Assembly: GCF_001870515.1 (NCBI RefSeq)
Contig: NZ_MDGT01000003.1
Span: 750,842 to 814,841, forward strand
DNA from: Idiomarina sp. MD25a
GTDB lineage: Bacteria; Pseudomonadota; Gammaproteobacteria; Enterobacterales; Alteromonadaceae
Length of the DNA: 64,000 nucleotides
Direction of reading: 5' to 3'
Shown here: positions 1 to 64,000 of the stretch, in pieces
Layout of the letters: each line of letters starts with the position of its first letter
How positions within the stretch are numbered: position 1 is the first letter of the stretch
Made by a program: the position numbers and the translations under genes
Notes under the pieces: generated by a model
Databases searched by the model: none
What the model saw: the letters and a program-made list of their open reading frames with translations, nothing else
Told to the model about the DNA's origin: nothing

Positions 1-237
1 ACCGCGATAACTCGGATGAACCGCGCCCAGCCAGCTATAAAACTCAGTATCCGAAAGCGCATACCCCAGCTTATAACCCACCTTTTTTGCGCCCTCTAAC
101 GCCACCAAAATCAGCGCCTCCTTGCCTGCCAACCGCTGCTCAATTTTCTCCTTGGAGTTTTTATTATCAAACTCAGGTATCGCAGCATCGATTTCAATAA
201 TATCGGCAACAGTGCCTTGGGTATATGTGATGTTCAT
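1..237 (-). CDS. GNAT family N-acetyltransferase, 3' part outside window
   Basis: The reverse strand is open from an ATG at 237 to the window edge, giving 79 residues that begin MNITYTQGTV. The sequence has the look of a GNAT acetyltransferase: an acidic segment with EFDNKNSKEKI, a beta strand ALILVALEGAKKVGYKLGY, and the FYSWLGAVHPSYRG stretch that leads into the acetyl-CoA binding loop of this family. The substrate cannot be told. The acetyl-CoA binding motif itself lies beyond the window. GNAT assignment is by recognition of the fold pattern only. Confidence 0.7.
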   Translation of the reverse strand, partial: MNITYTQGTVADIIEIDAAIPEFDNKNSKEKIEQRLAGKEALILVALEGAKKVGYKLGYALSDTEFYSWLGAVHPSYRG

Positions 238-301
238 TTGGGTGTCACTTTCCCTTTTGGAGTAGGGAGTTACTGTACTGTGAGTAATCCTCCAAGACCA
301 T

Positions 302-409
302 TCAGTCTGATTTTTTCTTTTGTTTGAAAGGTGTTTTATCGAACAAAAGAAAATAGGACACAAACACCGAGACGATGGCTAGAGCCGTTAGTAATACAAT
401 TTCGAACAT
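302..409 (-). CDS. putative 35-residue single-pass membrane protein
   Basis: A short reverse-strand frame starts at ATG 407-409 and ends with TGA at 302-304. The product begins MFEIVLLTALAIVSVFVSYF. It has one hydrophobic helix (about residues 3-22) and a very basic tail (KQKKKSD), the usual shape of bacterial small membrane proteins. AGGA lies about nine bases upstream. A promoter-like pair of boxes and a perfect dyad lie 60-90 bases upstream. I do not recognise a family. It may be real or a chance frame, but the amphipathic layout, ribosome-binding site and upstream dyad together favour a gene. Confidence 0.5.
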   Translation of the reverse strand: MFEIVLLTALAIVSVFVSYFLLFDKTPFKQKKKSD

Positions 410-468
410 AAGAGGGGATCCTTTCAGTTATTGCTTTTAATGGTGTTTTTAATGCATCCAACTTTACT

Positions 469-497
469 ATGATATTGACCTTAAACAGTTAAGGTAA
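469..497 (-). promoter_or_regulatory. MerR-like dyad and promoter facing the small membrane protein
   Basis: An 18-bp perfect palindrome, ACCTTAA-ACAG-TTAAGGT, occupies 478-495. On the reverse strand it overlaps TTACCT (492-497) and is followed 17 bases later by TATCAT (469-474), a reasonable -35/-10 pair aimed at the 35-residue gene. A dyad lying inside a promoter is typical of MerR-family operators. The regulator is unknown; the MerR fusion gene at 1366 is a candidate only by proximity. Confidence 0.4.
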
Positions 498-746
498 CCC
501 GGTCAATGATGGAGTGCCTAGTCTAGTTGGCGTGCTTTGGGTGCGCGTGTTTTGGTAGGAAGGGCAGACGGAGACTGTTGGGAGCTGTATGTGCGACGAC
601 TTGCTGAGTCAAGGATGTAACAGCCAGAATCCGCTGGGTGCCAGGAGCCGGCGTTAATGCCTTAAGAGATCCCAGAAGAGTCTCGCTTATTTGGCAGAAC
701 TGAGTCTAAGCTGCATGGCTGGTTAGCTTGAGTGAGTTGTTAGGGG
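498..746. other. gene-free stretch, GC-richer than its flanks
   Basis: No start-bearing frame with a ribosome-binding site is seen on either strand. The reverse strand is open for about 47 codons without a start. The base composition differs from the AT-rich flanks and several short complementary segments occur, so a dispersed non-coding repeat or structured RNA is possible, but nothing here identifies one. Confidence 0.3.
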
Positions 747-1031
747 TTACAGCCACTGGAATATAAATCCAGCAGTGGCAAGTGCAATCCCAACGTAAGA
801 AAGGTACTTTGACCAGAGTACAGCATGAGTGCTAGTCGATGCTTTCTTGACGCCATCAATGCTGGGATAAAAATAGGCAAAAGGTGCCATGAGCAAGAAA
901 CCAAGTCCCTTTAATAAGTCTTCAGTGTGGAATGAGTATTTGTATAAATAATCTACTATGCCAACTATCCCCAAAAGCGCGAACACAAGGGCTAAAAAAT
1001 AACTATGCTTTTCTAAAGCTGTTTTTGTCAT
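747..1031 (-). CDS. small three-helix membrane protein
   Basis: The preferred start is the ATG at 1029-1031, because GGAGGG sits six bases before it; an ATG four codons upstream has no such site. The 94-residue product begins MTKTALEKHS and has three hydrophobic segments, around YFLALVFALLGIVGIVDYLY, LGFLLMAPFAYFY and YLSYVGIALATAGFIFQWL. No catalytic motif is visible and I do not recognise the family. It is monocistronic as far as can be seen. Confidence 0.7.
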   Translation of the reverse strand: MTKTALEKHSYFLALVFALLGIVGIVDYLYKYSFHTEDLLKGLGFLLMAPFAYFYPSIDGVKKASTSTHAVLWSKYLSYVGIALATAGFIFQWL

Positions 1032-1365
1032 AAAACCCTCCATGTAGATGTTTGTGTACCTTTAGTACGTTTGTAATTTCCTTTATTGCACTCAACCTAC
1101 GGAAAATACTTAACTTTTTTCATTAAGGAATCGACATTAAACGACTTAAATACACAATACAACAGAAAGGCTAGAAGTGTAGTGTTCGCCATTAGAAATA
1201 TTAACAAGCCCAAGGATCCGTTCATCGCTCATGACGGACAGTATCACCAAAGCACGCAACGTTTCTTTCACTTGCTCATTAATGCAATACACAAGTTCTT
1301 TAACTTGACCTGTCTATTGCTTCATAGTTTAAAGTCAAATATCTAGCTTAAACTTTGGTTGGTTT
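1032..1365. other. intergenic region upstream of the MerR fusion gene
   Basis: An open frame at 1086-1346 lacks a ribosome-binding site and its product is not protein-like. The segment before 1366 contains TTGACC at about 1306 followed by AT-rich sequence that may hold the promoter of the downstream gene. Nothing else is supported. Confidence 0.3.
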
Positions 1366-2538
1366 ATGTATCGCATTTCAGAATTAGGCGAAATAGTGAG
1401 GCTTTCTCGCTCAGCGCTTCTATATTACGAAAAACTCGGTCTGATAAAGGGACAGCGTCAGCGAAATGGATACCGTGTCTATAGCGACGAAGACGCTCAA
1501 CGCATTTGCCTTATTCAAAACCTGCAGGCAGGTGGACTAAGTTTGCAGGAGTGCAAAGCGTTCGTCGATAAAAAACTTGACCCTTGCGTGCTGGAGAAGC
1601 GTTACCAGCGGCTTAGTGATGACATCGAGCAAAAGCAACAAGCAAAAAGTTTATTGGCAGCTCTGTTAGGAAAGAGCAGCTCAAAATCGTGGCATCAGTC
1701 GTTAATGAGAATTGCGCCAGATGCCCACTTAAAATGGTTACAAACACAGGGCTACTCTGAAAAAGAGGCGCTCAGACTCAAATGGTTGTCTAAAGATATG
1801 AATGCACACGAACAATATATGCAAGATTTTTTTGAAGTATTTGACGGGTTAGAGCGTTGGGGGCCAGGTACTGATGAAGATACGTTGCATGCTCTTAAGA
1901 TGCTACCCAGCAAACCACATAATTTACTAGAGATTGGTTGCGGGAAAGGAGCTGCCACATTAGTGCTAGCGAAAGCAATAGATGCTCAAATCACGGCAAT
2001 TGATAATGAACCATCGGCATTAGATAGGTTAACTGAACAGTTAAGTGTCAACGGGTTAAAGGACCAAGTGTCGTTACTTAATATGAGCATGACCGATATC
2101 GCACTACCCGATGAGTCTTTCGACGCGATTTGGTGTGAGACATCGATTTACGTGATGGGAGTTGAGAAAGCGTTAGCATCCTGGAAGCGTCTGTTAAAGC
2201 CCGGTGGGTTCATGGTATTTAATGACTTAGTTTGGCTTGCCGACAAGCGCAGTGAAGCTGCTACTGAATTTTGGACGACCGAGTATCCGGACATGCAAAC
2301 AATTGACACTCGCAAATCGCAAATTGAAAAGGCAGGCTACGAACTCATCGATACGTTTACTCTCGATGATAAGGGATGGCGTAACTATTATGAATCGCTG
2401 GAGCAGCGACTAGCTGAGTTAATGCCGGAACGACCAAAGTCAGAAGCATTTACTGATATAGCGGCTGAAATTGCTATCTACAAAAACTATTTGGCAGAGT
2501 TTGGCTATCAATTTTTTATCGTCAAAAAAGCTAAATAG
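1366..2538 (+). CDS. MerR regulator fused to a SAM-dependent methyltransferase
   Basis: Residues 1-70 form a MerR winged helix-turn-helix (RISELGEIVRLSRSALLYYE, then NGYRVYSDEDAQRI), followed by a short helical linker (about 75-105). In place of a metal or ligand domain, residues about 115-390 form a class I methyltransferase: motif I is LLEIGCGKG (187-195), the acidic ribose-binding residue is in AIDNE (about 213), and LKPGGFMVFND resembles the post-motif strand of UbiE-like enzymes. MerR proteins with an attached methyltransferase are known from genome surveys. What is methylated, and whether it acts as ligand sensor or enzyme, cannot be told. A start at 1366 gives a complete MerR N-terminus. 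Confidence 0.85.
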   Translation: MYRISELGEIVRLSRSALLYYEKLGLIKGQRQRNGYRVYSDEDAQRICLIQNLQAGGLSLQECKAFVDKKLDPCVLEKRYQRLSDDIEQKQQAKSLLAALLGKSSSKSWHQSLMRIAPDAHLKWLQTQGYSEKEALRLKWLSKDMNAHEQYMQDFFEVFDGLERWGPGTDEDTLHALKMLPSKPHNLLEIGCGKGAATLVLAKAIDAQITAIDNEPSALDRLTEQLSVNGLKDQVSLLNMSMTDIALPDESFDAIWCETSIYVMGVEKALASWKRLLKPGGFMVFNDLVWLADKRSEAATEFWTTEYPDMQTIDTRKSQIEKAGYELIDTFTLDDKGWRNYYESLEQRLAELMPERPKSEAFTDIAAEIAIYKNYLAEFGYQFFIVKKAK

Positions 2539-2701
2539 CCTGAGACTATTAGAAACTTTATGTAAACGTCCGCTGTGAGCGATGAGCAGACGTTGGATTG
2601 CTCTGCCCTGCCGCATGCTAAATAATAGCTCTAACCTCTGTGTTTTCAGCAAGAAAATGCGACTACTAATATCCGGCTTTATCAGATAGTAGCGACCTTT
2701 T

Positions 2702-2732
2702 TTGACCGCTATTTCACCTTTGCTCTGATAAT
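2702..2732 (+). promoter_or_regulatory. candidate promoter with 19-bp spacer for the hydrolase/two-component operon
   Basis: TTGACC at 2702-2707 and GATAAT at 2727-2732 are separated by 19 bases, the over-long spacing used by MerR-activated promoters. The gene begins 31 bases later. The MerR fusion gene lies immediately upstream. No clear dyad is visible in the spacer, so MerR control is only a suggestion. Confidence 0.35.
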
Positions 2733-2762
2733 TTCATTTGAAATTACACAAAGGAGCAATTC

Positions 2763-3518
2763 ATGCGTCTACATAAAATTATTTATTGTTTGTTTTTACT
2801 AATCCCGACTTACTCGGTTGCGGCAGAAGAAGTAACTGTTATTTTTGAATCTGGGTTCGGTATCGACGGAGGAGTTTGGAACCCAGTCATCGAACAGCTA
2901 CCGGCCAATATCAAAGTCATCAATCCAACTCGCCTTAGCCGGGCCTCTGCAAACACTCAGCCGACAACTATTCAGCAAGACGTTAGTTCATTAATAAAAA
3001 AGATTCAGCGTGAGAGTGAACAGCGTCAAGTTATTGTGGTAGGTCACTCCTACGGAGGTTTAATTGTGACCGAAGCTATGCGCGAGGCTAGCTCGCAGGT
3101 ACTTGGCGTGGTGCTTATTGAACCAACAGTTAAAGTTCAACGCGTGCGTTATCGAAAACTGGATTCTGAGCGCGTCGCGCGCGATGACAAGGTGATGGCA
3201 AAATACATGCCCTCACATCTATTGCCGCACTATAAGGTGCTCATGCAAGAACTCGATAGCACTGATGATAACTTGATACCGTTACCTGCTGATCTGCGTG
3301 TGACACTTTATACTTCAACGCAGCTCCATCCTGAGCCAATGTTTATTGAGGAGACTGAAGTTGGCAAAGAATTATGGATGCAAATGCATAACGAGCTATT
3401 TAGTTTAATTCGGGCTGGTCAGCATATTCGTTCCGACAAATGGGGTCACTCGATTCATAGTGAGTATCCAGAAGAGATAGCGAATGCTATTTTGAATCTT
3501 GCCGCCGAAGGCTCATAA
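2763..3518 (+). CDS. secreted alpha/beta hydrolase
   Basis: The 251-residue product has a signal peptide ending near VAAEE (residues 19-23). The nucleophile elbow is GHSYGG with Ser96 as nucleophile. A plausible catalytic His lies in WGHSIHSEYPEEI near the C-terminus, as in AB-hydrolase fold family enzymes. The substrate is unknown. AAGGAG precedes the ATG by five bases. The gene is followed after 27 bases by a response regulator and then a sensor kinase on the same strand, so the three probably form one unit, with the hydrolase acting in the periplasm or outside the cell. Confidence 0.85.
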   Translation: MRLHKIIYCLFLLIPTYSVAAEEVTVIFESGFGIDGGVWNPVIEQLPANIKVINPTRLSRASANTQPTTIQQDVSSLIKKIQRESEQRQVIVVGHSYGGLIVTEAMREASSQVLGVVLIEPTVKVQRVRYRKLDSERVARDDKVMAKYMPSHLLPHYKVLMQELDSTDDNLIPLPADLRVTLYTSTQLHPEPMFIEETEVGKELWMQMHNELFSLIRAGQHIRSDKWGHSIHSEYPEEIANAILNLAAEGS

Positions 3519-3545
3519 TAAGAAAGTCTTTAAGAGGAGTACACC

Positions 3546-4232
3546 ATGCCCAAAGAACGTTCAATTTTACTTATCGAGGATAACTTAGCGATTGCCAGAC
3601 AGGTCGTCGAGTTTCTCGAAGGGTTGGGTTGGAACGTGGATTTTGCCTCCTCTGGACAGTTAGGAATAAAACTAGCATTAAACGCGCAATTTAACGTAAT
3701 CTTACTTGATTTGAATCTTCCTGACACAGATGGCCTAGCCGTCTGTCAGGCTATCAAAGAACAAGCCCAACGCAATCAGCCCATATTAATGGTAACTGCG
3801 CGTGATGCCTTTGAAGATAAAGCCAAAGGCTTTGGTCATGGTGCCGATGATTACCTGACGAAACCATATGATTTACGTGAACTAGCACTGCGCTGCGAGG
3901 CGCTCTCTCGACGCCCCGAACTCCACCGGGACAGCTTATTAATCGAAGGTGGTTTGCGAGTCGATATGCGTGCGATGACCGCACACTGGCAGCAGACACC
4001 AATACCACTGAAGGGCATCGGCTTAAAGCTTTTGAGCGAGTTGCTCGTTGCCCATCCTTATCCAGTGAGTCGCTCCAACCTGATAAGTGCTATTTGGGGC
4101 GCAGATCCACCTGAAAGTAATGCATTGAAGTCCCATATCTATTCTTTGCGTAAGGTGTTAGAGCATGTGAGCGGGCGACAGCTTCTGTTTACCATCAGTA
4201 ATGTGGGCTACCAACTCAAAGGACTGGATTAA
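3546..4232 (+). CDS. OmpR/PhoB-type response regulator
   Basis: A receiver domain (residues about 5-118) carries the acidic pair ED at 11-12, the phospho-acceptor Asp55 in VILLDLNLPD, and the conserved Lys in DYLTKPYD. A C-terminal winged-helix domain (about 130-225) ends with the typical HIYSLRKVLE and FTISNVGYQL recognition-helix and wing segments. It should bind DNA when phosphorylated by the kinase encoded next. The start has GAGGAG a few bases upstream. Its target genes are not known; the adjacent secreted hydrolase is a natural candidate. Confidence 0.95.
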   Translation: MPKERSILLIEDNLAIARQVVEFLEGLGWNVDFASSGQLGIKLALNAQFNVILLDLNLPDTDGLAVCQAIKEQAQRNQPILMVTARDAFEDKAKGFGHGADDYLTKPYDLRELALRCEALSRRPELHRDSLLIEGGLRVDMRAMTAHWQQTPIPLKGIGLKLLSELLVAHPYPVSRSNLISAIWGADPPESNALKSHIYSLRKVLEHVSGRQLLFTISNVGYQLKGLD

Positions 4233-4233
4233 G

Positions 4234-5403
4234 ATGAAAGCTAATAGCATAAGAGCCAAGTTATTCATCTCATTTGGCGTTTTGGTTGTCATCATTAGCT
4301 TCGTCTACATGCGTCTGAGCTATCTCGCGATCACCACATCTGAAGCCGTTACAGCGTCAGTCTTGTTAGAGACTGACCCACCCGAAATGATAACGACAGT
4401 GTATTCCGAAGTAGACTTGCCAGCGTGCAACTCAACGTCTTTACTCCATGATACGAAGATAACTGTCTATGAATGCGTAGAGCAGACGGTTTATAGCTAT
4501 CCAACCAAAGACGCGCAAGGTGTCCCAGTATGGAAACTGTTAGATGCAACTGAGGCCTTACCTTTTTCCAGGTTTAATGACGTGTTAAATTTATTTAACA
4601 CGGGTTTGGCGCTGGTTGCTATCGTATTGGCTTTGCTTGCTACTTGGGTTATCGCGAACCGAATAGCTCAGCCTATTCGCAACCTGACGGAACAGGTTCT
4701 TCGGCAACGTGACAATGCTGACGCGTCGATTAAACGTTTATCTCGTGAGGACGAAATTGGCCAATTAGCGGATGCTTTTTATCACACCTACTCTGAATTG
4801 CAGAGCGCTTTGCAACGTGAAAAAGACTTTACGCGCGACGTTAGCCATGAATTGCGTACACCGATTACGTTAATCAAAAACACTCTGACACTCACTCGTG
4901 ATGACGACCTACAACCTGACACGATGAAGCTTTTGCAGCAGGCAACGAGTGAACTCCAACAAACAATCAATGTGTTACTTGCTCTGGCTCGCAAGGAAAA
5001 CCTCAACTTTACTGAATTGGTTTTTGTGCCGCTGCTTGAGGAGGCCATTTTAGGAGTTCATCGTGTGCACGCGGACCTTGTTTTTGACTGTCATGTCGAT
5101 CTTCCACCCCAACTTAGAGTATACGGTAATCAACATTTAATCAGCTTGTTGTGTCAGAACCTGATAAGTAACGGTTTTTACCATGGCGATGCTAGCGGTC
5201 TCAAGATTCATCAAAGTGATGGTGGGGCGATTGTTTTTGAAAATAGTTTGGGGGAGTCCTCAGAGCGTCCTTACTATCAGGGCTTGGGTCACGGTCAGTA
5301 TTTAGTTAAACGCATCGCTAAAGTTATGAACTGGAGCGTGAGTATCGAACAAACTAGCGATATTTATCGCGTCAAAATAACTCCCACTACGGTACTCGCG
5401 TAA
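4234..5403 (+). CDS. membrane sensor histidine kinase
   Basis: The start at 4234 (MKANSIRAKL) is preferred: it follows the regulator stop by one base, whereas an upstream in-frame ATG lies inside the regulator gene. Order of parts: TM helix (about 8-27), periplasmic sensor of about 95 residues, second TM helix (about 125-145), HAMP, HisKA with the phospho-acceptor His in DFTRDVSHELRTP, and an ATPase domain with the N-box Asn in NLISNGFYHG. The G1 region is diverged (ENSLGES in place of DNGxG), although a GLGHGQYL box follows. The ligand is unknown. It is translationally coupled to the regulator. Confidence 0.93.
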   Translation: MKANSIRAKLFISFGVLVVIISFVYMRLSYLAITTSEAVTASVLLETDPPEMITTVYSEVDLPACNSTSLLHDTKITVYECVEQTVYSYPTKDAQGVPVWKLLDATEALPFSRFNDVLNLFNTGLALVAIVLALLATWVIANRIAQPIRNLTEQVLRQRDNADASIKRLSREDEIGQLADAFYHTYSELQSALQREKDFTRDVSHELRTPITLIKNTLTLTRDDDLQPDTMKLLQQATSELQQTINVLLALARKENLNFTELVFVPLLEEAILGVHRVHADLVFDCHVDLPPQLRVYGNQHLISLLCQNLISNGFYHGDASGLKIHQSDGGAIVFENSLGESSERPYYQGLGHGQYLVKRIAKVMNWSVSIEQTSDIYRVKITPTTVLA

Positions 5404-5572
5404 GTTAATTGAAGCGCCGAGGTCAGGTGATACCACGGTCCGCTCGTGGCACAAAGCGGCCCTCATACCCCCACCCAAAACCAGACACCACACCACAAGC
5501 CTGATATTCTTCCCTGTAAATACACACTGCAATAAACGCCCTCAACAATAAACACGTTTTTAAGGAAGCATC

Positions 5573-6373
5573 ATGAAGTTAGTTGGCTTGTGTTTTGGTC
5601 TGATATTTTCCGCAGCGGCTTTAGCTAGCCCCGATTTTGTGAAGGTTAAAGGGTACGCTCTCGAGTATGAGATAGCCGGAAAGGGCAATGAGATTATTCT
5701 GCTGGAGGCGGGTGGCAGTGCGGGTATGTCGGATTGGGAGCCGGTGTTTAAGCAAATGTCGGAGCACGCCAAAGTGATTCGCCATTCGCGGGTGGGTAAT
5801 GGCCAATCAACTGCCATTAAACAGCACTTTACTTCTCGGGATTATGCCGACCATGCGAGTATTCTGTTGACCGAGCTCGATGTTAAACAGCCAGTTATAT
5901 TTATCGCGCACTCGTACGGCGGGAGTGTTGCCCGAGACTTTGCGGCGGCTTATCCCGAGCAGATAAAAGCGTTGATGATGCTCGACCCGTCGTCTGAGCA
6001 TGATGTGGATATTCTACGCGCTATCGATTTAGAAAAGGGCAATCAAGAAATTGCTGAAATAAAGCTCGCCGATATGAAAGGCGGCATGTCGAATCAATAT
6101 TTGGACTTTTGGAGTAAGCGTCCGTTACCCGATTACCCCGAAATTAAGGATATTCCGGTCACGGTGATTGCTTCGGTGAGAACAATGGAGAACCCTCCCA
6201 ACTTGTTTTTCACCGAGCAAGGTCGAAAAATGTGGGGTGAGTTATGGTAAGCCTGGGCGAATGCTTTCCCGCAGGGGAAGTCGGTTTTGACCGAAAAAAG
6301 TGGCCATTTTGTGCAGTTTGATGAGCCTGACTTAGTCATAAGCGAGCTGTTGGCATTGATGCAGCGGCTATAG
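5573..6373 (+). pseudogene. alpha/beta hydrolase gene interrupted by an in-frame TAA
   Basis: The frame starts at 5573 with a signal peptide (cut near LAS-PDF) and the nucleophile motif AHSYGG with Ser114. It stops at TAA 6248-6250 after GRKMWGELW. The same frame then continues, with no shift, for 40 further codons to TAG 6371-6373, and these encode a proper hydrolase C-terminus: AWANAFPQGK, then SGHFVQFDEPD, which holds the catalytic His (residue about 245 of 266). The 225-residue product would lack that His. This is a single-codon nonsense change (or a sequencing error), not a frameshift. It is not part of the preceding two-component unit, being 169 bases away. Confidence 0.85.
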
Positions 6374-6423
6374 AAGGCGCTGTGCAACAATCGTCACCCC
6401 GAATGCATGGGTTATTCAGCGTA

Positions 6424-6469
6424 GTAACCTTACTGGGTTACATTTGACAAAGTAACCGAATAGGGTTAC
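6424..6469 (+). promoter_or_regulatory. two tandem GTAACC-N5-GGGTTAC dyads upstream of the PYP operon
   Basis: The dyads lie at 6424-6441 and 6452-6469, starting 28 bases apart. TTGACA (6444-6449) lies between them, and the second dyad fills the space where an RNA polymerase spacer would be. The arrangement suggests a repressor or activator binding as a pair of dimers over the PYP promoter. The regulator is unknown. Confidence 0.55.
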
Positions 6470-6483
6470 TTGTGAGGATTTTC

Positions 6484-6506
6484 CGTGCGCCAGAGACGCA
6501 CGCTAC
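6484..6506 (-). repeat. REP type B hairpin
   Basis: CGTGCGC and GACGCACG arms with CTAC at the right end form a single, slightly degenerate type B element in inverted orientation, between the dyads and the PYP gene. Confidence 0.7.
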
Positions 6507-6599
6507 TATACAACTTGTGTTATTTTTTTATTAATCCTGATCCAAAACTGTTAAAAACGGATAACCCCTCTTGAACAATCGTTTAATTTGGAGGGTTTG

Positions 6600-6977
6600 A
6601 TGGAAATTGTACAGTTTGGATCTAATGATATCGAAAATAAGCTGGCTTCGATGAACAAAGACCAGTTTGATGATGTGGCGTTTGGTGCTATACAACTGGA
6701 CGAGAACGGCAAGATTATTAAATACAACGCAGCGGAAGGTGACATCACGGGTCGCGATCCTGAAGCGGTTGTTGGAAAGAACTTTTTTACTGACGTTGCA
6801 CCTTGCACTAACAGTAAAGAATTCAAAGGTAAGTTTGACGAAGGTGTTAAAAACGGTGATTTAAACACCATGTTTGAGTATACCTTTGACTACGAAATGA
6901 AGCCGACCAAAGTGAAAGTGCATATGAAAAAAGCACTAACCGGCGATACTTACTGGGTTTTTGTTAAGCGCCTTTAA
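6600..6977 (+). CDS. pyp: photoactive yellow protein
   Basis: The ATG at 6600 has GGAGG just upstream and gives exactly the classical 125 residues; an earlier TTG would add four. PYP is a small cytosolic PAS-fold blue-light receptor that carries p-coumaric acid as a thioester. All chromophore-pocket residues known from Halorhodospira PYP are at the same positions: Tyr42, Glu46, Thr50, Arg52, and Cys69 in DVAPCT. The C-terminus TYWVFVKRL is also characteristic. The stop overlaps the start of the ligase by one base (TAATG), so the chromophore genes are coupled to it. The signalling partner is not evident, although the window is rich in cyclic-di-GMP genes. Confidence 0.98.
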
Positions 6978-8242
6978 TGAAGTGCTTATCACAAGACTCA
7001 ATTATTGCCATCATCGGCGCGTTGATCGCCGATGAGTTGGCAACGTTACGCCCTTCGGATGAACAGCTTTGGAAAGGGCGTCAATGGCACCCCGATACGA
7101 TGATTACTACGCGCTCGCGTGCGCGGGGCGAGAGCAATGAGGTAGAAGTCGATTCGTTCGAATGGATTTCGATTGCCAGCCGCGTGGTTGAGTTCTTCCA
7201 ACTCGATAGCAGCGGAGTAGAGGATTATTTGCTGCGAGTTTCCAGTTTGGCACAATGGGCCGAGGTTGTTACCGCTAGTCGAACGCAGGGCAGTAAAGAC
7301 ATTACATTCTCGACTTCGGGCTCGACGGGCAAGGCAAAAAAGTGTGTTCAGCGTTGGGATAATCTCGTACTTGAGGCTGAATATTTCGCCCACTACTTCG
7401 CCAATATCGACGTACCCGTCACCCGAGTGATTAGTGCGGTTCCTCCGCACCATATTTATGGATTTATTTTTTCGGTTTTATTGCCAGAGATACTCGACGT
7501 GCCCGTGATGAGAGGGCTAAAGGCATTCTCTCTAACGCAGCGTCAGGCGTTGTCTGGGGGCGATTTGATTGTTGGCTTTCCAGGCTGGTATCAACAGTTG
7601 GCGCAGGCTCAGACTGAATTTGCTGAAGGCGTTAACGCGGTGTGTTCAAGCGGTCCCGTCGCTGTAGAGGTTTTACAACGCTTGCAGCAACACGGGTTAA
7701 CTGAGGTGATTGAAGTATACGGTAGCAGTGAGACTTCTGGCTTGGGCGTTCGAGGGGAGCGCGGTGGCTGGTATGAACTATTACCGCGGTGGCAGAAAGA
7801 AGATGCCGAGCACCTCACCGATATTGCAATGCAAGCTGCAGTTGCGCTCCCCGATGAGGTCGATTGGCTGGATGAAAGTCACTTTAGGCCGCTGGCGCGT
7901 ATCGATCATGCGGTTCAGGTAAATGGCTACAATGTTTATCCCAAGCGGGTTGCCGCTGCTATTGCTGAACATCGTCTGGTTAAAACGGCGCGGGTCAGGC
8001 TGCATGAGCACGATAGTGGCACCAGTTTGAAGGCGCTCATGGTGCCTAGCCAAGATGCCGACGCGATGCCGGTAGACGAGATTATTGCGCAGGTGCGTGA
8101 GGAGCTGATGAATCAACTTGCGCGTATTGAGGTTCCACGGACGTTTACGGTTGCCAGCCATGTGCCACTTAACGACATGGGCAAAGAGACTGACTGGGAT
8201 CCGAACGCTGACTTAATAGGTTACCCAGTTAATGAAGGATAG
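6977..8242 (+). CDS. pcl: p-coumarate:CoA ligase of PYP type, with carrier-like N-terminus
   Basis: This AMP-forming ligase should activate p-coumarate for attachment to PYP Cys69. Seen: the phosphate loop STSGSTGKAKK (112-122), YGSSETSG (from 248), and the C-terminal GKETDW with the likely catalytic Lys. Residues about 50-100 precede the adenylation core and resemble an acyl-carrier helix bundle with Asp59-Ser60 in VDSFEW at the phosphopantetheine position. At 421 residues it is shorter than normal 4-coumarate ligases, as expected for PYP-linked ligases. It overlaps pyp by 1 base and the lyase by 11. A paralogue lies at 55248-56498. Confidence 0.9.
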   Translation: MKCLSQDSIIAIIGALIADELATLRPSDEQLWKGRQWHPDTMITTRSRARGESNEVEVDSFEWISIASRVVEFFQLDSSGVEDYLLRVSSLAQWAEVVTASRTQGSKDITFSTSGSTGKAKKCVQRWDNLVLEAEYFAHYFANIDVPVTRVISAVPPHHIYGFIFSVLLPEILDVPVMRGLKAFSLTQRQALSGGDLIVGFPGWYQQLAQAQTEFAEGVNAVCSSGPVAVEVLQRLQQHGLTEVIEVYGSSETSGLGVRGERGGWYELLPRWQKEDAEHLTDIAMQAAVALPDEVDWLDESHFRPLARIDHAVQVNGYNVYPKRVAAAIAEHRLVKTARVRLHEHDSGTSLKALMVPSQDADAMPVDEIIAQVREELMNQLARIEVPRTFTVASHVPLNDMGKETDWDPNADLIGYPVNEG

Positions 8243-9761
8243 CGTTGTATTTGATGGTTCTGACTTATCGCTCACTGATATTGTTGAATTGAGTCAGCAA
8301 AATAAGAAGGCGTTATTATCCAGTGATGCTGATTTTGTGCAGCGTATCGAGCGAGGTGCACGCCTTGTTGATAGCGTCTTAAGTAACGAAGGCGAGGTTT
8401 ATGGCATTACAACCGGTTATGGCGATAGCGTGACGACTTCGGTGGCTGAGCATCAAGTTAACCAGTTACCGATTAATTTAACACGTTTTCATGGCTGTGG
8501 TTTGGGCGCCCACTTTTCGGCTGAAGAAACCCGCGCGATACTTGCCGTTCGACTCTGTTCGTTATGCCGTGGCTACTCGGGGGTGAGCTATGCGTTGCTT
8601 GAGCGTCTCACGCTGATGCTTAACGAGAACATGTTACCGATGATTCCTGAAGAGGGCAGCGTGGGTGCGAGTGGCGACCTCACGCCATTGTCTTATATTG
8701 CGGGTGCCTTGATTGGTGAGCGTGATGTGCTGTTTAACGGCGAGGTCATGAACAGTGCAAAGGCCTTTGATGCGTTGGGACTGGACACTTATCAGTTACG
8801 TCCGAAAGAGGCACTTGCGCTGATGAATGGTACGGCTGTGATGACCGCGTTAGCGTGTTTAACGTTCGCGCGTGCGGATTATCTTACGTCTATTTCGAGT
8901 CGCATTACCAGCTTGATGACGGTGGCTGTGGCGGGTAACCCGTATCACTTTGATGCGGCGTTGCATGCGGTTAAACCTCATCAAGGCCAGCAGCAAGTTG
9001 CACGTTGGATTGCCGACGATTTGGGGGTCGAACAGGCTCTTAAACCTACGCAGACACGGCTTCAGGATAGATACTCTCTGCGCTGTGCTCCTCATATCAT
9101 TGGTGTAGTGAGAGATTGCCTACCCTTTTTGAAGCAGACTATCGATAATGAGTTAAACAGTGCCAACGATAACCCGATTGTGGATGTTGAGAATCAGCGT
9201 ATTCATCATGGTGGGCACTTTTACGGCGGCCACATTGCCATGGCGATGGATACGCTTAAGACGCAGGTGGCGAATTTAGCGGATCTGCACGATCGGCAGA
9301 TGGCGCTTTTGTTGGATACTAAGTCGAATAATGGATTGCCGCCTAATTTATCCGCCGCTCAGGGGGATGACTTGGAGATTAGTCATGGATTTAAAGCGGT
9401 GCAAATTGGTTGTTCGGCATGGACTGCGGAGGCATTGAAGTTAACGATGCCGGCGAGTGTGTTCTCGCGTTCTACGGAGTGTCATAACCAAGATAAGGTG
9501 AGTATGGGGACGATTGCTGCGCGTGATTGCCGTCGCGTTTTGGACTTAACGCAGCAGGTTGTTGCCGCGTCGCTGTTAGCCGCCACTCATGGTGTAAAGC
9601 TGCGCTGCTTGGTTTCGCCCAATACTGAGATTAAGCCACCGCTGCAGGATTATGTCGACAACATCGTGAGTGAGCATCCCTTGCTTGGGGAAGACCGTCC
9701 CCTCGAAAACGAACTCCGCGCTTTAACGCGATGGGTAGGTCGCGCCGGTGGCGCGACCTGA
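8232..9761 (+). CDS. aromatic amino acid ammonia-lyase, probably tyrosine ammonia-lyase
   Basis: A 509-residue enzyme of the HAL/PAL/TAL family. Ala-Ser-Gly (146-148, in VGASGDLTPL) forms the MIO prosthetic group; Tyr58 in VYGITTGYG and NSANDNPI are other family hallmarks. Its place behind pyp and pcl argues that it makes p-coumarate from tyrosine. The selectivity pair, His-Leu in Rhodobacter TAL and Ser-His in histidine lyases, appears here as Phe86-His87 (TRFHGCG). Histidine ammonia-lyase activity is the alternative. The last eight codons before the stop are REP type A sequence, so the C-terminus VGRAGGAT is repeat-derived. Confidence 0.88.
   Translation: MKDSVVFDGSDLSLTDIVELSQQNKKALLSSDADFVQRIERGARLVDSVLSNEGEVYGITTGYGDSVTTSVAEHQVNQLPINLTRFHGCGLGAHFSAEETRAILAVRLCSLCRGYSGVSYALLERLTLMLNENMLPMIPEEGSVGASGDLTPLSYIAGALIGERDVLFNGEVMNSAKAFDALGLDTYQLRPKEALALMNGTAVMTALACLTFARADYLTSISSRITSLMTVAVAGNPYHFDAALHAVKPHQGQQQVARWIADDLGVEQALKPTQTRLQDRYSLRCAPHIIGVVRDCLPFLKQTIDNELNSANDNPIVDVENQRIHHGGHFYGGHIAMAMDTLKTQVANLADLHDRQMALLLDTKSNNGLPPNLSAAQGDDLEISHGFKAVQIGCSAWTAEALKLTMPASVFSRSTECHNQDKVSMGTIAARDCRRVLDLTQQVVAASLLAATHGVKLRCLVSPNTEIKPPLQDYVDNIVSEHPLLGEDRPLENELRALTRWVGRAGGAT
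9735..9757 (+). repeat. REP type A inside the lyase 3' end
   Basis: GTAG, GTCGCGCC, GGT, GGCGCGAC. The stem is perfect and is read as the last codons of the ammonia-lyase; the stop follows two bases after it. A partial type B remnant (GTGCGCGAC) lies about 20 bases further on. Confidence 0.85.
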
Positions 9762-9797
9762 GAAGCTGTCCGTGCGCGACAATGGATTTGCCCGTGC

Positions 9798-10046
9798 TTA
9801 TTCTGATTTATTAGCCATTTTTTGAAGGTTTTCGTGGATTTTAAATAACACGATAAGCAATTCGCACCAGATCCTCGCACCAATAGCACCGAAAATAATG
9901 ATACCTAATCCGGCGAAAAAGCCACCGCCATATTGGGTGAACATTGAACCTATACCGGAAATCAAACAGCCTAAAAGCATAAGCCAGTAGACAAACGTGA
10001 TGATTTTGGGCGTTAGCATCGAGTTGAATACGAATATATTTTTCAT
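9798..10046 (-). CDS. DUF4282 small membrane protein
   Basis: The 82-residue product begins MKNIFVFNSMLTPKIITFVY and has two membrane helices: TFVYWLMLLGCLISGIG and FAGLGIIIFGAIGARIW. The C-terminal CELLIVLFKIHENL is the signature end of DUF4282 proteins, whose role is unknown. AAGGA lies seven bases before the ATG. It converges on the PYP operon, with REP remnants between. Confidence 0.85.
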   Translation of the reverse strand: MKNIFVFNSMLTPKIITFVYWLMLLGCLISGIGSMFTQYGGGFFAGLGIIIFGAIGARIWCELLIVLFKIHENLQKMANKSE

Positions 10047-10184
10047 CGTCAGTTCCTTTTGTAGTTATTTTGGCACCTAAAATTAGCATCAGTGCTTGAG
10101 TGAACCCTCTATTTATACCGAATTAACGTTTAATTTACAATAGGTTAATATTTTTGGCTTTTGTGGTAAGTTAAGCTCGATCAT

Positions 10185-10235
10185 CGTGCGCAAACTGCGC
10201 ACGCTACGTCGGGTAGGTCGCGCCTTTGGCGCGAC
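10185..10235 (+). repeat. REP B' and A, tail to tail
   Basis: An inverted type B (10185-10207) ends in CTAC, and five bases later a type A (10213-10235) begins with GTAG. The GTAG ends face each other, the reverse of a REPIN. The pair sits 30 bases before the gene at 10266. Confidence 0.85.
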
Positions 10236-10265
10236 ACGCGATGCTGTGATGGGAAGGGAGCTGTT

Positions 10266-10865
10266 GTGTTAAAAAATAATCGCTACATAATTATTGTTGT
10301 CTTATGTGTTGTTATTCCCCTTTTAGAGAGCCTGAGTCCAGCAACGCTTTGGGGATTAAAGTTCGAATCACCGTTGGTGATGGCAAATCTCGGGAATATT
10401 ATTCTCGTTCTTAAAATTGTGAGCGTTGCTACGGCCGCCTATTTGTTGTTTTATCAACAGCGAGCTATTGCTGATGCGTTTAACCGTAGCACTTTTAAAG
10501 TCACCTTCTTTAGTACGTTTTATATACTCGCGGCGCTGCAATTAGTGGTTTTATTTTGGGGGCTAGTGTCATTTTTAATATCACCCTCGAATGATTTTTT
10601 TCATTACGAAAAAACGATAGATGATCAAACATTTTACGTTCACAACGCTGACTCCGGCGCATTGGGCGGCGAGTTACATGTTTATTTGAAGTGCCCATTA
10701 GCACTGAACCGCTATAAATTAGAGCCAATAGGATCGGTGGAGTGGCTCAAAAACTTTGATCTGACGGTCGTCGACAACACTGTGGTGCTCAGTTCGAGTG
10801 ACACCCCTGACGGCGTCGAGCAAGTTTACAAACTGCCAATAGGCGGCGCATCGTGCGGTAAGTAG
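10266..10865 (+). CDS. membrane protein, paralogue of the protein at 12730
   Basis: A GTG start with GGGAG upstream gives 199 residues. Three hydrophobic segments (about 6-24, 36-62, 78-104) are followed by a soluble C-terminal domain of about 85 residues with YLKCPLALNRY and a final ASCGK. The gene at 12730 encodes the same layout (LWG-SP-L near residue 27; LKC-LALNRY; final SC). The two conserved Cys could form a disulfide outside the membrane. I do not recognise the family. The stop TAG falls in a degenerate REP copy. Confidence 0.8.
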   Translation: MLKNNRYIIIVVLCVVIPLLESLSPATLWGLKFESPLVMANLGNIILVLKIVSVATAAYLLFYQQRAIADAFNRSTFKVTFFSTFYILAALQLVVLFWGLVSFLISPSNDFFHYEKTIDDQTFYVHNADSGALGGELHVYLKCPLALNRYKLEPIGSVEWLKNFDLTVVDNTVVLSSSDTPDGVEQVYKLPIGGASCGK

Positions 10866-11110
10866 CGCATCCTGCGGTAAGTCGCGCATCCTGCGCGACG
10901 TGGGATATCGCCCGTGCGGTAGGTCGCGCATTCTGCGCGACAATGGATCTGTCCGTGCGCACAATGCGCACGCTACGTCGGTGCGGTAGGTCGCGCATTC
11001 TGCGCGACAATGGATCTGTCCGTGCGCACGATGCGCACGCTACGTCGGTGCGGTAGGTCGCGCATTCTGCGCGACGATGGATGCACCCGTGCGCACAATG
11101 CGCACGTTAC
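10857..11110 (+). repeat. REPIN array with a 67-bp period
   Basis: Two degenerate type A copies (from 10857 and 10877) are followed by three complete A-spacer-B' units whose GTAG starts are at 10919, 10986 and 11053, exactly 67 bases apart. Loops are ATTCT (A) and ACAAT or ACGAT (B). The spacers are nearly identical, so the array grew by tandem duplication. Open frames across it are artefacts. Confidence 0.92.
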
Positions 11111-11129
11111 GTTGATGTGGGAGATATAA

Positions 11130-11531
11130 ATGGATAAACATCAAGGTTCTTGTTTATGTGGGGCCGTGAAATTCGAGGTCCAAGGCGCGTTTGATAGCTT
11201 TTACTTGTGCCATTGTCAGCACTGCCAAAAAGATAGTGGCTCGGCGCATGCTGCTAATTTGTTCTCTCAATCGGCTCGTCTTTTTTGGCATTCTGGCGCC
11301 GACGCAGTCACCTCTTTCACATTAACCGGTACGCGGCATCATAAAAGCTTTTGTAAGCACTGCGGATCGGCCGTGCCGAACACACAAATCGCGGGTTTGC
11401 TCGTGGTTCCAGCCGGTAGCCTAGACACAGATCTCGATATCCGTCCGACCGCACATATTTTCTCATCCAGCCGCGCGCATTGGGATAAGCCCAACTTCGA
11501 AATCCCCGTGTTCGACCGATTACCCCGGTAG
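11130..11531 (+). CDS. GFA family zinc protein
   Basis: A 133-residue protein with the zinc-binding cysteine pattern of the glutathione-dependent formaldehyde-activating (GFA) family: CLCG near the N-terminus, CHCQHC around residue 28, and CKHCG around residue 73. Many GFA proteins have no proven link to formaldehyde, so only the family is claimed. GGGAG lies before the ATG, just past the REP array. Its stop TAG (11529-11531) is the TAG of the next REP's GTAG. Confidence 0.9.
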   Translation: MDKHQGSCLCGAVKFEVQGAFDSFYLCHCQHCQKDSGSAHAANLFSQSARLFWHSGADAVTSFTLTGTRHHKSFCKHCGSAVPNTQIAGLLVVPAGSLDTDLDIRPTAHIFSSSRAHWDKPNFEIPVFDRLPR

Positions 11532-11586
11532 GTCGCGCCTTTGGCGCGACGGTCGATACCGCCCGTGCGCATAATGCGCACGCTAC
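11528..11586 (+). repeat. REPIN (A-B')
   Basis: GTAG and a perfect A stem with TTT loop, a spacer containing GGTCGATACCGC, then B' with loop ATAAT ending in CTAC. The first GTAG supplies the stop of the GFA gene. Confidence 0.9.
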
Positions 11587-11611
11587 GGTGATGTTGAACG
11601 TTTAACCCGAC

Positions 11612-11669
11612 GTAGGTCGCGCCTTTGGCGCGACAATGGATTTCCCCGTGCGCAAGATGCGCACGTTAC
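11612..11669 (+). repeat. REPIN (A-B')
   Basis: Perfect A stem from 11612; B' with loop AAGAT ends in TTAC (11666-11669). Read on the reverse strand this end is GTAA, whose TAA is the stop of the small membrane protein gene. Confidence 0.9.
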
Positions 11670-11875
11670 CTCTTTTGCTTGCTACGCATGACCAAAAGCT
11701 GCCATGCGGCATAACCTGTGACGAGGGCGAAAACTAGTTTCTTACCTAAATAGACCCAGTCAAAATCGGTGTTTGACCAAAACAAGAAAAGCGTAATGTC
11801 CACAATATTTATCAAGCAAACTATTGAGGCGAGAATAGCGAATAAAAGAAGGTACGACTCTTTAACAAAAGACAC
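11666..11875 (-). CDS. small two-helix membrane protein
   Basis: GTG start with AAGGA eight bases upstream; 69 residues. Two hydrophobic segments are seen, SYLLLFAILASIVCLINIVD and LGKKLVFALVTGYAAWQLLV, with a basic end MRSKQKR. No family is recognised. The stop TAA is part of the adjacent REP type B element. Confidence 0.65.
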   Translation of the reverse strand: MSFVKESYLLLFAILASIVCLINIVDITLFLFWSNTDFDWVYLGKKLVFALVTGYAAWQLLVMRSKQKR

Positions 11876-11972
11876 TGAGAAAGTCCTTATTTTTTATAGT
11901 TGTTTTTATTACGGTAATTGTTCTGGTATTAAAAAACAAACCGGCGTTTTGAAGCTTGCGCCAGAGGCTGCG

Positions 11973-12031
11973 GTAGGTCGCGCATTCTGCACGATAATGG
12001 ATATCGCCCGTGCGCAAGATGCGCACGCTAC
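11973..12031 (+). repeat. REPIN (A-B'), A arm degenerate
   Basis: GTAG and GTCGCGC, loop ATTCT, imperfect right arm GCACGAT; spacer ATGGATATCGC; perfect B' ending in CTAC at 12031. It lies in the gap before the gene at 12102. Confidence 0.85.
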
Positions 12032-12101
12032 TGCGGTGTAAGGGGTGATAAAAATATTAAAACTATGTTAAGATTGTGGTTTTTATTTTGGGGGATCTGA
12101 C

Positions 12102-12659
12102 ATGTTTCGTTGGTTTTTAATTATTTCAGCCTTGCTTATCACTCCTCGTGCATTCGCTATTGATGAATACTCGACTGCATCTGAGGCGGAAAAAAAGTTG
12201 ATCAAGCAAATTGTAAAAGTCTTGGAAATTGAACCGAGTGTAGAAGTCGAGAAGAAGATTTATGGTCGAATCGATTATATTTTTAAAACCGAAAATTGGA
12301 ATTCATACTGGTTAGGCTACAATGACTTAGCCTCATCTAAAATCAAAAGTCCAAACGTGTCATTTGTTGAGCAATATGTAAACACGAGTGATTTAGGCAC
12401 TTTTATCATCAGTTTTATGTATGACAAGCAGGTGAACCAAATTTTGGTTACTTCCAAGCAAATTCGCTACGGCGAAAAGGACGCTGCCCTAAAAGCATTT
12501 AAAAAGATTAAAGACGACACAGAGAATTATTCAGTTATTCATGAGTCTGAAAATTATGCGTTGATGCAGGAGACTGGACAGGTTAGCTACTCTAATTTTC
12601 ATGTAGGCAGTAAGGCCGCAACAGTTGTCTATATCGAACAAGGCATTATAGAGCTGTAG
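12102..12659 (+). CDS. secreted protein of unknown function
   Basis: 185 residues with a signal peptide (MFRWFLIISALLITPRAFA, cut before IDEY). The mature protein is mixed alpha/beta with a Lys-rich helical start (EKKLIKQIVKVLEIEP) and no cysteine pair or catalytic motif I can name. GGGGGA precedes the ATG. The stop TAG (12657-12659) is the GTAG of the next REPIN. Confidence 0.75.
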   Translation: MFRWFLIISALLITPRAFAIDEYSTASEAEKKLIKQIVKVLEIEPSVEVEKKIYGRIDYIFKTENWNSYWLGYNDLASSKIKSPNVSFVEQYVNTSDLGTFIISFMYDKQVNQILVTSKQIRYGEKDAALKAFKKIKDDTENYSVIHESENYALMQETGQVSYSNFHVGSKAATVVYIEQGIIEL

Positions 12660-12714
12660 ATCGCGCCTTGAGTGCGACACGTAGATAAGATCGTGCGGGC
12701 AAGGCGCACGCTAC
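12656..12714 (+). repeat. degenerate REPIN (A-B')
   Basis: GTAG, then ATCGCGCC and GTGCGAC arms with mismatches; B' is CGTGCGG and GCGCACG ending in CTAC. Older-looking than its neighbours. It separates the secreted protein gene from the paralogous membrane protein gene. Confidence 0.75.
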
Positions 12715-12729
12715 TCAAAAGGTTCTGTT

Positions 12730-13320
12730 TTGCTTTACATGATTATTGTCTTGATCTGCATTTTTCTTCCCCTCTTCGAAACCATCGAAGACAGCGGACC
12801 CCTTTGGGGGATGAATTACGATTCGCCGCTGTTCATGGCATATGTAGGGGATGTAGTACGCATCATTAAGTTGATAATTGTTGGCTTTGGTATTTATATA
12901 TTGGCCACGAAAGGTAAGACAATTCTTCAGTGTTCGCCGGCTAGATACCGCGGCTTTAAGTTTATCGTTAGTGCTTACATACTGGCGATTGGGCTGTTCT
13001 TAGTGCTTTTTGGTGGTAATTTATACTATGGAGTGGCGACTGATAATGAGCCCCACCATTACGAAAAAGTCATAGATAAGCACTCTTATTACGTATTTAC
13101 GCCTTATGGAAAACCAGACCCCGACGCTAAACAAGTTATTTACTTAAAGTGCGCGCTTGCATTAAATCGTTATGAGTTAAAAAAGATAGGCGAAATTGAA
13201 CCGTTGAAAGACTTTAATCTAGAGGTACAAAACCACAACCTGATTATGAGTTCCGTCTATCGCTATGGCAGTGTTACCAGAGGTTATAAACTCCCTTTAG
13301 ATGGGATTAGCTGTTCGTAG
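12730..13320 (+). CDS. membrane protein, paralogue of the protein at 10266
   Basis: A TTG start with AAAAGG seven bases upstream fits the alignment with the gene at 10266; 196 residues. Three hydrophobic segments precede a soluble domain with YLKCALALNRYELKKIG and a final SC. Shared features with the other copy include the LWG...SPL block and HYEK before the soluble part. No family is recognised. The stop TAG (13318-13320) is the GTAG of the following REP. Confidence 0.8.
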   Translation: MLYMIIVLICIFLPLFETIEDSGPLWGMNYDSPLFMAYVGDVVRIIKLIIVGFGIYILATKGKTILQCSPARYRGFKFIVSAYILAIGLFLVLFGGNLYYGVATDNEPHHYEKVIDKHSYYVFTPYGKPDPDAKQVIYLKCALALNRYELKKIGEIEPLKDFNLEVQNHNLIMSSVYRYGSVTRGYKLPLDGISCS

Positions 13321-13371
13321 GTCGCGCCTTTGGCGCGACATCAGATCCGGACCGTGCGCACAATGCGCACG
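13317..13371 (+). repeat. REPIN (A-B'), right tetranucleotide lost
   Basis: Perfect A stem with TTT loop; B' with loop ACAAT. The right end reads GCAT where CTAC is expected. The left GTAG is the stop of the upstream gene. Confidence 0.88.
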
Positions 13372-13385
13372 GCATCGCGCGATTG

Positions 13386-15476
13386 TTAAAATTTATACCG
13401 GAAATTGGCCATGATGGTACGTTGTTGACCGTAGAAACAGTCGCCACGACTTAGGCATGATGTGAGTACCGTTTTGTCGGTCAGGTTGTCGATATCGACA
13501 CTGACCGAGTATTGGTCCCAGTCGTAGCCGATCATCGCATCAACAAGCGTGTAAGTTGGGGTTTCGAGCAACACGTTGTTGCCGTTATAAACGCCAAAAC
13601 CCCCCGAGGTATGACCCACATATCGTGCGCCTGCACCGATTTTAAAGCCACCCCAGCTATCTGGGCGGTATGTTGCCCAAACAGATGCCTGATGATCGGG
13701 TGTGGCTGTTAGAATATCGGCGGCATCGTTGTAGGCGTAGCTCGCATAAACATCCATAAAGTCCCAGGCTAACTGCGCTTCGAGTTCGACACCTTCAATT
13801 TCCACTTCACCCATTTGCACTTGACCACTTGGATTAGGTGCCTCGGGATCGTTGACTTGTACCTGTAGGTTTTCTTGCTTGATACGATAGACCGATGCGG
13901 TAATTAAATGCTCCGTGCCTTGCGGCTGGTATTTCACTCCCGCCTCCCATTGCTTACCTTCGATAGGTACGAATGGGTTGTTATACGCATCGCGACCGAA
14001 CACTGGTTGGAACGATTCGCTGTAGCTTACGTAAGGCGAAATACCACCGTCAAACAGGTACATTAATCCTAAACGACCCGTCGTAGCATATTGCTCATTG
14101 GCGGCGCTGTTTTCAGGATTGGTGGTTGCGCGATCACGACGTAACGCGGCTGAAACGAGCCATTTGTCGTCAATGCGCATGTTATCTTGTACGTATAAAC
14201 CAAGTTGGTAATTCTTAGTTGACGCAAAATCAGTGATATCCGCCTCGGTGGGTAAGCCCGTGGCTTCACCGTAGACCGGGTCGTACACGTCAAGTGTGTT
14301 ATTAGCACCGTAAGCGTAGTCGTTATCGGTGTAGGCATCTTGGAAATCGAGACCAAACACTAAATCGTGCTCGATGAGGCCTGTTGTGATGGATCCGTGA
14401 AGTTGAAGATCCGATGTCCAGGCACGCGCATTGGCTCGTGAGAGGTACGAGACTCGGTCGACAGTACGGTTATCTTCTGCAAATTTGGGGGGCCAGCCGT
14501 ACATTGTGTTGTATTCGGCGTTGCTCTCGCTGTAACGACTGGCTAATCGAATATGCCAGTTCAAGTTGATGTCATGTTCGATGATTGCAGTCAATGCGTC
14601 TTGTTCGGTGTCGTATTTATCGAAGCCCGGCTCTGAAACAAAGGTTGAGCTATCAATTTGACCAAACTCATTGGGAAACAGGGTGCCTTGCCAAGGGAAG
14701 AACTGCGTGCTTGAGCCTGATTCATTTCGTTGAATATTGGCAATTAAAGTGACTTTAGTTTCGTCTGATGCGTGCCAAGTGAGGGATGGATTTAATACGA
14801 GGCTATTATCCGGAACATAATCGGTTTGTGTGTCGCTGTCACGATAAAGTCCAACTAAACGGCCTGTGAGTGAGGCATCGGAATTAAGTGCGCCTGTAAT
14901 GTCTCCAGCGACTTGCTTGCGAGAGTAATTACCGAGTTGACCCCAAAGCTCGCCTTGAGTCTCGGCTTGGGGACGTTTACTTACCAGGTTGATAATACCA
15001 CCGGTTGAGCCCTGACCGTAGAGTACAGAGCTCGGGCCTTTTAAAATTTCAATTTGGCTGAGTGAATAAGGATTAATGCGGACGTTGTTGTAGTAGCCAA
15101 AGAGTGACTTTAAGCCATCTAAGTACTGGACCGGCGAGACCCCACGTATTTGTGCCCAGTCGCCTCGCGTATCAACGCCGTATGGGCCATTGTAAAGTCC
15201 TGCCACATAACCAATGGCGTCCTGAACGGTGACGGCGCCTAAGTCTTCAATACGCGCCTCCGTCAATACGGAAACTGAGAGGGGAGTTTCGATGATAGGT
15301 GTATCGGACTTGGATCCGGTCGCACTGACGTATGAAATCAGCCCACGTGAGCTCACTTCAATTGTCTCCATCATGTCTTCTTTTTCTTTTTTCGTTTGCT
15401 GCTCTTCAGCTACAGCATAGTTGCTTGCTAATGCAACGAGAATGCTTGATGCCAATACTGTTTTTTGAATCGTCAT
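13386..15476 (-). CDS. TonB-dependent siderophore receptor
   Basis: The start at 15476 (MTIQKTVLASS) gives a signal peptide ending AVA-EEQ; a start ten codons upstream is possible. About 696 residues. A plug domain (about 45-160, with SVLTEARIEDLGAVTVQDAI and ILKGPSSVLYGQGSTGGIIN) precedes a long beta-barrel that ends in aromatic Phe (IMANFRYKF), as required for outer-membrane insertion. The CLSRGDCFYGQQRTI segment is typical of the FhuA/FhuE/FoxA hydroxamate group, but the siderophore cannot be assigned. Fur control is likely (see the box upstream). Confidence 0.93.
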   Translation of the reverse strand: MTIQKTVLASSILVALASNYAVAEEQQTKKEKEDMMETIEVSSRGLISYVSATGSKSDTPIIETPLSVSVLTEARIEDLGAVTVQDAIGYVAGLYNGPYGVDTRGDWAQIRGVSPVQYLDGLKSLFGYYNNVRINPYSLSQIEILKGPSSVLYGQGSTGGIINLVSKRPQAETQGELWGQLGNYSRKQVAGDITGALNSDASLTGRLVGLYRDSDTQTDYVPDNSLVLNPSLTWHASDETKVTLIANIQRNESGSSTQFFPWQGTLFPNEFGQIDSSTFVSEPGFDKYDTEQDALTAIIEHDINLNWHIRLASRYSESNAEYNTMYGWPPKFAEDNRTVDRVSYLSRANARAWTSDLQLHGSITTGLIEHDLVFGLDFQDAYTDNDYAYGANNTLDVYDPVYGEATGLPTEADITDFASTKNYQLGLYVQDNMRIDDKWLVSAALRRDRATTNPENSAANEQYATTGRLGLMYLFDGGISPYVSYSESFQPVFGRDAYNNPFVPIEGKQWEAGVKYQPQGTEHLITASVYRIKQENLQVQVNDPEAPNPSGQVQMGEVEIEGVELEAQLAWDFMDVYASYAYNDAADILTATPDHQASVWATYRPDSWGGFKIGAGARYVGHTSGGFGVYNGNNVLLETPTYTLVDAMIGYDWDQYSVSVDIDNLTDKTVLTSCLSRGDCFYGQQRTIMANFRYKF

Positions 15477-15515
15477 ATCCCTGTCCACTCCTGAATGTGT
15501 ATTCATGAGCGAATA

Positions 15516-15538
15516 ATAAATGAAAACGATTCGTATTT
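15516..15538 (-). promoter_or_regulatory. possible Fur box of the TonB receptor
   Basis: An AT-rich imperfect dyad containing ATGAAAACGATTCGTAT lies about 40-60 bases before the receptor start and resembles the Fur consensus. Assignment rests on partial similarity and the nature of the gene. Confidence 0.35.
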
Positions 15539-15561
15539 AAATAAAAGTTTTTATTTCGTCC

Positions 15562-15584
15562 GTAGGTCGCGCATTGTGCGCGAC
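15562..15584 (+). repeat. REP type A, single
   Basis: GTAG, GTCGCGC, ATTGT, GCGCGAC, with no type B partner. It stands between the divergent TonB receptor and GDPD-like genes, an unusual 5'-side position for this family. Confidence 0.85.
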
Positions 15585-15629
15585 ATGGGATACTATTAAA
15601 AAATTCTAATAACAAATGGAAATAATAGT

Positions 15630-16547
15630 TTGAAACTAAAAATAATTTTATTAAGTCTCGTTGCGCTTGTGTTGTTAGGTATTGGTAACGCCTATTTTTT
15701 AGCGCCCCAAGTAAACGGCGACGGTCAGGTGGTTGCATATCGTGGCGGTGGTAGTCAGGTTGATTACGAAAAATTAAGCGACGCGTTGTGCACAGCAAAG
15801 TCGCTATCTGAAGCGGGTCTGACAACGGTGGAAAATACTCTGCAAGCAGCGTCGGCATCGGTTGCTGCTGGTGCGGATATTATTCATTTAAACGTTCACC
15901 TGATAAATGATAATGAATTGGTTGTATTTCACGATTGGAATCTTAGTTGTGCAACGAACGGGAATCGTCTTGTAAGTGATTTAAACGTTGATCAATTAGA
16001 ATCGATTGATGCGGGTTACGGCTATACGGCGGATTATGGTCGAACATTTCCCTTTCGTGGAAAAGGTTTTCGTATCGATCGGCTTGATGCGTTTTATGAA
16101 CGGTTTCCTAACCAAACGTTTTGGTTGAATCTAAAGACTAATAACGAGGAGGCGTTTCTAGCGTTAAGTCGTTTTATAAGCGAAAAAAATAACAAAACAG
16201 TTGTCATTACGTCTGCCAAGGGTAATGAGTGGTTTGCTAACGAGACTCCGTCGCTGCAAACATTTTCAGTGAATACAGTGAAAAACTGTGGCACAGATTA
16301 CTTGCTGGTTGGATGGGCGGGCGTTATCCCTGATTCATGTAAAAATACGGTTGTATTGGTGCCTCCTAACATGGCTAAGTTTATTTGGGGTTACCCCGAT
16401 CGGCTTGCAGCTCGACTGGCCCAACATAACACACAGATTTACTTATGGAATAAGCACGACATTGTTCCGCCAGAACAGGCAAATATCATTAAACAGGGTG
16501 TTGGCGTTGTTACGGGTAATATCGATTTCATCGAATCAGTGAAGTAG
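15630..16547 (+). CDS. glycerophosphodiester phosphodiesterase-like protein, catalytic His replaced
   Basis: 305 residues from a TTG start, with an N-terminal membrane helix (about 3-22). The fold of the GDPD family is visible: VENTLQA (Glu68-Asn69), a metal-region strand IIHLNVHLINDNELVVFHD (His101), and a C-terminal VGVVTGNID. However, the invariant His-Arg-Gly start of the active site reads Tyr37-Arg38-Gly39, and the usual metal-binding acid near residue 88 is Asn. The protein may be a non-catalytic or altered member anchored to the inner membrane. The stop TAG is the GTAG of the adjacent REPIN. Confidence 0.75.
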   Translation: MKLKIILLSLVALVLLGIGNAYFLAPQVNGDGQVVAYRGGGSQVDYEKLSDALCTAKSLSEAGLTTVENTLQAASASVAAGADIIHLNVHLINDNELVVFHDWNLSCATNGNRLVSDLNVDQLESIDAGYGYTADYGRTFPFRGKGFRIDRLDAFYERFPNQTFWLNLKTNNEEAFLALSRFISEKNNKTVVITSAKGNEWFANETPSLQTFSVNTVKNCGTDYLLVGWAGVIPDSCKNTVVLVPPNMAKFIWGYPDRLAARLAQHNTQIYLWNKHDIVPPEQANIIKQGVGVVTGNIDFIESVK

Positions 16548-16603
16548 GTCGCGCCTTTAGCGCGACGCTGGGTACCGCGCCGTGCGCCCAAGGCGCACGC
16601 TAC
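16544..16603 (+). repeat. REPIN shared by two convergent gene ends
   Basis: A stem with loop TTT (one mismatch), spacer, then B' ending in CTAC. The left GTAG gives the stop of the GDPD-like gene and the right CTAC, read in reverse, gives the stop of the RAYT gene. Confidence 0.92.
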
Positions 16604-17154
16604 CACATGTCGTAATCGGCGAAATTGTCGTCTACCCATGCATCGGTGATGTGTCGCCATGATGCTGGGTAGCGACCTTGTTTTAAATAGGCATTGAGGG
16701 TGGAGTACGGCCATTCCAATGCATTGTTAACGTAGCCATGTTTGACAGGATTAAAGCAGCAATACAGCGTATACATGTAGAGCTCTTGTTCATTACGAAT
16801 GATGCGATCGTAGAATCGATTGTGCCAAAGGCTTCCTTGCCGTCGGCGTCGTTTGGAAAAATTTTTTTGTGAATTTTTATAAGAAAATTCGGGTAGAGCG
16901 CGAGTGGTGAGCGCTTTAATCTTTCTAACGCGCAGATCGACTTTTTGGTCGGCAACACCAATCAATAGATGCATATGATCGGGCAATACAACCCACGCCT
17001 GAATATCAAAAGGGTGGGATACCATGGTCGTGCGCACAGCATTACGCAGCGCTTGAATGACGGGCTGGCGCGTCAGGTGGGGCTTACGACCTTGAGTAGC
17101 GACGGTAATAAAAAAATAATAACCGTCTTCGAAATAGCGGCGAACATTTTTCAT
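16600..17154 (-). CDS. REP-associated tyrosine transposase (RAYT)
   Basis: A 184-residue Y1-type HUH nuclease. AWVVLPDHMHLLIGV contains the His-x-His metal motif; GSLWHNRFYDR, then FNPVKHGYV and EWPYSTLNAYLKQGRYP are the conserved C-terminal blocks of RAYTs, which bind and cut REP hairpins at GTAG-flanked sites. It is flanked on both sides by REP elements of the two types seen throughout the window, the classical arrangement for a RAYT and its substrates. Only one RAYT is present here. Its stop codon is part of a REP. Confidence 0.95.
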   Translation of the reverse strand: MKNVRRYFEDGYYFFITVATQGRKPHLTRQPVIQALRNAVRTTMVSHPFDIQAWVVLPDHMHLLIGVADQKVDLRVRKIKALTTRALPEFSYKNSQKNFSKRRRRQGSLWHNRFYDRIIRNEQELYMYTLYCCFNPVKHGYVNNALEWPYSTLNAYLKQGRYPASWRHITDAWVDDNFADYDMW

Positions 17155-17205
17155 ACCGGCTATTTAAGACCAAAAACCGCATTACAGCATTTTATAATCG
17201 TGTAC

Positions 17206-17401
17206 GAAGGTCGCGCATTGTGCGCGACGATGTGGTTGGCCCGTGCGCCAAAGGCGCACGTTACGCCGGTGGTCGATACCACCGCCACCCCGTAGGTCGC
17301 GCATTGTGCGCGACATTAGATATCGCCCCGTGCGCCAAAGGCGCACGTTACGCCGGTGGTTGACACCTTCGTCATTCCGTAGGTCGCGCATTGTGCGCGA
17401 C
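17206..17401 (+). repeat. REPIN array behind the RAYT 5' end, period 86-87 bp
   Basis: Two complete A-B' units (A at 17206 and 17292; B' ends TTAC at 17264 and 17351) and a third A at 17379-17401 without a clear B. The first unit starts GAAG where GTAG is expected. Intervening sequence (CGCCGGTGG...) is also repeated, so this is tandem duplication. Open frames here are artefacts. Confidence 0.9.
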
Positions 17402-17479
17402 GACCGATATCGCACGGCGTGTCGAACTTTTTATGATCGGCATACGTAGTTAGGTGAGGTTCTTGATTCGAGGTGTGCG

Positions 17480-17650
17480 ATGTTCGGTCTATTTAAATCA
17501 AATCCAACTAAAAAAATGCGCAAAGAGCTCCAGCAGTTACAGCAAAAGGCGATGGAAATGCAGCGTAATGGCAATATCCGAGATAGCTCGCATATTAGCC
17601 AACAAGCCGATGAACTGTGGAAAAAGATCCAAGAAATGGAGAAGAAGTAG
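17480..17650 (+). CDS. DUF6435 family small protein
   Basis: A 56-residue frame from ATG 17480 (GAGG six bases upstream) begins MFGLFKSNPTKKMRKELQQL and ends KIQEMEKK. The MFGLFKS start, the AM-QRNG-IR block and the helical Q-A-ELWKKI end are the pattern of the DUF6435 family of small cytosolic helical proteins, of unknown role. The stop TAG (17648-17650) is the GTAG of the next REP. Confidence 0.85.
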   Translation: MFGLFKSNPTKKMRKELQQLQQKAMEMQRNGNIRDSSHISQQADELWKKIQEMEKK

Positions 17651-17789
17651 GTCGCGCCTTTGGCGCGACGTCAGATGCGCCCGTGCGCCCAAGGCGCACG
17701 TTACGCCGGTGGTCGATACCGCCCGTGCGCAAGATGCGCACGTTACGCCGGTGTTCGATATCGCCCCGTGCGCCAAAGGCGCACGCTAC
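17647..17789 (+). repeat. REP array: one A and three B'
   Basis: A at 17647-17669, then B' at 17682-17704, 17724-17746 and 17767-17789, spaced 42-43 bases. The spacers (GGTCGATACCGC and similar) are copied with each B'. This shows that type B can multiply alone. Confidence 0.9.
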
Positions 17790-17790
17790 A

Positions 17791-18549
17791 TTATGCTTCT
17801 GAATATGTAGCAATTGAAAAATCACAGCTTGATTCGCTCAACATGCGTTTCACTTCGGAAAAATGCATGGCTCCTAAAACGAGTACATATGTCTTTTGCG
17901 TATCTTTGCACACATGTTCGTTCACATTTTTCACAAGCGCTGTGTGTCTTTCATTATGAAAGTCGACGATTTTTTTCCATTGGTTTAATTCGCTTGATAG
18001 CGACGGTGTTTGTTCTAATAGCGATGTCATTTTATTAAAGATTGCATCATTATTTTTTTCGAATGCAGTGACGCAGGTTTCGGAATTTATCTCTGCCAAT
18101 GATGAGTCCATCATGCAGCTCCGTCGACCAAAAAACGAATTCATTATCTCGTTAAACAAGGCCGGATTTTTTAACTCATCAGCCTGAAATTTTTTTTGTA
18201 GCAACTGAAATGTTTGGGTTAAGGTGTTGCCGTAGTCTATTTCTCTCATTCTCTCGTTGCGGTTTTCCATTGATACGTTGATGATGGGTGTGTTGCCGTT
18301 ATTTTCTAAAAGCCGGTATGCCTCAACTTCAAGTCCCGATGTATCTTCAGAAATACTTCCATCGTCATTAAACATTGATTCACTACCCTCAGTGAGCAAC
18401 GCATCGGGCTCAACAGATTTTATATAGTTATAGAGATCGACGGCTTTGTACTTTGCTGACGCTTGGTGGACTGAGTTAACAATAATTAGTTCGTTTGCGC
18501 TGATTGCGGAGCTTATAAAAAGCGATAGACATATGAGTGCATACTTCAT
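17791..18549 (-). CDS. secreted protein, possibly TraB/GumN-like
   Basis: 252 residues with a signal peptide (cut near ISA-NEL). Mature protein features: SVHQASAKYKAVDLYNYI, a conserved-looking LLTEGSE, several Arg-Glu pairs around residue 100, four Cys (two near residue 140-160, two near 215 and 240), and VLVLGAMHFSEVKRML near the end. The early His, the E-G-S strand and the late G-x-x-H recall TraB/TIKI-type or ChaN-like folds, but the match is weak. The gene ends one base before a REP type B. Confidence 0.6.
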   Translation of the reverse strand: MKYALICLSLFISSAISANELIIVNSVHQASAKYKAVDLYNYIKSVEPDALLTEGSESMFNDDGSISEDTSGLEVEAYRLLENNGNTPIINVSMENRNERMREIDYGNTLTQTFQLLQKKFQADELKNPALFNEIMNSFFGRRSCMMDSSLAEINSETCVTAFEKNNDAIFNKMTSLLEQTPSLSSELNQWKKIVDFHNERHTALVKNVNEHVCKDTQKTYVLVLGAMHFSEVKRMLSESSCDFSIATYSEA

Positions 18550-18666
18550 GTTTTACCAAACCTTGTTTATTTTTTTAATATATTTATAACGTTTCCCTGT
18601 GATTATTATCTAAAGTGAGATTAATTAAAAGCAATAATTGTGTGCAACGTCGAGTCAGATATCGCC

Positions 18667-18689
18667 CGTGCGCCAAAGGCGCACGCTAC
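18667..18689 (-). repeat. REP type B, single
   Basis: Perfect CGTGCGCC and GGCGCACG arms with CTAC on the right. It lies about 65 bases upstream of the Dps ribosome-binding site. Confidence 0.85.
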
Positions 18690-18756
18690 GCGACCGATCC
18701 AATGAGCGGATGGTGTCGTAGGTATAGGTGAATGGAATTTAAAGGAAGGAGGAATA

Positions 18757-19278
18757 ATGAGCAATACTGAGAATGCAAAAGTCGCTGGATTTACTGCACC
18801 TGGTTTAAAAGAGGATGCCGCTCAAAAGGCTATCGCTTTGCTCGATGACCGCTTGGTTGCGCTTATCGACCTTCAGCTTACTTTAAAGCATGTTCATTGG
18901 AACGTGGTGGGTCCAAATTTCATCGGTGTGCATGAGATGCTTGATCCGCAGGTTGATGCGGTACGTGAAATGACAGACACCATTGCAGAGCGAATCGCGA
19001 CCTTAGGCGGTGTGCCAGAAGGAACGCCAGAAGCGGTTGTGAGAAAGCGCTCATGGAAAGATTATTCGATTGGTAAGGGCTTAGTCGCTGAGCATTTATC
19101 TGAGCTTGATAAAGTCTACAATGGCGTCAACGGTGACCATCGTAAAGCAATCGATGAGCTGAGCGAGATTGATCCGGTATCGGAAGATATGCTGACAGGC
19201 CAGTTGGGTGATTTAGAGCAGTTCCAATGGTTTGTACGTGCCCACATCGAATCGTCTTCGGGCGAGTTGAAGCGGTAA
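18757..19278 (+). CDS. dps: Dps ferritin-like DNA-protection protein
   Basis: 173 residues. The ferroxidase ligands of Dps dodecamers are all visible: His45 and His47-Trp48 in LKHVHWNV, and Asp74/Glu78 in REMTDTIAERI, with the family block PNFIGVHEMLD between. The protein should oxidise and store iron with peroxide and shield DNA in stress. A strong AAGGAGGA ribosome-binding site precedes the ATG. A REP type B begins one base after the stop. The TonB receptor nearby is a separate unit. Confidence 0.96.
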   Translation: MSNTENAKVAGFTAPGLKEDAAQKAIALLDDRLVALIDLQLTLKHVHWNVVGPNFIGVHEMLDPQVDAVREMTDTIAERIATLGGVPEGTPEAVVRKRSWKDYSIGKGLVAEHLSELDKVYNGVNGDHRKAIDELSEIDPVSEDMLTGQLGDLEQFQWFVRAHIESSSGELKR

Positions 19279-19279
19279 C

Positions 19280-19361
19280 GTAGCGTGCGCATTTTGCGCA
19301 CGGGGTGACATTTGTTGTCGCGCCAAAGGCGCGACTTACGTCGACGGGCGGCGCGACCTAC
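19280..19361 (-). repeat. REPIN (B-A') plus a half A
   Basis: B at 19280-19302, spacer, A' at 19317-19339 ending in TTAC, then a right half of another A' (GCGCGAC then CTAC, 19351-19361). The final CTA gives the TAG stop of the queH gene on the reverse strand. Confidence 0.88.
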
Positions 19362-20011
19362 CCGTAATACTGGACGCCGATTTCGATGCGTTTACGGTCG
19401 TTTTTCACTCGCCAGCGGTTAGTATCGCGAAGTGAATAAATGCAGCCGCAGTATTCTTGCTGGTAAAAGCGCTCGCGCTTTGCCAGCTCTACCATCCGAC
19501 TCGAGCCGCCTTGTTTGCGCCAATTGAAAGTCCAGTAGGTAACATCATCATAACGGGCCGCTGCGCGCTCGCCACAATCATTAATTTGCTGCATATTTTT
19601 CCAGCGTGAGATACCTAAGCAACTGGTGATCACGTCAAAGCCATGCTCATGAGCATACAGGGCGGTGCGTTCAAACCGCATATCAAAGCAGACAGTGCAA
19701 CGCTCTCCACGCTCGGGCTCCCACTCTAACCCTCGCACGCGCTCGAACCAATTTTGGCTGTCGTAGTCGGCGTCGATAAACGGGATGCCCAATTTCTCGG
19801 CGAAGCGGATGTTTTCTTCTTTACGAATTAAATATTCTTTTTCGGGATGAATATTGGGGTTGTAAAAGAAGATTGTGATGTCGATGCCCGCATCAACCAT
19901 GCGCTGCATGACGTCTCCAGCGCACGGGGCGCAGCAAGAGTGCAGTAGTACTTTATTGGACTCGGTGGGGGCTTCGAGCACGATGCTTTGTTGCTTTGCC
20001 ATGATGGGCAT
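19358..20011 (-). CDS. queH: epoxyqueuosine reductase QueH
   Basis: 217 residues (or 214 from the ATG at 20002, MAKQQS). QueH carries out the last step of queuosine synthesis in tRNA and uses an Fe-S cluster plus a second metal site. Seen: the paired cysteines HSCCAPC near residue 26, [10 protein letters not shown] around residue 103, [11 protein letters not shown], and QEYCGCIYS, which are the family's conserved blocks. It replaces the unrelated QueG in organisms that lack it. The stop TAG comes from a half REP. Confidence 0.95.
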
Positions 20012-20092
20012 CCGTTATTTTGAGCAGATGCCCAGTATTGTGCATTTTTTTGCGAAAAAAGAAAGCATGGGTTGTCGCGCGGATGACGGGTT

Positions 20093-20165
20093 GTCGCGCC
20101 AAAGGCGCGACTTACGTCGGTCGTTGATGCGATGCATGGGTTGTCGCGCCAAAGGCGCGACTTAC
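20093..20165 (-). repeat. two REP A' copies
   Basis: A' at 20093-20115 and 20143-20165, both with loop AAA and ending TTAC. The second TTAC, read as GTAA, supplies the stop of the LPP20 lipoprotein gene, the last gene of the envelope operon. Confidence 0.9.
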
Positions 20166-20773
20166 AGTTCTGCTTCGAGTTCTTTCATGGCTTTTTGGGC
20201 GCGGAACTCTTCGTAGAGTGCTTCTTTTGATTGTGGATCGATGGTGCGTTTTGAGGCGTCGATAATCGCATCAAAGGTGTCGCGAGTTTCGTCCAGAACA
20301 ACCAAAGCACACAGGTATTTTTTGCCATCAATACGTGCCATTGCCATCTCTTCTGGCGTGCTGCCCACTAACGTTTCGCTCGCCACCTGCTTAGACACTT
20401 GCTCAAACGTAGCGCCTACTGAACTGCCGCCCTCGGCCTGTACTTTGCGGTTGTAGAGTTTATCCAATACGCTGGCTTTAACCTGGATCTGCTGGGTCAG
20501 GTCGGCGCGTGCTGCTGCAATCGCTTGTGGTTTATCGACCGCCATATTACCTGACCAATCGACGCATGATGAAGCCGCCAAGCCCTTGTCTGATTTCGGG
20601 TTAAATACCCAGCTGGGCGCGGTATCGTTTGGGTTGCCGGTCACTTTTTGCATATCGCTATTTGTTTGTTGCTGTGCTTGCTGTTGCATTTGTTGCGCAG
20701 TGGGTTGTTGCGGCTGTGATGAGCAGGCGGCCAATAGCGCTGATAAGCTAAGTACAAGTAGAGTTTTTTTCAT
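20162..20773 (-). CDS. LPP20 family lipoprotein
   Basis: 203 residues with lipobox LAAC (Cys17). A Gln-rich linker (about 20-40) is followed by PSWVFNPKSDKGLAASSCV and DKPQAIAAARADLTQQIQVK, the hallmark of LPP20 domains (a compact alpha/beta fold also found in the Vibrio FlgP and FlgT proteins). It probably sits in the outer or inner membrane facing the periplasm. It is the last of eight closely spaced genes; its ATG overlaps the transglycosylase stop (TAATG). Its own stop is REP-derived. Confidence 0.9.
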   Translation of the reverse strand: MKKTLLVLSLSALLAACSSQPQQPTAQQMQQQAQQQTNSDMQKVTGNPNDTAPSWVFNPKSDKGLAASSCVDWSGNMAVDKPQAIAAARADLTQQIQVKASVLDKLYNRKVQAEGGSSVGATFEQVSKQVASETLVGSTPEEMAMARIDGKKYLCALVVLDETRDTFDAIIDASKRTIDPQSKEALYEEFRAQKAMKELEAEL

Positions 20774-21915
20774 TAGAAAGCTTCCATCATTTGTTGGTAA
20801 TTAGTTTGACGCTGCGTAATTTTGCGCAGGTAGTTTTTCGTTTCTTGTGCGGGCAAGTAAGTCATTAAGTGTTGATAAGCTTGCTCGCGGCTCATTTTAT
20901 TTGCTGCTGCACTGGCTTGGGTTAGGGAGTAGTCGTTACCAAAGGTGCGGGCTACGTTACCCGGCCCGGTGTTATAGGCCGCGATTGATAAAAGCTCGCG
21001 TACTTCATTGTTGCGAACCGCTTTAAAATAGCGGCGATTAAGCAGGTAATAGTAGACACTGCCCGCCTGAATATTATTATCGGGATCGAATAGGTAGGCG
21101 GGGCTGAAGAGTTGCTGCTCACCGTACAAAAAATCACTGATATCCTTGCCCGCGGATGTTGGCACAATTTGCATCAAACCAAAGGCCGGAATATGCGATC
21201 GTGCCATTGGGTTAAAGCTGGATTCTGTGTGAATGATCGCTAATATCAAAGCGGGCGATAAGCCATGTTTTTGTGCATAAACCTCAACTGTTGGTAACAC
21301 GCGCTTGATACGTGACTGTTGACTGTTAGGCGGTAACTTAACGGTTATTTTACTGGTCTTGGCTGTCGCTTCTTGAGTGGTTTGGGCGGTGCTATCAACG
21401 TTTGGCTGAGCGTCTAAAATGGGCGTTCTGTCCTCAACTTCTATTGTTTGTTGCACCGCCTGCGGTAACTGCTTGATAACGGGATCCGATTTTAATGCGT
21501 TAGTTACAGTGGTCGTGCTGAGTTGGTTAAGTCGCTGTTGTAGTCTTTGCTGGAGTTGTGCCTTAGTCAAACGACCTTGCACTTCAACGGTGACAGTGTT
21601 GCGCTCATAGTCAACGACGGTTCGCTCTGAGGCATCCTCATTGTATTGAATAAAGCGTGTTTTGTCGGTGAGTTGTGGTTCTTCCCACACCTGCGCCAAT
21701 TGTTTTTTGTAAGCAGACTCCGCTTCGCGCCATTGTTTGGCAAACTGTTCAAAAGCTTGCCAATGCTCACGCTCAAACTGCTCAAATTCGGCTCGCTGTT
21801 GTGCAGCGAACTGCGCGAAGGCTTCGTCTTCAGTGTTTGCATCTTGTGCCAATGCGGAAAACGCAAAACTACTAAGGATTAAAGTAGCTGTCCAAGTCAA
21901 AGGCCTTTTCGGCAT
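20773..21915 (-). CDS. MltC-like lytic murein transglycosylase
   Basis: The start at 21915 (MPKRPLTWTA) is chosen because AAGGA lies eight bases before it and it gives a signal peptide ending ALA-QDA. About 380 residues. The N-terminal half is Gln/Glu-rich and corresponds to the MltC-type DUF3393 region. The C-terminal SLT domain has the catalytic Glu in AIIHTESSFNP, with FGLMQIVPTSAG and AAYNTGPGNVART. It should cleave peptidoglycan from the periplasm. It overlaps the upstream gene by 44 bases, within the envelope operon. Confidence 0.92.
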   Translation of the reverse strand: MPKRPLTWTATLILSSFAFSALAQDANTEDEAFAQFAAQQRAEFEQFEREHWQAFEQFAKQWREAESAYKKQLAQVWEEPQLTDKTRFIQYNEDASERTVVDYERNTVTVEVQGRLTKAQLQQRLQQRLNQLSTTTVTNALKSDPVIKQLPQAVQQTIEVEDRTPILDAQPNVDSTAQTTQEATAKTSKITVKLPPNSQQSRIKRVLPTVEVYAQKHGLSPALILAIIHTESSFNPMARSHIPAFGLMQIVPTSAGKDISDFLYGEQQLFSPAYLFDPDNNIQAGSVYYYLLNRRYFKAVRNNEVRELLSIAAYNTGPGNVARTFGNDYSLTQASAAANKMSREQAYQHLMTYLPAQETKNYLRKITQRQTNYQQMMEAF

Positions 21916-22618
21916 CTTGCTTTTCCTTCTGTTGCTCGGCTTGTAAGCGCAAACGCTGACAGTCGATACTTTTACATGTGGATGCGATAGCAATGGTTTG
22001 TGCGTAATCTTGTTGCTTAAAATACAGTTGTGCGGCGGATTGCTTAGCGACATCAAGCGTAAGTTGGTCAGCCTGTAAGTTTTGTTGTAAATAGGCAAAT
22101 TGACGTGGCTCAGGCGCTAGGTGTGCGATAAGGGTCACCGCATCGGCACTACTATAGGGCTCACTTAAGCTCAGTTGCAGCAGCTGTTTTAACTGTGCTT
22201 GCTCTAGTTCGCCGCGCATTTGCCAAGCTGCGCGTACAGCCAGAGCTGCAAGATTAAGTGACTTATTTTCGATGATGACTTCGCCACTACAGTGCTGCCA
22301 GCCTTCTGCCGTCCAGAGCTTTTCATTATCGATGCGTCCGGCAAAAAAGCTCACGCCGTCGGTAATCTCAAATCCGAGTGTATCGCTCAGTTCCGTTCTT
22401 AATGCCAACCGTTGCGGTTTGCTCAACAGTAAACGACAGGCTTTCTGATCGACTTGTGCTGGTAGGTCAGACTCCGCCTTGACAGCGACACCTTGTTCAG
22501 TGGTTTGCTGCTGATAACGGTTTAGCAAAGTGAGCTCATTCGCAGTCACGGATGAGCTGCCCAAGGCAACCCATCCGCAAAATGCGAATAGTGTGGTTTT
22601 AACCAAGCAGCGCGCCAT
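21872..22618 (-). CDS. periplasmic protein of unknown function, envelope operon
   Basis: 248 residues with a signal peptide (cut near VTA-NEL). It contains CRLLLSKPQRLALRTEL, an LAALAVRAAWQMRGELEQAQ helical stretch and a Gln-rich C-terminus with repeated-looking helices (AYLQQNLQADQLTLD, AAQLYFKQQDYAQ) that recall TPR-like hairpins. I do not recognise the family. The ATG shares a base with the stop of the gene before it, and its end runs into the transglycosylase start, so co-translation is likely. Confidence 0.75.
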   Translation of the reverse strand: MARCLVKTTLFAFCGWVALGSSSVTANELTLLNRYQQQTTEQGVAVKAESDLPAQVDQKACRLLLSKPQRLALRTELSDTLGFEITDGVSFFAGRIDNEKLWTAEGWQHCSGEVIIENKSLNLAALAVRAAWQMRGELEQAQLKQLLQLSLSEPYSSADAVTLIAHLAPEPRQFAYLQQNLQADQLTLDVAKQSAAQLYFKQQDYAQTIAIASTCKSIDCQRLRLQAEQQKEKQDAEKAFDLDSYFNP

Positions 22619-23904
22619 TATAAGTTATCGTCCTCAGATACCTTACCTGATGCGCCTTGTGGGTTGGCTGCTTTGTCGTTGTCACCGCCGTAGATGTTAA
22701 TCGCGCGACCCGAACTGTCTTTTTGAGCGCTACCGCGACCCTGCATTTCACGTTGTGCCTCTTTCGCGATAGCTTCGAAAGTAGGCGAGTGAACGGCTAC
22801 GGTATATTGCCAGTGACCATCAGCGCTAACAAAGTTACGGGTTTGCACGCCTGCCGGTAATGTACCGCGTGCGATTGCCTGATACTCATCGCTTGCTTTA
22901 AGTTGATTCATGAACTGAGTGCGATCATTATCTAACTTTTTCACCCGTGTCGGATCTTGTAGATTGGGATCGGTGTACTCAAACTGTTGTGTGCTTTCTA
23001 ACTGCTCTTCGTCAAAGCCGCCTTGCCAATATACTTCCTCACCTTTCATGGTGCCCAATAATGCTGCTCGCGCACGTGTTTCTGACTGACGTTTAGCGAC
23101 ATCTTTCAGACGTTTTGCGACACGAGGATTATCGTTATCACGAACAATCGCTGAGCCATAACCCATCAGAATGACTTCGCCTGTATCGGCATGAGTGAGG
23201 ATCTTAGCGCCCATCGGTGGTAAAACACCGGTGTTGATATCGGTAACGATTTGTTTGAAAAGCGCGTTAGGATCGCTGGTAACAATCGCTGCACCGGCAT
23301 TTTCACGCACTTGAGAGCGCGTTTTAGGTGTTGAGATTAGGCTGATCCGGACTTGGTTACTATCTACGTCGTCGTAAACGTCGTAGGTTACGTAGCCGGC
23401 GAGCGAACCGTTGACTGATTCGATACAGCGCTCTTTCATGCCTGAGGTTTCGTTAGCCACTGAATCGGTGCCTGTATCGATGGTATCAATTGTCAGTTCA
23501 GCGAGATTGTTACAGGTAACATCGACACCTTTGCCGTTTGAAACCAACTGACGTTTAGCGATGAGTGCAGCTTGGTTGTATGCCGCGCGTTTCGATAGCA
23601 AGGTGGCGTTCATGTTGTCGTAAGTTTGGTAGAACGCGCTACCAATCGACAGAATGCCTGTGCCACTGCCGACCTGAATTAAGCGAATGCCGTCTTCGCT
23701 GTTATCAACCAGTTGTTGGTGCGCAACAGCGACTGCTTCTTTCTCATTATTACCGACGACGATATTGCCCTCAGTGACTGTGGATGTACTCTCTACTTCC
23801 TGTCCTGGGCGTGCAGGAGTCATATCGGTTAAGTCAAAATCTTGTGCTTGGGCGGCGCCGCTGATGCCTGCAACAATAGCTAGGCCAAGTAAGGTGCGTT
23901 TCAT
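22618..23904 (-). CDS. periplasmic protein with LPP20-like features, envelope operon
   Basis: 428 residues with a signal peptide (cut near AQA-QDF). Two regions have LPP20 character: LLSKRAAYNQAALIAKRQL (about 100-120) and RLKDVAKRQSETRARAALLG (about 265-290), helices lined with Ala that precede a strand in this fold. A late block, WQYTVAVHSPTFEAIAKEAQ, fits the closing strand. The tail is Gly/Ser/Asn-rich. No enzyme motif. It is followed directly by the next gene. Confidence 0.75.
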   Translation of the reverse strand: MKRTLLGLAIVAGISGAAQAQDFDLTDMTPARPGQEVESTSTVTEGNIVVGNNEKEAVAVAHQQLVDNSEDGIRLIQVGSGTGILSIGSAFYQTYDNMNATLLSKRAAYNQAALIAKRQLVSNGKGVDVTCNNLAELTIDTIDTGTDSVANETSGMKERCIESVNGSLAGYVTYDVYDDVDSNQVRISLISTPKTRSQVRENAGAAIVTSDPNALFKQIVTDINTGVLPPMGAKILTHADTGEVILMGYGSAIVRDNDNPRVAKRLKDVAKRQSETRARAALLGTMKGEEVYWQGGFDEEQLESTQQFEYTDPNLQDPTRVKKLDNDRTQFMNQLKASDEYQAIARGTLPAGVQTRNFVSADGHWQYTVAVHSPTFEAIAKEAQREMQGRGSAQKDSSGRAINIYGGDNDKAANPQGASGKVSEDDNL

Positions 23905-23925
23905 AATCTGTCCTTTATCGTCTTA

Positions 23926-25320
23926 CTAGTTAAATCGAATGGTAAATTCATTGGCGATAACCGCCTTCGGTAATTCAGCGGCCGTAATAGGCTGCAAAGA
24001 TTGTTGTAGCGCGGCAACCAGGTCGCCGGTTTTGCCACTAAAGCGCAGTTGGGCTTTATAAAATTTGCCGTCGTTGGAGATGCTGACATCTTGCGCGCCA
24101 CCCAGCGTAGAAATGACGCTTGATAGGCGTTCGGGTTTGGCTAGATAGCGGCTGTTGATATACACATCATGCACGAGCCCGCCTTCTTGTACGACACGCA
24201 TGAATGCATCGCCCAGCTGTTGGCGTAATGCTTGTTGTTGAGCATCGAGTGATAGGTGCACGTCAATTAAGTCGTATAGAGCATCTTGGCCGTTGGGCAA
24301 TGCAATCAGTGTGGGATCGTTTTGCCATTCGCCGTAGATGTTACCTGCCTGATCTGTGACTTCCACACGCAAATCGAGGCGCGCTGTACCGTCACGTTCT
24401 ATCATGCGAGGTTTAGCATTAAGGATAAGGTTGGCATTATCGCTGAGTTCAACGCCCTGACTTGAGAGCCAGCGTTTTAACTCACTATCAAGTGGGGCCG
24501 GTGCATTGACGGCAACACGTGGCGAGCCGATTTGTTGCATGATGTGCGACGTAGCGATTTCTAGTTTCTGCTTTTCAACATCGGCACGGAGTGTGACTTC
24601 CACCCCCTCATTGGCGATAGCTTTTGAGTCGATCAGCTGCCATTGCTTGACCACGCCTGAGGATTTGGTTTGCAACTGGCGAGCCACAAAGTCGTTGATC
24701 GCAAAGTTATCGCTGGTGTCGTTGGTATGACTTACGGTATTGGAGTATTGCGTGCGTTGTTCGGTAAGCCAAACGCCGACGACTTGAGAAATAGCACGAC
24801 GTAAGGCGTCGAGTTCAGCCGCTTCGCGAGCACTCAAGCCTTGTTGGCTATCAGGCCAGCCCTCACCAACGACCGTGACCGATACGGTGGTCTGCGCATC
24901 GTTCCAGCTACCTTCGTCAGTCGTTGCTGTGCCGAGTGCTTGTTGAGCGACGCTGACCGTTACACAGGTATCTGTACCTTCTAGGCGGGGCTTTGACGTG
25001 TTGGTTTTTAGGCCGCGCAGGTCGTAGCCCGATTGCGCCATATCACTGAGTTGTTGTAACCACGTGGTGCTGGTGGTGTCCATTTCCTCATAGGTATCGG
25101 CGATACTCAGTACTTTGCCCGATTGCAGTGCCCGTGCGATGTCTGATAGTGCTTCAGTTTTTGCTTGTTCGATGGCGCTGGCGCCGCGCCCGTATGCGCA
25201 GCGATCTGCTTGAATCTCACCGCTTAACAAGATGTTTAGATCTTGCGCTAGGGCGCTCGTAGAAGTTAGCCCCAGCATGACAGAGAGCAGCGCAGGTTTA
25301 ACTCCAAACGCTTTGATCAT
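23926..25320 (-). CDS. periplasmic FlgT-like/LPP20-like protein, envelope operon
   Basis: 464 residues with a signal peptide (cut near ALA-QDL). An N-terminal LPP20-like part (YGRGASAIEQAKTEALSDIA, about 43-65, with a Cys pair) and a second such helix (SAREAAELDALRRAISQVVG, about 165-190) are followed by a region with repeated beta strands resembling FlgT or CsgG-like middle domains. The ATG overlaps the upstream stop by four bases (ATGA). Role unknown; an envelope assembly factor is an inference from domains and company. Confidence 0.72.
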   Translation of the reverse strand: MIKAFGVKPALLSVMLGLTSTSALAQDLNILLSGEIQADRCAYGRGASAIEQAKTEALSDIARALQSGKVLSIADTYEEMDTTSTTWLQQLSDMAQSGYDLRGLKTNTSKPRLEGTDTCVTVSVAQQALGTATTDEGSWNDAQTTVSVTVVGEGWPDSQQGLSAREAAELDALRRAISQVVGVWLTEQRTQYSNTVSHTNDTSDNFAINDFVARQLQTKSSGVVKQWQLIDSKAIANEGVEVTLRADVEKQKLEIATSHIMQQIGSPRVAVNAPAPLDSELKRWLSSQGVELSDNANLILNAKPRMIERDGTARLDLRVEVTDQAGNIYGEWQNDPTLIALPNGQDALYDLIDVHLSLDAQQQALRQQLGDAFMRVVQEGGLVHDVYINSRYLAKPERLSSVISTLGGAQDVSISNDGKFYKAQLRFSGKTGDLVAALQQSLQPITAAELPKAVIANEFTIRFN

Positions 25321-26447
25321 GTACGGTTCTCCAAGAAGTTAGCTGGGGTACCGACCGATACAGCAAAAATCTTAGCGCTATTGGTTGGACGGTATATGCC
25401 TGCTTGCGCCTGTGCTGAGATAGTGTCCGCTAATGACGAATCTTTCCATAGCGTCATTTCACCCATGGCGCTACTGCGCGATGGGTTCACATTCGCCACC
25501 CCGATAGGTTCGACAAAGCCTGCGCTGTATTGGAAAATAACCATGGTTTCATTTGGTAAAACGCCCGCGTTCTGACCGCGGTCAAGGCTGATCTGGTTAC
25601 CTTTAATGCCTAACACCTGCGCAGTCGCGGGCATTTCCGACAGCATGCGTGTAAGTAAGATATCAATACCACGCGATGCCATATCGTTGATCACGGCGTT
25701 GACATGGGCACTATCAAAGTAGCGGTAACCACTCACATAACGGTTGTTGGCCATGACGTATTTCAGCTCGCTGCGATCACGCACATCTTCGGATTTGACT
25801 CGAATTTTGCCGAGGTTAGGGTATGACAACATCTCGCGGGTATAGGGGTCGATGGTCGCGGCAGTCAGCTCTAAGGTGTAGTCCATCCAGCCTGTGATAC
25901 TGCCTTCGTTTTTAACGGTACGCAGTGTATCGAGTTTAACGACATAGTCGGGTTGTAAAACACGGCGGTTGGCGGCGGTCCGTGCCACAGTACTGGCGCC
26001 TTGTTGTTCGAGTTGTAGCTGCTTCTCTTCGGCGATGACACTGTCGTCGCGGGTAACGATGCGGAAGCGATTAATCCCCGCAAACTGGTTCTCCAGCATT
26101 TTCAGTAATTGGCTATCGTCGTACTGGCGTAGCGCGTCGACGCCTTGACCCTCGCCACCGACGTCGGTACCGCTAAAGTACATACGCACGATGGGCTTTT
26201 TCAGTGGGCAACTGTCGTTTTCATTGCTTCGGTCGAAGCTGCAGTTTGCGAGTCCTTGCGTATCAAAGTAAGCAGGGACTTTGATGTCTTTATCTTCAAA
26301 GCGATAGGCACTCTTAGCTATGACTGCGTTAGAGGCGCGATTGCTCACTTGACCTGACTGTGTCTGCTGCGCCGGTTGAGTGGTTTGGCAGGCTGATAGT
26401 ACGGCGGCGGCAGCCAGTGATAAAGCGATTTTAAAGGTGTTCTTCAT
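25317..26447 (-). CDS. lipoprotein with CsgG/FlgO-like core and FlgT-C-like end, envelope operon
   Basis: 376 residues with lipobox LSAC (Cys20). A CsgG-like segment (QYDDSQLLKMLENQFAG, then RFRIVTRDD, then PDYVVKLDTL and LELTAATIDPYT) is followed by a C-terminal module VLGIKGNQISLDRGQNAGVL that matches the small beta-domain found at the end of FlgT-type proteins. The likely place is the periplasmic face of the outer membrane. It probably works with the LPP20 proteins around it. Confidence 0.75.
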   Translation of the reverse strand: MKNTFKIALSLAAAAVLSACQTTQPAQQTQSGQVSNRASNAVIAKSAYRFEDKDIKVPAYFDTQGLANCSFDRSNENDSCPLKKPIVRMYFSGTDVGGEGQGVDALRQYDDSQLLKMLENQFAGINRFRIVTRDDSVIAEEKQLQLEQQGASTVARTAANRRVLQPDYVVKLDTLRTVKNEGSITGWMDYTLELTAATIDPYTREMLSYPNLGKIRVKSEDVRDRSELKYVMANNRYVSGYRYFDSAHVNAVINDMASRGIDILLTRMLSEMPATAQVLGIKGNQISLDRGQNAGVLPNETMVIFQYSAGFVEPIGVANVNPSRSSAMGEMTLWKDSSLADTISAQAQAGIYRPTNSAKIFAVSVGTPANFLENRT

Positions 26448-26455
26448 GGTTATTC

Positions 26456-27394
26456 CTATTCTGAGCTAGCGTCAAACAGCCAATTTGAAACAGGCTGTTC
26501 GACTTTTGATTTAAGTTGGTTCTGTGCATCCGCGGCCGCCGCATCTGGCGTTGCGCCTTTGCCAATCACTTCGATCACTTGCTGGTGCAATTGCCGAAAC
26601 GGCGAGCTCGGCTCGGTCACCGATGCGATAAGTTGCTGGCGGTGCAAATAAAGGCTGCCCTGAGCGCGTTGTTGCGACTTTTGTTCCAGTTGCAACCATA
26701 GGTTAGGCTCACTATGCGTCGGTGTGTGTCGTTGAATGACGCCAACCAACGCGTTTAAGTTGCGACTGGCAACAATACGGAGTCCGAGAGATTGTTCTGC
26801 TTGAGTCAACAAGCTCAACTGATTCGTGAAGGGGTTATTCGATTGTGTCGGATCAATCTGTTCAAGTGCGAGCGCGTATGCGTTAGCCGTTTTTAATGGT
26901 TCTTTATACCGCAGGCTCCAAAGCAATTGCTGAGATGCACTGGCGTCTGAAGGAAAACGCAACGAGCGATACTGTGCAATTTGGTTTTGTAAGAAGTTAC
27001 TAACGGCCTGTTTGCTCACAGCCACTTTTACGCTGACTGAGCCATCGGCATGGCGATAGCTTTGCTCGGGACTGATATCGTTAAACTGCAAAGGAACCGA
27101 CTGTCCGGCCACGTTAAGGGTAAAACGGGTTTGGGTTTGTGTGGACTGTTCGGTTGACTGTTTCTTATAGAGACTCAGCGATTCACTACGAACGGACACC
27201 GCGACTTGCTGTGCAATAGCCGCTAAAGCGGCTTGCATCGCTTTTGTTTGTGTCTCGGCTGTTGCGACCGCGCGATAATTTTGATTATCAGAGTGGGGCA
27301 GTTCATTGACCCATTGCGGTTGCTCTTGCGCGTAAACCGACGGATTGAGCGCTAGCAGTGAAACGACCGCTAGCGCTGGCGCAGAAAAACGCAC
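26456..27394 (-). CDS. LPP20 family periplasmic protein, envelope operon
   Basis: 312 residues from a GTG start two bases after the upstream stop. Signal peptide cut near VYA-QEQ. PQWVNELPHSDNQNYRAV then TKAMQAALAAIAQQVAVSV (about 25-70) is a textbook LPP20 opening, and VSVKVAVSKQAVSNFL its closing strand. The rest (about 140-312) is helical, Gln-rich and unassigned; the part after residue 215 looks like a second small domain. No lipobox. Confidence 0.82.
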   Translation of the reverse strand: MRFSAPALAVVSLLALNPSVYAQEQPQWVNELPHSDNQNYRAVATAETQTKAMQAALAAIAQQVAVSVRSESLSLYKKQSTEQSTQTQTRFTLNVAGQSVPLQFNDISPEQSYRHADGSVSVKVAVSKQAVSNFLQNQIAQYRSLRFPSDASASQQLLWSLRYKEPLKTANAYALALEQIDPTQSNNPFTNQLSLLTQAEQSLGLRIVASRNLNALVGVIQRHTPTHSEPNLWLQLEQKSQQRAQGSLYLHRQQLIASVTEPSSPFRQLHQQVIEVIGKGATPDAAAADAQNQLKSKVEQPVSNWLFDASSE

Positions 27395-27396
27395 GC

Positions 27397-28098
27397 CTAG
27401 CCTTTTGCTTCGAGTTCTGCTTGCAAACCATCGATGGCTTCGATGGTCTCTTGTTCAAGAGAAATCAATTCATTGGCATCGGATGCGAGACTGAGCTGAT
27501 CTTTGGCGCGTAGCAATGCAAGTGCAACATCGTTGTCTGCGGTGCGCTCCTCATCGGCCATCATCATACCGCCTAACCAATTAGCGGCTGTAGCTTTGGC
27601 AATTTCTCCGCTGTATTGGGTTGTCAGGTAACCTAACTTAATAAGTTGTGCGGCGAGTTCAATACCGAGTTGCGTATTTTGCTCGGAAACTTCATCAATC
27701 GCTGCTTGATACGCGGTGATTTTGGGACCGATTTTCTCGTCTTCGGTGGTTGCACCCGCGTCAAACTCGGTAATCGCCAATTGTAATTGTTCGGGCGTTT
27801 TACCTTGGTGAGCAAATAAGAAGGCCTGCACATCGGCATGATTTTCCGCTTGCGTGCGGTATTCATCCATGACGCTGTATTGGCGCTCTAAAATTGACGC
27901 ACAGATATTTAACACTTCATCGACGCCTGGGCTGATTTCGACACGATTAAAGCCAACTTCTTCAATGTTTGTAGATAAAGCAGCAATGGCATCAACACGG
28001 TTCATCGTAGCGGCTTGCTCATCGCCAGAACCGTTAGACATACAACCAGAAGTAGCAAGAATTGCGGCGAGCGTAGGCGCCAAGATCCATTTGTTCAT
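27397..28098 (-). CDS. helical lipoprotein, first gene of the envelope operon
   Basis: 233 residues with lipobox ATSGC (Cys19). The mature part is almost all alpha helix, with many Gln/Glu and a coiled-coil-like C-terminus (ELISLEQETIEAIDGLQAEL). No family recognised. It opens the operon; about 170 bases of AT-rich sequence upstream should contain the promoter. It may be a scaffold or periplasmic spacer, but that is only a guess from shape. Confidence 0.75.
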   Translation of the reverse strand: MNKWILAPTLAAILATSGCMSNGSGDEQAATMNRVDAIAALSTNIEEVGFNRVEISPGVDEVLNICASILERQYSVMDEYRTQAENHADVQAFLFAHQGKTPEQLQLAITEFDAGATTEDEKIGPKITAYQAAIDEVSEQNTQLGIELAAQLIKLGYLTTQYSGEIAKATAANWLGGMMMADEERTADNDVALALLRAKDQLSLASDANELISLEQETIEAIDGLQAELEAKG

Positions 28099-28272
28099 TG
28101 TTCATCCCTCGGGGTTATTGAAACGAGCTATAGGTATTTATTAACAAGTTGTTATTTGAGTTTTTTGCTAATGTAAATATTCCGTAAAGATTGTTCAATA
28201 GTTTTTTTTGATTTTTGTAATGGTTAGGGGGGAATATTTAGTGGCAGGGAGTCGCGCAGAACTTGGTATTCA

Positions 28273-28863
28273 TTATTTTCTTTCCCCTTGACCTAATTGC
28301 TTTGTGAACCAGGCTTGTGTGGTAGCAGACGTGATCTCACCTATTTTATTGAGGAGCTGCTCGCCAAAGCGGCGTTTGAGTTGTTGTGCCGAGATGTACT
28401 CAGCAAAGGATTCCATCATCCAATAGTCGTGAGACATCGCATTGGCAAAGGGTGTCCAATGATGTGCTAACTCATGACAGATATACTGATAGTCAGCCTG
28501 ATGACTTGAGAGACTCGTTTTACTCATTGAAATATAATGACCTCGAGCGAAACTCGGACCGCTTCGATCCAAAACGATCAGATCAGGTGTGCTCGAGCAA
28601 GTTGATTATCCGAACTCATATTCGCATTAAGCGCAGTCAGGCACTGACTACCATCATCGGCTATCCGATGCAAGTCTTCGCTGCTGACCTGGGCTAAAAA
28701 GCTCCCAGTCTGTAGGTACTGTAAGTTGAACTTTTCCCGTCATTTTAGTTGCGAAATCAGCGATAAAAGGATGCCATGCGGAATCGATACTGAGGTGAGT
28801 GCTAGCGCTTGAGAGCGTCCCAAGTAGCAAGGCAAAGAGTGCAACGTAAAAATGCTTCTTCAC
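28273..28863 (-). pseudogene. gluzincin-type metallopeptidase gene with two frameshifts
   Basis: A GTG start at 28863 (GGAG upstream) opens a signal peptide and HLSIDSAWHPF, then TVPTDWELF. That frame dies at TGA near 28664. A second frame, starting near the T-run at about 28695, gives LAQVSSEDLHRIADDG and dies at TGA near 28586. A third frame gives STPDLIVLDRSGPSFARGHY, then the zinc motif HELAHHW and, 18 residues on, ESFAEYIS, the third ligand of M1-like gluzincins; it ends at 28273. Joined, the three make one plausible secreted peptidase. The signature residues remain but the gene cannot be read through. Confidence 0.78.
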
Positions 28864-28963
28864 TTTATTCTCCAATGAACTGGCTAACAAAATCGGTATA
28901 CCGTGTCTTGTTAATTAAAGATTAAAATGTAGAATAACAATAAAACAACAAACTGGATAGATA

Positions 28964-30211
28964 GTGGATATACCTCAAGATCAATCGCTGTGGGTTAAAC
29001 ATCGTTGGCTATTAATAATTGTCGTGTTATTTGGCGTGCTCGCTGCTACGGCGTTTGCGATGTCGGACATGTTGATGCCGAGTCGTCAGCAATCTTCTGG
29101 TGTAACTATCGCAAAGGTCAAGGCGCAACCTTTTAGTAAAGTCATCTCAGCCTATGGTGAACTACGACCGCAACAACAACGCACATTGATTGGTCGTTCG
29201 GCGGGTACCGTGATGGAGATTCGCAAGCGTCCTGGTGAGCAGGTAAATACTGATTCTATTGTACTGGTATTGTCTAACCCAGAGGTGGATAGTGCGGTGC
29301 AAAAAGCACAGCTTGATTTACAAAAGGCTGAAGCAGAACTTGCCGCGTTGCGTTCGGATTTATTAGACCAGCGTTTATCTTTAGATAATGAGCGGCGTCT
29401 ACTTGAGGCTGAGATCTCGACTAAGCGCGCGGAGCTCGAAGCACAAGAAGAGCTTGCCCGAAACGCCATCGTATCTAAGTTAGATTTGCGTAAGGCGCAA
29501 ATGCAGTTACGGCAACTCGAAATTAAACTGGAATTAGCCACTAAACGAGTTGAAAGCGCAGAGACTGCCTTGGCAGCGAAACTCTCGTCTGGCGAGTTAC
29601 AAGTCCAACAAGCACGTTATTTATTAGAGATTAGTCGTGAAAAGCAAGATGCACTCAACGTGCGTGCGGGTATGCAAGGCGTATTGGAAAGTCAGGAGAG
29701 TAGTCTTGCTTTGGGTCAGTGGATTGCCCAAGGAACCTCGCTGGGGATTGTTTCGAGTAACGATAGTTTATTTGCGGAACTTAATGTAAACGCTGCAGAT
29801 GCATCGAGCGTGCAGTTGGGTATGCCGGTGACGCTGAGTGTGCGTGGACACCGAGTCACTGGTGAGGTCATGCGTGTGGCGCCGAATGCGAGCCAAAATC
29901 AAGTTCAAGTGGATGTTGCGTTACAAAATGAACTTCCCAAAGTAGCGCGCAGTAACATTGATGTGCGTGGCGATATTGCTATTGTTCGACGCGATAACGC
30001 GCACGTGCTTCCTCGCCCTGCGCACTACCGAGAAGGTGATCCGCTGATGCTTTATCAGCACCAACAGGGAGACCAATACAGTGTGGTTGAGGTGCCCGTG
30101 TTAGAGGCTTCCAAAGACTATATTCAACTCGCCGACAGCGTCGCTGTGGGTACCGAATTTGTGCTCAGCGATCCAGCCAACTGGGAGCGCGCGTCGATAA
30201 TTCAACTGTAG
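28964..30211 (+). CDS. HlyD/MacA-type periplasmic adaptor
   Basis: 415 residues from a GTG start. One N-terminal membrane helix (about 14-33), a lipoyl half-motif (GRSAGTVMEIRKRPGEQV), a long alpha-hairpin (about 110-225, heptad-like with ELEAQEELARNAIVSKLDLR), then beta-barrel parts. This is the membrane-fusion protein of a tripartite or MacAB-like exporter. The FtsX-like permease follows in the same direction, but no ABC ATPase gene is next to them. The stop TAG is the GTAG of a REPIN. Confidence 0.9.
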   Translation: MDIPQDQSLWVKHRWLLIIVVLFGVLAATAFAMSDMLMPSRQQSSGVTIAKVKAQPFSKVISAYGELRPQQQRTLIGRSAGTVMEIRKRPGEQVNTDSIVLVLSNPEVDSAVQKAQLDLQKAEAELAALRSDLLDQRLSLDNERRLLEAEISTKRAELEAQEELARNAIVSKLDLRKAQMQLRQLEIKLELATKRVESAETALAAKLSSGELQVQQARYLLEISREKQDALNVRAGMQGVLESQESSLALGQWIAQGTSLGIVSSNDSLFAELNVNAADASSVQLGMPVTLSVRGHRVTGEVMRVAPNASQNQVQVDVALQNELPKVARSNIDVRGDIAIVRRDNAHVLPRPAHYREGDPLMLYQHQQGDQYSVVEVPVLEASKDYIQLADSVAVGTEFVLSDPANWERASIIQL

Positions 30212-30264
30212 CTCGCTTTGGGCGCGACATCAGGTGTGTCGCGTGCGCCTAAGGCGCACGCTCC
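30208..30264 (+). repeat. REPIN inside the exporter operon
   Basis: GTAG with a degenerate A (GCTCGCTTTGGGCGCGAC), spacer ATCAGGTGTGTC, B' CGTGCGCC-TAA-GGCGCACG ending CTCC (GGAG in reverse). It fills most of the gap between the adaptor stop and the permease start. Confidence 0.82.
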
Positions 30265-30281
30265 TGCGGAATCGAATACCT

Positions 30282-32711
30282 ATGACCCCATTTCTGATAA
30301 AATACACGCTAAGGCAATGGCGTTTGCACCTGATGCAAAGTGCGGTGTTAATAACCGGGTTTAGCTTATGCTGCGCTTTTCTCATCGGTTTGATTGCGAC
30401 CGCACCCACTTTATTCGCTGACCGTGAGCCGTGGATGCCCGATGAGCCGAATTTAGTAACCCTCGGTTTAGAAACTCAGACGCAAACGTTTAAACCGATG
30501 ACGTCTGAACAGCTCGCGTTATTTGAGCACTCACCGGCAATTGAGAAATTGATGCACATTTCTACCGGTGTTCACCATGTAATGGTGAGCCCGGAGGGTG
30601 AACGCTTTGACTCACCTCGGTTATTATTTGTCTCGCGTAATTTCATCGACACCTTTGCCGACCATTTACCAACGTCCTTTACCAAGCTTCAAGGCTCGGA
30701 AATGATTATTTCACATGAGTTTTGGGCTGACGAGAATTCATCTCGAGCGATTGATGATCTGGTGATGAGCTTTCCCGATACGGGTGTAAGTTATCCCGTG
30801 GTGGGTGTTTTGCCCAAGGACTTCTCGTTGTTCTCTGGACGTCAATTCGATGCGATCATGCTTATTCCTCAAATTAAGCAAACTTTCGTCGTTAAATTTG
30901 GTAACGACGACCGAGTAAGTGATGAACAGCGGGCATTTTTTACTAAAGAACTGATAAAAACTGCAAATAGCTCGTTCGGCATCGCGGAACTGAAACCTGG
31001 TTACACGATTGACCAAGTGAAGCCTGTTCGTCCAGAAACTGATGAACAAAGTGACAAATACTCGTTTGTTTCGCACTCAAGTTCGGGCAGTTGGCTTCCT
31101 AAAGTGGTTGCAGGAGTGCAGTTTTTTCCTCATCAACGCAATGAGGTACAACGACAATGGTGGATGCTATTCGGTTTGGCCATCGCATTTTTTGTCCTCA
31201 CGCTGTTTAACCTGATGACCTCTAATTTCTCGCTTTATTTGCAACGCCTGAATGAGTTTCAGACGCGTCAGGCGGTTGGCGCAAGCCATCAGGATTTATT
31301 CAAACTGATATTAGTCGAGAACTCTATTTTAGGCAGTGTTGCCGCCGTATTGGGCGTGGCTGGCAGTCACTGGTTAATTGCGTGGTTAGCTGATCAAATG
31401 GCGTTGGTAGGCGAGGTATCAGCGACCATGAGTATAGCTGCGGCAGCACTCAGTGCAGTATTGATTATATTGGTTGTCACGTTGTTGGGTAGTGTGCCGT
31501 TTGCGATTATGAATAAAAAGGCGGCATTCTCGCGCGCCAGAGGTCACGGCAAGAGCCGCTTTCAGCAGTTGCTTGATAACGGCAATATGGTTGTTCAGGT
31601 CGGATTCTCGTTCATTGCGATTACAGCAACGGTCGCGTTGTGGTTGACTCAAGATGCGCGTTTATCATCGGTGCCAATGGATAGCGAAGTACAGCAAATT
31701 ACTTATGCTAAGGCGGTGACAGAGTCGTCTCAGGTTATTGTGCTTGATGAGTGGCTTAAAGATACAGCGAGTTTAGATTTTGAAACGGCATTTTCAATGA
31801 AGTCGGTGGTTGAGTCCGATTTGAGTGCTATTAAAGTTGACTTAGAAAACCCCAACTCTCCGAGTGCGAGCACTATGCAAATCATGGCGGTATCTAAAAG
31901 CTATTTGTCGCTGCTAGGCGCGAACGTTTTAACAGGCTACCGGGATCCTGAGCAAGGTAACCGAGTGGTCATTAATCGATCGGCAGCGCTGGCTTTGGGG
32001 TTCGACAACCCTAACGAAGCCGTTGGCCAGCGTATTTATATTAAAAACGCCCATAGTTTTCGGTTGTCTGAAGGAGCACCCATTATTATTCGGGGCGTTA
32101 TCGAAGATTTACCCCACGAAAGCTTGAATCAGAGAGCCTCACCCGTGGTCTACAACTTGGCGGTGAGTAGCGTTATTGCCCCTTATCAGCTTAGTTTTAT
32201 TGCGCGTGGTGATAATGTTGCGCTGTTACGGGCTTGGTTAGATGGCAAGTCAGACGCCAGTGAGGGCGTCTTTAAGGTGAGTCAACAAGCTTCTGTAGGT
32301 GAGTTATTGCAAATGCAAGATGAACAGTGGTTTAAACTGGCTAAGCTAGTGCTTGTGTTGACCGTGCTAGTCTGTGGCTTAGCAGCAACAGGGGTGTATC
32401 AGCATTTGATGGCTTATTTGATTGAGCGCAGCCGTCGCTATGCGATTATGCAAGCGGTCGGCGCGCAGATAAATGATGTACTTGTTAGCATTGTCCAATC
32501 GCTGCTGCCTAAAGCCCTATTGGGACTGCTGTTAGGCGGTGCGGCGCTGATGAGTTTGAACAGTTGGTTCGCTGACGAATTTTATGCCCCCTTGGTGACC
32601 GCTCAATCGCTGGGTTGGAGTCTTTTAGGTTTTTCGGTATTGCTTTTGTTGAGCTGCGCCCCAGCCCTTTATCGACAGCTGTCCCGTCCTATTTCCCACG
32701 CTATGGCATAG
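30282..32711 (+). CDS. MacB/FtsX-type ABC permease without its own ATPase domain
   Basis: The start at 30282 (MTPFLIKYTL) is preferred since an earlier in-frame start lies inside the REPIN. About 809 residues. One membrane helix near the N-terminus, a MacB-like periplasmic core, three FtsX helices (about 300-420, with RQAVGASHQDLFKLILVENS), a second periplasmic core, and three more helices with RRYAIMQAVGAQINDVL. Duplicated FtsX permeases of this sort move peptides or lipids with a separate ATPase, which is missing here. The stop is ATAG of another REPIN. Confidence 0.88.
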   Translation: MTPFLIKYTLRQWRLHLMQSAVLITGFSLCCAFLIGLIATAPTLFADREPWMPDEPNLVTLGLETQTQTFKPMTSEQLALFEHSPAIEKLMHISTGVHHVMVSPEGERFDSPRLLFVSRNFIDTFADHLPTSFTKLQGSEMIISHEFWADENSSRAIDDLVMSFPDTGVSYPVVGVLPKDFSLFSGRQFDAIMLIPQIKQTFVVKFGNDDRVSDEQRAFFTKELIKTANSSFGIAELKPGYTIDQVKPVRPETDEQSDKYSFVSHSSSGSWLPKVVAGVQFFPHQRNEVQRQWWMLFGLAIAFFVLTLFNLMTSNFSLYLQRLNEFQTRQAVGASHQDLFKLILVENSILGSVAAVLGVAGSHWLIAWLADQMALVGEVSATMSIAAAALSAVLIILVVTLLGSVPFAIMNKKAAFSRARGHGKSRFQQLLDNGNMVVQVGFSFIAITATVALWLTQDARLSSVPMDSEVQQITYAKAVTESSQVIVLDEWLKDTASLDFETAFSMKSVVESDLSAIKVDLENPNSPSASTMQIMAVSKSYLSLLGANVLTGYRDPEQGNRVVINRSAALALGFDNPNEAVGQRIYIKNAHSFRLSEGAPIIIRGVIEDLPHESLNQRASPVVYNLAVSSVIAPYQLSFIARGDNVALLRAWLDGKSDASEGVFKVSQQASVGELLQMQDEQWFKLAKLVLVLTVLVCGLAATGVYQHLMAYLIERSRRYAIMQAVGAQINDVLVSIVQSLLPKALLGLLLGGAALMSLNSWFADEFYAPLVTAQSLGWSLLGFSVLLLLSCAPALYRQLSRPISHAMA

Positions 32712-32765
32712 ACCGCGCCTTGGCGCGACATCAGGTGTGTCCCGTGCGCCCATGGCGTATGCTCC
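32708..32765 (+). repeat. degenerate REPIN (A-B')
   Basis: ATAG, CCGCGCC-TT-GGCGCGAC, spacer ATCAGGTGTGTC, B' CGTGCGCC-CAT-GGCGTATG ending CTCC. Its left TAG is the permease stop; its right part is read in reverse as the last residues of the MFS transporter. The same spacer occurs in the REPIN at 30208, so they share an ancestor. Confidence 0.8.
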
Positions 32766-33906
32766 AGAGATAGCCGATTATGCCGAGAATGGGGCCCGGC
32801 AGGAGAAGCCAGACAGCGTTGAGCTGAATGCTTTCAAATAGCCGAGTAATAAAGGCAATCGATACGATGGTGATTGCAAAGCCAATGGCGTTTTGAATAG
32901 CCAATGCGCCCCCCACTTGATCCGCTGGGCAACTTTTTGCAGATAATGCTGAAAATTGTGGCGAATCGGCAATAACGCTGGCGCCCCAGATAAGCAGTAA
33001 AGCCCACAGCGCGTATGAGCCCAGCTGCTCGGCAAGCACTACAAAGGCAACGATCGATATTCCTGATATGCCCAACGTAGTAAGCGCCACGGCCTGACTA
33101 CCTACTTTATTGGATGCCCAACCGCCGACTATACAGCCGACCGCACCGGCAGCAATGATAAAAAAACTGATAGATGAAATGGTTGCCGAGGTTGATTGCG
33201 CTCCTAACAGCGTTTCACTCACTAGCAAAGGAATTATCGTCCAAAACGCATAAAGCTCCCACATGTGCCCAAAGTAGCCAAGTGCCGCGGCCCTAAACCG
33301 AGGTCGCCCAAAAATGCCCAGTATCGCCAGCCGTTTTTTACTCACGGGCTTACCGGAGATAGCGTGTGGCCCATCGCCTAAAAGCGCAATGAGTATTGCT
33401 GCGACTACAGCAAGTAGAGATGAGGTACTGACTATCCATTGCCAGTTAAAACTTGCACCCAGCGCCTTTAACCCATGCGGTAATGCGGTACCTAAGGTTA
33501 GCATTGCAACTAATAAAGCAAGGGCTGCGCCGGTGCGCTCTGGCGCCCAGCCAACGATTAGCTTCATTCCCATGGGGTAAATACAAGCGAGTGATAATCC
33601 CACGAAAAACCGGAATATAATTGCAATAGCGAGTCCATCGCTTGACCACGCAAACAAGGCGTTAAAACAGGCACCTGCGAGTGCACCGACGACAAATATG
33701 TGACTGGCATGAAAACGATCGGCGAGACCTGAAAAGGCGAGCATGAGGGTGCCGATAATAAACCCGAATTGAACCGCATTGGTCAACCAACCAATATCAC
33801 TCGGCGTTAACTGCCAGGCACTCATTAAATCAGGTGCGGCGCTGTTGGCGCTAAACCACAGCGACGTACCCAATAATTGTGCGATAGCAATAATCAGGAC
33901 TTTCAA
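32731..33906 (-). CDS. MFS transporter
   Basis: About 391 residues with twelve hydrophobic segments. LKVLIIAIAQLLGTSLWFSA at the start and GLADRFHASHIFVVGAL (loop 2-3 motif) identify the major facilitator superfamily. The substrate is unknown. Start choice: a TTG at 33906 has GGAG eight bases upstream and gives the normal short N-terminus; a TTG seven codons earlier lies in REP-like sequence. The C-terminal WSIRHGRTGHT is encoded by a degenerate REP B plus spacer, so this end is repeat-derived. Confidence 0.82.
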   Translation of the reverse strand: MKVLIIAIAQLLGTSLWFSANSAAPDLMSAWQLTPSDIGWLTNAVQFGFIIGTLMLAFSGLADRFHASHIFVVGALAGACFNALFAWSSDGLAIAIIFRFFVGLSLACIYPMGMKLIVGWAPERTGAALALLVAMLTLGTALPHGLKALGASFNWQWIVSTSSLLAVVAAILIALLGDGPHAISGKPVSKKRLAILGIFGRPRFRAAALGYFGHMWELYAFWTIIPLLVSETLLGAQSTSATISSISFFIIAAGAVGCIVGGWASNKVGSQAVALTTLGISGISIVAFVVLAEQLGSYALWALLLIWGASVIADSPQFSALSAKSCPADQVGGALAIQNAIGFAITIVSIAFITRLFESIQLNAVWLLLPGPILGIIGYLWSIRHGRTGHT

Positions 33907-33907
33907 G

Positions 33908-35992
33908 TCACGCGCTCCGTTCGCCAAGCGCGCACGCTAAATTTACCAACGGCATCGGTTTATAAAACTTGAAACCTTGTAAGTAATGACAACCACGCGT
34001 GCTGAAGTAGTGATGTTGGATTTCGTCTTCAATACCTTCTACCACAATGGTTTTATCAAGCTGTTGCGCCATAAAGATAATTGAATCAACCAACGGGTAC
34101 TCTGTATTGTCTTGCGAAACTTGATCGGTAAAGGACTTATCGATTTTTAGAATGTCGATAGGCAAATCGCTCAAGTAAGACAAGCTACTATAGCCTGTAC
34201 CAAAGTCATCGATAGCGACCTGGATGCCGGCCTCATTCAACGTGGTGAGTTTTTGTTTTACGAGCTTAATATCTTTTGCAACGACACTCTCGGTGAGTTC
34301 TGCACATAAGTCAGCGGGAGCAAAGTGATACGTTTGGCAAAGCTGAATAAGGTCTTGTGCGATATCGGTTTGATGAAACTGCTGTACCGAGAGGTTGAGC
34401 GACAAGTTAATTTCATACTTTTTGCATAGTGGTGCCATATCACGAATCGCTTTTGTCATAACAAACTGACTGAGTTGAGTTATTTGCCCGGTTTGCTCGG
34501 CCACTGGAATAAACTGGCCGGGTGAAATAAAACTACCATCTGACTGGGGCCAACGAGCGAGCGCTTCAACACCTTTTATCGCACCTGTCTTAGCATCAAC
34601 AATCGGCTGATAATGAACATCGAGTTGATTATTATCGAGCGCAATTTGTAAGCGATTACGAAGGCACAGTGCCTCGTGATAGTGTCGCGCCATCGCTTCT
34701 TGATACAGCACATAATGATTACCACCGAGCTGCTTGGCAAAGCTCATCGCGACGTCGGCTCGTTGGATGGCATCCTCGGCATTGGTTTGACGATTTTCGA
34801 TGCGGTAAACGCCTAAACTGGCTGTCACATGCAGAGAGAACTCGTCGACACCGATCTTTTCACGGACCGTTGCCAGTATCTGGCGGCAATAATCTTCGAT
34901 ATCAAAGTCTTTTACTGTCTTTATAAACACAATGAATTCGTCACTACTAAAACGCGCCACTTTGACAAACTCGGGCTTGTTATCGAGTAATCGACGTGCA
35001 ATGGTTTTGAGTACGAGGTTCCCCGTGCTTTGACCTAAACTATCGTTAATCGGCTTAAAGCCATCAAGGTCGATAAAAATAACCCAACCAGAGTGACCGT
35101 GATTGTTTAGGTGATTTTGGATGTAACATTCAAGGTACGAGCGCCTATACAAGTCAGTGGTACCGTCGTGTTGAGCGATATAACTGAGTTTGTCTTTTTC
35201 TGCACGTAAGCGAGTATTGGTAAAGAAAGCGAAGGTCAGAACTACTGCGAATACAAACCCTGCGAAGTACACCATGAGACTGGTTTGCGCCGCAATGAGA
35301 ATCGGGTCGCTCATGGTAACAAAGTCGCCCATCTCAAGAATTTTGTTAATTTGACGCGTTGATACATAGGTCCATAAGCAGGCTAGGAAAAACTGCGTGA
35401 GTGAAAGCGTCAACCAACTGGTTGGCGATAGCATCGTGTAGTTGTATTCGTCAGACCATTCCATGGCTAATAGGGTTGCGGATACGACGGTGATAACAAA
35501 AGCACACAGAGAGATTTCGAATACATTGGATTGGCTCGCTAAGCTGGCGTTCATGGTGAACAAGCAATAGAGGTCGAATAAGCCGACCACAAGCCCAAAC
35601 AGGCTGGTGGCTAAACCCAATATACGATAAAGCCCAGCCACTTTGAATACACAAAATGTCGCCCCCGCCATTAGGATAAATAGCCGCATGGTGAGGGGGG
35701 GCATGCCGTTCGACAGGGCCAGTGTAATTGATTCTGAGAATAATAAGATGATGCCGAAGCCGAAGAGCACAAAACCGGCTGTTCGAGTTATCCAATACTT
35801 TTGTAGTACGTAACCAAAGTAGATCGCACTGACAAGGAAGCCGGCAATAACACATGTAGCGGACAGTAGTGGGAGTTGGCTCGGTGGCAGAAAGTGTGGC
35901 TGTACCAGCGTTGCTATTGCGCCAAATAACGTTGCCACCGCGACGTTGATAATGACCGAAGCTGAAATCGTCCGTTTTATTTGCATAGTCAC
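33908..35992 (-). CDS. membrane GGDEF-EAL protein, GGDEF degenerate, EAL intact
   Basis: 694 residues. Seven or eight N-terminal hydrophobic segments (about 10-250) form an integral sensor. The GGDEF domain reads SSDEF in VARFSSDEFIVF, so it is probably not a cyclase. The EAL domain is complete: VEALARWPQ, NLSVQQFH, DDFGTGYSSLSYLSDLPID and EGIED. Likely role: cyclic-di-GMP phosphodiesterase controlled by a membrane signal. The C-terminal ten residues (ACALGERSA) come from a degenerate REP type B. The downstream MFS start lies at its end. Confidence 0.9.
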   Translation of the reverse strand: MTMQIKRTISASVIINVAVATLFGAIATLVQPHFLPPSQLPLLSATCVIAGFLVSAIYFGYVLQKYWITRTAGFVLFGFGIILLFSESITLALSNGMPPLTMRLFILMAGATFCVFKVAGLYRILGLATSLFGLVVGLFDLYCLFTMNASLASQSNVFEISLCAFVITVVSATLLAMEWSDEYNYTMLSPTSWLTLSLTQFFLACLWTYVSTRQINKILEMGDFVTMSDPILIAAQTSLMVYFAGFVFAVVLTFAFFTNTRLRAEKDKLSYIAQHDGTTDLYRRSYLECYIQNHLNNHGHSGWVIFIDLDGFKPINDSLGQSTGNLVLKTIARRLLDNKPEFVKVARFSSDEFIVFIKTVKDFDIEDYCRQILATVREKIGVDEFSLHVTASLGVYRIENRQTNAEDAIQRADVAMSFAKQLGGNHYVLYQEAMARHYHEALCLRNRLQIALDNNQLDVHYQPIVDAKTGAIKGVEALARWPQSDGSFISPGQFIPVAEQTGQITQLSQFVMTKAIRDMAPLCKKYEINLSLNLSVQQFHQTDIAQDLIQLCQTYHFAPADLCAELTESVVAKDIKLVKQKLTTLNEAGIQVAIDDFGTGYSSLSYLSDLPIDILKIDKSFTDQVSQDNTEYPLVDSIIFMAQQLDKTIVVEGIEDEIQHHYFSTRGCHYLQGFKFYKPMPLVNLACALGERSA
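33916..33938 (-). repeat. degenerate REP type B in the GGDEF-EAL 3' end
   Basis: CGTTCGCC-AA-GCGCGCACG then CTAA. It resembles type B with mismatches and lies within coding sequence. Confidence 0.5.
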
Positions 35993-36076
35993 TTTTAAAT
36001 TTACGTCAAAGCTAAATGCTAATCGATTTCAGTTGATATGACTATACAATTGTTAATCATGTACACACCCCGTGTG

Positions 36077-36307
36077 GTAGGTCGCGCCTTGGGCGCGACA
36101 TATGGATCTGGTCGTGCGCAAAATGCGCACGCTACGTCGCGTGTGGGGCATCACCCCCGTGTGGTAGGTCGCGCCTTGGGCGCGACATATGGATCTGATC
36201 GTGCGCAAAATGCGCACGCTACGTCGCGTGGGGGCATCACCCCGTGTGGTAGGTCGCGCCTTGGGCGCGACATATGGATCTGTTCGTGCGCAAAATGCGC
36301 ACGCTAC
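36077..36307 (+). repeat. REPIN array, three units of 85-87 bp
   Basis: Three complete A-B' units start at 36077, 36164 and 36249. A loops are TTG and B loops AAAAT in every copy; the only spacer change is one base (GGTC, GATC, GTTC). Separating sequence is also repeated. The array is recent. Its last CTAC (36304-36307) gives the stop of the HupE-like gene on the reverse strand. Confidence 0.94.
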
Positions 36308-36810
36308 GGTGTGAATTGTGGGGTGTTTTGGTCGAGCACGTGGCGCGGGACGTTACCGAGCACGTCACCTTCAACGATGATTTTGTGATCAGGAAGCTCT
36401 TGCCAGACACCGTCAACGACAAGTTTCGAGAAACTATCTGGTTGGCAGTCACTGGTCATCGACAGCACGATGTATTGTTCGCGTGCAAAGGTGATGGTTG
36501 ACCACGGCGAGCCATTATTTAGCTTCAACTCACAAGTTGCTTCTCCACTACTGACTAACACCATGCGCTGAGCGAAGTGCTGAAGCTTGTCTAGGTTTTG
36601 ATTAAGCAACTCTCCACTGATGCGGTCTTCAGGCATCCAGCTCTGATTCAATGCGAGCAGATCATGGAAAGTCAATTGCCATCGAACCTGTATGCCGTCA
36701 GCTCGGGCTTTAAGATTAATAAATGAAGTGCTAAACGTATGTGCCTGACTCGCTGGCGTCACACCCACTAATAGAACAAGGCAAAACAAAGCTAAGCGAA
36801 GTGTATTCAT
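36304..36810 (-). CDS. N-terminal part of a HupE/UreJ-like protein, truncated at a REPIN array
   Basis: 168 residues with signal peptide (cut near SQA-HTF). The AHTFSTSFINL opening, VRWQLTFHDLLALNQ and YIVLSMTSDC match the periplasmic leader of HupE/UreJ-type membrane proteins, which normally continues into six membrane helices. Here translation ends at TAG supplied by REP, right after DQNTPQFTP, and no helix-coding sequence remains before the next gene. The ATG overlaps the TPR gene stop (ATGA). It may be a broken gene or a new short secreted protein. Confidence 0.65.
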   Translation of the reverse strand: MNTLRLALFCLVLLVGVTPASQAHTFSTSFINLKARADGIQVRWQLTFHDLLALNQSWMPEDRISGELLNQNLDKLQHFAQRMVLVSSGEATCELKLNNGSPWSTITFAREQYIVLSMTSDCQPDSFSKLVVDGVWQELPDHKIIVEGDVLGNVPRHVLDQNTPQFTP

Positions 36811-37859
36811 GGTGCTGACTCCTGATGAGGTTGAAGTGCTTTAGCTGCAGAGAGTAAACGGTAATCGAAGGGCTCCTGTGCAACCTCAATGTTTTGTTGC
36901 GCCCAATAAATAGCTTGCTCGGCATCGGGCTCAACATAGGTAAAGTAGTAGGCAATGTCGGCGCTGTGCAGCTTTTCTCCACGCATGACGCGCAGCTGCA
37001 TGCGCTCGCGTGCGTAGTCTTGCCAGCAATGACCTTGTTGATTACGCTTTTCGGCCCAAGCGAGGCGGATAGTGATGCTGTCGACAGGAGTTTGCTGACA
37101 GTCAAGCATGAGCGCTGCGGGCACTTGCGTATCGGTATCCCATAAGTAGCTGTCTAAGCGCCTCTTCTTATCAACCACATTGAGTGGCGTTGGCATGGCT
37201 GCGGTCCATCGTTGTGCCGCTTGAAAATCATCTAGCAACAAAGCTTGTTCGGTTAAGATTTGTAACCGCCAATGCGCTATCGCAGATTGTGCCTGCATGG
37301 GTTGTTGTTCGTGTAATTGTTTTAGCCGTGTGTAAGCGCTTTGCAGGTTTCCCGCTCGCCCTTGGACTTCAAGTAGGCAGGTTGAAACAACGCCCAACGC
37401 GGCGCTGCCCATTAAGTCGGTGCAATGCTGTTTGGCATTGTCTGTTTCGTTTAAGGTGAGTGCAATGCGCGCCAACATCAGCTGAGCTTGCGCATCGCGA
37501 GGCGATTGCTCAAGTACTCGGTTGAGGATCGTACGAGCTTGGGCAAAGTCATGTTGGTATTGAAGCGTATCCGCTACCGCGATAAGCCAGTCGCGCTGGC
37601 GGTGATTAGCGCCTACCTTAGTGATAAATTCATTCGCCTGATTAAGATAATAGTGTCCCTGTTCAACACGCGCTTCTCTTAGGTATTTACTTAATAATTC
37701 AGCAGCTAAACGGAGTTCATTAGGATGCTGTTGGTAAGCCGTTTCAGCTTGTGTGATATCGGTAGGTACTGTGGCAGCCTGAGGCTGCCACAGTACGTCG
37801 CTTTGATCCGATGGTGCGCTGAAAAGGCCCGACATCAAAATCAATGCGCCTAACATCAT
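36807..37859 (-). CDS. secreted TPR protein of the DUF4331 operon
   Basis: 350 residues. A signal peptide (MMLGALILMSGLFSAPSDQ) precedes several TPR-like helical pairs (TAYQQHPNELRLAAELLSKY, YQHDFAQARTILNRVLEQSP, AQLMLARIALTLNETDNAKQ). It probably works as a scaffold in the periplasm. It overlaps both neighbours by four bases (ATGA). Close behind the signal peptide its coding sequence contains a perfect 14-bp inverted repeat. Members of this gene set usually come with DUF4331 and HupE-like proteins. Confidence 0.8.
   Translation of the reverse strand: MMLGALILMSGLFSAPSDQSDVLWQPQAATVPTDITQAETAYQQHPNELRLAAELLSKYLREARVEQGHYYLNQANEFITKVGANHRQRDWLIAVADTLQYQHDFAQARTILNRVLEQSPRDAQAQLMLARIALTLNETDNAKQHCTDLMGSAALGVVSTCLLEVQGRAGNLQSAYTRLKQLHEQQPMQAQSAIAHWRLQILTEQALLLDDFQAAQRWTAAMPTPLNVVDKKRRLDSYLWDTDTQVPAALMLDCQQTPVDSITIRLAWAEKRNQQGHCWQDYARERMQLRVMRGEKLHSADIAYYFTYVEPDAEQAIYWAQQNIEVAQEPFDYRLLSAAKALQPHQESAP
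37766..37796. repeat. perfect 14-bp inverted repeat within the TPR gene
   Basis: GTACTGTGGCAGCC and its exact complement are separated by only TGA. The repeat lies 63-93 bases after the TPR start codon and would form a strong hairpin in the mRNA. It has no T-run after it on either strand. Confidence 0.75.
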
Positions 37860-38347
37860 TGTTGTCCCTCCGATACCAGATCGGCGAACTCTGCTGTGTC
37901 TGCCACATCGCCAGTAAACTCACGGCCATTGACCGATAGTGGCTGTGCGCGCTCATCTTGATTAAATGCATCGCGCACATACGCTGCAGTCGACACGGTT
38001 TGTGCTTCAACCGTAATCATGACATCACCGGTATCACTGAACTCACCGTCGGAGACGCTGTAACTGAACATCGCGGTGCCGGTATACTCCATTGGCGGCG
38101 TGTAGTTAAAAGAACCATCTGGGCTGACAGAAAGCTCACCGACGTCGACTTCTGAAGCCAACGAATAGGTCAATTCGTCGCCGTTGCCGTCGAAGCCCTT
38201 TAACTGCTCCATTAAAGTGGTATCCGCCTCGACCATGTAGTTAGCGTCACGCGCTGCTGGCGGCAAGTTTTCGTCACTGTCGCCACCGCAACTGGCGAGA
38301 AGCACCGTTGCGGCTGCGATCGAGAGTGTATGTAATTTTTTCATCAT
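37856..38347 (-). CDS. lipoprotein with a cadherin/Ig-like tandem domain
   Basis: 163 residues with lipobox LASC (Cys20). A single VCBS/cadherin-like beta-sandwich is seen: ANYMVEADTTLMEQLKGFDG, DELTYSLASEVDVGELSVSP, GSFNYTPPMEYTGTAMFSYS and VSDGEFSDTGDVMITV. Such modules bind calcium or partners outside the cytoplasm. It lies 15 bases after the DUF4331 gene and probably assists it at the membrane. Confidence 0.85.
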   Translation of the reverse strand: MMKKLHTLSIAAATVLLASCGGDSDENLPPAARDANYMVEADTTLMEQLKGFDGNGDELTYSLASEVDVGELSVSPDGSFNYTPPMEYTGTAMFSYSVSDGEFSDTGDVMITVEAQTVSTAAYVRDAFNQDERAQPLSVNGREFTGDVADTAEFADLVSEGQQ

Positions 38348-38362
38348 GTATCCCTCCTTAGC

Positions 38363-39937
38363 TTACTGGTTCGGCGAACCTGCAATGGGGGTTTTCAAGT
38401 AAGGGAATTGCGTATCCACGTAGCTCGCGTCGATTGGCGCGCCATCGGTAAACGGTACGTTACCCACGGGTGCCTGATCGGGCGTACAGAATCCGAGGTT
38501 GGTGGGCTCACCGTTGACTGGGATGTCGTGGCAAAGCGCTCCCATGACGACACGCAAAGCAATATCAACTACATCATCACCTGGGCGACGTCCGTTCGGG
38601 AAACCTGCTAAATCATCACCAGCTACGCCAAAGGCGGACTGTTGGTCGGCCGGTGTCGCTGGAATAGCAGTATTCAAACGCAACATCTCGGAAGCGGTGA
38701 CGGTGGACTGTTGGTTAACCCCTTCAAAACCAGTCAAGAACGCGGCCACGAGATCGGTACGCGGATAATTGCTCGGTGCAAGTGAATCGATGTTGGTACC
38801 TAAAGTGGCGTTCACCGGCTCGTTGAACAATACATCTAAAATGACGGGTAACGTCGGGTGTGTCACATAGTCGGCAAACTGACCATCTTCACTGGGGTGC
38901 GCTGAGTTAAAGGTGTCTTTATCGTCTATCCCAATAACGAGCTCATTTACCAGAGGTGCACTTAAACGTGAGACTTGCACTAACGCACCGCCGTTCACTT
39001 CGGGTTTTTCGAAGTTCGCATTCGGGTTCTGTAGACGCGCTTGGGGTACATGGGCGGTTGTCCACGCTCCTACAACGCCGTTACCATCGCCAGTCACACA
39101 ACTTTTCGGTAGCTCAAGTGCGATAGTATTCACATTTTTGTCTGCGAGGTCATCATTGGCATCACTTTGTTCGATACCGCCCGGAAAGGCGTCGGCTTCG
39201 ATGGGTACATAGTTGACCAAGTCAAAGGTTTCGCCCAGGTTGACTACGAATGGGTCTTTACGTTGACCAACAAATAAACGACCGGGCGCAGAACAATTGG
39301 GGATATTGATCTCGTAAACATATTGGTTGGCATAATCAGCGTAGCCAGAAGTACTGCCAAAGGTTTTTTCACCGACAAACGCGATGGGCTTGGTGAACGC
39401 TTCAGCGCCGCCCGTCGTGGTTACTGGCGAGGACATCCCAGACATTTGGCCACCGCTAACGACATTAACGCTGTACTGCTCGTTAAAGTTGAGTGCGCTT
39501 TGGTCCATTGCCGAAACTTGTCCGATGAACTTAAGCGGTACGCTGACATTTTTATCGCCCACTGGCAGCTTAACGCCCCCATTAGGCAGGGTATGGTCGA
39601 AGCGGAACTCAAAGGTCAGATCCTCTTGGGCATCACCGTCACTATCAAAGTGGATCGCGTAGACGGCGGCTGGATCCATGGCAAAGTAGTTTGGACCGCC
39701 ATAAGCATCCTGTAAGGGTACATAGTTGGCTATGGCAGTGATGTAATCTTCGCGCCCTGGTTCATAACTGTTAAACAGATAAAAGTCAGTGGAATCAAGC
39801 GCAGGAAAGCGCGAAATATTCGGTGCCTCGCGGTGGCTCGACGCATTCGCATCTAGGGTGGTTACCACACCTACGGCCGATACGGTTAGAGCGACAGCGC
39901 CGGCAAGCGCTGAGTGTTTAAATGCTGTGTTTTTCAT
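38363..39937 (-). CDS. DUF4331 secreted protein
   Basis: 524 residues with signal peptide (cut near ANA-SSH). SSHREAPNISRFPALDSTDF at the mature N-terminus and the DGDAQEDLTFEFRF strand are the signature of DUF4331. Members are exported and often sit behind ECF sigma factors; function is unproven. ITAIANYVPLQDAYGGPNYF is another family block. It is the first gene of the operon and follows the anti-sigma gene after 82 bases that contain a candidate ECF promoter. Confidence 0.93.
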   Translation of the reverse strand: MKNTAFKHSALAGAVALTVSAVGVVTTLDANASSHREAPNISRFPALDSTDFYLFNSYEPGREDYITAIANYVPLQDAYGGPNYFAMDPAAVYAIHFDSDGDAQEDLTFEFRFDHTLPNGGVKLPVGDKNVSVPLKFIGQVSAMDQSALNFNEQYSVNVVSGGQMSGMSSPVTTTGGAEAFTKPIAFVGEKTFGSTSGYADYANQYVYEINIPNCSAPGRLFVGQRKDPFVVNLGETFDLVNYVPIEADAFPGGIEQSDANDDLADKNVNTIALELPKSCVTGDGNGVVGAWTTAHVPQARLQNPNANFEKPEVNGGALVQVSRLSAPLVNELVIGIDDKDTFNSAHPSEDGQFADYVTHPTLPVILDVLFNEPVNATLGTNIDSLAPSNYPRTDLVAAFLTGFEGVNQQSTVTASEMLRLNTAIPATPADQQSAFGVAGDDLAGFPNGRRPGDDVVDIALRVVMGALCHDIPVNGEPTNLGFCTPDQAPVGNVPFTDGAPIDASYVDTQFPYLKTPIAGSPNQ

Positions 39938-39973
39938 AACAACCCTCTCTGGTTTTTATAGGTATTCATCACC

Positions 39974-40001
39974 TATCCGAACCAGAGCGGGTTTTGGATG
40001 C
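39974..40001 (-). promoter_or_regulatory. candidate ECF promoter of the DUF4331 operon
   Basis: On the reverse strand GCATCC (39996-40001) and CGGATA (39974-39979) are separated by 16 bases, ending 36 bases before the DUF4331 start. Both boxes resemble ECF -35/-10 elements. The pair is not found before the sigma gene itself, so autoregulation is not supported. Confidence 0.42.
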
Positions 40002-40019
40002 AAAAAATCTAAATTTTTT

Positions 40020-40697
40020 TTACAAAGTTATAATATCTGTTGTGTAGAGTACCGGCCCCGTAGGCGCTCCGGTCGTGGAACCGCCTGTCGGCTCTAGGCT
40101 GACTGCAAGCGCTCCGACGCGAGCTAACTGAAATTCAGCCGGTGGATTCAATGCCGTTGGTTGTGTTGACTCGGGTAACAAACCGAGTGACACAGGGGCG
40201 CTTCCATCCTTCGGCAACATCCAAAGTTCATAGTCTCTATCATCACGCGATTCAACATTGGCTTGAGCAGTGGCTTGAATTTTGTCGGGCTTCACATTGA
40301 GTACCCACAACGTACGTTGCTGTTCGCTTTGAATCAGCGCGATACGTTCACTCGGAGGCGCCTCGGGCGTTTGAGTTTGCAGTTGCACAACCACGATCAT
40401 CAATACCGCGGCGGTGACTGCCGCTAAACCGCCAAATAGACGCCAAAAAGGAGCGCTATTTTGAGATGGCTTAAATAATGTTTGCTGTATTTTTCGCCAA
40501 ACTTGAGGTCGGGGTCTCATCGGGCTCAGTTGCTCGGTAAGTCCGTTAAGATGCTGTTCCCAAAGCGTCACTTGCTGAGCAATACGTGGTTGCTGGCTAA
40601 TGAGATAACGAAAGCGAACCCGTGCTTGGCCTCGCATGAGACCGATAACATAGCGGTGAGCGAGGGTATCGATAAGTGTATCGTTTTGGTAATTCAT
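40020..40697 (-). CDS. anti-sigma factor, RskA-like
   Basis: About 225 residues from ATG 40697, which overlaps the sigma stop as ATGA; an upstream start inside the sigma gene is rejected. A cytosolic helical anti-sigma domain (about 1-85), one membrane helix (LFGGLAAVTAAVLMIVVVQL) and a periplasmic RskA-type domain with LWVLNVKPDKIQATAQANVE and YELWMLPKDGSAPVSLGLLP. It should hold the ECF factor until a periplasmic signal arrives. Neither zinc motif nor further protease site is evident. Confidence 0.92.
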   Translation of the reverse strand: MNYQNDTLIDTLAHRYVIGLMRGQARVRFRYLISQQPRIAQQVTLWEQHLNGLTEQLSPMRPRPQVWRKIQQTLFKPSQNSAPFWRLFGGLAAVTAAVLMIVVVQLQTQTPEAPPSERIALIQSEQQRTLWVLNVKPDKIQATAQANVESRDDRDYELWMLPKDGSAPVSLGLLPESTQPTALNPPAEFQLARVGALAVSLEPTGGSTTGAPTGPVLYTTDIITL

Positions 40698-41230
40698 GAT
40701 TGCAAACACCTCTTCAAACTATCCAAGCCTCGGCGTATCCAACTTTTGATTGAGCCTAGGGCTTCACCTAGATAATCGCTGACTTCGCGGTGGCTCAAGC
40801 CATATAAAAAGGCGAGGTGAATAGACTGTCGCTGTGAGCCGTCTAGATCCGACATGCAATTTTCCAGCTTATCGGCATCGGGTGCTGCTGTTGGTAAGTT
40901 CTCGCTAGCGCGCTGATCGAGTAATTGCTCGATATCCTTGCTGGTTAATGGTTGACGATGTGCGTGCCGCAGCATATCGATTGCGCGGTAGCGCACCATA
41001 CTGGTTATCCAGCACATGACCGAACCCGCATCACTGCGATAATCCGAGGCGGCATGCCAGATTTTTAAGTAAGTATCTTGAAGCGCTTCTTCAGCGAGCG
41101 AGCGTTCCCGAAGGATCGCGTAGCTCACGCTCATTAGCTTGGGAGACGTAGCTTGATAAAATCGCTCAAACGCAGAGCTGTCGCCCAGCGCGATGCGATG
41201 CAACGCGTGTGAAAGTTCGTATTCAGTCAT
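40694..41230 (-). CDS. ECF RNA polymerase sigma factor, SigK-like
   Basis: 178 residues. Region 2 is seen in RSLAEEALQDTYLKIWHAAS and VMCWITSMVRYRAIDMLR; region 4 in SQRQSIHLAFLYGLSHREVS, then YLGEALGSIKSWIRRGLDSL. Coupled to an RskA-type anti-sigma gene, it most likely drives the DUF4331 operon beyond it. Members of this sigma/DUF4331 arrangement occur in several proteobacteria. Confidence 0.95.
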   Translation of the reverse strand: MTEYELSHALHRIALGDSSAFERFYQATSPKLMSVSYAILRERSLAEEALQDTYLKIWHAASDYRSDAGSVMCWITSMVRYRAIDMLRHAHRQPLTSKDIEQLLDQRASENLPTAAPDADKLENCMSDLDGSQRQSIHLAFLYGLSHREVSDYLGEALGSIKSWIRRGLDSLKRCLQS

Positions 41231-41299
41231 ATATGCCCAATTGTATCTAACATTCAGATAACAACATAACAGACATTTTTGTGTGGGTCGCGTATTTTA

Positions 41300-41995
41300 C
41301 TAATTGACCTTGTTAGCCTTCACATAGGGTGTCGCGGCCAGAGGCTTTGGCCCGGTATAACGCGCGATCGGCATCACGCATGAGCGATGATGCTTGAGGA
41401 CTTTATCACCTGCTTCATGGCCGTATGTATCGTTCACTCGTTTAAAGTAATCGATATCCAGTAATACTAAGCTTAATAACGTGTTGGTAGGTAGACTTAA
41501 ACGCAGCTTTTCTGCATTTTTGTAGAAGGCACGACGATTATATAGGTGCGTTAACCCGTCGGTGTCTGCTAGCCATTTGAGCTGTTTCAGGGCTTGTTGG
41601 AGTGCTTCTTCGGCTTCTTTTCTTTCAGTGATGTCGGCTGCTACTTCGAGCCGAACTAGACGATTATCATGCCAATTTATCAGTCGATCATGGCATTGAT
41701 ACCAACGATTGTTTCGGGTGTTTTTAAACTCCCAAACATAGCTTTCGCCATTGCTTGGCAACTGCCCGCTGGTGCAAAAGCTACAAGGACCAGACTGGTC
41801 TTTTTGCAATACTTGATAACAGCGTTTACCTTTGATCGCAGTAAAGTCCGTCTCACCCGCAATACTCGCGATCGCATATCGGTTCATGTAGAGAAGTTCG
41901 TATGTATCTATATCAGATACATAAACTACAGCATCTAAGTGGTTAAGAATGTTTTCTAGATCTGAAGAGGTTGACAAGGTTGGTGAGCTCATCAC
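41300..41995 (-). pseudogene. PAS-GGDEF diguanylate cyclase gene with internal deletion
   Basis: The frame begins with a PAS domain (ILNHLDAVVYVSDIDTYELL, then YVWEFKNTRNNRWYQCHDRL) and enters a GGDEF domain (TDGLTHLYNRRAFY, LLDIDYFKRVNDTYGHEAGD). After GDKVLK it continues HHRSCVMPIARY, foreign to the family. Directly after the junction, a different frame reads SLMRDADRALYRAKASGRDT and stops at 41313, exactly the GGDEF domain end. About 75-100 residues, including the GG[DE]EF motif, are deleted with a frame change. The remnant may still make a PAS-bearing short protein but not a cyclase. Confidence 0.88.
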
Positions 41996-42040
41996 GTGAT
42001 TGCTCCTCTAGCGACTAGATGCCACGAATAGCAAGTCAAG

Positions 42041-42220
42041 CTATGACTCTTTTTGCTTTTCAGCTTGAATCCGTTGATAAACTTCCTCGCGGTGAATATC
42101 GATCTCACGGGGCGCTTCGATACCTAGACTGACTTGCGTGTCGGTGGAACTCACAACGGTAATTTTAACATTTTCGTTAATAATAAGTGTTTCCCCGGCG
42201 CGTCTACTTAAAATTAGCAT
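42041..42220 (-). CDS. csrA: carbon storage regulator CsrA
   Basis: A 59-residue frame from ATG 42220 to TAG 42041-42043. It begins [39 protein letters not shown] carries the conserved RNA-binding face (Leu4, Arg44). CsrA binds GGA loops in mRNAs and controls translation, often of motility, biofilm and diguanylate cyclase genes. It lies 45 bases upstream of the cyclase remnant on the same strand and not beside alaS, the usual csrA neighbour. Whether this is the only copy cannot be seen. Confidence 0.95.
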
Positions 42221-42541
42221 GGTCGTCCTAGTCTCATGTTTAATTATGAGCCACTACTATAAGCAAAAACTCAACAAAGTATGATGAATAACTGTTCTGA
42301 AAGTGATTGTCGTGTCAGTTAACGTCATAAATAGTACTGCTAATGAAATTAAATATAATAAATCGATGTGGTTAACTAACCGTGTAAAACTATGTAAGCG
42401 TTGTATGGCAAGGCGTGTGCGCCTTGTACCTCTCTACTAATAATGCTATTTTGTTGCGCCCATCAAGCTGATGAGAGTTGTAACACGTGGTTGATTTTTA
42501 TACCCACAATGTGGATTTGCGCCGTTTGGAGAGGGTGACCG
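42221..42541. other. divergent intergenic region between csrA and the M23 gene
   Basis: About 320 AT-rich bases with room for promoters of both genes. A perfect 7-bp hairpin (CAAGGCG-TGTG-CGCCTTG, 42409-42426) is present without a T-run. No gene is seen. Confidence 0.35.
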
Positions 42542-43804
42542 TTGAATATTAGACTGATTCTAACGGTACTACTCGTTACGATTATTGGCGTTTGGTTACT
42601 CGATAGCCCAACACAGAATACCGCATTGGTGCCCCAACCACTCACGCCTTTCAGTGCAGAGCTTGAAGCCGACCACGGTGAGCTGAGCGGTTTAGAGCGC
42701 CGTTATATTCGCTCTTCGCGCACCGGGCGTATCGTAAAGTTACAGAACGGACAAAACCTAACCACATTACTGGGTGGCCAAGGTCTTTCTCAACGTCAGG
42801 TTGCTTTATTAGCGATGAGCGCTGAACCTATTATCGATCTGGGTCAGTTGCAAACCGGAGTGAACATTGAGATCAGTCATCCCAAACCGGGTCAGCACCG
42901 CATTCGCTTAGCACGGGAATATGGTGAGTTGGTGCAAGCGACTTACGTTGAGGGTGATTGGCACGTTGAGCTATTGCATGTGCCCACCGAGCAACTCGCC
43001 GAAGAACACGACTTGGTTATTCACAATAGTCTTTATCAAGATGCTGAGCACAATGGTATCCCTAACGGAGTGATCAATAGTTCGGTGATGGCACTCTCGC
43101 ATTTCGTTGATTTTCAGCGTCAGGTGCAGCCCGGCGATCTGATGGAAGTGCGCTTTGAGCGAACTGAAGTGACTTCATTTAAGTCATTGTTCAGTCATTT
43201 GCAAAACCCGCTTCTGTTAACCTATTTACGCTTTACCAACTCGGGCGAAGATTATCGCTTGGTGCGCTACAAAGGTGCATTCTATTTTCCCGATGGGCGT
43301 TTGGCACAAAGCTTTTTGTTGAAAACGCCGCTCAATGGCGCGCGACTTTCATCTTATTATGGTAACCGTCATCATCCTGTACTGGGCTATGATCGCATGC
43401 ATAAAGGAATTGATTTTAGCGCACCGATAGGCACCCCGATAATGGCAGCTGGTCGCGGTGTGGTTAAGCGTGCGAACCGCTATGGTAGCTTTGGTAATGC
43501 GGTGGTCATCGATCATGGTGATGGTTATGAGACCTTATACGCGCATCTGAATGATTTCGCTGATGATCTGAAGCCGGGTAATCATGTAAAGCAGGGCGAT
43601 GTCATCGGCTATTTGGGTAAGACGGGTTTGTCAGCAGGTCGACATTTGCATTACGAAGTACACCATAATGGTCGTGCGATTAATCCGTTAGATATAAAAG
43701 CACCCGCTCAAGCGCGGCTGCAAGGCGCTGCGCTCGAGGGGTTTAAACAACAACTGGCACAACTTAAATCCGCGGACAGTCAATTAGCCAGCTTGGCGCC
43801 TTAG
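42542..43804 (+). CDS. M23 family peptidoglycan endopeptidase
   Basis: 420 residues from TTG with GGAGAGG upstream. One N-terminal membrane helix (about 4-20), an OapA/LysM-like region (about 55-115) and an intermediate domain lead to the M23 peptidase: zinc ligands HKGIDF and HLHYEV with the catalytic block GNAVVIDHGDGYETLYAHL. It should cleave peptide cross-links in the wall from the periplasm, like Vibrio ShyA-type enzymes. A VOC gene converges on it 4 bases before the shared end. Confidence 0.93.
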   Translation: MNIRLILTVLLVTIIGVWLLDSPTQNTALVPQPLTPFSAELEADHGELSGLERRYIRSSRTGRIVKLQNGQNLTTLLGGQGLSQRQVALLAMSAEPIIDLGQLQTGVNIEISHPKPGQHRIRLAREYGELVQATYVEGDWHVELLHVPTEQLAEEHDLVIHNSLYQDAEHNGIPNGVINSSVMALSHFVDFQRQVQPGDLMEVRFERTEVTSFKSLFSHLQNPLLLTYLRFTNSGEDYRLVRYKGAFYFPDGRLAQSFLLKTPLNGARLSSYYGNRHHPVLGYDRMHKGIDFSAPIGTPIMAAGRGVVKRANRYGSFGNAVVIDHGDGYETLYAHLNDFADDLKPGNHVKQGDVIGYLGKTGLSAGRHLHYEVHHNGRAINPLDIKAPAQARLQGAALEGFKQQLAQLKSADSQLASLAP

Positions 43805-44301
43805 TAAGCGCCATCGCTGTAGGTTAATTCATAGCTGTGACTATAAATTTCTAAGATGTTGCCAAACGGGTCTTCCATATAAATCATACGGTAAGGCTTT
43901 TCGCCTGGATAATAGTAGCGGGGCTTCTCCATCCGTTTTTTACCGCCAGCCTCAACGATACGTTCTGCAAGCTCCTCTAAATTGGGATCTTGTACGCAGA
44001 AGTGAAAAATACCGGTTTTCCAGTACTCGAAGTTGTCCTCTGGGTTTTGCTGGTTATCAAACTCAAAAATCTCTACGCCTATACGATCACCCGTTGATAG
44101 GTGGGCAATACGGAATCGCTGCCATCCTTTTCCAAATACGTCGGTACACATTTCACCAATCGGACTCTGGTCTTCGGTAATTTCCGTGGGCTTCATTATT
44201 AGATACCAGCCGAGTACTTCAGTGTAAAACTTTACCGCTTTATCGAGATCCGGAACAGATAATCCAATGTGCGAGAAAGTTCTGGGAAATACGTTGCTCA
44301 T
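43801..44301 (-). CDS. VOC family protein (glyoxalase/dioxygenase fold)
   Basis: About 166 residues from ATG 44301, chosen because GGAGGT lies just upstream; a start 14 codons earlier lacks a site. One VOC module pair with HIGLSVPDLDKAVKFYTEVL at the front, HFCVQDPNLEELAERIVEAG and PYRMIYMEDPFGNILEIYSH, giving His, His and Glu metal ligands. The substrate is unknown. A LysR gene is transcribed away from it across about 90 bases and is its likely regulator. Confidence 0.9.
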   Translation of the reverse strand: MSNVFPRTFSHIGLSVPDLDKAVKFYTEVLGWYLIMKPTEITEDQSPIGEMCTDVFGKGWQRFRIAHLSTGDRIGVEIFEFDNQQNPEDNFEYWKTGIFHFCVQDPNLEELAERIVEAGGKKRMEKPRYYYPGEKPYRMIYMEDPFGNILEIYSHSYELTYSDGAY

Positions 44302-44394
44302 TGCTACCTCCTGTGTTTTTGACGCTTGTAGGTTACAAAACAACCTGTCATTATGTGAAATTATTGTTTTTCATTAAGTTGATTACATATTGTT

Positions 44395-45270
44395 ATGGTT
44401 AATCCAATTTGGTTACGTACGTTTGTGACCTTGGCGAATACACAACACTTCACGCGCACTGCTGAACTATTGTTTATGACGCAGTCGGGGGTGAGCCAAC
44501 ACATCAAGAAGCTCGAGCAGCAGCTAGAGATCTCGCTTATTGTGCGGCATCATCACGCATTTGAGTTAACGGAGGCAGGGCAGCGTTTACTACTGACGGC
44601 GTCGGACTTGGTAGAGCAACTGGAATCTTTGCCACAGTGGATATCAGAGGACCCCGATGACCGTGGAGAGGTCAGGGTTATGTCGCCTGGGAGTGTGGGG
44701 TTGAAGTTATACGATGCTTTGCTGACGTTACAAATGGATGTTCCAGATTTAGTCATCGATTATCGCTTTGCGCCTAATGCGGACATTGAGGCTCGTGTTA
44801 CTGACAAACAAGTGGATATAGGACTGATGACCCAAGCTCCGGTAACTGAGGGACTCCAATTTACGCAACTGAGTCAAGAGCAATTGCTGTTAATTACGCC
44901 GCCAATCACTCACGATATTGATTTCTCAACATTGCAAGGTTTAGGTTTTATTGATCACCCCGACGGTTATCATCATGGAAACTTGTTACTGAGCCAAAAT
45001 TTTAATGAGTTCTCTCATATGAGTGAATTTAAAAAACGCGGTTTCTCAAATCAAATTAATTTAATTCTTGAGCCAGTTAAACGAGGTTTGGGTTTTACTG
45101 TGTTACCGGAGTTTGCGGTGGAGCAATCGCAAGGCGGCGAGTCTTTCAATATTCATCGATTACCACAGCCTGTGGCTGAACCCATCTACTGTGTGACGCG
45201 TAAAGGCCCGCAGCTGCCTAGTCGTATTTCGCGCGTGATGCGCCATATTGAAAGAAGTTTACACCACTAA
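44395..45270 (+). CDS. LysR family regulator
   Basis: 291 residues. The winged helix (about 1-60: WLRTFVTLANTQHFTRTAEL, then TQSGVSQHIKKLEQQL) is followed by an effector-binding domain with the LysR periplasmic-binding-like fold (GLGFTVLPEFAVEQ). It is divergent from the VOC gene, which it probably controls. The inducer is unknown. Confidence 0.93.
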   Translation: MVNPIWLRTFVTLANTQHFTRTAELLFMTQSGVSQHIKKLEQQLEISLIVRHHHAFELTEAGQRLLLTASDLVEQLESLPQWISEDPDDRGEVRVMSPGSVGLKLYDALLTLQMDVPDLVIDYRFAPNADIEARVTDKQVDIGLMTQAPVTEGLQFTQLSQEQLLLITPPITHDIDFSTLQGLGFIDHPDGYHHGNLLLSQNFNEFSHMSEFKKRGFSNQINLILEPVKRGLGFTVLPEFAVEQSQGGESFNIHRLPQPVAEPIYCVTRKGPQLPSRISRVMRHIERSLHH

Positions 45271-45355
45271 GCAGGGTCGCGTGTGTTGGTAATAACTCCT
45301 GAATAAACGTACAATAATTGAAAAACTCATAACAAGCCGCTGAGGGGAGTGCACA

Positions 45356-46531
45356 TTGGCGTTGCTGGCCGTTTTACCCGCATTAGTTTGGTTATTTGTT
45401 GGTTGTTTATTTCCGCACTGGTTACCTGCGTTGCCCCTCTCCACCGTTCAAGTTGTGAGCGGTGCTATTGGTGTGTTTTTACTACTTACTTTGTTTTTTC
45501 GACAGTGGCGATGGACGCACTGGGCACCGTGGCTGGCGGGTAATGCCGGCGCTTTTTATCTAGCCGAGCAAAGTGACACAGTCAATGCTCTGCCCATTTG
45601 GTGGGTATTATCGAGCTTGTGGTTGAGTTTCGCCCCGGTACCGTCGTTAAGAACATGGTCAGGTAAAGGCCTATTCATTTTATTACTTGGTTTGCCACTC
45701 GGTCTGTTATGGCCACCGTTAGGGGCGGGCATCGCTGCTTTGAATCCTTCGCATTGGTTAATGACCGCTACTTTGCGTGATGACTACCCGCAGTTAGCCT
45801 ACGGGTTGTTTGTCTTGGCGATTGCGGGAACTTGGGCAACGTTCCTGATGTATCAAGTATCAGCCGCCTATCGGTGGGCGCAATGGGCAGCGTGGTTGGT
45901 CATGATGGCGCTGTTGTTAACTGGCTCTGCGCCAGATGCGTTGAGTTGGACTGTGATTGTGGCAGCGACGGGATTGATTGTCGCTTTAGCAGACCAACTG
46001 TTGCGTTTAGCTTATATTGACGAATTAACTGGCCTACCGCAGAGAAGAGCCTTAATGAGTCAACTGCAACACCTTAAGCGACGCAGTGCAGTATGTATGC
46101 TCGATGTTGATCATTTTAAAAAATTTAATGATAAGTATGGTCATGATGTTGGTGACCAGGTGTTGCGTCTGCTCGGGCGAATTCTTGCTGAGCAAAAAGG
46201 ACTAAAAGCTTATCGCTATGGTGGGGAAGAGTTCACCTTAGTCTTTGCCCATAACGAGCAGGCGCGGTTAAAGACGCAGCTCGAAGAGGTACGCAAGGCA
46301 GTGGCGAGTTATCCGCTGTCGATACGTGATGCCAGCCGCCCCAAGCGTGGCAATGAAGGCAAGCAACAACGAGGTCAAAGTAAAGTCCAGAATAAACACG
46401 TTAAAGTCACCATCAGCTTGGGTGCCACAGTGCGGGCGAAAAACGATACCGCTGAGGCGATATTAAAGCGTGCTGACGAAAATCTTTACAGCGCCAAGAA
46501 GGCTGGACGTAACCGTGTTGTATTGCGCTAG
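45356..46531 (+). CDS. membrane diguanylate cyclase
   Basis: 391 residues from TTG with GGGGAG upstream. Seven or eight hydrophobic segments (about 1-215) lead into a GGDEF domain: DELTGLPQRRALMSQL, DVDHFKKFNDKYGHDVGD, and the active site YGGEEFTLVF. No RxxD inhibitory site precedes it. A basic insert (SRPKRGNEGKQQRGQSKVQN) lies late in the domain, which is unusual. Likely makes cyclic di-GMP in response to a membrane signal. Confidence 0.92.
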   Translation: MALLAVLPALVWLFVGCLFPHWLPALPLSTVQVVSGAIGVFLLLTLFFRQWRWTHWAPWLAGNAGAFYLAEQSDTVNALPIWWVLSSLWLSFAPVPSLRTWSGKGLFILLLGLPLGLLWPPLGAGIAALNPSHWLMTATLRDDYPQLAYGLFVLAIAGTWATFLMYQVSAAYRWAQWAAWLVMMALLLTGSAPDALSWTVIVAATGLIVALADQLLRLAYIDELTGLPQRRALMSQLQHLKRRSAVCMLDVDHFKKFNDKYGHDVGDQVLRLLGRILAEQKGLKAYRYGGEEFTLVFAHNEQARLKTQLEEVRKAVASYPLSIRDASRPKRGNEGKQQRGQSKVQNKHVKVTISLGATVRAKNDTAEAILKRADENLYSAKKAGRNRVVLR

Positions 46532-46581
46532 ATTTTTGCTCGGTGGATAATGCGACCTCGCTTTTCTAAAAGGAGAATGTT

Positions 46582-47361
46582 GTGCGACTAACTGTAACGG
46601 CCTTGGTAACCACTTTAAGTCTAACTTTATTGGGTGCCTGTAGTACAAAACCAAACCACGAGGAAAGCTCGGCATCGACCGTTTTGCCTCCTTCAGTAAA
46701 GTGGCAAACGCAAAGTAAAGAATACCCACTCATCACTCAAGCTATATACCGAGATGCAGCGTTACAGCTTATGCAGCGTGAGCTACCGACAAACTGGGTT
46801 GTGGTGATGGATGTCGATGAGACAGTATTGGATAACAGCGGTTATCAGGCCATGCTGAGTCAAACGGGACAATCGTATTCGACAGCGAGCTGGAATCAGT
46901 GGGTCAAAAGTAAACAGGCGAAACTGGTGCCAGGAGCGAGTGACTTTATTACGTCAGTGGTGAGTGCGGGTGGTAAAGTAGCCCTAGTGACTAACCGAGA
47001 TAAGCAGTTAGATAGTTACACTTGGCAAAATTTAATGGCTGTGGGCCTGCCCATTAATGCCGACAATACGTGCTTGATGGGGCGCAGCCAAGCGGATAAA
47101 GAGGCGGTTGATGGGCAAGCGATTGTGAATGACAAAGATTTACGTCGCCAGCAACTATCTAGCGGCGATGTCGACTGTTATAGCCCCTCTGTGACGCCTG
47201 CGACCGAATGGTCACAGCCGCATAACATCGTGATGCAAGTAGGCGACAATATTGAAGATATTGCGAAAACTACACAAGCGTCTGCGGATCCGAGCGCCTT
47301 ATTGCCTCGCTTTGGCAAGGATGTCGTTATTTTACCTAATCCGATGTACGGCTCATGGTAG
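46582..47361 (+). CDS. e(P4)-type acid phosphatase lipoprotein
   Basis: 259 residues from GTG with AAGGAG upstream. Lipobox LGAC (Cys20). A HAD class C phosphatase: VVVMDVDETVLDN (Asp77 and Asp79 nucleophile/acid), ALVTNR, and a late VGDNIED. Relatives dephosphorylate nucleotides such as NMN at the outer membrane. The stop TAG (47359-47361) belongs to GTAG of a REP type A. Confidence 0.94.
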   Translation: MRLTVTALVTTLSLTLLGACSTKPNHEESSASTVLPPSVKWQTQSKEYPLITQAIYRDAALQLMQRELPTNWVVVMDVDETVLDNSGYQAMLSQTGQSYSTASWNQWVKSKQAKLVPGASDFITSVVSAGGKVALVTNRDKQLDSYTWQNLMAVGLPINADNTCLMGRSQADKEAVDGQAIVNDKDLRRQQLSSGDVDCYSPSVTPATEWSQPHNIVMQVGDNIEDIAKTTQASADPSALLPRFGKDVVILPNPMYGSW

Positions 47362-47380
47362 GTCGCGCGTTATGCGCGAC
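47358..47380 (+). repeat. REP type A, single
   Basis: GTAG, GTCGCGC, GTTAT, GCGCGAC. It supplies the stop of the phosphatase gene and is the last REP of the window. Confidence 0.9.
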
Positions 47381-47394
47381 GCCAACGTTTGCAG

Positions 47395-47742
47395 CTACTG
47401 GGATTTGTTGACCACTACTTCCATGCGTCTATCACCAATAGTGAGCGTATTGGGTTTACCCAATTCGACCAACAGGGTGGGGCGCATCGGAATACCGTGC
47501 AAGTTAACAGTCGCTGTCACGCGGACTTGTTGGCTGTCATAAGGTTCGAGCATCAGTTCAATATCGTAAGTGGAATTGACGCTGACGGTAGCGGGCTGGT
47601 TCGCCTTGACCACCATTGAGGGCGCTCCGACAAGCTGGCCCGCTTGGTAAAGTTTGGTATCGACTCGGTAATCTGCATGTGCTGCAACAGAGGCGAGGAA
47701 TAATGGTAGCGCGATAAGTGCTGACTTAATGAGGGGTTTCAT
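47395..47742 (-). CDS. secreted beta-rich protein of unknown function
   Basis: About 115 residues from ATG 47742 (GGAG upstream). A signal peptide ends SVAAHA-DYR. The mature protein is a short beta-rich domain: YRVDTKLYQAGQLVGAPSMV, ATVSVNSTYDIELMLEPYDS, TLTIGDRRMEVVVNKSQ. No catalytic residue is seen. It lies 13 bases after the dGTPase gene in the same direction. Confidence 0.75.
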   Translation of the reverse strand: MKPLIKSALIALPLFLASVAAHADYRVDTKLYQAGQLVGAPSMVVKANQPATVSVNSTYDIELMLEPYDSQQVRVTATVNLHGIPMRPTLLVELGKPNTLTIGDRRMEVVVNKSQ

Positions 47743-47755
47743 TTTCTTTCTCCAT

Positions 47756-49231
47756 CTAATCGATAACGCGCAGTGAGCGATATTCATCATAAGCAAACTG
47801 GTCGGTCATTCCGCTAATATAATCTTGAATTAAGCGACAGCGATAGTAGCGTTCCCAAAGTGGCGAAATGTTGGCATCGGTTGCTTTGAGATAAGCGCGC
47901 ACGTGTTTACCTGATAGTTTATGACATAAACGGCTTGCTAGTGGATAAGCGCGTTGTATTTTAGCCTCTTCACGTACCAGTCCTCGAAAGTCTTTAGTAG
48001 AGAGTTTGAGTAACGGGGCATAGATATCGAGTAAGCCGAGAATAATGGTGTGACCGCGCAGCTCCTGTTGCTCGACTTCGGGTTGATTAAATACTCGTTT
48101 GAAGGCGAGGTTTTGCAGCGCTTCGCTAAGTCGGTGGGCAGGGCTGTCATCTTCGAGTAAGGCTTCATTAAAGTGACCATCAACCACAGCATCAAAATTG
48201 TCGATAAAGCGCTGTGCAGCGTGATTGACCAAAATATGGTGAACATAGACGCGTAGCCAGATAAAAAACTGATTGTCTGTATCAATGCTATCTTTTGCCG
48301 CGTAGTAGCTTGCTTTGGCTAAAATATCGTTCACTGAAATCGCTTTACCGCTGTACAGAAGTTCGGCTTTGTCGGGGTCGCCGCCTAAGCGGCTAAACTG
48401 CTCTCGAATGCCTTCGGCAACTTGTTCGCGGTTAAGAACGTGTTTTTCGACGGCATCTTCGAGATCCGCGATGCCGTAAGAAATATCGTCAGCCGCCTCC
48501 ATAATGTAGCTTAGGAAGTGACGGTGCCCATGTGGGAGATCCAGTACTTGATAGAGATCGTTGATCAGTGATTGCTCGGCCAGATAATAGCCTGGCTTTT
48601 TACCCAAATAACTTAATGGGTCGCTTTTACTGGGCTTAGGGCGACTCGCTAATCGCGTGTATTTTAATACCGCCGCGACCTGTGTGTAGGTTAGGTTGAG
48701 ACTCATCAATGAGTGAATTAAACGAATCGCTTGCGCGTTGCCTTCGAAACTCTGCAATTCACTTTTAATATCGGCGGCATCCGGCTCATTGAAACCGGCA
48801 AATAGTTCATTATTATGCGTCGCAAACCAGCTACTAATTGCCGCCTCGCCAAAATGACCAAAAGGTGGGTTGCCAATGTCATGCATGATGCACGCCATTT
48901 CGACACAGCTCTCCATGACCCGAAACAGTTCATGGGGAGAGGTGCCTTGTTCTTCTAACGTCTCAAAGTGGCGCGCTTGTTTAAGCCGCTCGCCGATCTC
49001 ACGTGTTATATAGCGGCCGTTTTGTTGTACTTCGAGAGAGTGCGTTAAACGACTCCGCACCGCGGCATTGCGCTCAAGTGGGAATACTTGTGTTTTTTGT
49101 TGTAGACGCCTTACCGCCGCAGAATTTATAATCCGGCCACGGTCGCTTTCGGCGGCAATGATCCAATCTCCGGCATTGCGAGAATACGGACGGTCAGCTT
49201 TTAATCGGGCGACGAGACGAGTTAAATTCAC
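47756..49231 (-). CDS. dgt: deoxyguanosinetriphosphate triphosphohydrolase
   Basis: About 491 residues. GTG at 49231 is preferred (GGAG five bases ahead), giving MNLTRLVARLK; an ATG 20 codons earlier is possible. ESDRGRIINSAAVRRLQQKT, FPLERNAAVRSRLTHSLEV and the HD motif HDIGNPPFGHFGEAAI are Dgt hallmarks. It splits dGTP to deoxyguanosine and triphosphate, and some members regulate phage infection. AADDISYGIADLEDA is the second metal block. Confidence 0.95.
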   Translation of the reverse strand: MNLTRLVARLKADRPYSRNAGDWIIAAESDRGRIINSAAVRRLQQKTQVFPLERNAAVRSRLTHSLEVQQNGRYITREIGERLKQARHFETLEEQGTSPHELFRVMESCVEMACIMHDIGNPPFGHFGEAAISSWFATHNNELFAGFNEPDAADIKSELQSFEGNAQAIRLIHSLMSLNLTYTQVAAVLKYTRLASRPKPSKSDPLSYLGKKPGYYLAEQSLINDLYQVLDLPHGHRHFLSYIMEAADDISYGIADLEDAVEKHVLNREQVAEGIREQFSRLGGDPDKAELLYSGKAISVNDILAKASYYAAKDSIDTDNQFFIWLRVYVHHILVNHAAQRFIDNFDAVVDGHFNEALLEDDSPAHRLSEALQNLAFKRVFNQPEVEQQELRGHTIILGLLDIYAPLLKLSTKDFRGLVREEAKIQRAYPLASRLCHKLSGKHVRAYLKATDANISPLWERYYRCRLIQDYISGMTDQFAYDEYRSLRVID

Positions 49232-49301
49232 AATGGCTCCACTATTGACTGAGTAGAGCCTTGTTGTATCAGCCGGATTAACGCGAAGCAAGCGCCAATT
49301 G

Positions 49302-49583
49302 TTAGTTGCACACGTCCTCTACCAGTGCTTTTAAACGCTTGATGCGTTTTGTATCGCCTTCACTTTCTGCTTTGGCGAGATCGATTTGTGCTTGTTGGCA
49401 GGCCTCGGACTTATCGGTTTTCATCCGCTCAATTTCATCTTTCTGATACTGCTCCATACCTTCAAGGCCGTTGTATTCATCCCGAGATTCGACCGAGCGG
49501 TCTTTTTGATAGGGTTCAGCTTGATGATTCTCACACGCTGATAGACTGGCGATCAGTGCCAATACAAACATGATTTTATTCAT
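49302..49583 (-). CDS. small helical lipoprotein
   Basis: 93 residues, lipobox LSAC (Cys17). The mature part is highly charged and helical (QYQKDEIERMKTDKSEACQQ, then IDLAKAESEGDTKRIKRLKA) with three further Cys. No family recognised. It is placed before dgt with a 70-base gap. Confidence 0.75.
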   Translation of the reverse strand: MNKIMFVLALIASLSACENHQAEPYQKDRSVESRDEYNGLEGMEQYQKDEIERMKTDKSEACQQAQIDLAKAESEGDTKRIKRLKALVEDVCN

Positions 49584-49725
49584 TGGACATCCTTGATTTT
49601 GTAATCTGATTCCTACAATATGGATGATTGTTATTTTAATGTAAACACTGTTTGAAGTGATCGTTCAGACATTTGCTCAGTGCTTACAAATTTAAATCGT
49701 TAAATAAAAACAACAATAATGTCGT

Positions 49726-50016
49726 ATGTTGAACTTAAAAGTTTTAATAGTAGCGCTCAGCGCCATTAAATGGGAAATTAGCTTAGTATCCGGCGCGGTG
49801 TTTTTTACGCTGTTGTTAAGCGCTTATCATCTTCCTCTGCTTACATTAGCAACGTTGCTCGTTGGTCTCACCTTATTCACGCTGACCGCTTATATTTCTG
49901 TCAATTTATTCTTGCTTCGACGCAAGCTCATCAAACATAATCTCTACCAACTGTTTTTAGCGCAAAGTGAGCACGCAAAAGGAAAAGAGATTGCGGGCTT
50001 TTTTAAAGGTTATTGA
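49726..50016 (+). CDS. small two-helix membrane protein
   Basis: 96 residues. Two hydrophobic segments (about 20-36 and 38-60) precede a basic tail (RRKLIKHNLYQLFL). No family recognised and no clear ribosome-binding site. It is 24 bases before another small membrane protein on the same strand. Confidence 0.6.
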   Translation: MLNLKVLIVALSAIKWEISLVSGAVFFTLLLSAYHLPLLTLATLLVGLTLFTLTAYISVNLFLLRRKLIKHNLYQLFLAQSEHAKGKEIAGFFKGY

Positions 50017-50040
50017 AGCGCTTAGCGTACTGGAGGTTTT

Positions 50041-50235
50041 ATGTCTGAACAGGAAAAGAGCACATGGGTAAAACGCGCTTTATTTGAACTATTTATTGTC
50101 TGTTTCCCTCTAATCATTTTTGGCATGGTGGTGCTTGCAGATGGCTCGTTTCCCACAATGGCTGGCTATATCATTGTGCAGTTGCTGACGTTAATAGGCT
50201 ATATCGTGTTTAAGAACAAGTCGGTCAGTCAATAA
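50041..50235 (+). CDS. small two-helix membrane protein
   Basis: 64 residues. GGAGG precedes the ATG. Two helices: LFIVCFPLIIFGMVVLA and GYIIVQLLTLIGYIVF. No family recognised. Probably an operon partner of the gene before it. Confidence 0.65.
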   Translation: MSEQEKSTWVKRALFELFIVCFPLIIFGMVVLADGSFPTMAGYIIVQLLTLIGYIVFKNKSVSQ

Positions 50236-50399
50236 CGTTCAAAGGAAAATACCGTGCGTGAGTCGTAAAAACTGACAGATGCCACTTTGTTAACAATAAA
50301 GCAACATTTTACTACACACCATAATTTTTGTTATAACGGTGACCTTTCGCTATTTTTGAACGTATGATTCAAAAATATTAAATTGTTTTAAATCCAGCG

Positions 50400-51755
50400 A
50401 TGGGTGTCGATGTGAAGAAAAAGCAGTATGTAATCGGTGTTATTGTTTTTCTAATTTACTCTGTGGTCATCTATCAAGCCACGAGTACAGTGGTTGGTTT
50501 GCTTAAAGAACGCGAACTTACCAAGCAGAACGAACGACTTCGCGAAGTCGTGTCTTTGGCAAAGTCAAAGTTAGAGGCCGAGTTATTTCGCGACGTCTTT
50601 TTGGCTGACAGCTTAGCCACTGTGATCACAATCGACCCGCAACTTGCCATACAGAATTGGACAGAGTTAGGTGAAAAGTTGATGAGCAAGTCAACTCATG
50701 TGCGTAACGTGGGTATTGCACCTAATGATGTTATTTTACTGAACTACCCTCCACAAGGTAATGAGCGTGCAATAGGTCTTGATTTCAGGTCAACCCCCAA
50801 CCAATATCGCACCGTCTTAAAAGCACGTGAATTACAAGACGTGTTCTTATCTGGTCCACTCGAGCTTGTTCAGGGTGGTAAGGCTGTAATAGCGCGTTTT
50901 CCTGTTTTTAATGACTATCCGGTGAACAACGATTACTGGGGGAGTATCAGTATAGTTATCGATTATCCTTCGCTGATGGAGGTTTCAGGGTTTGCCGACT
51001 TGAGTGATGAACCTGTAGCCATTCGAGGTGTTGATGCCGAAGGGATGGAGGGCGCGGTGTTTTTCGGTGACCAGCAGATTTTTGAAGGCACCGACTTCAC
51101 TTCGGTCATTAATATCCCCAATGGTGAGTGGGTCGTTGGTGCTCAGTTTGATACAGAGATTCCGGTCACTTTGTCTCGGCAATTAATGGCACTGCGTATT
51201 GGTTTGCTAGTGATTGGCTTTCTAATATTTGCGGCCGTTTTCGCGCTCTGGCGATCTTATCGTGTGGTGCGTAGGTTTGCTCATGAAGATGAGCTAACTG
51301 GCTTATATAACCGCCGTTTTATTATGGCTCATTTAGATAAGTTAACGGAGCTTAATCAGGGGCGACAAGCCTTTGCTGTTGTAAATATTGATCTCAATGG
51401 CTTTAAAGAAGTCAATGATACTTATGGGCACGAGGCAGGTGATCAATTACTGAGATTGGTCGCTAATGAAATCCTCAGCGGCGTGCGAATGACTGATATC
51501 GTCGCACGGTTAGGTGGCGATGAGTTTGTTGTCATTATGCATCGCATTAAAAGCGAGGAAAGCGCGCAACGGTTAGCTGAGTCGTTACGACAGAAAATCG
51601 AACAGCGCACGTTAATATGGGGCAAAGCAAGTATCCGTCCGTCGCTCAGTATTGGCGTCGCGGTCTTCAATGCGCCTGAAAGTAGCGTTAAGGATATCCT
51701 TATTCGCGCCGATCAGGCGATGTACCGAGACAAAGCCAATCAACGGCCCGTTTAG
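50400..51755 (+). CDS. CHASE-like diguanylate cyclase
   Basis: 451 residues. TM1 (about 10-30), an extracytoplasmic CHASE-like sensor (about 35-265, with LAIQNWTELGEKLMSKSTHV and VFNDYPVNNDYWGSISIVID), TM2 (about 270-290), then GGDEF: DELTGLYNRRFIMAHL, NIDLNGFKEVNDTYGHEAGD and LGGDEFVVIM. An RxxD inhibitory site (RMTD) lies five residues before GGDEF, so product inhibition is expected. It should make cyclic di-GMP in response to a periplasmic ligand. Confidence 0.93.
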   Translation: MGVDVKKKQYVIGVIVFLIYSVVIYQATSTVVGLLKERELTKQNERLREVVSLAKSKLEAELFRDVFLADSLATVITIDPQLAIQNWTELGEKLMSKSTHVRNVGIAPNDVILLNYPPQGNERAIGLDFRSTPNQYRTVLKARELQDVFLSGPLELVQGGKAVIARFPVFNDYPVNNDYWGSISIVIDYPSLMEVSGFADLSDEPVAIRGVDAEGMEGAVFFGDQQIFEGTDFTSVINIPNGEWVVGAQFDTEIPVTLSRQLMALRIGLLVIGFLIFAAVFALWRSYRVVRRFAHEDELTGLYNRRFIMAHLDKLTELNQGRQAFAVVNIDLNGFKEVNDTYGHEAGDQLLRLVANEILSGVRMTDIVARLGGDEFVVIMHRIKSEESAQRLAESLRQKIEQRTLIWGKASIRPSLSIGVAVFNAPESSVKDILIRADQAMYRDKANQRPV

Positions 51756-52381
51756 TCATTGTCATCTGATTTGAAGTTGCCTTGGCTCTTGCCAAGTCCT
51801 GCGCTGATTGTCAATTGCAGAGCATCAGCCGGCTTCATATCGATCGATTGAACGCAATCTTTTGGCACCATAATCATGTAACCACCGACGTTGTAGGCCA
51901 TTGGCAGGAATACGGCGACATGGTCGTCTGGCATGATATTCACTAACTTATCGTTTTTGTCTTTTGCTTTTTTATCACTGCGTTTGGTGACGATACCGAT
52001 CAGTTGCATTTTACTGCCCGGCATCGTCACTAGCACGACGGACTCATCGGCAAAGTCTTTGCCCTGCATCATATCGAACACATCGTTAATGGTGCCGTAT
52101 AGGTTGCGCAGGAGGGGCAACTTGTTCATCAACTTACCTGGTAATTGCCAAATGGACTGCAAAAACGACCACTGTGAGGTGAAACCAATGAGCACTGCAA
52201 GTAATAGAAAGCTAGCAAACGCGAGCCCCGGAAAGTAATAGCTCTCGCCTAACAATGCTTTCCAAATCGGGCTCAACCAGGTCTCTACTGTGACCAGCAA
52301 CCAACGCGCTAACATGATGGTCACGATAATCGGTAGCAGAATGGCTAACCCTTTGAGGAGGAACTGGAAAATACGTTTCAT
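51752..52381 (-). CDS. DUF502 family membrane protein
   Basis: 209 residues. Two N-terminal hydrophobic segments (about 8-30 and 52-70) and a soluble domain with PLLRNLYGTINDVFDMM, VVLVTMPGSKMQLIGIVTKR and PMAYNVGGYMIMVPKDCVQS, the DUF502 (COG2928) pattern. The function is unknown. It converges on the preceding cyclase gene with a four-base overlap. Confidence 0.9.
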   Translation of the reverse strand: MKRIFQFLLKGLAILLPIIVTIMLARWLLVTVETWLSPIWKALLGESYYFPGLAFASFLLLAVLIGFTSQWSFLQSIWQLPGKLMNKLPLLRNLYGTINDVFDMMQGKDFADESVVLVTMPGSKMQLIGIVTKRSDKKAKDKNDKLVNIMPDDHVAVFLPMAYNVGGYMIMVPKDCVQSIDMKPADALQLTISAGLGKSQGNFKSDDND

Positions 52382-52499
52382 AACTGGGTGACTTCCTTAA
52401 TTTGTAGACCATTCGATACTAATGGCTAATCAAAATTGTTCATTATACGTAGTACACTGACACTACTTAGCTCGTTTTGGCAAATATTAAGGTGTAAAT

Positions 52500-53354
52500 A
52501 TGACACAGATTGCATTTTTAGGTTTGGGTGCGATGGGTATTCGCATGGCGCAGCATCTCATTGATGCCGGACATTCTCTGACGGTTTGGAACCGCACTGA
52601 ATCCCGAGCTGAGCCGTTGCTTGAACAAGGCGCGCAATGGGCTAATACACCGGCTGAGGCAGCACAAGGTGCCGAACTCGTGATTGCGATGGTGCGCGAT
52701 GATGATGCATCGGCAGCGGTTTGGTTGGATGAGCAAACCGGCGCTTTTAAGGGCATGGACAACGATGCGATTGCGATTGAGAGCTCGACCTTGTCAGTGG
52801 ATTGGGTAAAAGAGCTGGCACAGCACGCTCAACAACGCGGTAAACAGCTAATTGAGGCGCCCGTATCAGGCTCGCGTCCGCAGGCACAGAATGCAGAGTT
52901 AGTTTATTTAGTGGGCGGTGATGTCCATTTGGTAAAACGTGCCGAGCCGGTGTTATCACTGATGGGTAAAAAAGTGAACCACACCGGTGAGATGGGCTCC
53001 GGCGCGCTTGCCAAATTAGTGACTAATACCTTAATGGGTATTCAGGTAACGACGATTGCAGAGTTGATTGGCATGCTCAACCGCCAAGGGCAAGACCCGG
53101 ATGCGATCCTCGAGGCGGTTTCGACGACACCGGTATGGAGCAAAACCGCAGGTATCGTGCGCAAATCCATGGTAAGCGAAGCGTATGATCCTCAGTTTCC
53201 AGTTGATTTGATTGAAAAAGATCTGGGCTACTGTTTGCAAGCAGCCGACCAAGTCGCGCCCATGACCTCAGCAGCACGCACGGTGTTTAATGAGGCGCAA
53301 GAGCAACAGTTGGGCGAATGGAACATGACGGTGGTCGCCAAGCTTTATGAATAG
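52500..53354 (+). CDS. 3-hydroxyisobutyrate/GarR-type dehydrogenase
   Basis: 284 residues. A Rossmann nucleotide fold starts GLGAMGIRMAQHLIDAGH; NRTESR (residue 31-36) suggests NADP preference. The substrate block EAPVSGSRPQAQNAELVYLV and GSGALAKLVTNTLMGI with the catalytic Lys are typical of the beta-hydroxyacid dehydrogenase group. Substrate unknown. AAGGTG is seven bases from the ATG. A terminator follows. Confidence 0.92.
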   Translation: MTQIAFLGLGAMGIRMAQHLIDAGHSLTVWNRTESRAEPLLEQGAQWANTPAEAAQGAELVIAMVRDDDASAAVWLDEQTGAFKGMDNDAIAIESSTLSVDWVKELAQHAQQRGKQLIEAPVSGSRPQAQNAELVYLVGGDVHLVKRAEPVLSLMGKKVNHTGEMGSGALAKLVTNTLMGIQVTTIAELIGMLNRQGQDPDAILEAVSTTPVWSKTAGIVRKSMVSEAYDPQFPVDLIEKDLGYCLQAADQVAPMTSAARTVFNEAQEQQLGEWNMTVVAKLYE

Positions 53355-53361
53355 CAGGTGT

Positions 53362-53396
53362 ACCGGCGACTTCGGTTAAGAAGTCGCTGGTTTTTT
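53362..53396. terminator. intrinsic terminator between convergent genes
   Basis: A 12-bp stem, ACCGGCGACTTC and GAAGTCGCTGGT (one G-T pair), with loop GGTTAA and a T-run on the + strand. The stem also encodes the last residues of the EamA transporter. Confidence 0.85.
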
Positions 53397-54230
53397 CTGT
53401 AACGCCCAGCTTTGCCATATCAGTGGCGCAACAATCATCGCTGAGCCGATATAAAAGTTAAGCCCCGGCTGTTCAGCAAAAAACACCATACCAATCGCAA
53501 CGGCGCCAATCAGACCTGTATATTCGGCGCTGGTGACTTTTGCGCTATCGACCGCCCGATAAGCGTAAATACAGGTAGCAGCATAAATCATAATAAACAG
53601 TGTTGAGCCAGTGGCAAATAACATACGTTGCCATTCAAACACTGCACCTTCCCAAATTGCCATCGCAATGCCAACTGGAAGTCCCAGCAGGTTGGTTAGG
53701 AACAAGGTCTGTAAAATACCGTGCTCGCGCGGCAGCTTCTTGATCAGTAGGTTATTAACGGCCAAGCTACCCGCCACCAGTAACGCCGCGACGGCAAATG
53801 GGTTAAATTCAGTTGGGTTCACAATAATGAGCACGCCTAGCATGCCCAGCCCGACAGTGACTGTACTGTGCCATGTAACGCGCTCTTTAAATGCCATGCG
53901 TGCGATGACGACCGTCAGCATGGGCGCTGCGTAAAATAACGCATTGGCAGTAGCAAGCGGCAGAGTGGTGAGTGACAGTACCATCAAAGCGGTGCCGAAC
54001 AGCCAAATGTGCGCGCGCGCTGCATGCCAACGCAAACCTTTGGGTGCCAAGCTTTCGCCACGCAGTTTGATAAATGGCAGAAGGATGAGCACTGCACTGA
54101 CTTGCCGTAATAAGACAAATTGAAATGGCGCATCGAAGCTGTCCAACATCTTAATCAGTGAGTCCGATAGAATCGCCACATTATTGCCTAACACTAACCA
54201 TAACACTGCAGCAATTAACGCTTTATCCAT
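53376..54230 (-). CDS. EamA/DMT family exporter
   Basis: 284 residues with ten hydrophobic segments in two EamA repeats. Typical blocks are LPLATANALFYAAPMLTVVI (first repeat) and AKVTSAEYTGLIGAVAIGMV (second). Substrate unknown. A GcvA-like LysR gene is divergent across 110 bases and may regulate it. Confidence 0.92.
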   Translation of the reverse strand: MDKALIAAVLWLVLGNNVAILSDSLIKMLDSFDAPFQFVLLRQVSAVLILLPFIKLRGESLAPKGLRWHAARAHIWLFGTALMVLSLTTLPLATANALFYAAPMLTVVIARMAFKERVTWHSTVTVGLGMLGVLIIVNPTEFNPFAVAALLVAGSLAVNNLLIKKLPREHGILQTLFLTNLLGLPVGIAMAIWEGAVFEWQRMLFATGSTLFIMIYAATCIYAYRAVDSAKVTSAEYTGLIGAVAIGMVFFAEQPGLNFYIGSAMIVAPLIWQSWALQKKPATS

Positions 54231-54339
54231 GATGAACCCCCTGATGATTTGTTGAAGATGGGGTTAGGATAAAACCTGTTTGATATTATTAAAAATGATA
54301 TTAAAATCTAATAACTATGAGTAATTTAGATACTAATGT

Positions 54340-55251
54340 ATGAGTGTACCTTTTAGAGCGATCCATTATTTTGCCATGGTAGCTCGCCGTGGCAGCTTTT
54401 CTAAAGCCGCTGAAGAGTTATTCGTATCGCAAAGCGCCGTGAGTCACCAAATTAAACTGTTAGAGGAGCGGTTAGGGCAAGCTTTGTTTATTCGTAAAGG
54501 GCGGCAATTATTGCTCACCGCAGCGGGTGAAGCTTTTTACCAAAATATCGAGGAGCCGCTCGCGCAAATAGAGCGTGAGTTTTCGCAACTTCAGCACGGT
54601 GATGCAGGATTTGTGCGTCTTGCTTCTTATGGTTCATTAGCGGTTAAGTGGTTAATCCCAGCGGTTGATCGTTTCCGGCAACGCTACCCAAATGTTGATT
54701 TAACACTCACCATGCTCACCGAAGATGGTGGATTCGAACGCGCGTTAGCGGATTGCTTTATAACCACCCAGCCCCCTAAGAGCGGTTTTGAAGTGACCCA
54801 TTTATACGACGAATATTTATATCCGTATTGCTCTTACGACATTCGGGCGCGGCTAGACGAACTGCGCGATCCAAGTGCTTTACTCGCCTTTCCATTACTC
54901 TCAGCCACTTATACGTTTGCCCATGCAACGCCTGGCTATGATTGGAAAATGTGGTTTAAACAAGGCGGGAAGCGCTTACCTAACAATGCCAAGGTGCATC
55001 ATTTTAGTCATTTATTACTGGCAGCTGAAGCTGCTAAACATAGCCACGGTATCGCGCTATTGAATGAGTTTATGACGACCCAGCGGGAGCGTGAGCAAGA
55101 GTTAGTCAGGTTACCGATGCATGGACTTAAAACGGGCGATAGCTTCTATTTCGTGGTGCCGAGTACGCTTTCCAATCGCAGTTCTATTCAAGTTTTGAGA
55201 GATTGGCTTGTCGAACTGTGTCAATCGCAACAAGCCATCAGTGCCTATTAA
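54340..55251 (+). CDS. LysR family regulator, GcvA-like
   Basis: 303 residues. The HTH reads HYFAMVARRGSFSKAAEELF and SQSAVSHQIKLLEERLGQAL; RFRQRYPNVDLTLTM begins the effector domain. Divergent from the EamA exporter. Its stop overlaps, in opposite direction, that of the ligase at 55248 by three bases. Confidence 0.92.
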   Translation: MSVPFRAIHYFAMVARRGSFSKAAEELFVSQSAVSHQIKLLEERLGQALFIRKGRQLLLTAAGEAFYQNIEEPLAQIEREFSQLQHGDAGFVRLASYGSLAVKWLIPAVDRFRQRYPNVDLTLTMLTEDGGFERALADCFITTQPPKSGFEVTHLYDEYLYPYCSYDIRARLDELRDPSALLAFPLLSATYTFAHATPGYDWKMWFKQGGKRLPNNAKVHHFSHLLLAAEAAKHSHGIALLNEFMTTQREREQELVRLPMHGLKTGDSFYFVVPSTLSNRSSIQVLRDWLVELCQSQQAISAY

Positions 55252-56498
55252 CGGCGCATTAAATCAGGCTGCGAGTCCCAGTCGATTTCCTTACCGAGCT
55301 CGTTGGTTGGAATAGAGTCACGCACAGCGAAACGTTTAGGTAGCTCATGCGGTTCAAGCTTATCGGCAAGCCACGTGCGTACTTGTGCGATCAAGGTTTC
55401 TGACTGACCTGAGCGTTGTTCTGGGTCGGCTATCAGCAGTGCTTTTAGGGAGTGGCTTTCTTCAGCATGATTAAGGCGCACGCGTGCATCACTGATATTG
55501 GGATGTTGGCGGATTACTCCAGCGATAGTTTCCGGGTGGACTGACTTACCGCAGATTGAAAGCGTATCGTCATTGCGTTTTAGCGGCTCAAATAGACCAG
55601 GACCATGCCACTGGATGCTATCAGGTAAGTCAATGAGTTCGCGCGAGAGATTATCCATTAATTGTTCTTTGCCTTGCTTGATCCAACGCGGCAATAGTTG
55701 GTAAGGCTGATTAGGAGCATTGCGAATACCAACGCCAGCGGTTTCGGTACTACCATACACCTCAAATACACTGTTGAGTCCATTACGAGTCAGTGCGTTC
55801 AGTACTGCAGGTGCACAGGGCCCTGTTGAGCAGATGGCATTGGCGGCCTGAGGAAAGACCGTGTCCATCTGTACAAACTGTTCAAAAGCGGCGGGAAATC
55901 CAATCAGCAGATCATTGTTTTTTAGCTGCTGGGCTTGGGTTATTGAGAACGCCTTTAGGCCTCTCACGACCGGAATTTCGAGTAGCTCGGGTACGAGTAC
56001 TGAAAAAATAAAGCCGTAGATATGGTGAGGTGGGACAAAACTAACGACGCGCTGAATTTCGACATCATGACGCTTAATAAAATCAATAAAAAATTGTGCT
56101 TCGGCGAGCAGCGCCATCCAATCATGGCGGTGATGTGACACCTGTGCTACCGAACCTGAGGAGCAAAACGTAATATCGAGTCGATGATCTTCCCGACTCG
56201 TTTCTATCACTTCTGCCCATTGTTGCAAGGTTGAAAAACGCAACAGATAATCTTCTAACCCACTGCTGTCGAGCTGAAAAAATTCGACCACACGGCTGGC
56301 AATGGACATCCATTCAAACGAGTCTACGATGACTTCCTGTGCATCACCGGTTGCTTTGCTGGCAAAGACTATTTGGGTGTTAGGTTGCCACTGGCGACCT
56401 TTCCAGAGCTGTTCATCGCCCATGCGCAGACGTCCAAGTTCATCGGCGATAATGGCACCGAGAATATCTACGATAGAGGAAGAGGTTAGTTTTGCCAT
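55248..56498 (-). CDS. second PYP-type p-coumarate ligase-like protein, phosphate loop degenerate
   Basis: 416 residues aligning along its whole length with the ligase at 6977: SSSIVDILGAIIADELGRLR, the carrier-like VDSFEWMSIASRVVEFFQLD (Ser60), YGSTETAGVG and the late LGKEIDWD. The ATP phosphate loop, however, reads CSSGSVAQVSHH at 112-123 where the PYP operon copy has STSGSTGKAKKC: the Thr-Gly and Lys are gone. It stands alone, without a PYP gene or lyase. It may be an altered enzyme, a regulator, or a decaying duplicate. Confidence 0.85.
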   Translation of the reverse strand: MAKLTSSSIVDILGAIIADELGRLRMGDEQLWKGRQWQPNTQIVFASKATGDAQEVIVDSFEWMSIASRVVEFFQLDSSGLEDYLLRFSTLQQWAEVIETSREDHRLDITFCSSGSVAQVSHHRHDWMALLAEAQFFIDFIKRHDVEIQRVVSFVPPHHIYGFIFSVLVPELLEIPVVRGLKAFSITQAQQLKNNDLLIGFPAAFEQFVQMDTVFPQAANAICSTGPCAPAVLNALTRNGLNSVFEVYGSTETAGVGIRNAPNQPYQLLPRWIKQGKEQLMDNLSRELIDLPDSIQWHGPGLFEPLKRNDDTLSICGKSVHPETIAGVIRQHPNISDARVRLNHAEESHSLKALLIADPEQRSGQSETLIAQVRTWLADKLEPHELPKRFAVRDSIPTNELGKEIDWDSQPDLMRR

Positions 56499-56652
56499 CT
56501 TGTTATACTCAGTTAAAGCGCTTCTTATTGTTCGATTTTTTTTTGAACAACTTTAAAAAAGCTTGTTGAACTTACGATTTTTAAGAACGATTGAGTACTA
56601 GTTTAGTCATGGGAGATGACTTTAGATCACCGCTTTTAAGAAAAATTTAAGG

Positions 56653-58005
56653 TTAGTTCCAGCGCGTACAGTTGCGACCGTCTGATTTACTTTGGTATAG
56701 CGCTTTATCAGCCCGTTTATAAGCAAGGTTAAAGCTGTCTTGCTCTTGTAATTTAGTCACACCAATCGATACCGTCGTGGTAATGATTTCGTCATCATGT
56801 TCTATTTTTAACTTTTCTATGTCTTGGCGGAGGCGATCAACGACACGTGCAATATCAGCTTTGTCTTCCGCGTGGATAAGTAACATGAATTCCTCGCCGC
56901 CAACGCGGGCGCACACATCATCATTACGCAGGCTGTCGGTGAACTCAAGTGCGACGGCTTGCAGTACAGTATCCCCGGCGTCGTGACCAAATTGATCGTT
57001 GAGCTGTTTAAAGTGGTCAATATCGACTAATGCGCAGTAGTATTGATTCAACCGTTCACGATTTTGATAGACCAAACGCTCAAAGAACTCATTAATGAAT
57101 AAGCGGTTACTGAGCCCTGTGAGAAAATCAGTATAGGCGAGCCGCTCGAGGCGATCGGTCTTTGAGTTGTTGATAATCAACGTTTCTATCGCCGAGCAGA
57201 GCAGCCCCATGAGCTCTTTATCGAGGTCGGTAAACGGTGCGCCGCGCGAAGTTTGGCTAGAAAAGTTGAGCGTGCCCCATACTTTTCCATTGATACGGAT
57301 CGGTAGACCGAGATAGGTCTCTAATTGAAAGGCGGCATAGCAAGGATGTCCGCTGAATTCCTTACTCGTTGAGGCGTGACGTGTGGCAATAACGTCACTC
57401 GCCGCCAAGGTGACCGAGCAATAGGTGTTACCGAGTTCAAACTGTGTCCCGGGGGGAATAGGATCACCGGTGGACCACGCGTATTTAACGGTGTACTCAT
57501 TATCAACCACGCGGCTTACAATACCGATATCGGTATTTAAGTATTCACAGCCGAGCTTGAGTAGTTTGGTAATGCGATCGGTGGATAACCCCATTGATTG
57601 TCGGTTCATCACATCATGGACGGCGCGCAATACTTCGGATGCCGATGCGTAATGAGTGACGTCGTTAATAATGGCGAAAAATCCGTTAATTTGCCCCGTA
57701 CGTTGGTTTTGGTTTGGGACATACTTAATTTCAAGCTGTAACACACGCCCATTACGGAGCGTCACTTTTTCCCGCAGTGAAACGTCTTCACCCGCGAGCA
57801 CTTTGGAATGGATTTTAGAGATACGCTCGTAAGACTCGGGACCCAATACTTCGGCCACTAACTTGCCTTTAAGATCGGCAAATTTGACGCCAAAAAACTG
57901 TTCATAGCGCTCGTTAACGAACTGATAGCGCCGCTCAGTATCGATAAACGCCATCATAAAGGGCAGCGTGTTTGCGAGCTTTCGAAATACACGATCAATG
58001 CGCAA
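56653..58005 (-). CDS. PAS-GAF-GGDEF diguanylate cyclase
   Basis: 450 residues. PAS (about 12-120: LPFMMAFIDTERRYQFVNER), GAF (about 145-290: DIGIVSRVVDNEYTVKYAWS, then GLPIRINGKVWGTLNFSS) and GGDEF (about 295-450: DFLTGLSNRLFINEFF, DIDHFKQLNDQFGHDAGD, VGGEEFMLLI). RNDD five residues before GGEEF is an intact inhibitory site. A soluble sensor, probably of a redox or small-molecule signal. Confidence 0.93.
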   Translation of the reverse strand: MRIDRVFRKLANTLPFMMAFIDTERRYQFVNERYEQFFGVKFADLKGKLVAEVLGPESYERISKIHSKVLAGEDVSLREKVTLRNGRVLQLEIKYVPNQNQRTGQINGFFAIINDVTHYASASEVLRAVHDVMNRQSMGLSTDRITKLLKLGCEYLNTDIGIVSRVVDNEYTVKYAWSTGDPIPPGTQFELGNTYCSVTLAASDVIATRHASTSKEFSGHPCYAAFQLETYLGLPIRINGKVWGTLNFSSQTSRGAPFTDLDKELMGLLCSAIETLIINNSKTDRLERLAYTDFLTGLSNRLFINEFFERLVYQNRERLNQYYCALVDIDHFKQLNDQFGHDAGDTVLQAVALEFTDSLRNDDVCARVGGEEFMLLIHAEDKADIARVVDRLRQDIEKLKIEHDDEIITTTVSIGVTKLQEQDSFNLAYKRADKALYQSKSDGRNCTRWN

Positions 58006-58077
58006 ATGGATGACTCCACCAACGAGTTATAGTGGTAGAGTAATCAAAAGCATTGAAATTGGCTAGTGTAATTTACA

Positions 58078-58554
58078 TTAACTCGCGGGAACCCATTGCG
58101 GCGGTAACGACCACGATTGAACATGTTGACTACCATCCCAGTTCTGCAATGTCAGCCACACCTGATCAGACGGTGAATATTTTTGGGGTGCGATGGCGTG
58201 TACATGTTGCAAACTATCACTGCCGTGTAGAATACCCACATCGTCTTGTTCCAATTGGTTCAATGGCAATGGGCGCGGGCCGATATTGATATAGGCTTGG
58301 CGGATATTTTTGACAGCGCCATCATTGACCCATACCGAGAAATCTTTAACCCAATCTTCATGGTGCGCGTAAGGTGGTTCATTGTTGATTGGCTGCAACG
58401 CAAGCTCAAGCTGCCCCACTGACTTTGACTCCCATACTTGGGGAAACTCCGGTGGCTGTAGCGATTCGTACAGAAAATAGATGGGCAATATCAGTATCAG
58501 ACCCGATAACTTGAATTTGTTACGATGCCAAAATGTATTCTTCAAACGTGCCAT
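58078..58554 (-). CDS. membrane-anchored protein coupled to a PepSY gene
   Basis: About 158 residues from ATG 58554 (AAGGAG seven bases upstream), beginning MARLKNTFWHRNKFKLSGLI. One membrane helix (about 14-30) and a beta-rich soluble domain (VWESKSVGQLELALQPINNE, DFSVWVNDGAVKNIRQAYIN, DQVWLTLQNWDGS). Several His occur in YAHHEDW, QHVHAIAPQ and QHVQSW, which may bind metal. No family recognised. It lies one base after the PepSY stop, so the two are co-transcribed. Confidence 0.75.
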   Translation of the reverse strand: MARLKNTFWHRNKFKLSGLILILPIYFLYESLQPPEFPQVWESKSVGQLELALQPINNEPPYAHHEDWVKDFSVWVNDGAVKNIRQAYINIGPRPLPLNQLEQDDVGILHGSDSLQHVHAIAPQKYSPSDQVWLTLQNWDGSQHVQSWSLPPQWVPAS

Positions 58555-58555
58555 A

Positions 58556-59704
58556 TTATGCTCCTTGCTCTGACAGCTTTTGCTCACGCTTAGCCGCTTT
58601 TTTAGCGCGCGCTGCCTGTACTATTTTTGAGCTCCAAATCATAAACCCTGTGATCGACATCGCTGACAAAATGAGACCGAATACAAACCAAATCGCTTTG
58701 GTCCAGATCCCGCCGATAGTGCCATAATGCAATGGATCGACGACATGCAGGACGGTTTGCAATGGTGACATATTGGCGGGAGAGTCAGCCTGTGCAACGT
58801 CACCTGTCCATGGGTTGATGGCTAAGCGGTAGGAATATTGATCATAAAAAATGAAGTCTCCACCGCCCATAATCTTATACATATCGCGATTGTGCTCTGG
58901 CATCATGATATAACTGGGTTGTAGGTCACTGAACTGTGCTTGCGCGATTTGCATGGCTTGGTCAAAGCTGACCGTGGGTTCGGCCGGGGCTTCACCACGC
59001 GGAACATCACTGATATTTACTGTCGGTGCATGAGGCTCGATATCGATATCCGCATGCCAGAGTACTTGTTGCGTGAAGTACCACAGGCCCGTCAAACTCA
59101 TGATCATGATAAACCAGATAGACCACGCACCTGCGTGTTTGTGTAAGTCGGAGAGGATCGACTTTTTACCTTGTTTCACACGAATCTTAGGTTGAGTGTA
59201 GGCGCGCCAAAAACGTTTGTAGATAACCAGGCCGCTGACTAAGGCACCCATCATCACAAAGGACATCGCCGATACCAGATAGTAGCCGACGCTATAGCTA
59301 CTTTGCCAAGGGAATAGTAGCCAGCCGTGCAGAGATCGCATGAAGTTGATAAAGGTAATACCTTGATTGACTTCCTGCACTTGGCCTGTGTATTGGTTGA
59401 CGTAAGCAATGCCCGCTGGAACGGAGTCGGCAGAGAACATCACCGCGTTGGTCAGGTACGACTCGAACGTCATGACGGTTGTTATGTGCGCGGATGGGTA
59501 CAGGGCTTTAACCGCAGCGACGCGCTCTGACATGGCGATTGGCGCTAAATCATTGGGGTTTAAGGCACGTGCGTTTTCGTTAAATAGCCAAGTTAACTCG
59601 TGGCTAAATACCGCGATGGTGCCCGTGATACAGACGAAACAAAATACGATCCATATGGGGAGCGAACACCATCCGTGAATTTTAAACCATTGCCGTTGCG
59701 TCAT
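58556..59704 (-). CDS. PepSY-associated membrane protein
   Basis: About 382 residues from ATG 59704. Four or five membrane helices flank PepSY-type domains: WFKIHGWCSLPIWIVFCFVC opens it, then RVAAVKALYPSAHITTVMTF, RSLHGWLLFPWQSSYSVGYY and DLHKHAGAWSIWFIMIMSLT. These proteins are common in iron- and siderophore-related loci and are thought to reduce or release metal at the inner membrane. A Fur-like box upstream supports iron control. Confidence 0.9.
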   Translation of the reverse strand: MTQRQWFKIHGWCSLPIWIVFCFVCITGTIAVFSHELTWLFNENARALNPNDLAPIAMSERVAAVKALYPSAHITTVMTFESYLTNAVMFSADSVPAGIAYVNQYTGQVQEVNQGITFINFMRSLHGWLLFPWQSSYSVGYYLVSAMSFVMMGALVSGLVIYKRFWRAYTQPKIRVKQGKKSILSDLHKHAGAWSIWFIMIMSLTGLWYFTQQVLWHADIDIEPHAPTVNISDVPRGEAPAEPTVSFDQAMQIAQAQFSDLQPSYIMMPEHNRDMYKIMGGGDFIFYDQYSYRLAINPWTGDVAQADSPANMSPLQTVLHVVDPLHYGTIGGIWTKAIWFVFGLILSAMSITGFMIWSSKIVQAARAKKAAKREQKLSEQGA

Positions 59705-59740
59705 AGGGCATTCCATCATTCATTAACATTGCCTTAATGA

Positions 59741-59764
59741 TATTGCTAATAAGAACAATTATCA
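59741..59764 (-). promoter_or_regulatory. possible Fur box of the PepSY operon
   Basis: The reverse strand reads TTGATAATTGTTCTTATTA and onward, a fair match to the Fur consensus of repeated GATAAT, about 40-60 bases before the PepSY start. Confidence 0.42.
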
Positions 59765-59801
59765 AATGTATTTGGCTATATTAATGAAAAATGAGGAATA
59801 C

Positions 59802-61652
59802 CTAGCGACCCGAATCGCATTTAAATTGTGCAACGGAATCGCCTAACTCGCGCGCGAAGCGGCTTAGTTGCTCGGCTGTCTCTGCATTGGTGCGTGCATC
59901 CGCCAAAATGTCATTGGTTGCGTCTTTAATTCGCACGACATTTTGCGAGGTGTCATCAACGACCTTTGACTGTTGCTCGACAGCTGTGGCAATCGAAGCT
60001 GAACGGTCGTTTACTTTAATTAACTGTTCATTAATTTCAGTAAATAGGTCGCCAGAACGCGCTGCTTCCTGGCGGCTTTCGTCACCTAGTTCATTGCACT
60101 CTTCCAATGACTGTACGATAACCGTTGTTTGCTCTGAAAGTTGGGTGGCAATTTGCTCAATTTCATTGATAGATTTTTGCGTACGCTGCGCTAAATTACG
60201 TACCTCGTCTGCAACAACGGCAAATCCGCGTCCTTGCTCACCCGCACGGGCTGCCTCAATCGCTGCGTTTAGCGCTAGCAGGTTAGTTTGCTCGGCGATA
60301 CCATTAATAACGGCAACAATATCGCTGATGCCTTGGCTGCGTTTGGCAAGTTCAGACGCGTGTTGGTTGCTATTTGCCAGACGTTCCGCAAGGAAGTTGA
60401 CTTTCTCAACGGCGGAGTTGATGACGTTACGACCCGTTGAGGCCTGTTGAGCAATTTCGTCCACTTGTTGCGCTGTCCCCTCGGCGTCTTGGGCAATGGT
60501 ATGTGCCGTTGAGCCCACCTCATCAACCGCCGCAGCCACCTGTTCGATTTCCGCATTTTGTTGCTCGGTTTTACGAGAAGAATGCGACACGGTGCCGGAT
60601 AGCTGTTGAGATAAGTCGCCCACGCTAACACTGGTTCGACGAATGCTTTCTATCACGCCTCTAAAATAAGTGAGTAGTTGGTTGACGTGATCAACGGCAG
60701 CGCCAAACTCATCGTTTTGATGTTTATCCAGTTGCAGTGACAAGTCATTATTCTCTTGGATTTGACTCAGCTGAGCTTTGAGCGTCTGTAATGGCTTGTT
60801 GATCGAGCGTGTTACCCAGTACAGCATCACAATCATGAGCGCGATAACTAATAAGGTAATGATAATAGGCAGCCAAGTGGCTTGCCCCTGTTGTTGCGAA
60901 AGCTGGTCATTGAGTACCTTGCTTAAGCTACTAAGTATATCATTCAGCTCAGTTCCTTGTGTTCTGAGGTCGCCCTTGAGCCCATCAGTGAGCGTGTAAC
61001 CGATGGCCTTCGAGAGATCAGCGAAACGATTAAATTCAACCAAGTAACCTTTAACTTTGTTTTGGTCATTCGCGGAACCCGCCAATTGGTTGCTAAGTTG
61101 GTCAGCAATGCGCGCGACTTTATCGACGTAACTATCTTCCCAGCGCAGCATAAAGTCTTTTTCTGCGCGCCTAAGTTGCAGTAAAGTCACTAAGGTTGCA
61201 TTATCGTTACGCTTATCAAGTACCGCCTCAAGTTGGTGTGTCGCATCGCGGAGTGCTCCGTAGGCGCCGAGTTTGCGTGTGAGCCCCCGATCTACCATCG
61301 CTTGCTCAAGCGCAATAAAACGCTGTTGATAAACGGTAACGGCATCATCGATGCGATCAAGTAATGTTAACACTTCAGGGTAAGTGACGGTTTGCTTCAG
61401 TTCTTTTAAGGTGCTCTCAATACGCGCAATTTGCTGCTGAGCTGACTGACTGTACTTAAGGTCACTATCGAGTAAGAAGTTTTTCTCGGCTATGCGTAGT
61501 TCACTGATCAGGCGACTGAGTCGTGATTGTTGCTGATCGGCCTTATTGATCGATGCTATCTGAGCTTGTGAGAAAAGAAAAATCCCCATTAACACCAGCA
61601 AGGCAACAATAACGCCTGTACCGAGTAAGTATAACTTCTGCTTAATCGACAT
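59802..61652 (-). CDS. methyl-accepting chemotaxis protein
   Basis: About 616 residues from [10 protein letters not shown] (61652); starts up to 27 codons upstream are possible. TM1 (about 8-28), a helical periplasmic sensor of about 250 residues (HBM-like, with many Gln and Leu), TM2 (about 275-295), HAMP ([20 protein letters not shown]) and a signalling tip [20 protein letters not shown], then [20 protein letters not shown]. Binds CheW/CheA. Its ligand is unknown. Confidence 0.95.
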
Positions 61653-61755
61653 TGAAAATCCATAGTTTGAGGGTGAGCGGCGCATAGCAATGAACTCAAA
61701 GAACTGAAGATTCTTTGTGTATCGGCCATTCATTATAAGGATTTAGATGAAGCTT

Positions 61756-64000
61756 TTATGACAATATGGCGTTATAGCTTAATTCTTCTAGTGAGACGGG
61801 GGGCGAAATTAAATAGCCTTGAATTAAATGGCATCCCAGCGATAGCAAATGATCGGCTTGCTCTTGGGTCTCCACGCCCTCGGCGACCACTTCACGATTA
61901 AAGCGACCGCACAAATAAATGATGCTTTCGACAATCGCTTCATCGTTGGTATTCGTTTTTAGGTTCGTGATAAAGCTACGATCAATCTTGATTTCATCAA
62001 CGGGCAAACGTCTAAAATAAGTGAGAGAAGAGTAGTGTGTGCCGAAGTCGTCGAGTGCGGTGCGATAACCACAGAGGTGGCAGCGCTTCAGTATGTCGAC
62101 CGCTTCATCGAGGTCATCGATTGTGGTGGTTTCTAAAATCTCGAGCGTAATACCATTATCGCGCCCAGTATTTGATTCCGACATGGCTTCTAATCGACGT
62201 TTAAACAAATCGCTGTTGAAGTAATCACCACTAATATTAACACTGACATTGATTTTGTGGCCTGAACGGCGCCACATTGCTGCCAAGTGATGTGCTTCAT
62301 TCAGCACGTGATGGTCGAGCGCTATAGCGGCTTGAGAGCCTTGAATTTGCGGAATAAACGCCCCAGGCATCAATAGACCTCGGGTTTTGTGACGCCAGCG
62401 ACTGAGCATTTCGACACCCACTATTTGGTTGCTGTGCATATTAAATTTGGGTTGGTAGGCAAACTCTATCTGCCGCTCGTCGATGGCATAAAGGAGCTCT
62501 TTTATAAACTCTATCTTATGTTCGCGCTCTGAAGCTTGTTTGGCATCATGAATACTGACCTGATTCTTACCCTCACTTTTTGCTTGATACATTGATTGAT
62601 CTGCGAATCGGATGAGCTGTTCGGCGTTAGGTGTATCATTAGGGTATACCGCAACCCCCATACTCGCCGACACCATGATCATAATGTCATCGATTGAATA
62701 GGGTTGTGCGATAGCGTTGATAATCTGTTGATAGTCATCTTTGTTAGCGGAGCGGTTCAACAAAACGACAAATTCGTCACCACTAATACGGGCGACTGAG
62801 TCTTTGGAATAAATGGTATGTTTAATACGCGCCGCGACTAACTTCAGCAATTTATCGCCGACTTCGTGACCATAATTATCATTAATTGGCTTGAATCCAT
62901 CTAAGTCAATGTAACAGATAGAAAACTGCGATGGGGTTTGTGCATGGGTGAGCGTTTTAATATCTCGATCGAGCTGACGCCGGTTGGGCAAACCTGTCAA
63001 CTCATCATGAAAGGCCGCATGCTGCAGGTTGACGGTAAATTGTTTGCGCTCATTCACCATGCGGTTACGCTCGATCAATACACCCACGACCGAGGTCAGC
63101 GCATGCAAAGAGTCAACGAAAGCGGGCGTGTATTTATTAATGCGATTTGCTAGGCCGATTAAGCCGACCATTGTCTCACCGGAGTATACGGGGATCCCGA
63201 CATAATTCTGGATAGGTGGGTGACCGTAGGGCGTGCCACCCGACCGATTATCTTCTGCTGCATTATCGGTAATCAATACTTCGCCGCTAATCAGGGGTTT
63301 ACACAGCAAGTTATTGAGGTTTCTAAACTCTAAGCCATTACCTTTATTGCGCTCAAATAGTGCATTGGTCTCCGCGTTCCAAGCGATGTTAGTCAAGCTG
63401 TGAACCTTGAGGTAGGGTTGCTGCTCCTCATCGTAGAGGACCTCACCGATTAACCCAAACGCGCTCGAGGTTAGTTTTAGGATGTCATCGAGTAGAATAT
63501 CAAAGGTGAGTTGATCGTTATGGGTTGTCAGCAATAAATGCTGTGCTTTGATAATCACTTCATTTAGCCGGCTGGGTTGCACGGCATCGGGCAACGGAGC
63601 ACGACCTCGGCGCATGAATTCGTACTCGATCATGTGTACGAGATGACGTTGAATCTTGAGCTCATGACTGCTTATTGTCCGTGGCGAGCCGTGAATCAGA
63701 CACAGGGTGCCAATACGCTGTCCATTGGGTGCATGTAGCGCAATACCGCAGTAGAAACGTATAAATGGATAACCCGTTACCAAGGGGTTGTTAGAAAACC
63801 GACTGTCGGTTAATGCGTCATTGATGATAAAGGGTTCATCGCTTTGAATGGTGAACTGGCAAATGGATATATCGATAGGCGTCTCACATAGCGAGAGGCC
63901 AATTTTCGCTTTAAACCACTGTTGGTCGTCATCGACCAGGCTTATTAAAACGATATCGGTATTGAATATAAGTTTCGCGATATAAGCGATATTGTCGAAT
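61756..64000 (-). CDS. GAF-GAF-GGDEF-EAL protein, 5' end outside window
   Basis: The frame has no stop from 61756 to the window edge; the start is not seen. A first GAF domain (FDNIAYIAKLIFNTDIVLIS and TPIDISICQFTIQSDEPFII, then GIALHAPNGQRIGTLCLIHG), a second GAF (SLTNIAWNAE, YVGIPVYSGETMVGLIGLAN), a GGDEF domain with SGDEF (ARISGDEFVVLL) and no inhibitory Arg, and an EAL domain with VEMLSRW, DDFGTHYSSLTYFRRLPVDE and AEGVET. Likely a sensory phosphodiesterase; cyclase activity is uncertain because the first Gly is Ser. Confidence 0.9.
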   Translation of the reverse strand, partial: FDNIAYIAKLIFNTDIVLISLVDDDQQWFKAKIGLSLCETPIDISICQFTIQSDEPFIINDALTDSRFSNNPLVTGYPFIRFYCGIALHAPNGQRIGTLCLIHGSPRTISSHELKIQRHLVHMIEYEFMRRGRAPLPDAVQPSRLNEVIIKAQHLLLTTHNDQLTFDILLDDILKLTSSAFGLIGEVLYDEEQQPYLKVHSLTNIAWNAETNALFERNKGNGLEFRNLNNLLCKPLISGEVLITDNAAEDNRSGGTPYGHPPIQNYVGIPVYSGETMVGLIGLANRINKYTPAFVDSLHALTSVVGVLIERNRMVNERKQFTVNLQHAAFHDELTGLPNRRQLDRDIKTLTHAQTPSQFSICYIDLDGFKPINDNYGHEVGDKLLKLVAARIKHTIYSKDSVARISGDEFVVLLNRSANKDDYQQIINAIAQPYSIDDIMIMVSASMGVAVYPNDTPNAEQLIRFADQSMYQAKSEGKNQVSIHDAKQASEREHKIEFIKELLYAIDERQIEFAYQPKFNMHSNQIVGVEMLSRWRHKTRGLLMPGAFIPQIQGSQAAIALDHHVLNEAHHLAAMWRRSGHKINVSVNISGDYFNSDLFKRRLEAMSESNTGRDNGITLEILETTTIDDLDEAVDILKRCHLCGYRTALDDFGTHYSSLTYFRRLPVDEIKIDRSFITNLKTNTNDEAIVESIIYLCGRFNREVVAEGVETQEQADHLLSLGCHLIQGYLISPPVSLEELSYNAILS

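Follow-up and report, generated by a model that had tools for sequence, protein, structure and literature searches.

REP elements flush with stop codons in Idiomarina: a possible outcome of insertion beside existing GTAG words

Across the window, i.e., the whole stretch of 64,000 nucleotides of Idiomarina sp. MD25a that was analysed, and likewise over further parts of the same genome (G000), REP elements repeatedly lie flush with gene ends, their GTAG or GTAA heads doubling as the stop codon. This coincidence appears to be mainly a matter of target choice plus survival rather than a translation device. REPs, that is, may settle immediately 3' of GTAG words that already exist, with stop codons being frequent and safe such sites, an explanation whose chances of being correct are put at about even. 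Observed directly are an exact peak of placement, its replication, a non-random phase, agreement with the supply of GTAG words, and conserved protein lengths. Neither a special affinity for stops nor a translational role is needed.

Gene Ends and REP Elements

The preliminary description named thirteen gene ends as stopping on a REP, and all thirteen indeed have a TAG or TAA stop followed directly (offset 0) by a REP-type hairpin. Nine of these hairpins are strict REPs, i.e., they match a pattern requiring a GTAR head. On the forward strand they are found at 11528..11550, where GTAG is the stop of a GFA-domain gene (11130-11531), at 13317..13339 (gene 12730-13320), at 16544..16566 (GDPD-family gene 15630-16547), at 17647..17669 (a short ORF ending at 17650), and at 47358..47380 (acid phosphatase gene 46582-47361). 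On the reverse strand they are found at 11647..11669 (GTAA head; a weak ORF ending at 11666), at 16581..16603 (the RAYT gene, ending at 16600), this being the right half of an inverted pair of which 16544..16566 is the left, at 20143..20165 (GTAA head; gene 20162-20773), and at 36285..36307, the first REP of an array (gene 36304-36810). The other four are decayed: 12656..12678 (gene 12102-12659), 30208..30228 (membrane-fusion gene 28964-30211) and 32708..32729 (ATAG head; FtsX/MacB-type gene 30234-32711), all forward, and 19340..19361 (queH-family gene 19358-20011), reverse. A counter-example is the forward REP at 9735..9757, through which the end of an aromatic amino acid lyase gene (8232-9761, forward) continues in another frame.

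A Pfam scan took in eleven of these thirteen ORFs, i.e., those other than the ones ending at 17650 and 11666, and found a family in seven. The remaining four (12659, 13320, 20162, 36304) have no Pfam family and good coding scores; all but the 13320 gene, which has weak 35% matches alone in congener stretches, possess orthologues in at least one such stretch. The ORFs ending at 17650 (44-56 aa) and 11666 (45-69 aa) are short and weak, with ends conserved in relatives, the former in G009 and G013. REPs at these stops indeed persist across species. The REP and stop at 11528..11550 are conserved in G018, G013 and G009, and the REP at the acid phosphatase stop in G013 and G018. The codon of the 11666 stop is TAG plus REP in G013, as is that of the 20162 stop in G013 and G009, and at the stop matching 12659 the REP of G018 is nearly intact.

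The RAYT (TnpA_REP) gene lies at 16600..17154 on the reverse strand. It has an HMH motif, scores 150 bits against NF047646 (cut-off 80), matches 4er8 at E 8e-23, and is the sole Y1_Tnp match in the genome. REPs border it, as in a REPtron, and the REP at its stop is flush in G000, G009, G013 and G018.

In those parts of G000 examined there are 81 strict REPs, 64 with GTAG heads and 17 with GTAA, of which 2 are inside genes, the copies thus being largely extragenic. Where the pattern does not require a head, 80 of 96 hairpins nevertheless have GTAR on a side; with up to one mismatch the REP pattern occurs at 104 places, the reversed pattern at 2. Arms are GTCGCGC, CGTGCGC or CTTGCGC, and many REPs are single rather than inverted pairs. 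Three single REPs, when folded, have 8-bp stems at -12 to -14 kcal/mol, with GTAG unpaired and the stem beginning at the first base past the stop.

Placement Relative to Random Expectation

Under a null in which each REP was moved randomly within its own intergenic gap (10,000 simulations; REPs inside genes dropped, 2 in G000 and 8 in the congener G004), 0.48 strict REPs of G000 are expected at offset 0. Observed at that offset, counting genes with coding scores >15, are 13 of 81 (17 when weak ORFs are included), and 0 of the 10,000 simulations reach 13. In G004 they are 15 of 65, versus 0.83 expected. The coincidence, as claimed for the window on both strands, is therefore genome-wide and far above random placement, and against shuffled positions REP-to-stop distances peak at exact overlap in both genomes. 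Stretches of G018, G013 and G009 have 8 of 96, 5 of 50 and 7 of 49 at offset 0, counts which are not independent, as these genomes are related to G000.

This peak occupies a single position. Strict REPs are absent from offsets 1-4 of G000 and from 1-13 of G004 (a TAR cannot follow a stop at offset 1 or 2), and G004 has one decayed REP at offset 6. In the two genomes together, 39 REPs are at offset 0, as compared with 30 in all of offsets 4-60. Phase is non-random as well, with 39 REPs in frame and 2 read through.

The Supply of GTAG Words

Uniform placement is rejected as the sole null, being too generous; a null based on GTAG words removes the apparent miracle. This second null consists of same-strand GTAG words within 60 nt of gene ends in G000 and G004. 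Of such words, when free, 32 of 70 or about half are stop codons, and of GTAG REPs near gene ends 32 of 55 are on a stop (versus free words pooled, P=0.21). By genome, the ratio of stops to positions 4-60 is 16:8 for GTAG REPs and 18:25 for free words in G000 (P=0.07), and 16:15 and 14:13, respectively, in G004. In G000 alone, as in stretches of G009, which is related to it (REPs 8:1 versus GTAG words 2:6, P=0.015), stops are thus over-represented even relative to GTAG words. They are over-represented as well relative to all intergenic GTAG words on both strands (12 of 41 clusters versus 6.7%, P=1e-5). Given that last excess, the explanation requires survival to be limited to 3' space. In seven 50-kb stretches of E. 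coli K-12, 2 REPs are on stops (yafL, rcsC) and 13 are at 4-60, with free GTAG words at 6:17.

The preliminary description had suggested that RAYT insertion recognises stop-like TAG or TAA. Insertion-site choice is indeed the idea that fits better, but the favored word is GTAG rather than TAG or TAA. REP-bearing stops, that is, are 32 G-TAG and 7 G-TAA, versus 32 G-TAG and 89 G-preceded TAA stops in REP-less genes (P=9e-10), and REP heads in general show this excess of GTAG over GTAA.

As a separate matter, a CT dinucleotide directly 5' of GTAG was considered as a junction and rejected as not general. CT precedes GTAG in 0 of 68 REPs away from stops in G000 and 1 of 50 in G004, at 2 of 13 and 5 of 15 REP stops, and at 6 of 78 and 6 of 66 other GTAR stops.

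A Proposed Route of Insertion

IS200/IS605 elements use a short fixed target on one strand and insert on its 3' side. Similarly, the RAYT gene at 16600-17154 would be responsible for the spread of these GTAG-headed REP/REPIN elements, with the hairpin of a new copy placed directly behind a GTAG, or less frequently a GTAA, present beforehand. Copies arriving in genes or promoters would be lost, those just behind genes would survive, and insertion at a GTAG stop would alter no amino acid. As about half of the same-strand GTAG words in 3' space are a last-codon base plus TAG, many surviving REPs would then be flush with stops.

In favor of this route, the available part of PMC3116915 has REPIN excision start, on one side, at the conserved head, whereas the final ~6 bp of the other side stay in place; viewed from the opposite strand, such excision, so far as that part describes it, would leave the head behind.

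More tentatively, and with somewhat less than an even chance, the GTAG 'head' may be the host's landing site, lying outside of the moving piece, so that REPs at gene ends would preserve, in their frame and codon position, a record of where insertion occurs.

Orthologues and Alternative Explanations

The preliminary description looked to orthologous gene ends in strains without the REP. Comparison with a congener lacking a REP at the stop shows identical protein length at 7 of 10 ends (YicC, a DctA/GltP-like protein, a histidine kinase, the L007 gene, both L173 genes and the right L171 gene), the L007 and left L173 proteins being of unlike length in farther congeners. Length differs by 1-6 codons at the other three (dipeptidase, SuhB and the 20162 gene). 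Prior GTAG does not share in this agreement, occurring in 0 of the 7 orthologues compared at same-length ends, at distances making this weak either way; GTAG does occur in some other congeners (the kinase in G006, YicC in G007). Flank matching for empty sites in seven genomes (G000, G013, G009, G018, G004, G006, G001) yielded changes in array length, REP-next-to-REP differences and comparisons between distant sequences, but no clean site in near-identical DNA.

Alternatively, REPs might carry GTAG with them, landing randomly in last codons or after the gene, with in-frame, near-intact cases surviving. In vitro work takes GTAG to belong to the element, as guide and as a requirement for recognition, with cleavage at CT or CA (PMC8266576), which counts against insertion 3' of an existing GTAG. 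The dipeptidase of REP genomes, too, falls 2-6 codons short of that in REP-free genomes, and the last Leu codon of the DctA/GltP-like protein is CTG in 5 of 5 genomes having a REP at this stop versus 1 of 12 without, as though the REP had brought the G. Carried GTAG is nevertheless unlikely, though the likeliest of the alternatives. Were phase random, read-throughs should outnumber in-frame stops two to one, contrary to the phase observed, positions past the stop should be equally tolerable and yet hold fewer REPs than offset 0, and protein length is unchanged at most ends.

Less likely again is selection for function, i.e., retention of a hairpin directly behind the stop for an effect on termination, on ribosome rescue, on the ending of transcription or on the stability of the 3' end of the mRNA. 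The three folded hairpins, with stems starting just past the stop, would suit such roles, as would persistence of these REPs across species, the REP pair of G004 at the site of the terminator-like hairpin of congeners behind SuhB, and a report, cited in the accessible portion of PMC12306157, of REPs <=15 nt from stops reducing E. coli translation. Any offset within ~15 nt should then do, however, and strict REPs avoid 1-13 in G004; the share of REPs on stops agrees with GTAG-word supply; and several flush REPs (12659, 19358, 30211, 32711) are decayed. Selection for flush hairpins, ribosome blocking and tmRNA-linked control, all raised in the preliminary description, are thus unnecessary to account for the coincidence.

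In four convergent pairs both stops are flush with one element (16544/16603 in the window, 14606/14642 at L075 of G018, and L171 and L173 of G004), and these are left unaccounted for by the best explanation. A bolder version of the landing-site reading would have the RAYT swap the whole stretch between convergent stops for one REP or REP pair. Erosion might be invoked instead, with REPs inserting anywhere downstream and later deletions joining their TAG or CTA to gene ends, as these pairs and the absence of congeners' intergenic DNA at L173 and L171 would suggest; repeated in-frame fusion at the exact codon would be required, however, and offsets 1-13 are nearly empty, making this improbable.

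Chance or a gene-calling artefact, given 2 weak ORFs of 13 and a home-made gene caller, is scarcely credible against the simulations, the conserved proteins with Pfam/NCBIfam matches that end at these stops, and replication in G004.

Relation to Known Systems

These elements have the unpaired GTAG beside a short palindrome, and the many extragenic copies, of the GTAG REP super-family. As characterized in the available parts of Di Nocera et al. 2013 (PMC3733652), that super-family likewise has GTAG unpaired at one end and lies mostly 3' of genes. The same source states that GTAG-REP termini "often provide" TAG stops, and the coincidence thus is not the novelty that the preliminary description supposed. 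In those parts the link is one sentence, with neither counts nor mechanism; added here are offset, phase, the word-supply null and orthologue lengths. A literature search, with subscription papers mostly outside its reach, found no test of GTAG-word supply at stops, and among the matches listed none joins Idiomarina with RAYT or REPIN.

REP dissemination is called unresolved in PMC8266576. Gene ends provide frame, codon and ancestral length, and REPs at stops therefore can tell GTAG as target from GTAG as cargo. If GTAG is the landing site, then how REPs spread would be partially answered. REP-to-stop distance by itself, meanwhile, is a poor ground for inferring translational control.

As in the RAYT/TnpA_REP REPtrons of E. 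coli, S. maltophilia and Marinomonas, a single IS200-like gene has REPs on both sides and crowded around it; the REPs here differ in their arms and 8-bp stems (three folded). With IS200/IS605 elements (IS608), insertion 3' of a short fixed one-strand target would yield equal geometry. REPs, by contrast, carry no gene, and in PMC8266576 the counterpart of GTAG is the guide rather than the target. Pseudomonas fluorescens REPINs, as presented in what was available of PMC3116915, similarly involve inverted GTAG...CTAC pairs, there as units, whereas many REPs of Idiomarina are single.

REPs at gene ends in the window

The window (G000:C3:750842-814841) is part of a 2.68 Mb genome in which there is a single Y1_Tnp match, i.e., the transposase gene at 16600-17154 on the reverse strand. 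Its product scores 150 bits against NCBIfam REP_Tyr_transpos (cut-off 80), also matches the solved TnpA_REP structure 4er8, and possesses an HMH motif, with the transposase scan yielding three named relatives: Idiomarina fontislapidosi, one Idiomarinaceae MAG, and I. baltica. Congeners G009, G013, and G018 are assigned to the window's genus. Strict REPs, that is, mismatch-free hairpins with a GTAG or GTAA (GTAR) head, cluster around this gene, 32 of the window's 39 REPs falling between 9735 and 20165. In a separate stretch, L010 (its positions 9653-9913), two tandem tRNA-Lys genes have two REPs between them, an array that is different in G018 (L189) and G004 (L160).

The preliminary description listed 13 genes as stopping on the TAG or TAA of a REP end, and all 13 coordinates are exact to the base. 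At every one of these ends a hairpin rich in GC, of type GTCGCGC/CGTGCGC, comes directly 3' of the stop codon. Nine of the REPs have both arms intact and a head that is strictly GTAR; the other four are decayed, including 32711, where the head is ATAG. Pfam domains are seen in 7 of the 11 ORFs scanned. The ORFs ending at 17650 and 11666, short and outside that scan, are of doubtful status, and on present evidence we would not call them genes; relatives share their conserved ends. Two near misses, at 19276-19302 (end of the ferritin gene) and 17767-17793 (end of the 17791 gene), display a TAA stop, one base, and then a GTAG REP. The REP arrays 3' of genes 11130-11531 and 36304-36810 vary in length between species, with the stop-flush REP kept.

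Excess over random placement

Genome-wide there are 104 REP places at up to one mismatch (reversed-pattern control, 2), with 81 REPs mismatch-free. The sample, consisting of the window plus 20 fetched stretches around listed REP places, contains 81 strict REPs, genes being called with our own hexamer model. Of these REPs 17 are flush with an ORF end (offset 0), or 13 if restricted to genes scoring >15. In 10,000 trials each REP was shifted at random inside its intergenic gap, the 2 REPs located within genes being left out; the mean was 0.48 and 13 was never reached. G004, a more distant, REP-rich congener, has 15 of 65 at offset 0 versus 0.83 expected (8 dropped). The earlier supposition that chance is very unlikely is in this sense upheld, and the offset-0 peak is genuine, one base wide, and repeated. 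Offset-0 REPs are found as well in G018 (8/96), G013 (5/50), and G009 (7/49), which share history with G000.

Stops brought or stops found

If GTAG arrived with the REP at a random site, then two-thirds of arrivals before the stop should be read through. Over G000 and G004 combined, in-frame cases number 39 and read-throughs only 2 (window REP 9735 and L163 in G004); a third read-through, in G013 (L068, offset -31), lies outside that pool. Window REP 9735-9757 is inside the 3' end of an aromatic amino acid lyase gene, encoding its final eight residues; in G013 the orthologue has a different end and is longer by 20 codons. The stop in use matches the REP head rather than the genome's habit: REP stops are 32 TAG and 7 TAA, versus 32 TAG and 89 TAA among other G-preceded stops (P=9e-10).

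Protein lengths were compared with congeners lacking a REP at that stop. The end codon is identical in 19/19 genomes for YicC and the same in 17/19 for a DctA/GltP-like protein, the frame being broken in G007 and G009. The L009 histidine kinase equals G004, G006, and G001 in length, with 12 other REP-free genomes 1-7 codons longer, while the L007 protein equals G009 (G004 1 longer, G006 4 longer). At G004 locus L173 the left gene equals G001, farther congeners being 1-6 longer, and the right gene is the same length in 19/19 genomes; the right-hand gene of L171 equals G000, G009, G013, and G018 and is one residue shorter in ten others. Ends differ for the dipeptidase (REP genomes 2-6 codons shorter), SuhB (3 shorter versus the G000 group, longer versus most others), and the 20162 gene (1-3 shorter). 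With lengths mostly unchanged, the position of the stop is in most cases older than the REP. A pre-insertion GTAG was found at none of the seven orthologue stops compared, which instead have TAA, TGA, or TAG without a preceding G. Comparison of orthologous ends, as the preliminary description proposed, speaks by length for an older stop position, but not for an older GTAG.

Downstream of YicC, G000, G009, and G013 are alike up to the stop REP and then unrelated (L137, L138, L140), as are G018 and G009 versus G000 and G013 at the histidine kinase (L196-L199); REPs at these ends may be markers of broken synteny or of recombination. Where YicC lacks a strict REP, congeners (L142, L147, L149, L152, L155) have another GTAG palindrome, GTAGCCTGCGGTT..ACCGCAGG, 7-11 nt past the stop and hence not flush. 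Also at YicC, in G001 (L141), a GTAA stop has a hairpin of another sequence, CTCGTGTC..GACACGAG, immediately behind it, which may be one more REP variant flush with a stop. At the dipeptidase end (L113), L161 9910, and L182 5426 and 5776, the stop carries half a REP and a complete one follows, which would be insertion of a REP into an existing one or duplication there.

Supply of GTAG words

As a REP so defined always begins with GTAR, TGA stops are excluded by definition, and GTAG words near REP-free genes were therefore taken as the null. Words were counted on the gene's own strand, over the stop and the 60 nt after it, if they fell in no other gene. Free words at the stop itself versus positions 4-60 number 18:25 in G000 and 14:13 in G004. 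GTAG-headed REPs, with up to two arm mismatches allowed (93 and 102 heads recovered; reversed-pattern control, 2 and 4), number 16:8 and 16:15. Pooled, this is 32:23 for REPs versus 32:38 for free words (P=0.21), so that, if REPs are taken as sitting at GTAG words of 3' space, stop coincidence is largely expected. G000 alone, however, is suggestive of a stop excess (P=0.07), which pulls against this reading, as do the related G009 stretches (P=0.015; G018, 0.28; G013, 1.0). So does a null of every intergenic GTAG word, whichever its strand: stops are then over-represented, at 12/41 clusters versus 6.7% (P=1e-5), and in G004 at 13/48 versus 6.6%, an excess that we would put down to REPs having been lost 5' of genes.

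Convergent pairs

Four convergent gene pairs have a single element flush with the two stops: 16544/16603 in the window, a pair that includes the RAYT gene; G018 L075 14606/14642; G004 L171 6635/6677; and G004 L173, in which a single palindrome, GTAG-CTTGCGCATTAAGCGCAAG-CTAC, is the entire spacer and supplies TAG to both genes. The spacers of L173 and L171, the two compared, are different DNA in congeners, with a terminator-like hairpin at the L171 position in the G000 group. Simple insertion would keep the congener spacer DNA, and deletion or replacement at a later stage must be assumed.

Comparison with known systems

Stop-flush REPs are real and of an ordinary kind, and target choice together with survival is the most likely basis of the mechanism. 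Their coincidence with stops can tell if the GTAG head serves as target or belongs to the cargo, which makes follow-up in near-identical strains worthwhile. Contrary to the preliminary description, which knew of no such coincidence, the phenomenon is already in print: passages of Di Nocera et al. (PMC3733652) have GTAG-REP termini often providing genes' TAG stops, and a passage of PMC2817692 places REPs very near, or immediately 3' of, RAYT stops. Counts against GTAG supply, phase, and orthologue lengths did not appear in the literature searched. According to work cited in PMC12306157, translation is reduced when a REP stands less than 16 nt from a stop. Across 350 kb of the E. coli K-12 genome, two stops, those of yafL and rcsC, carry a REP and 13 further sites up to 60 nt away do so, with free GTAG words 6:17; fewer coincidences are expected there, as TAG stops are rare (13/261 called stops). 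As to target versus cargo, cleavage is described, in PMC8266576, at CT or CA, with GTAG likened to the IS200/IS605 guide, and REPIN excision, by Bertels and Rainey (PMC3116915), as beginning at the conserved head, the last ~6 bp being left behind.
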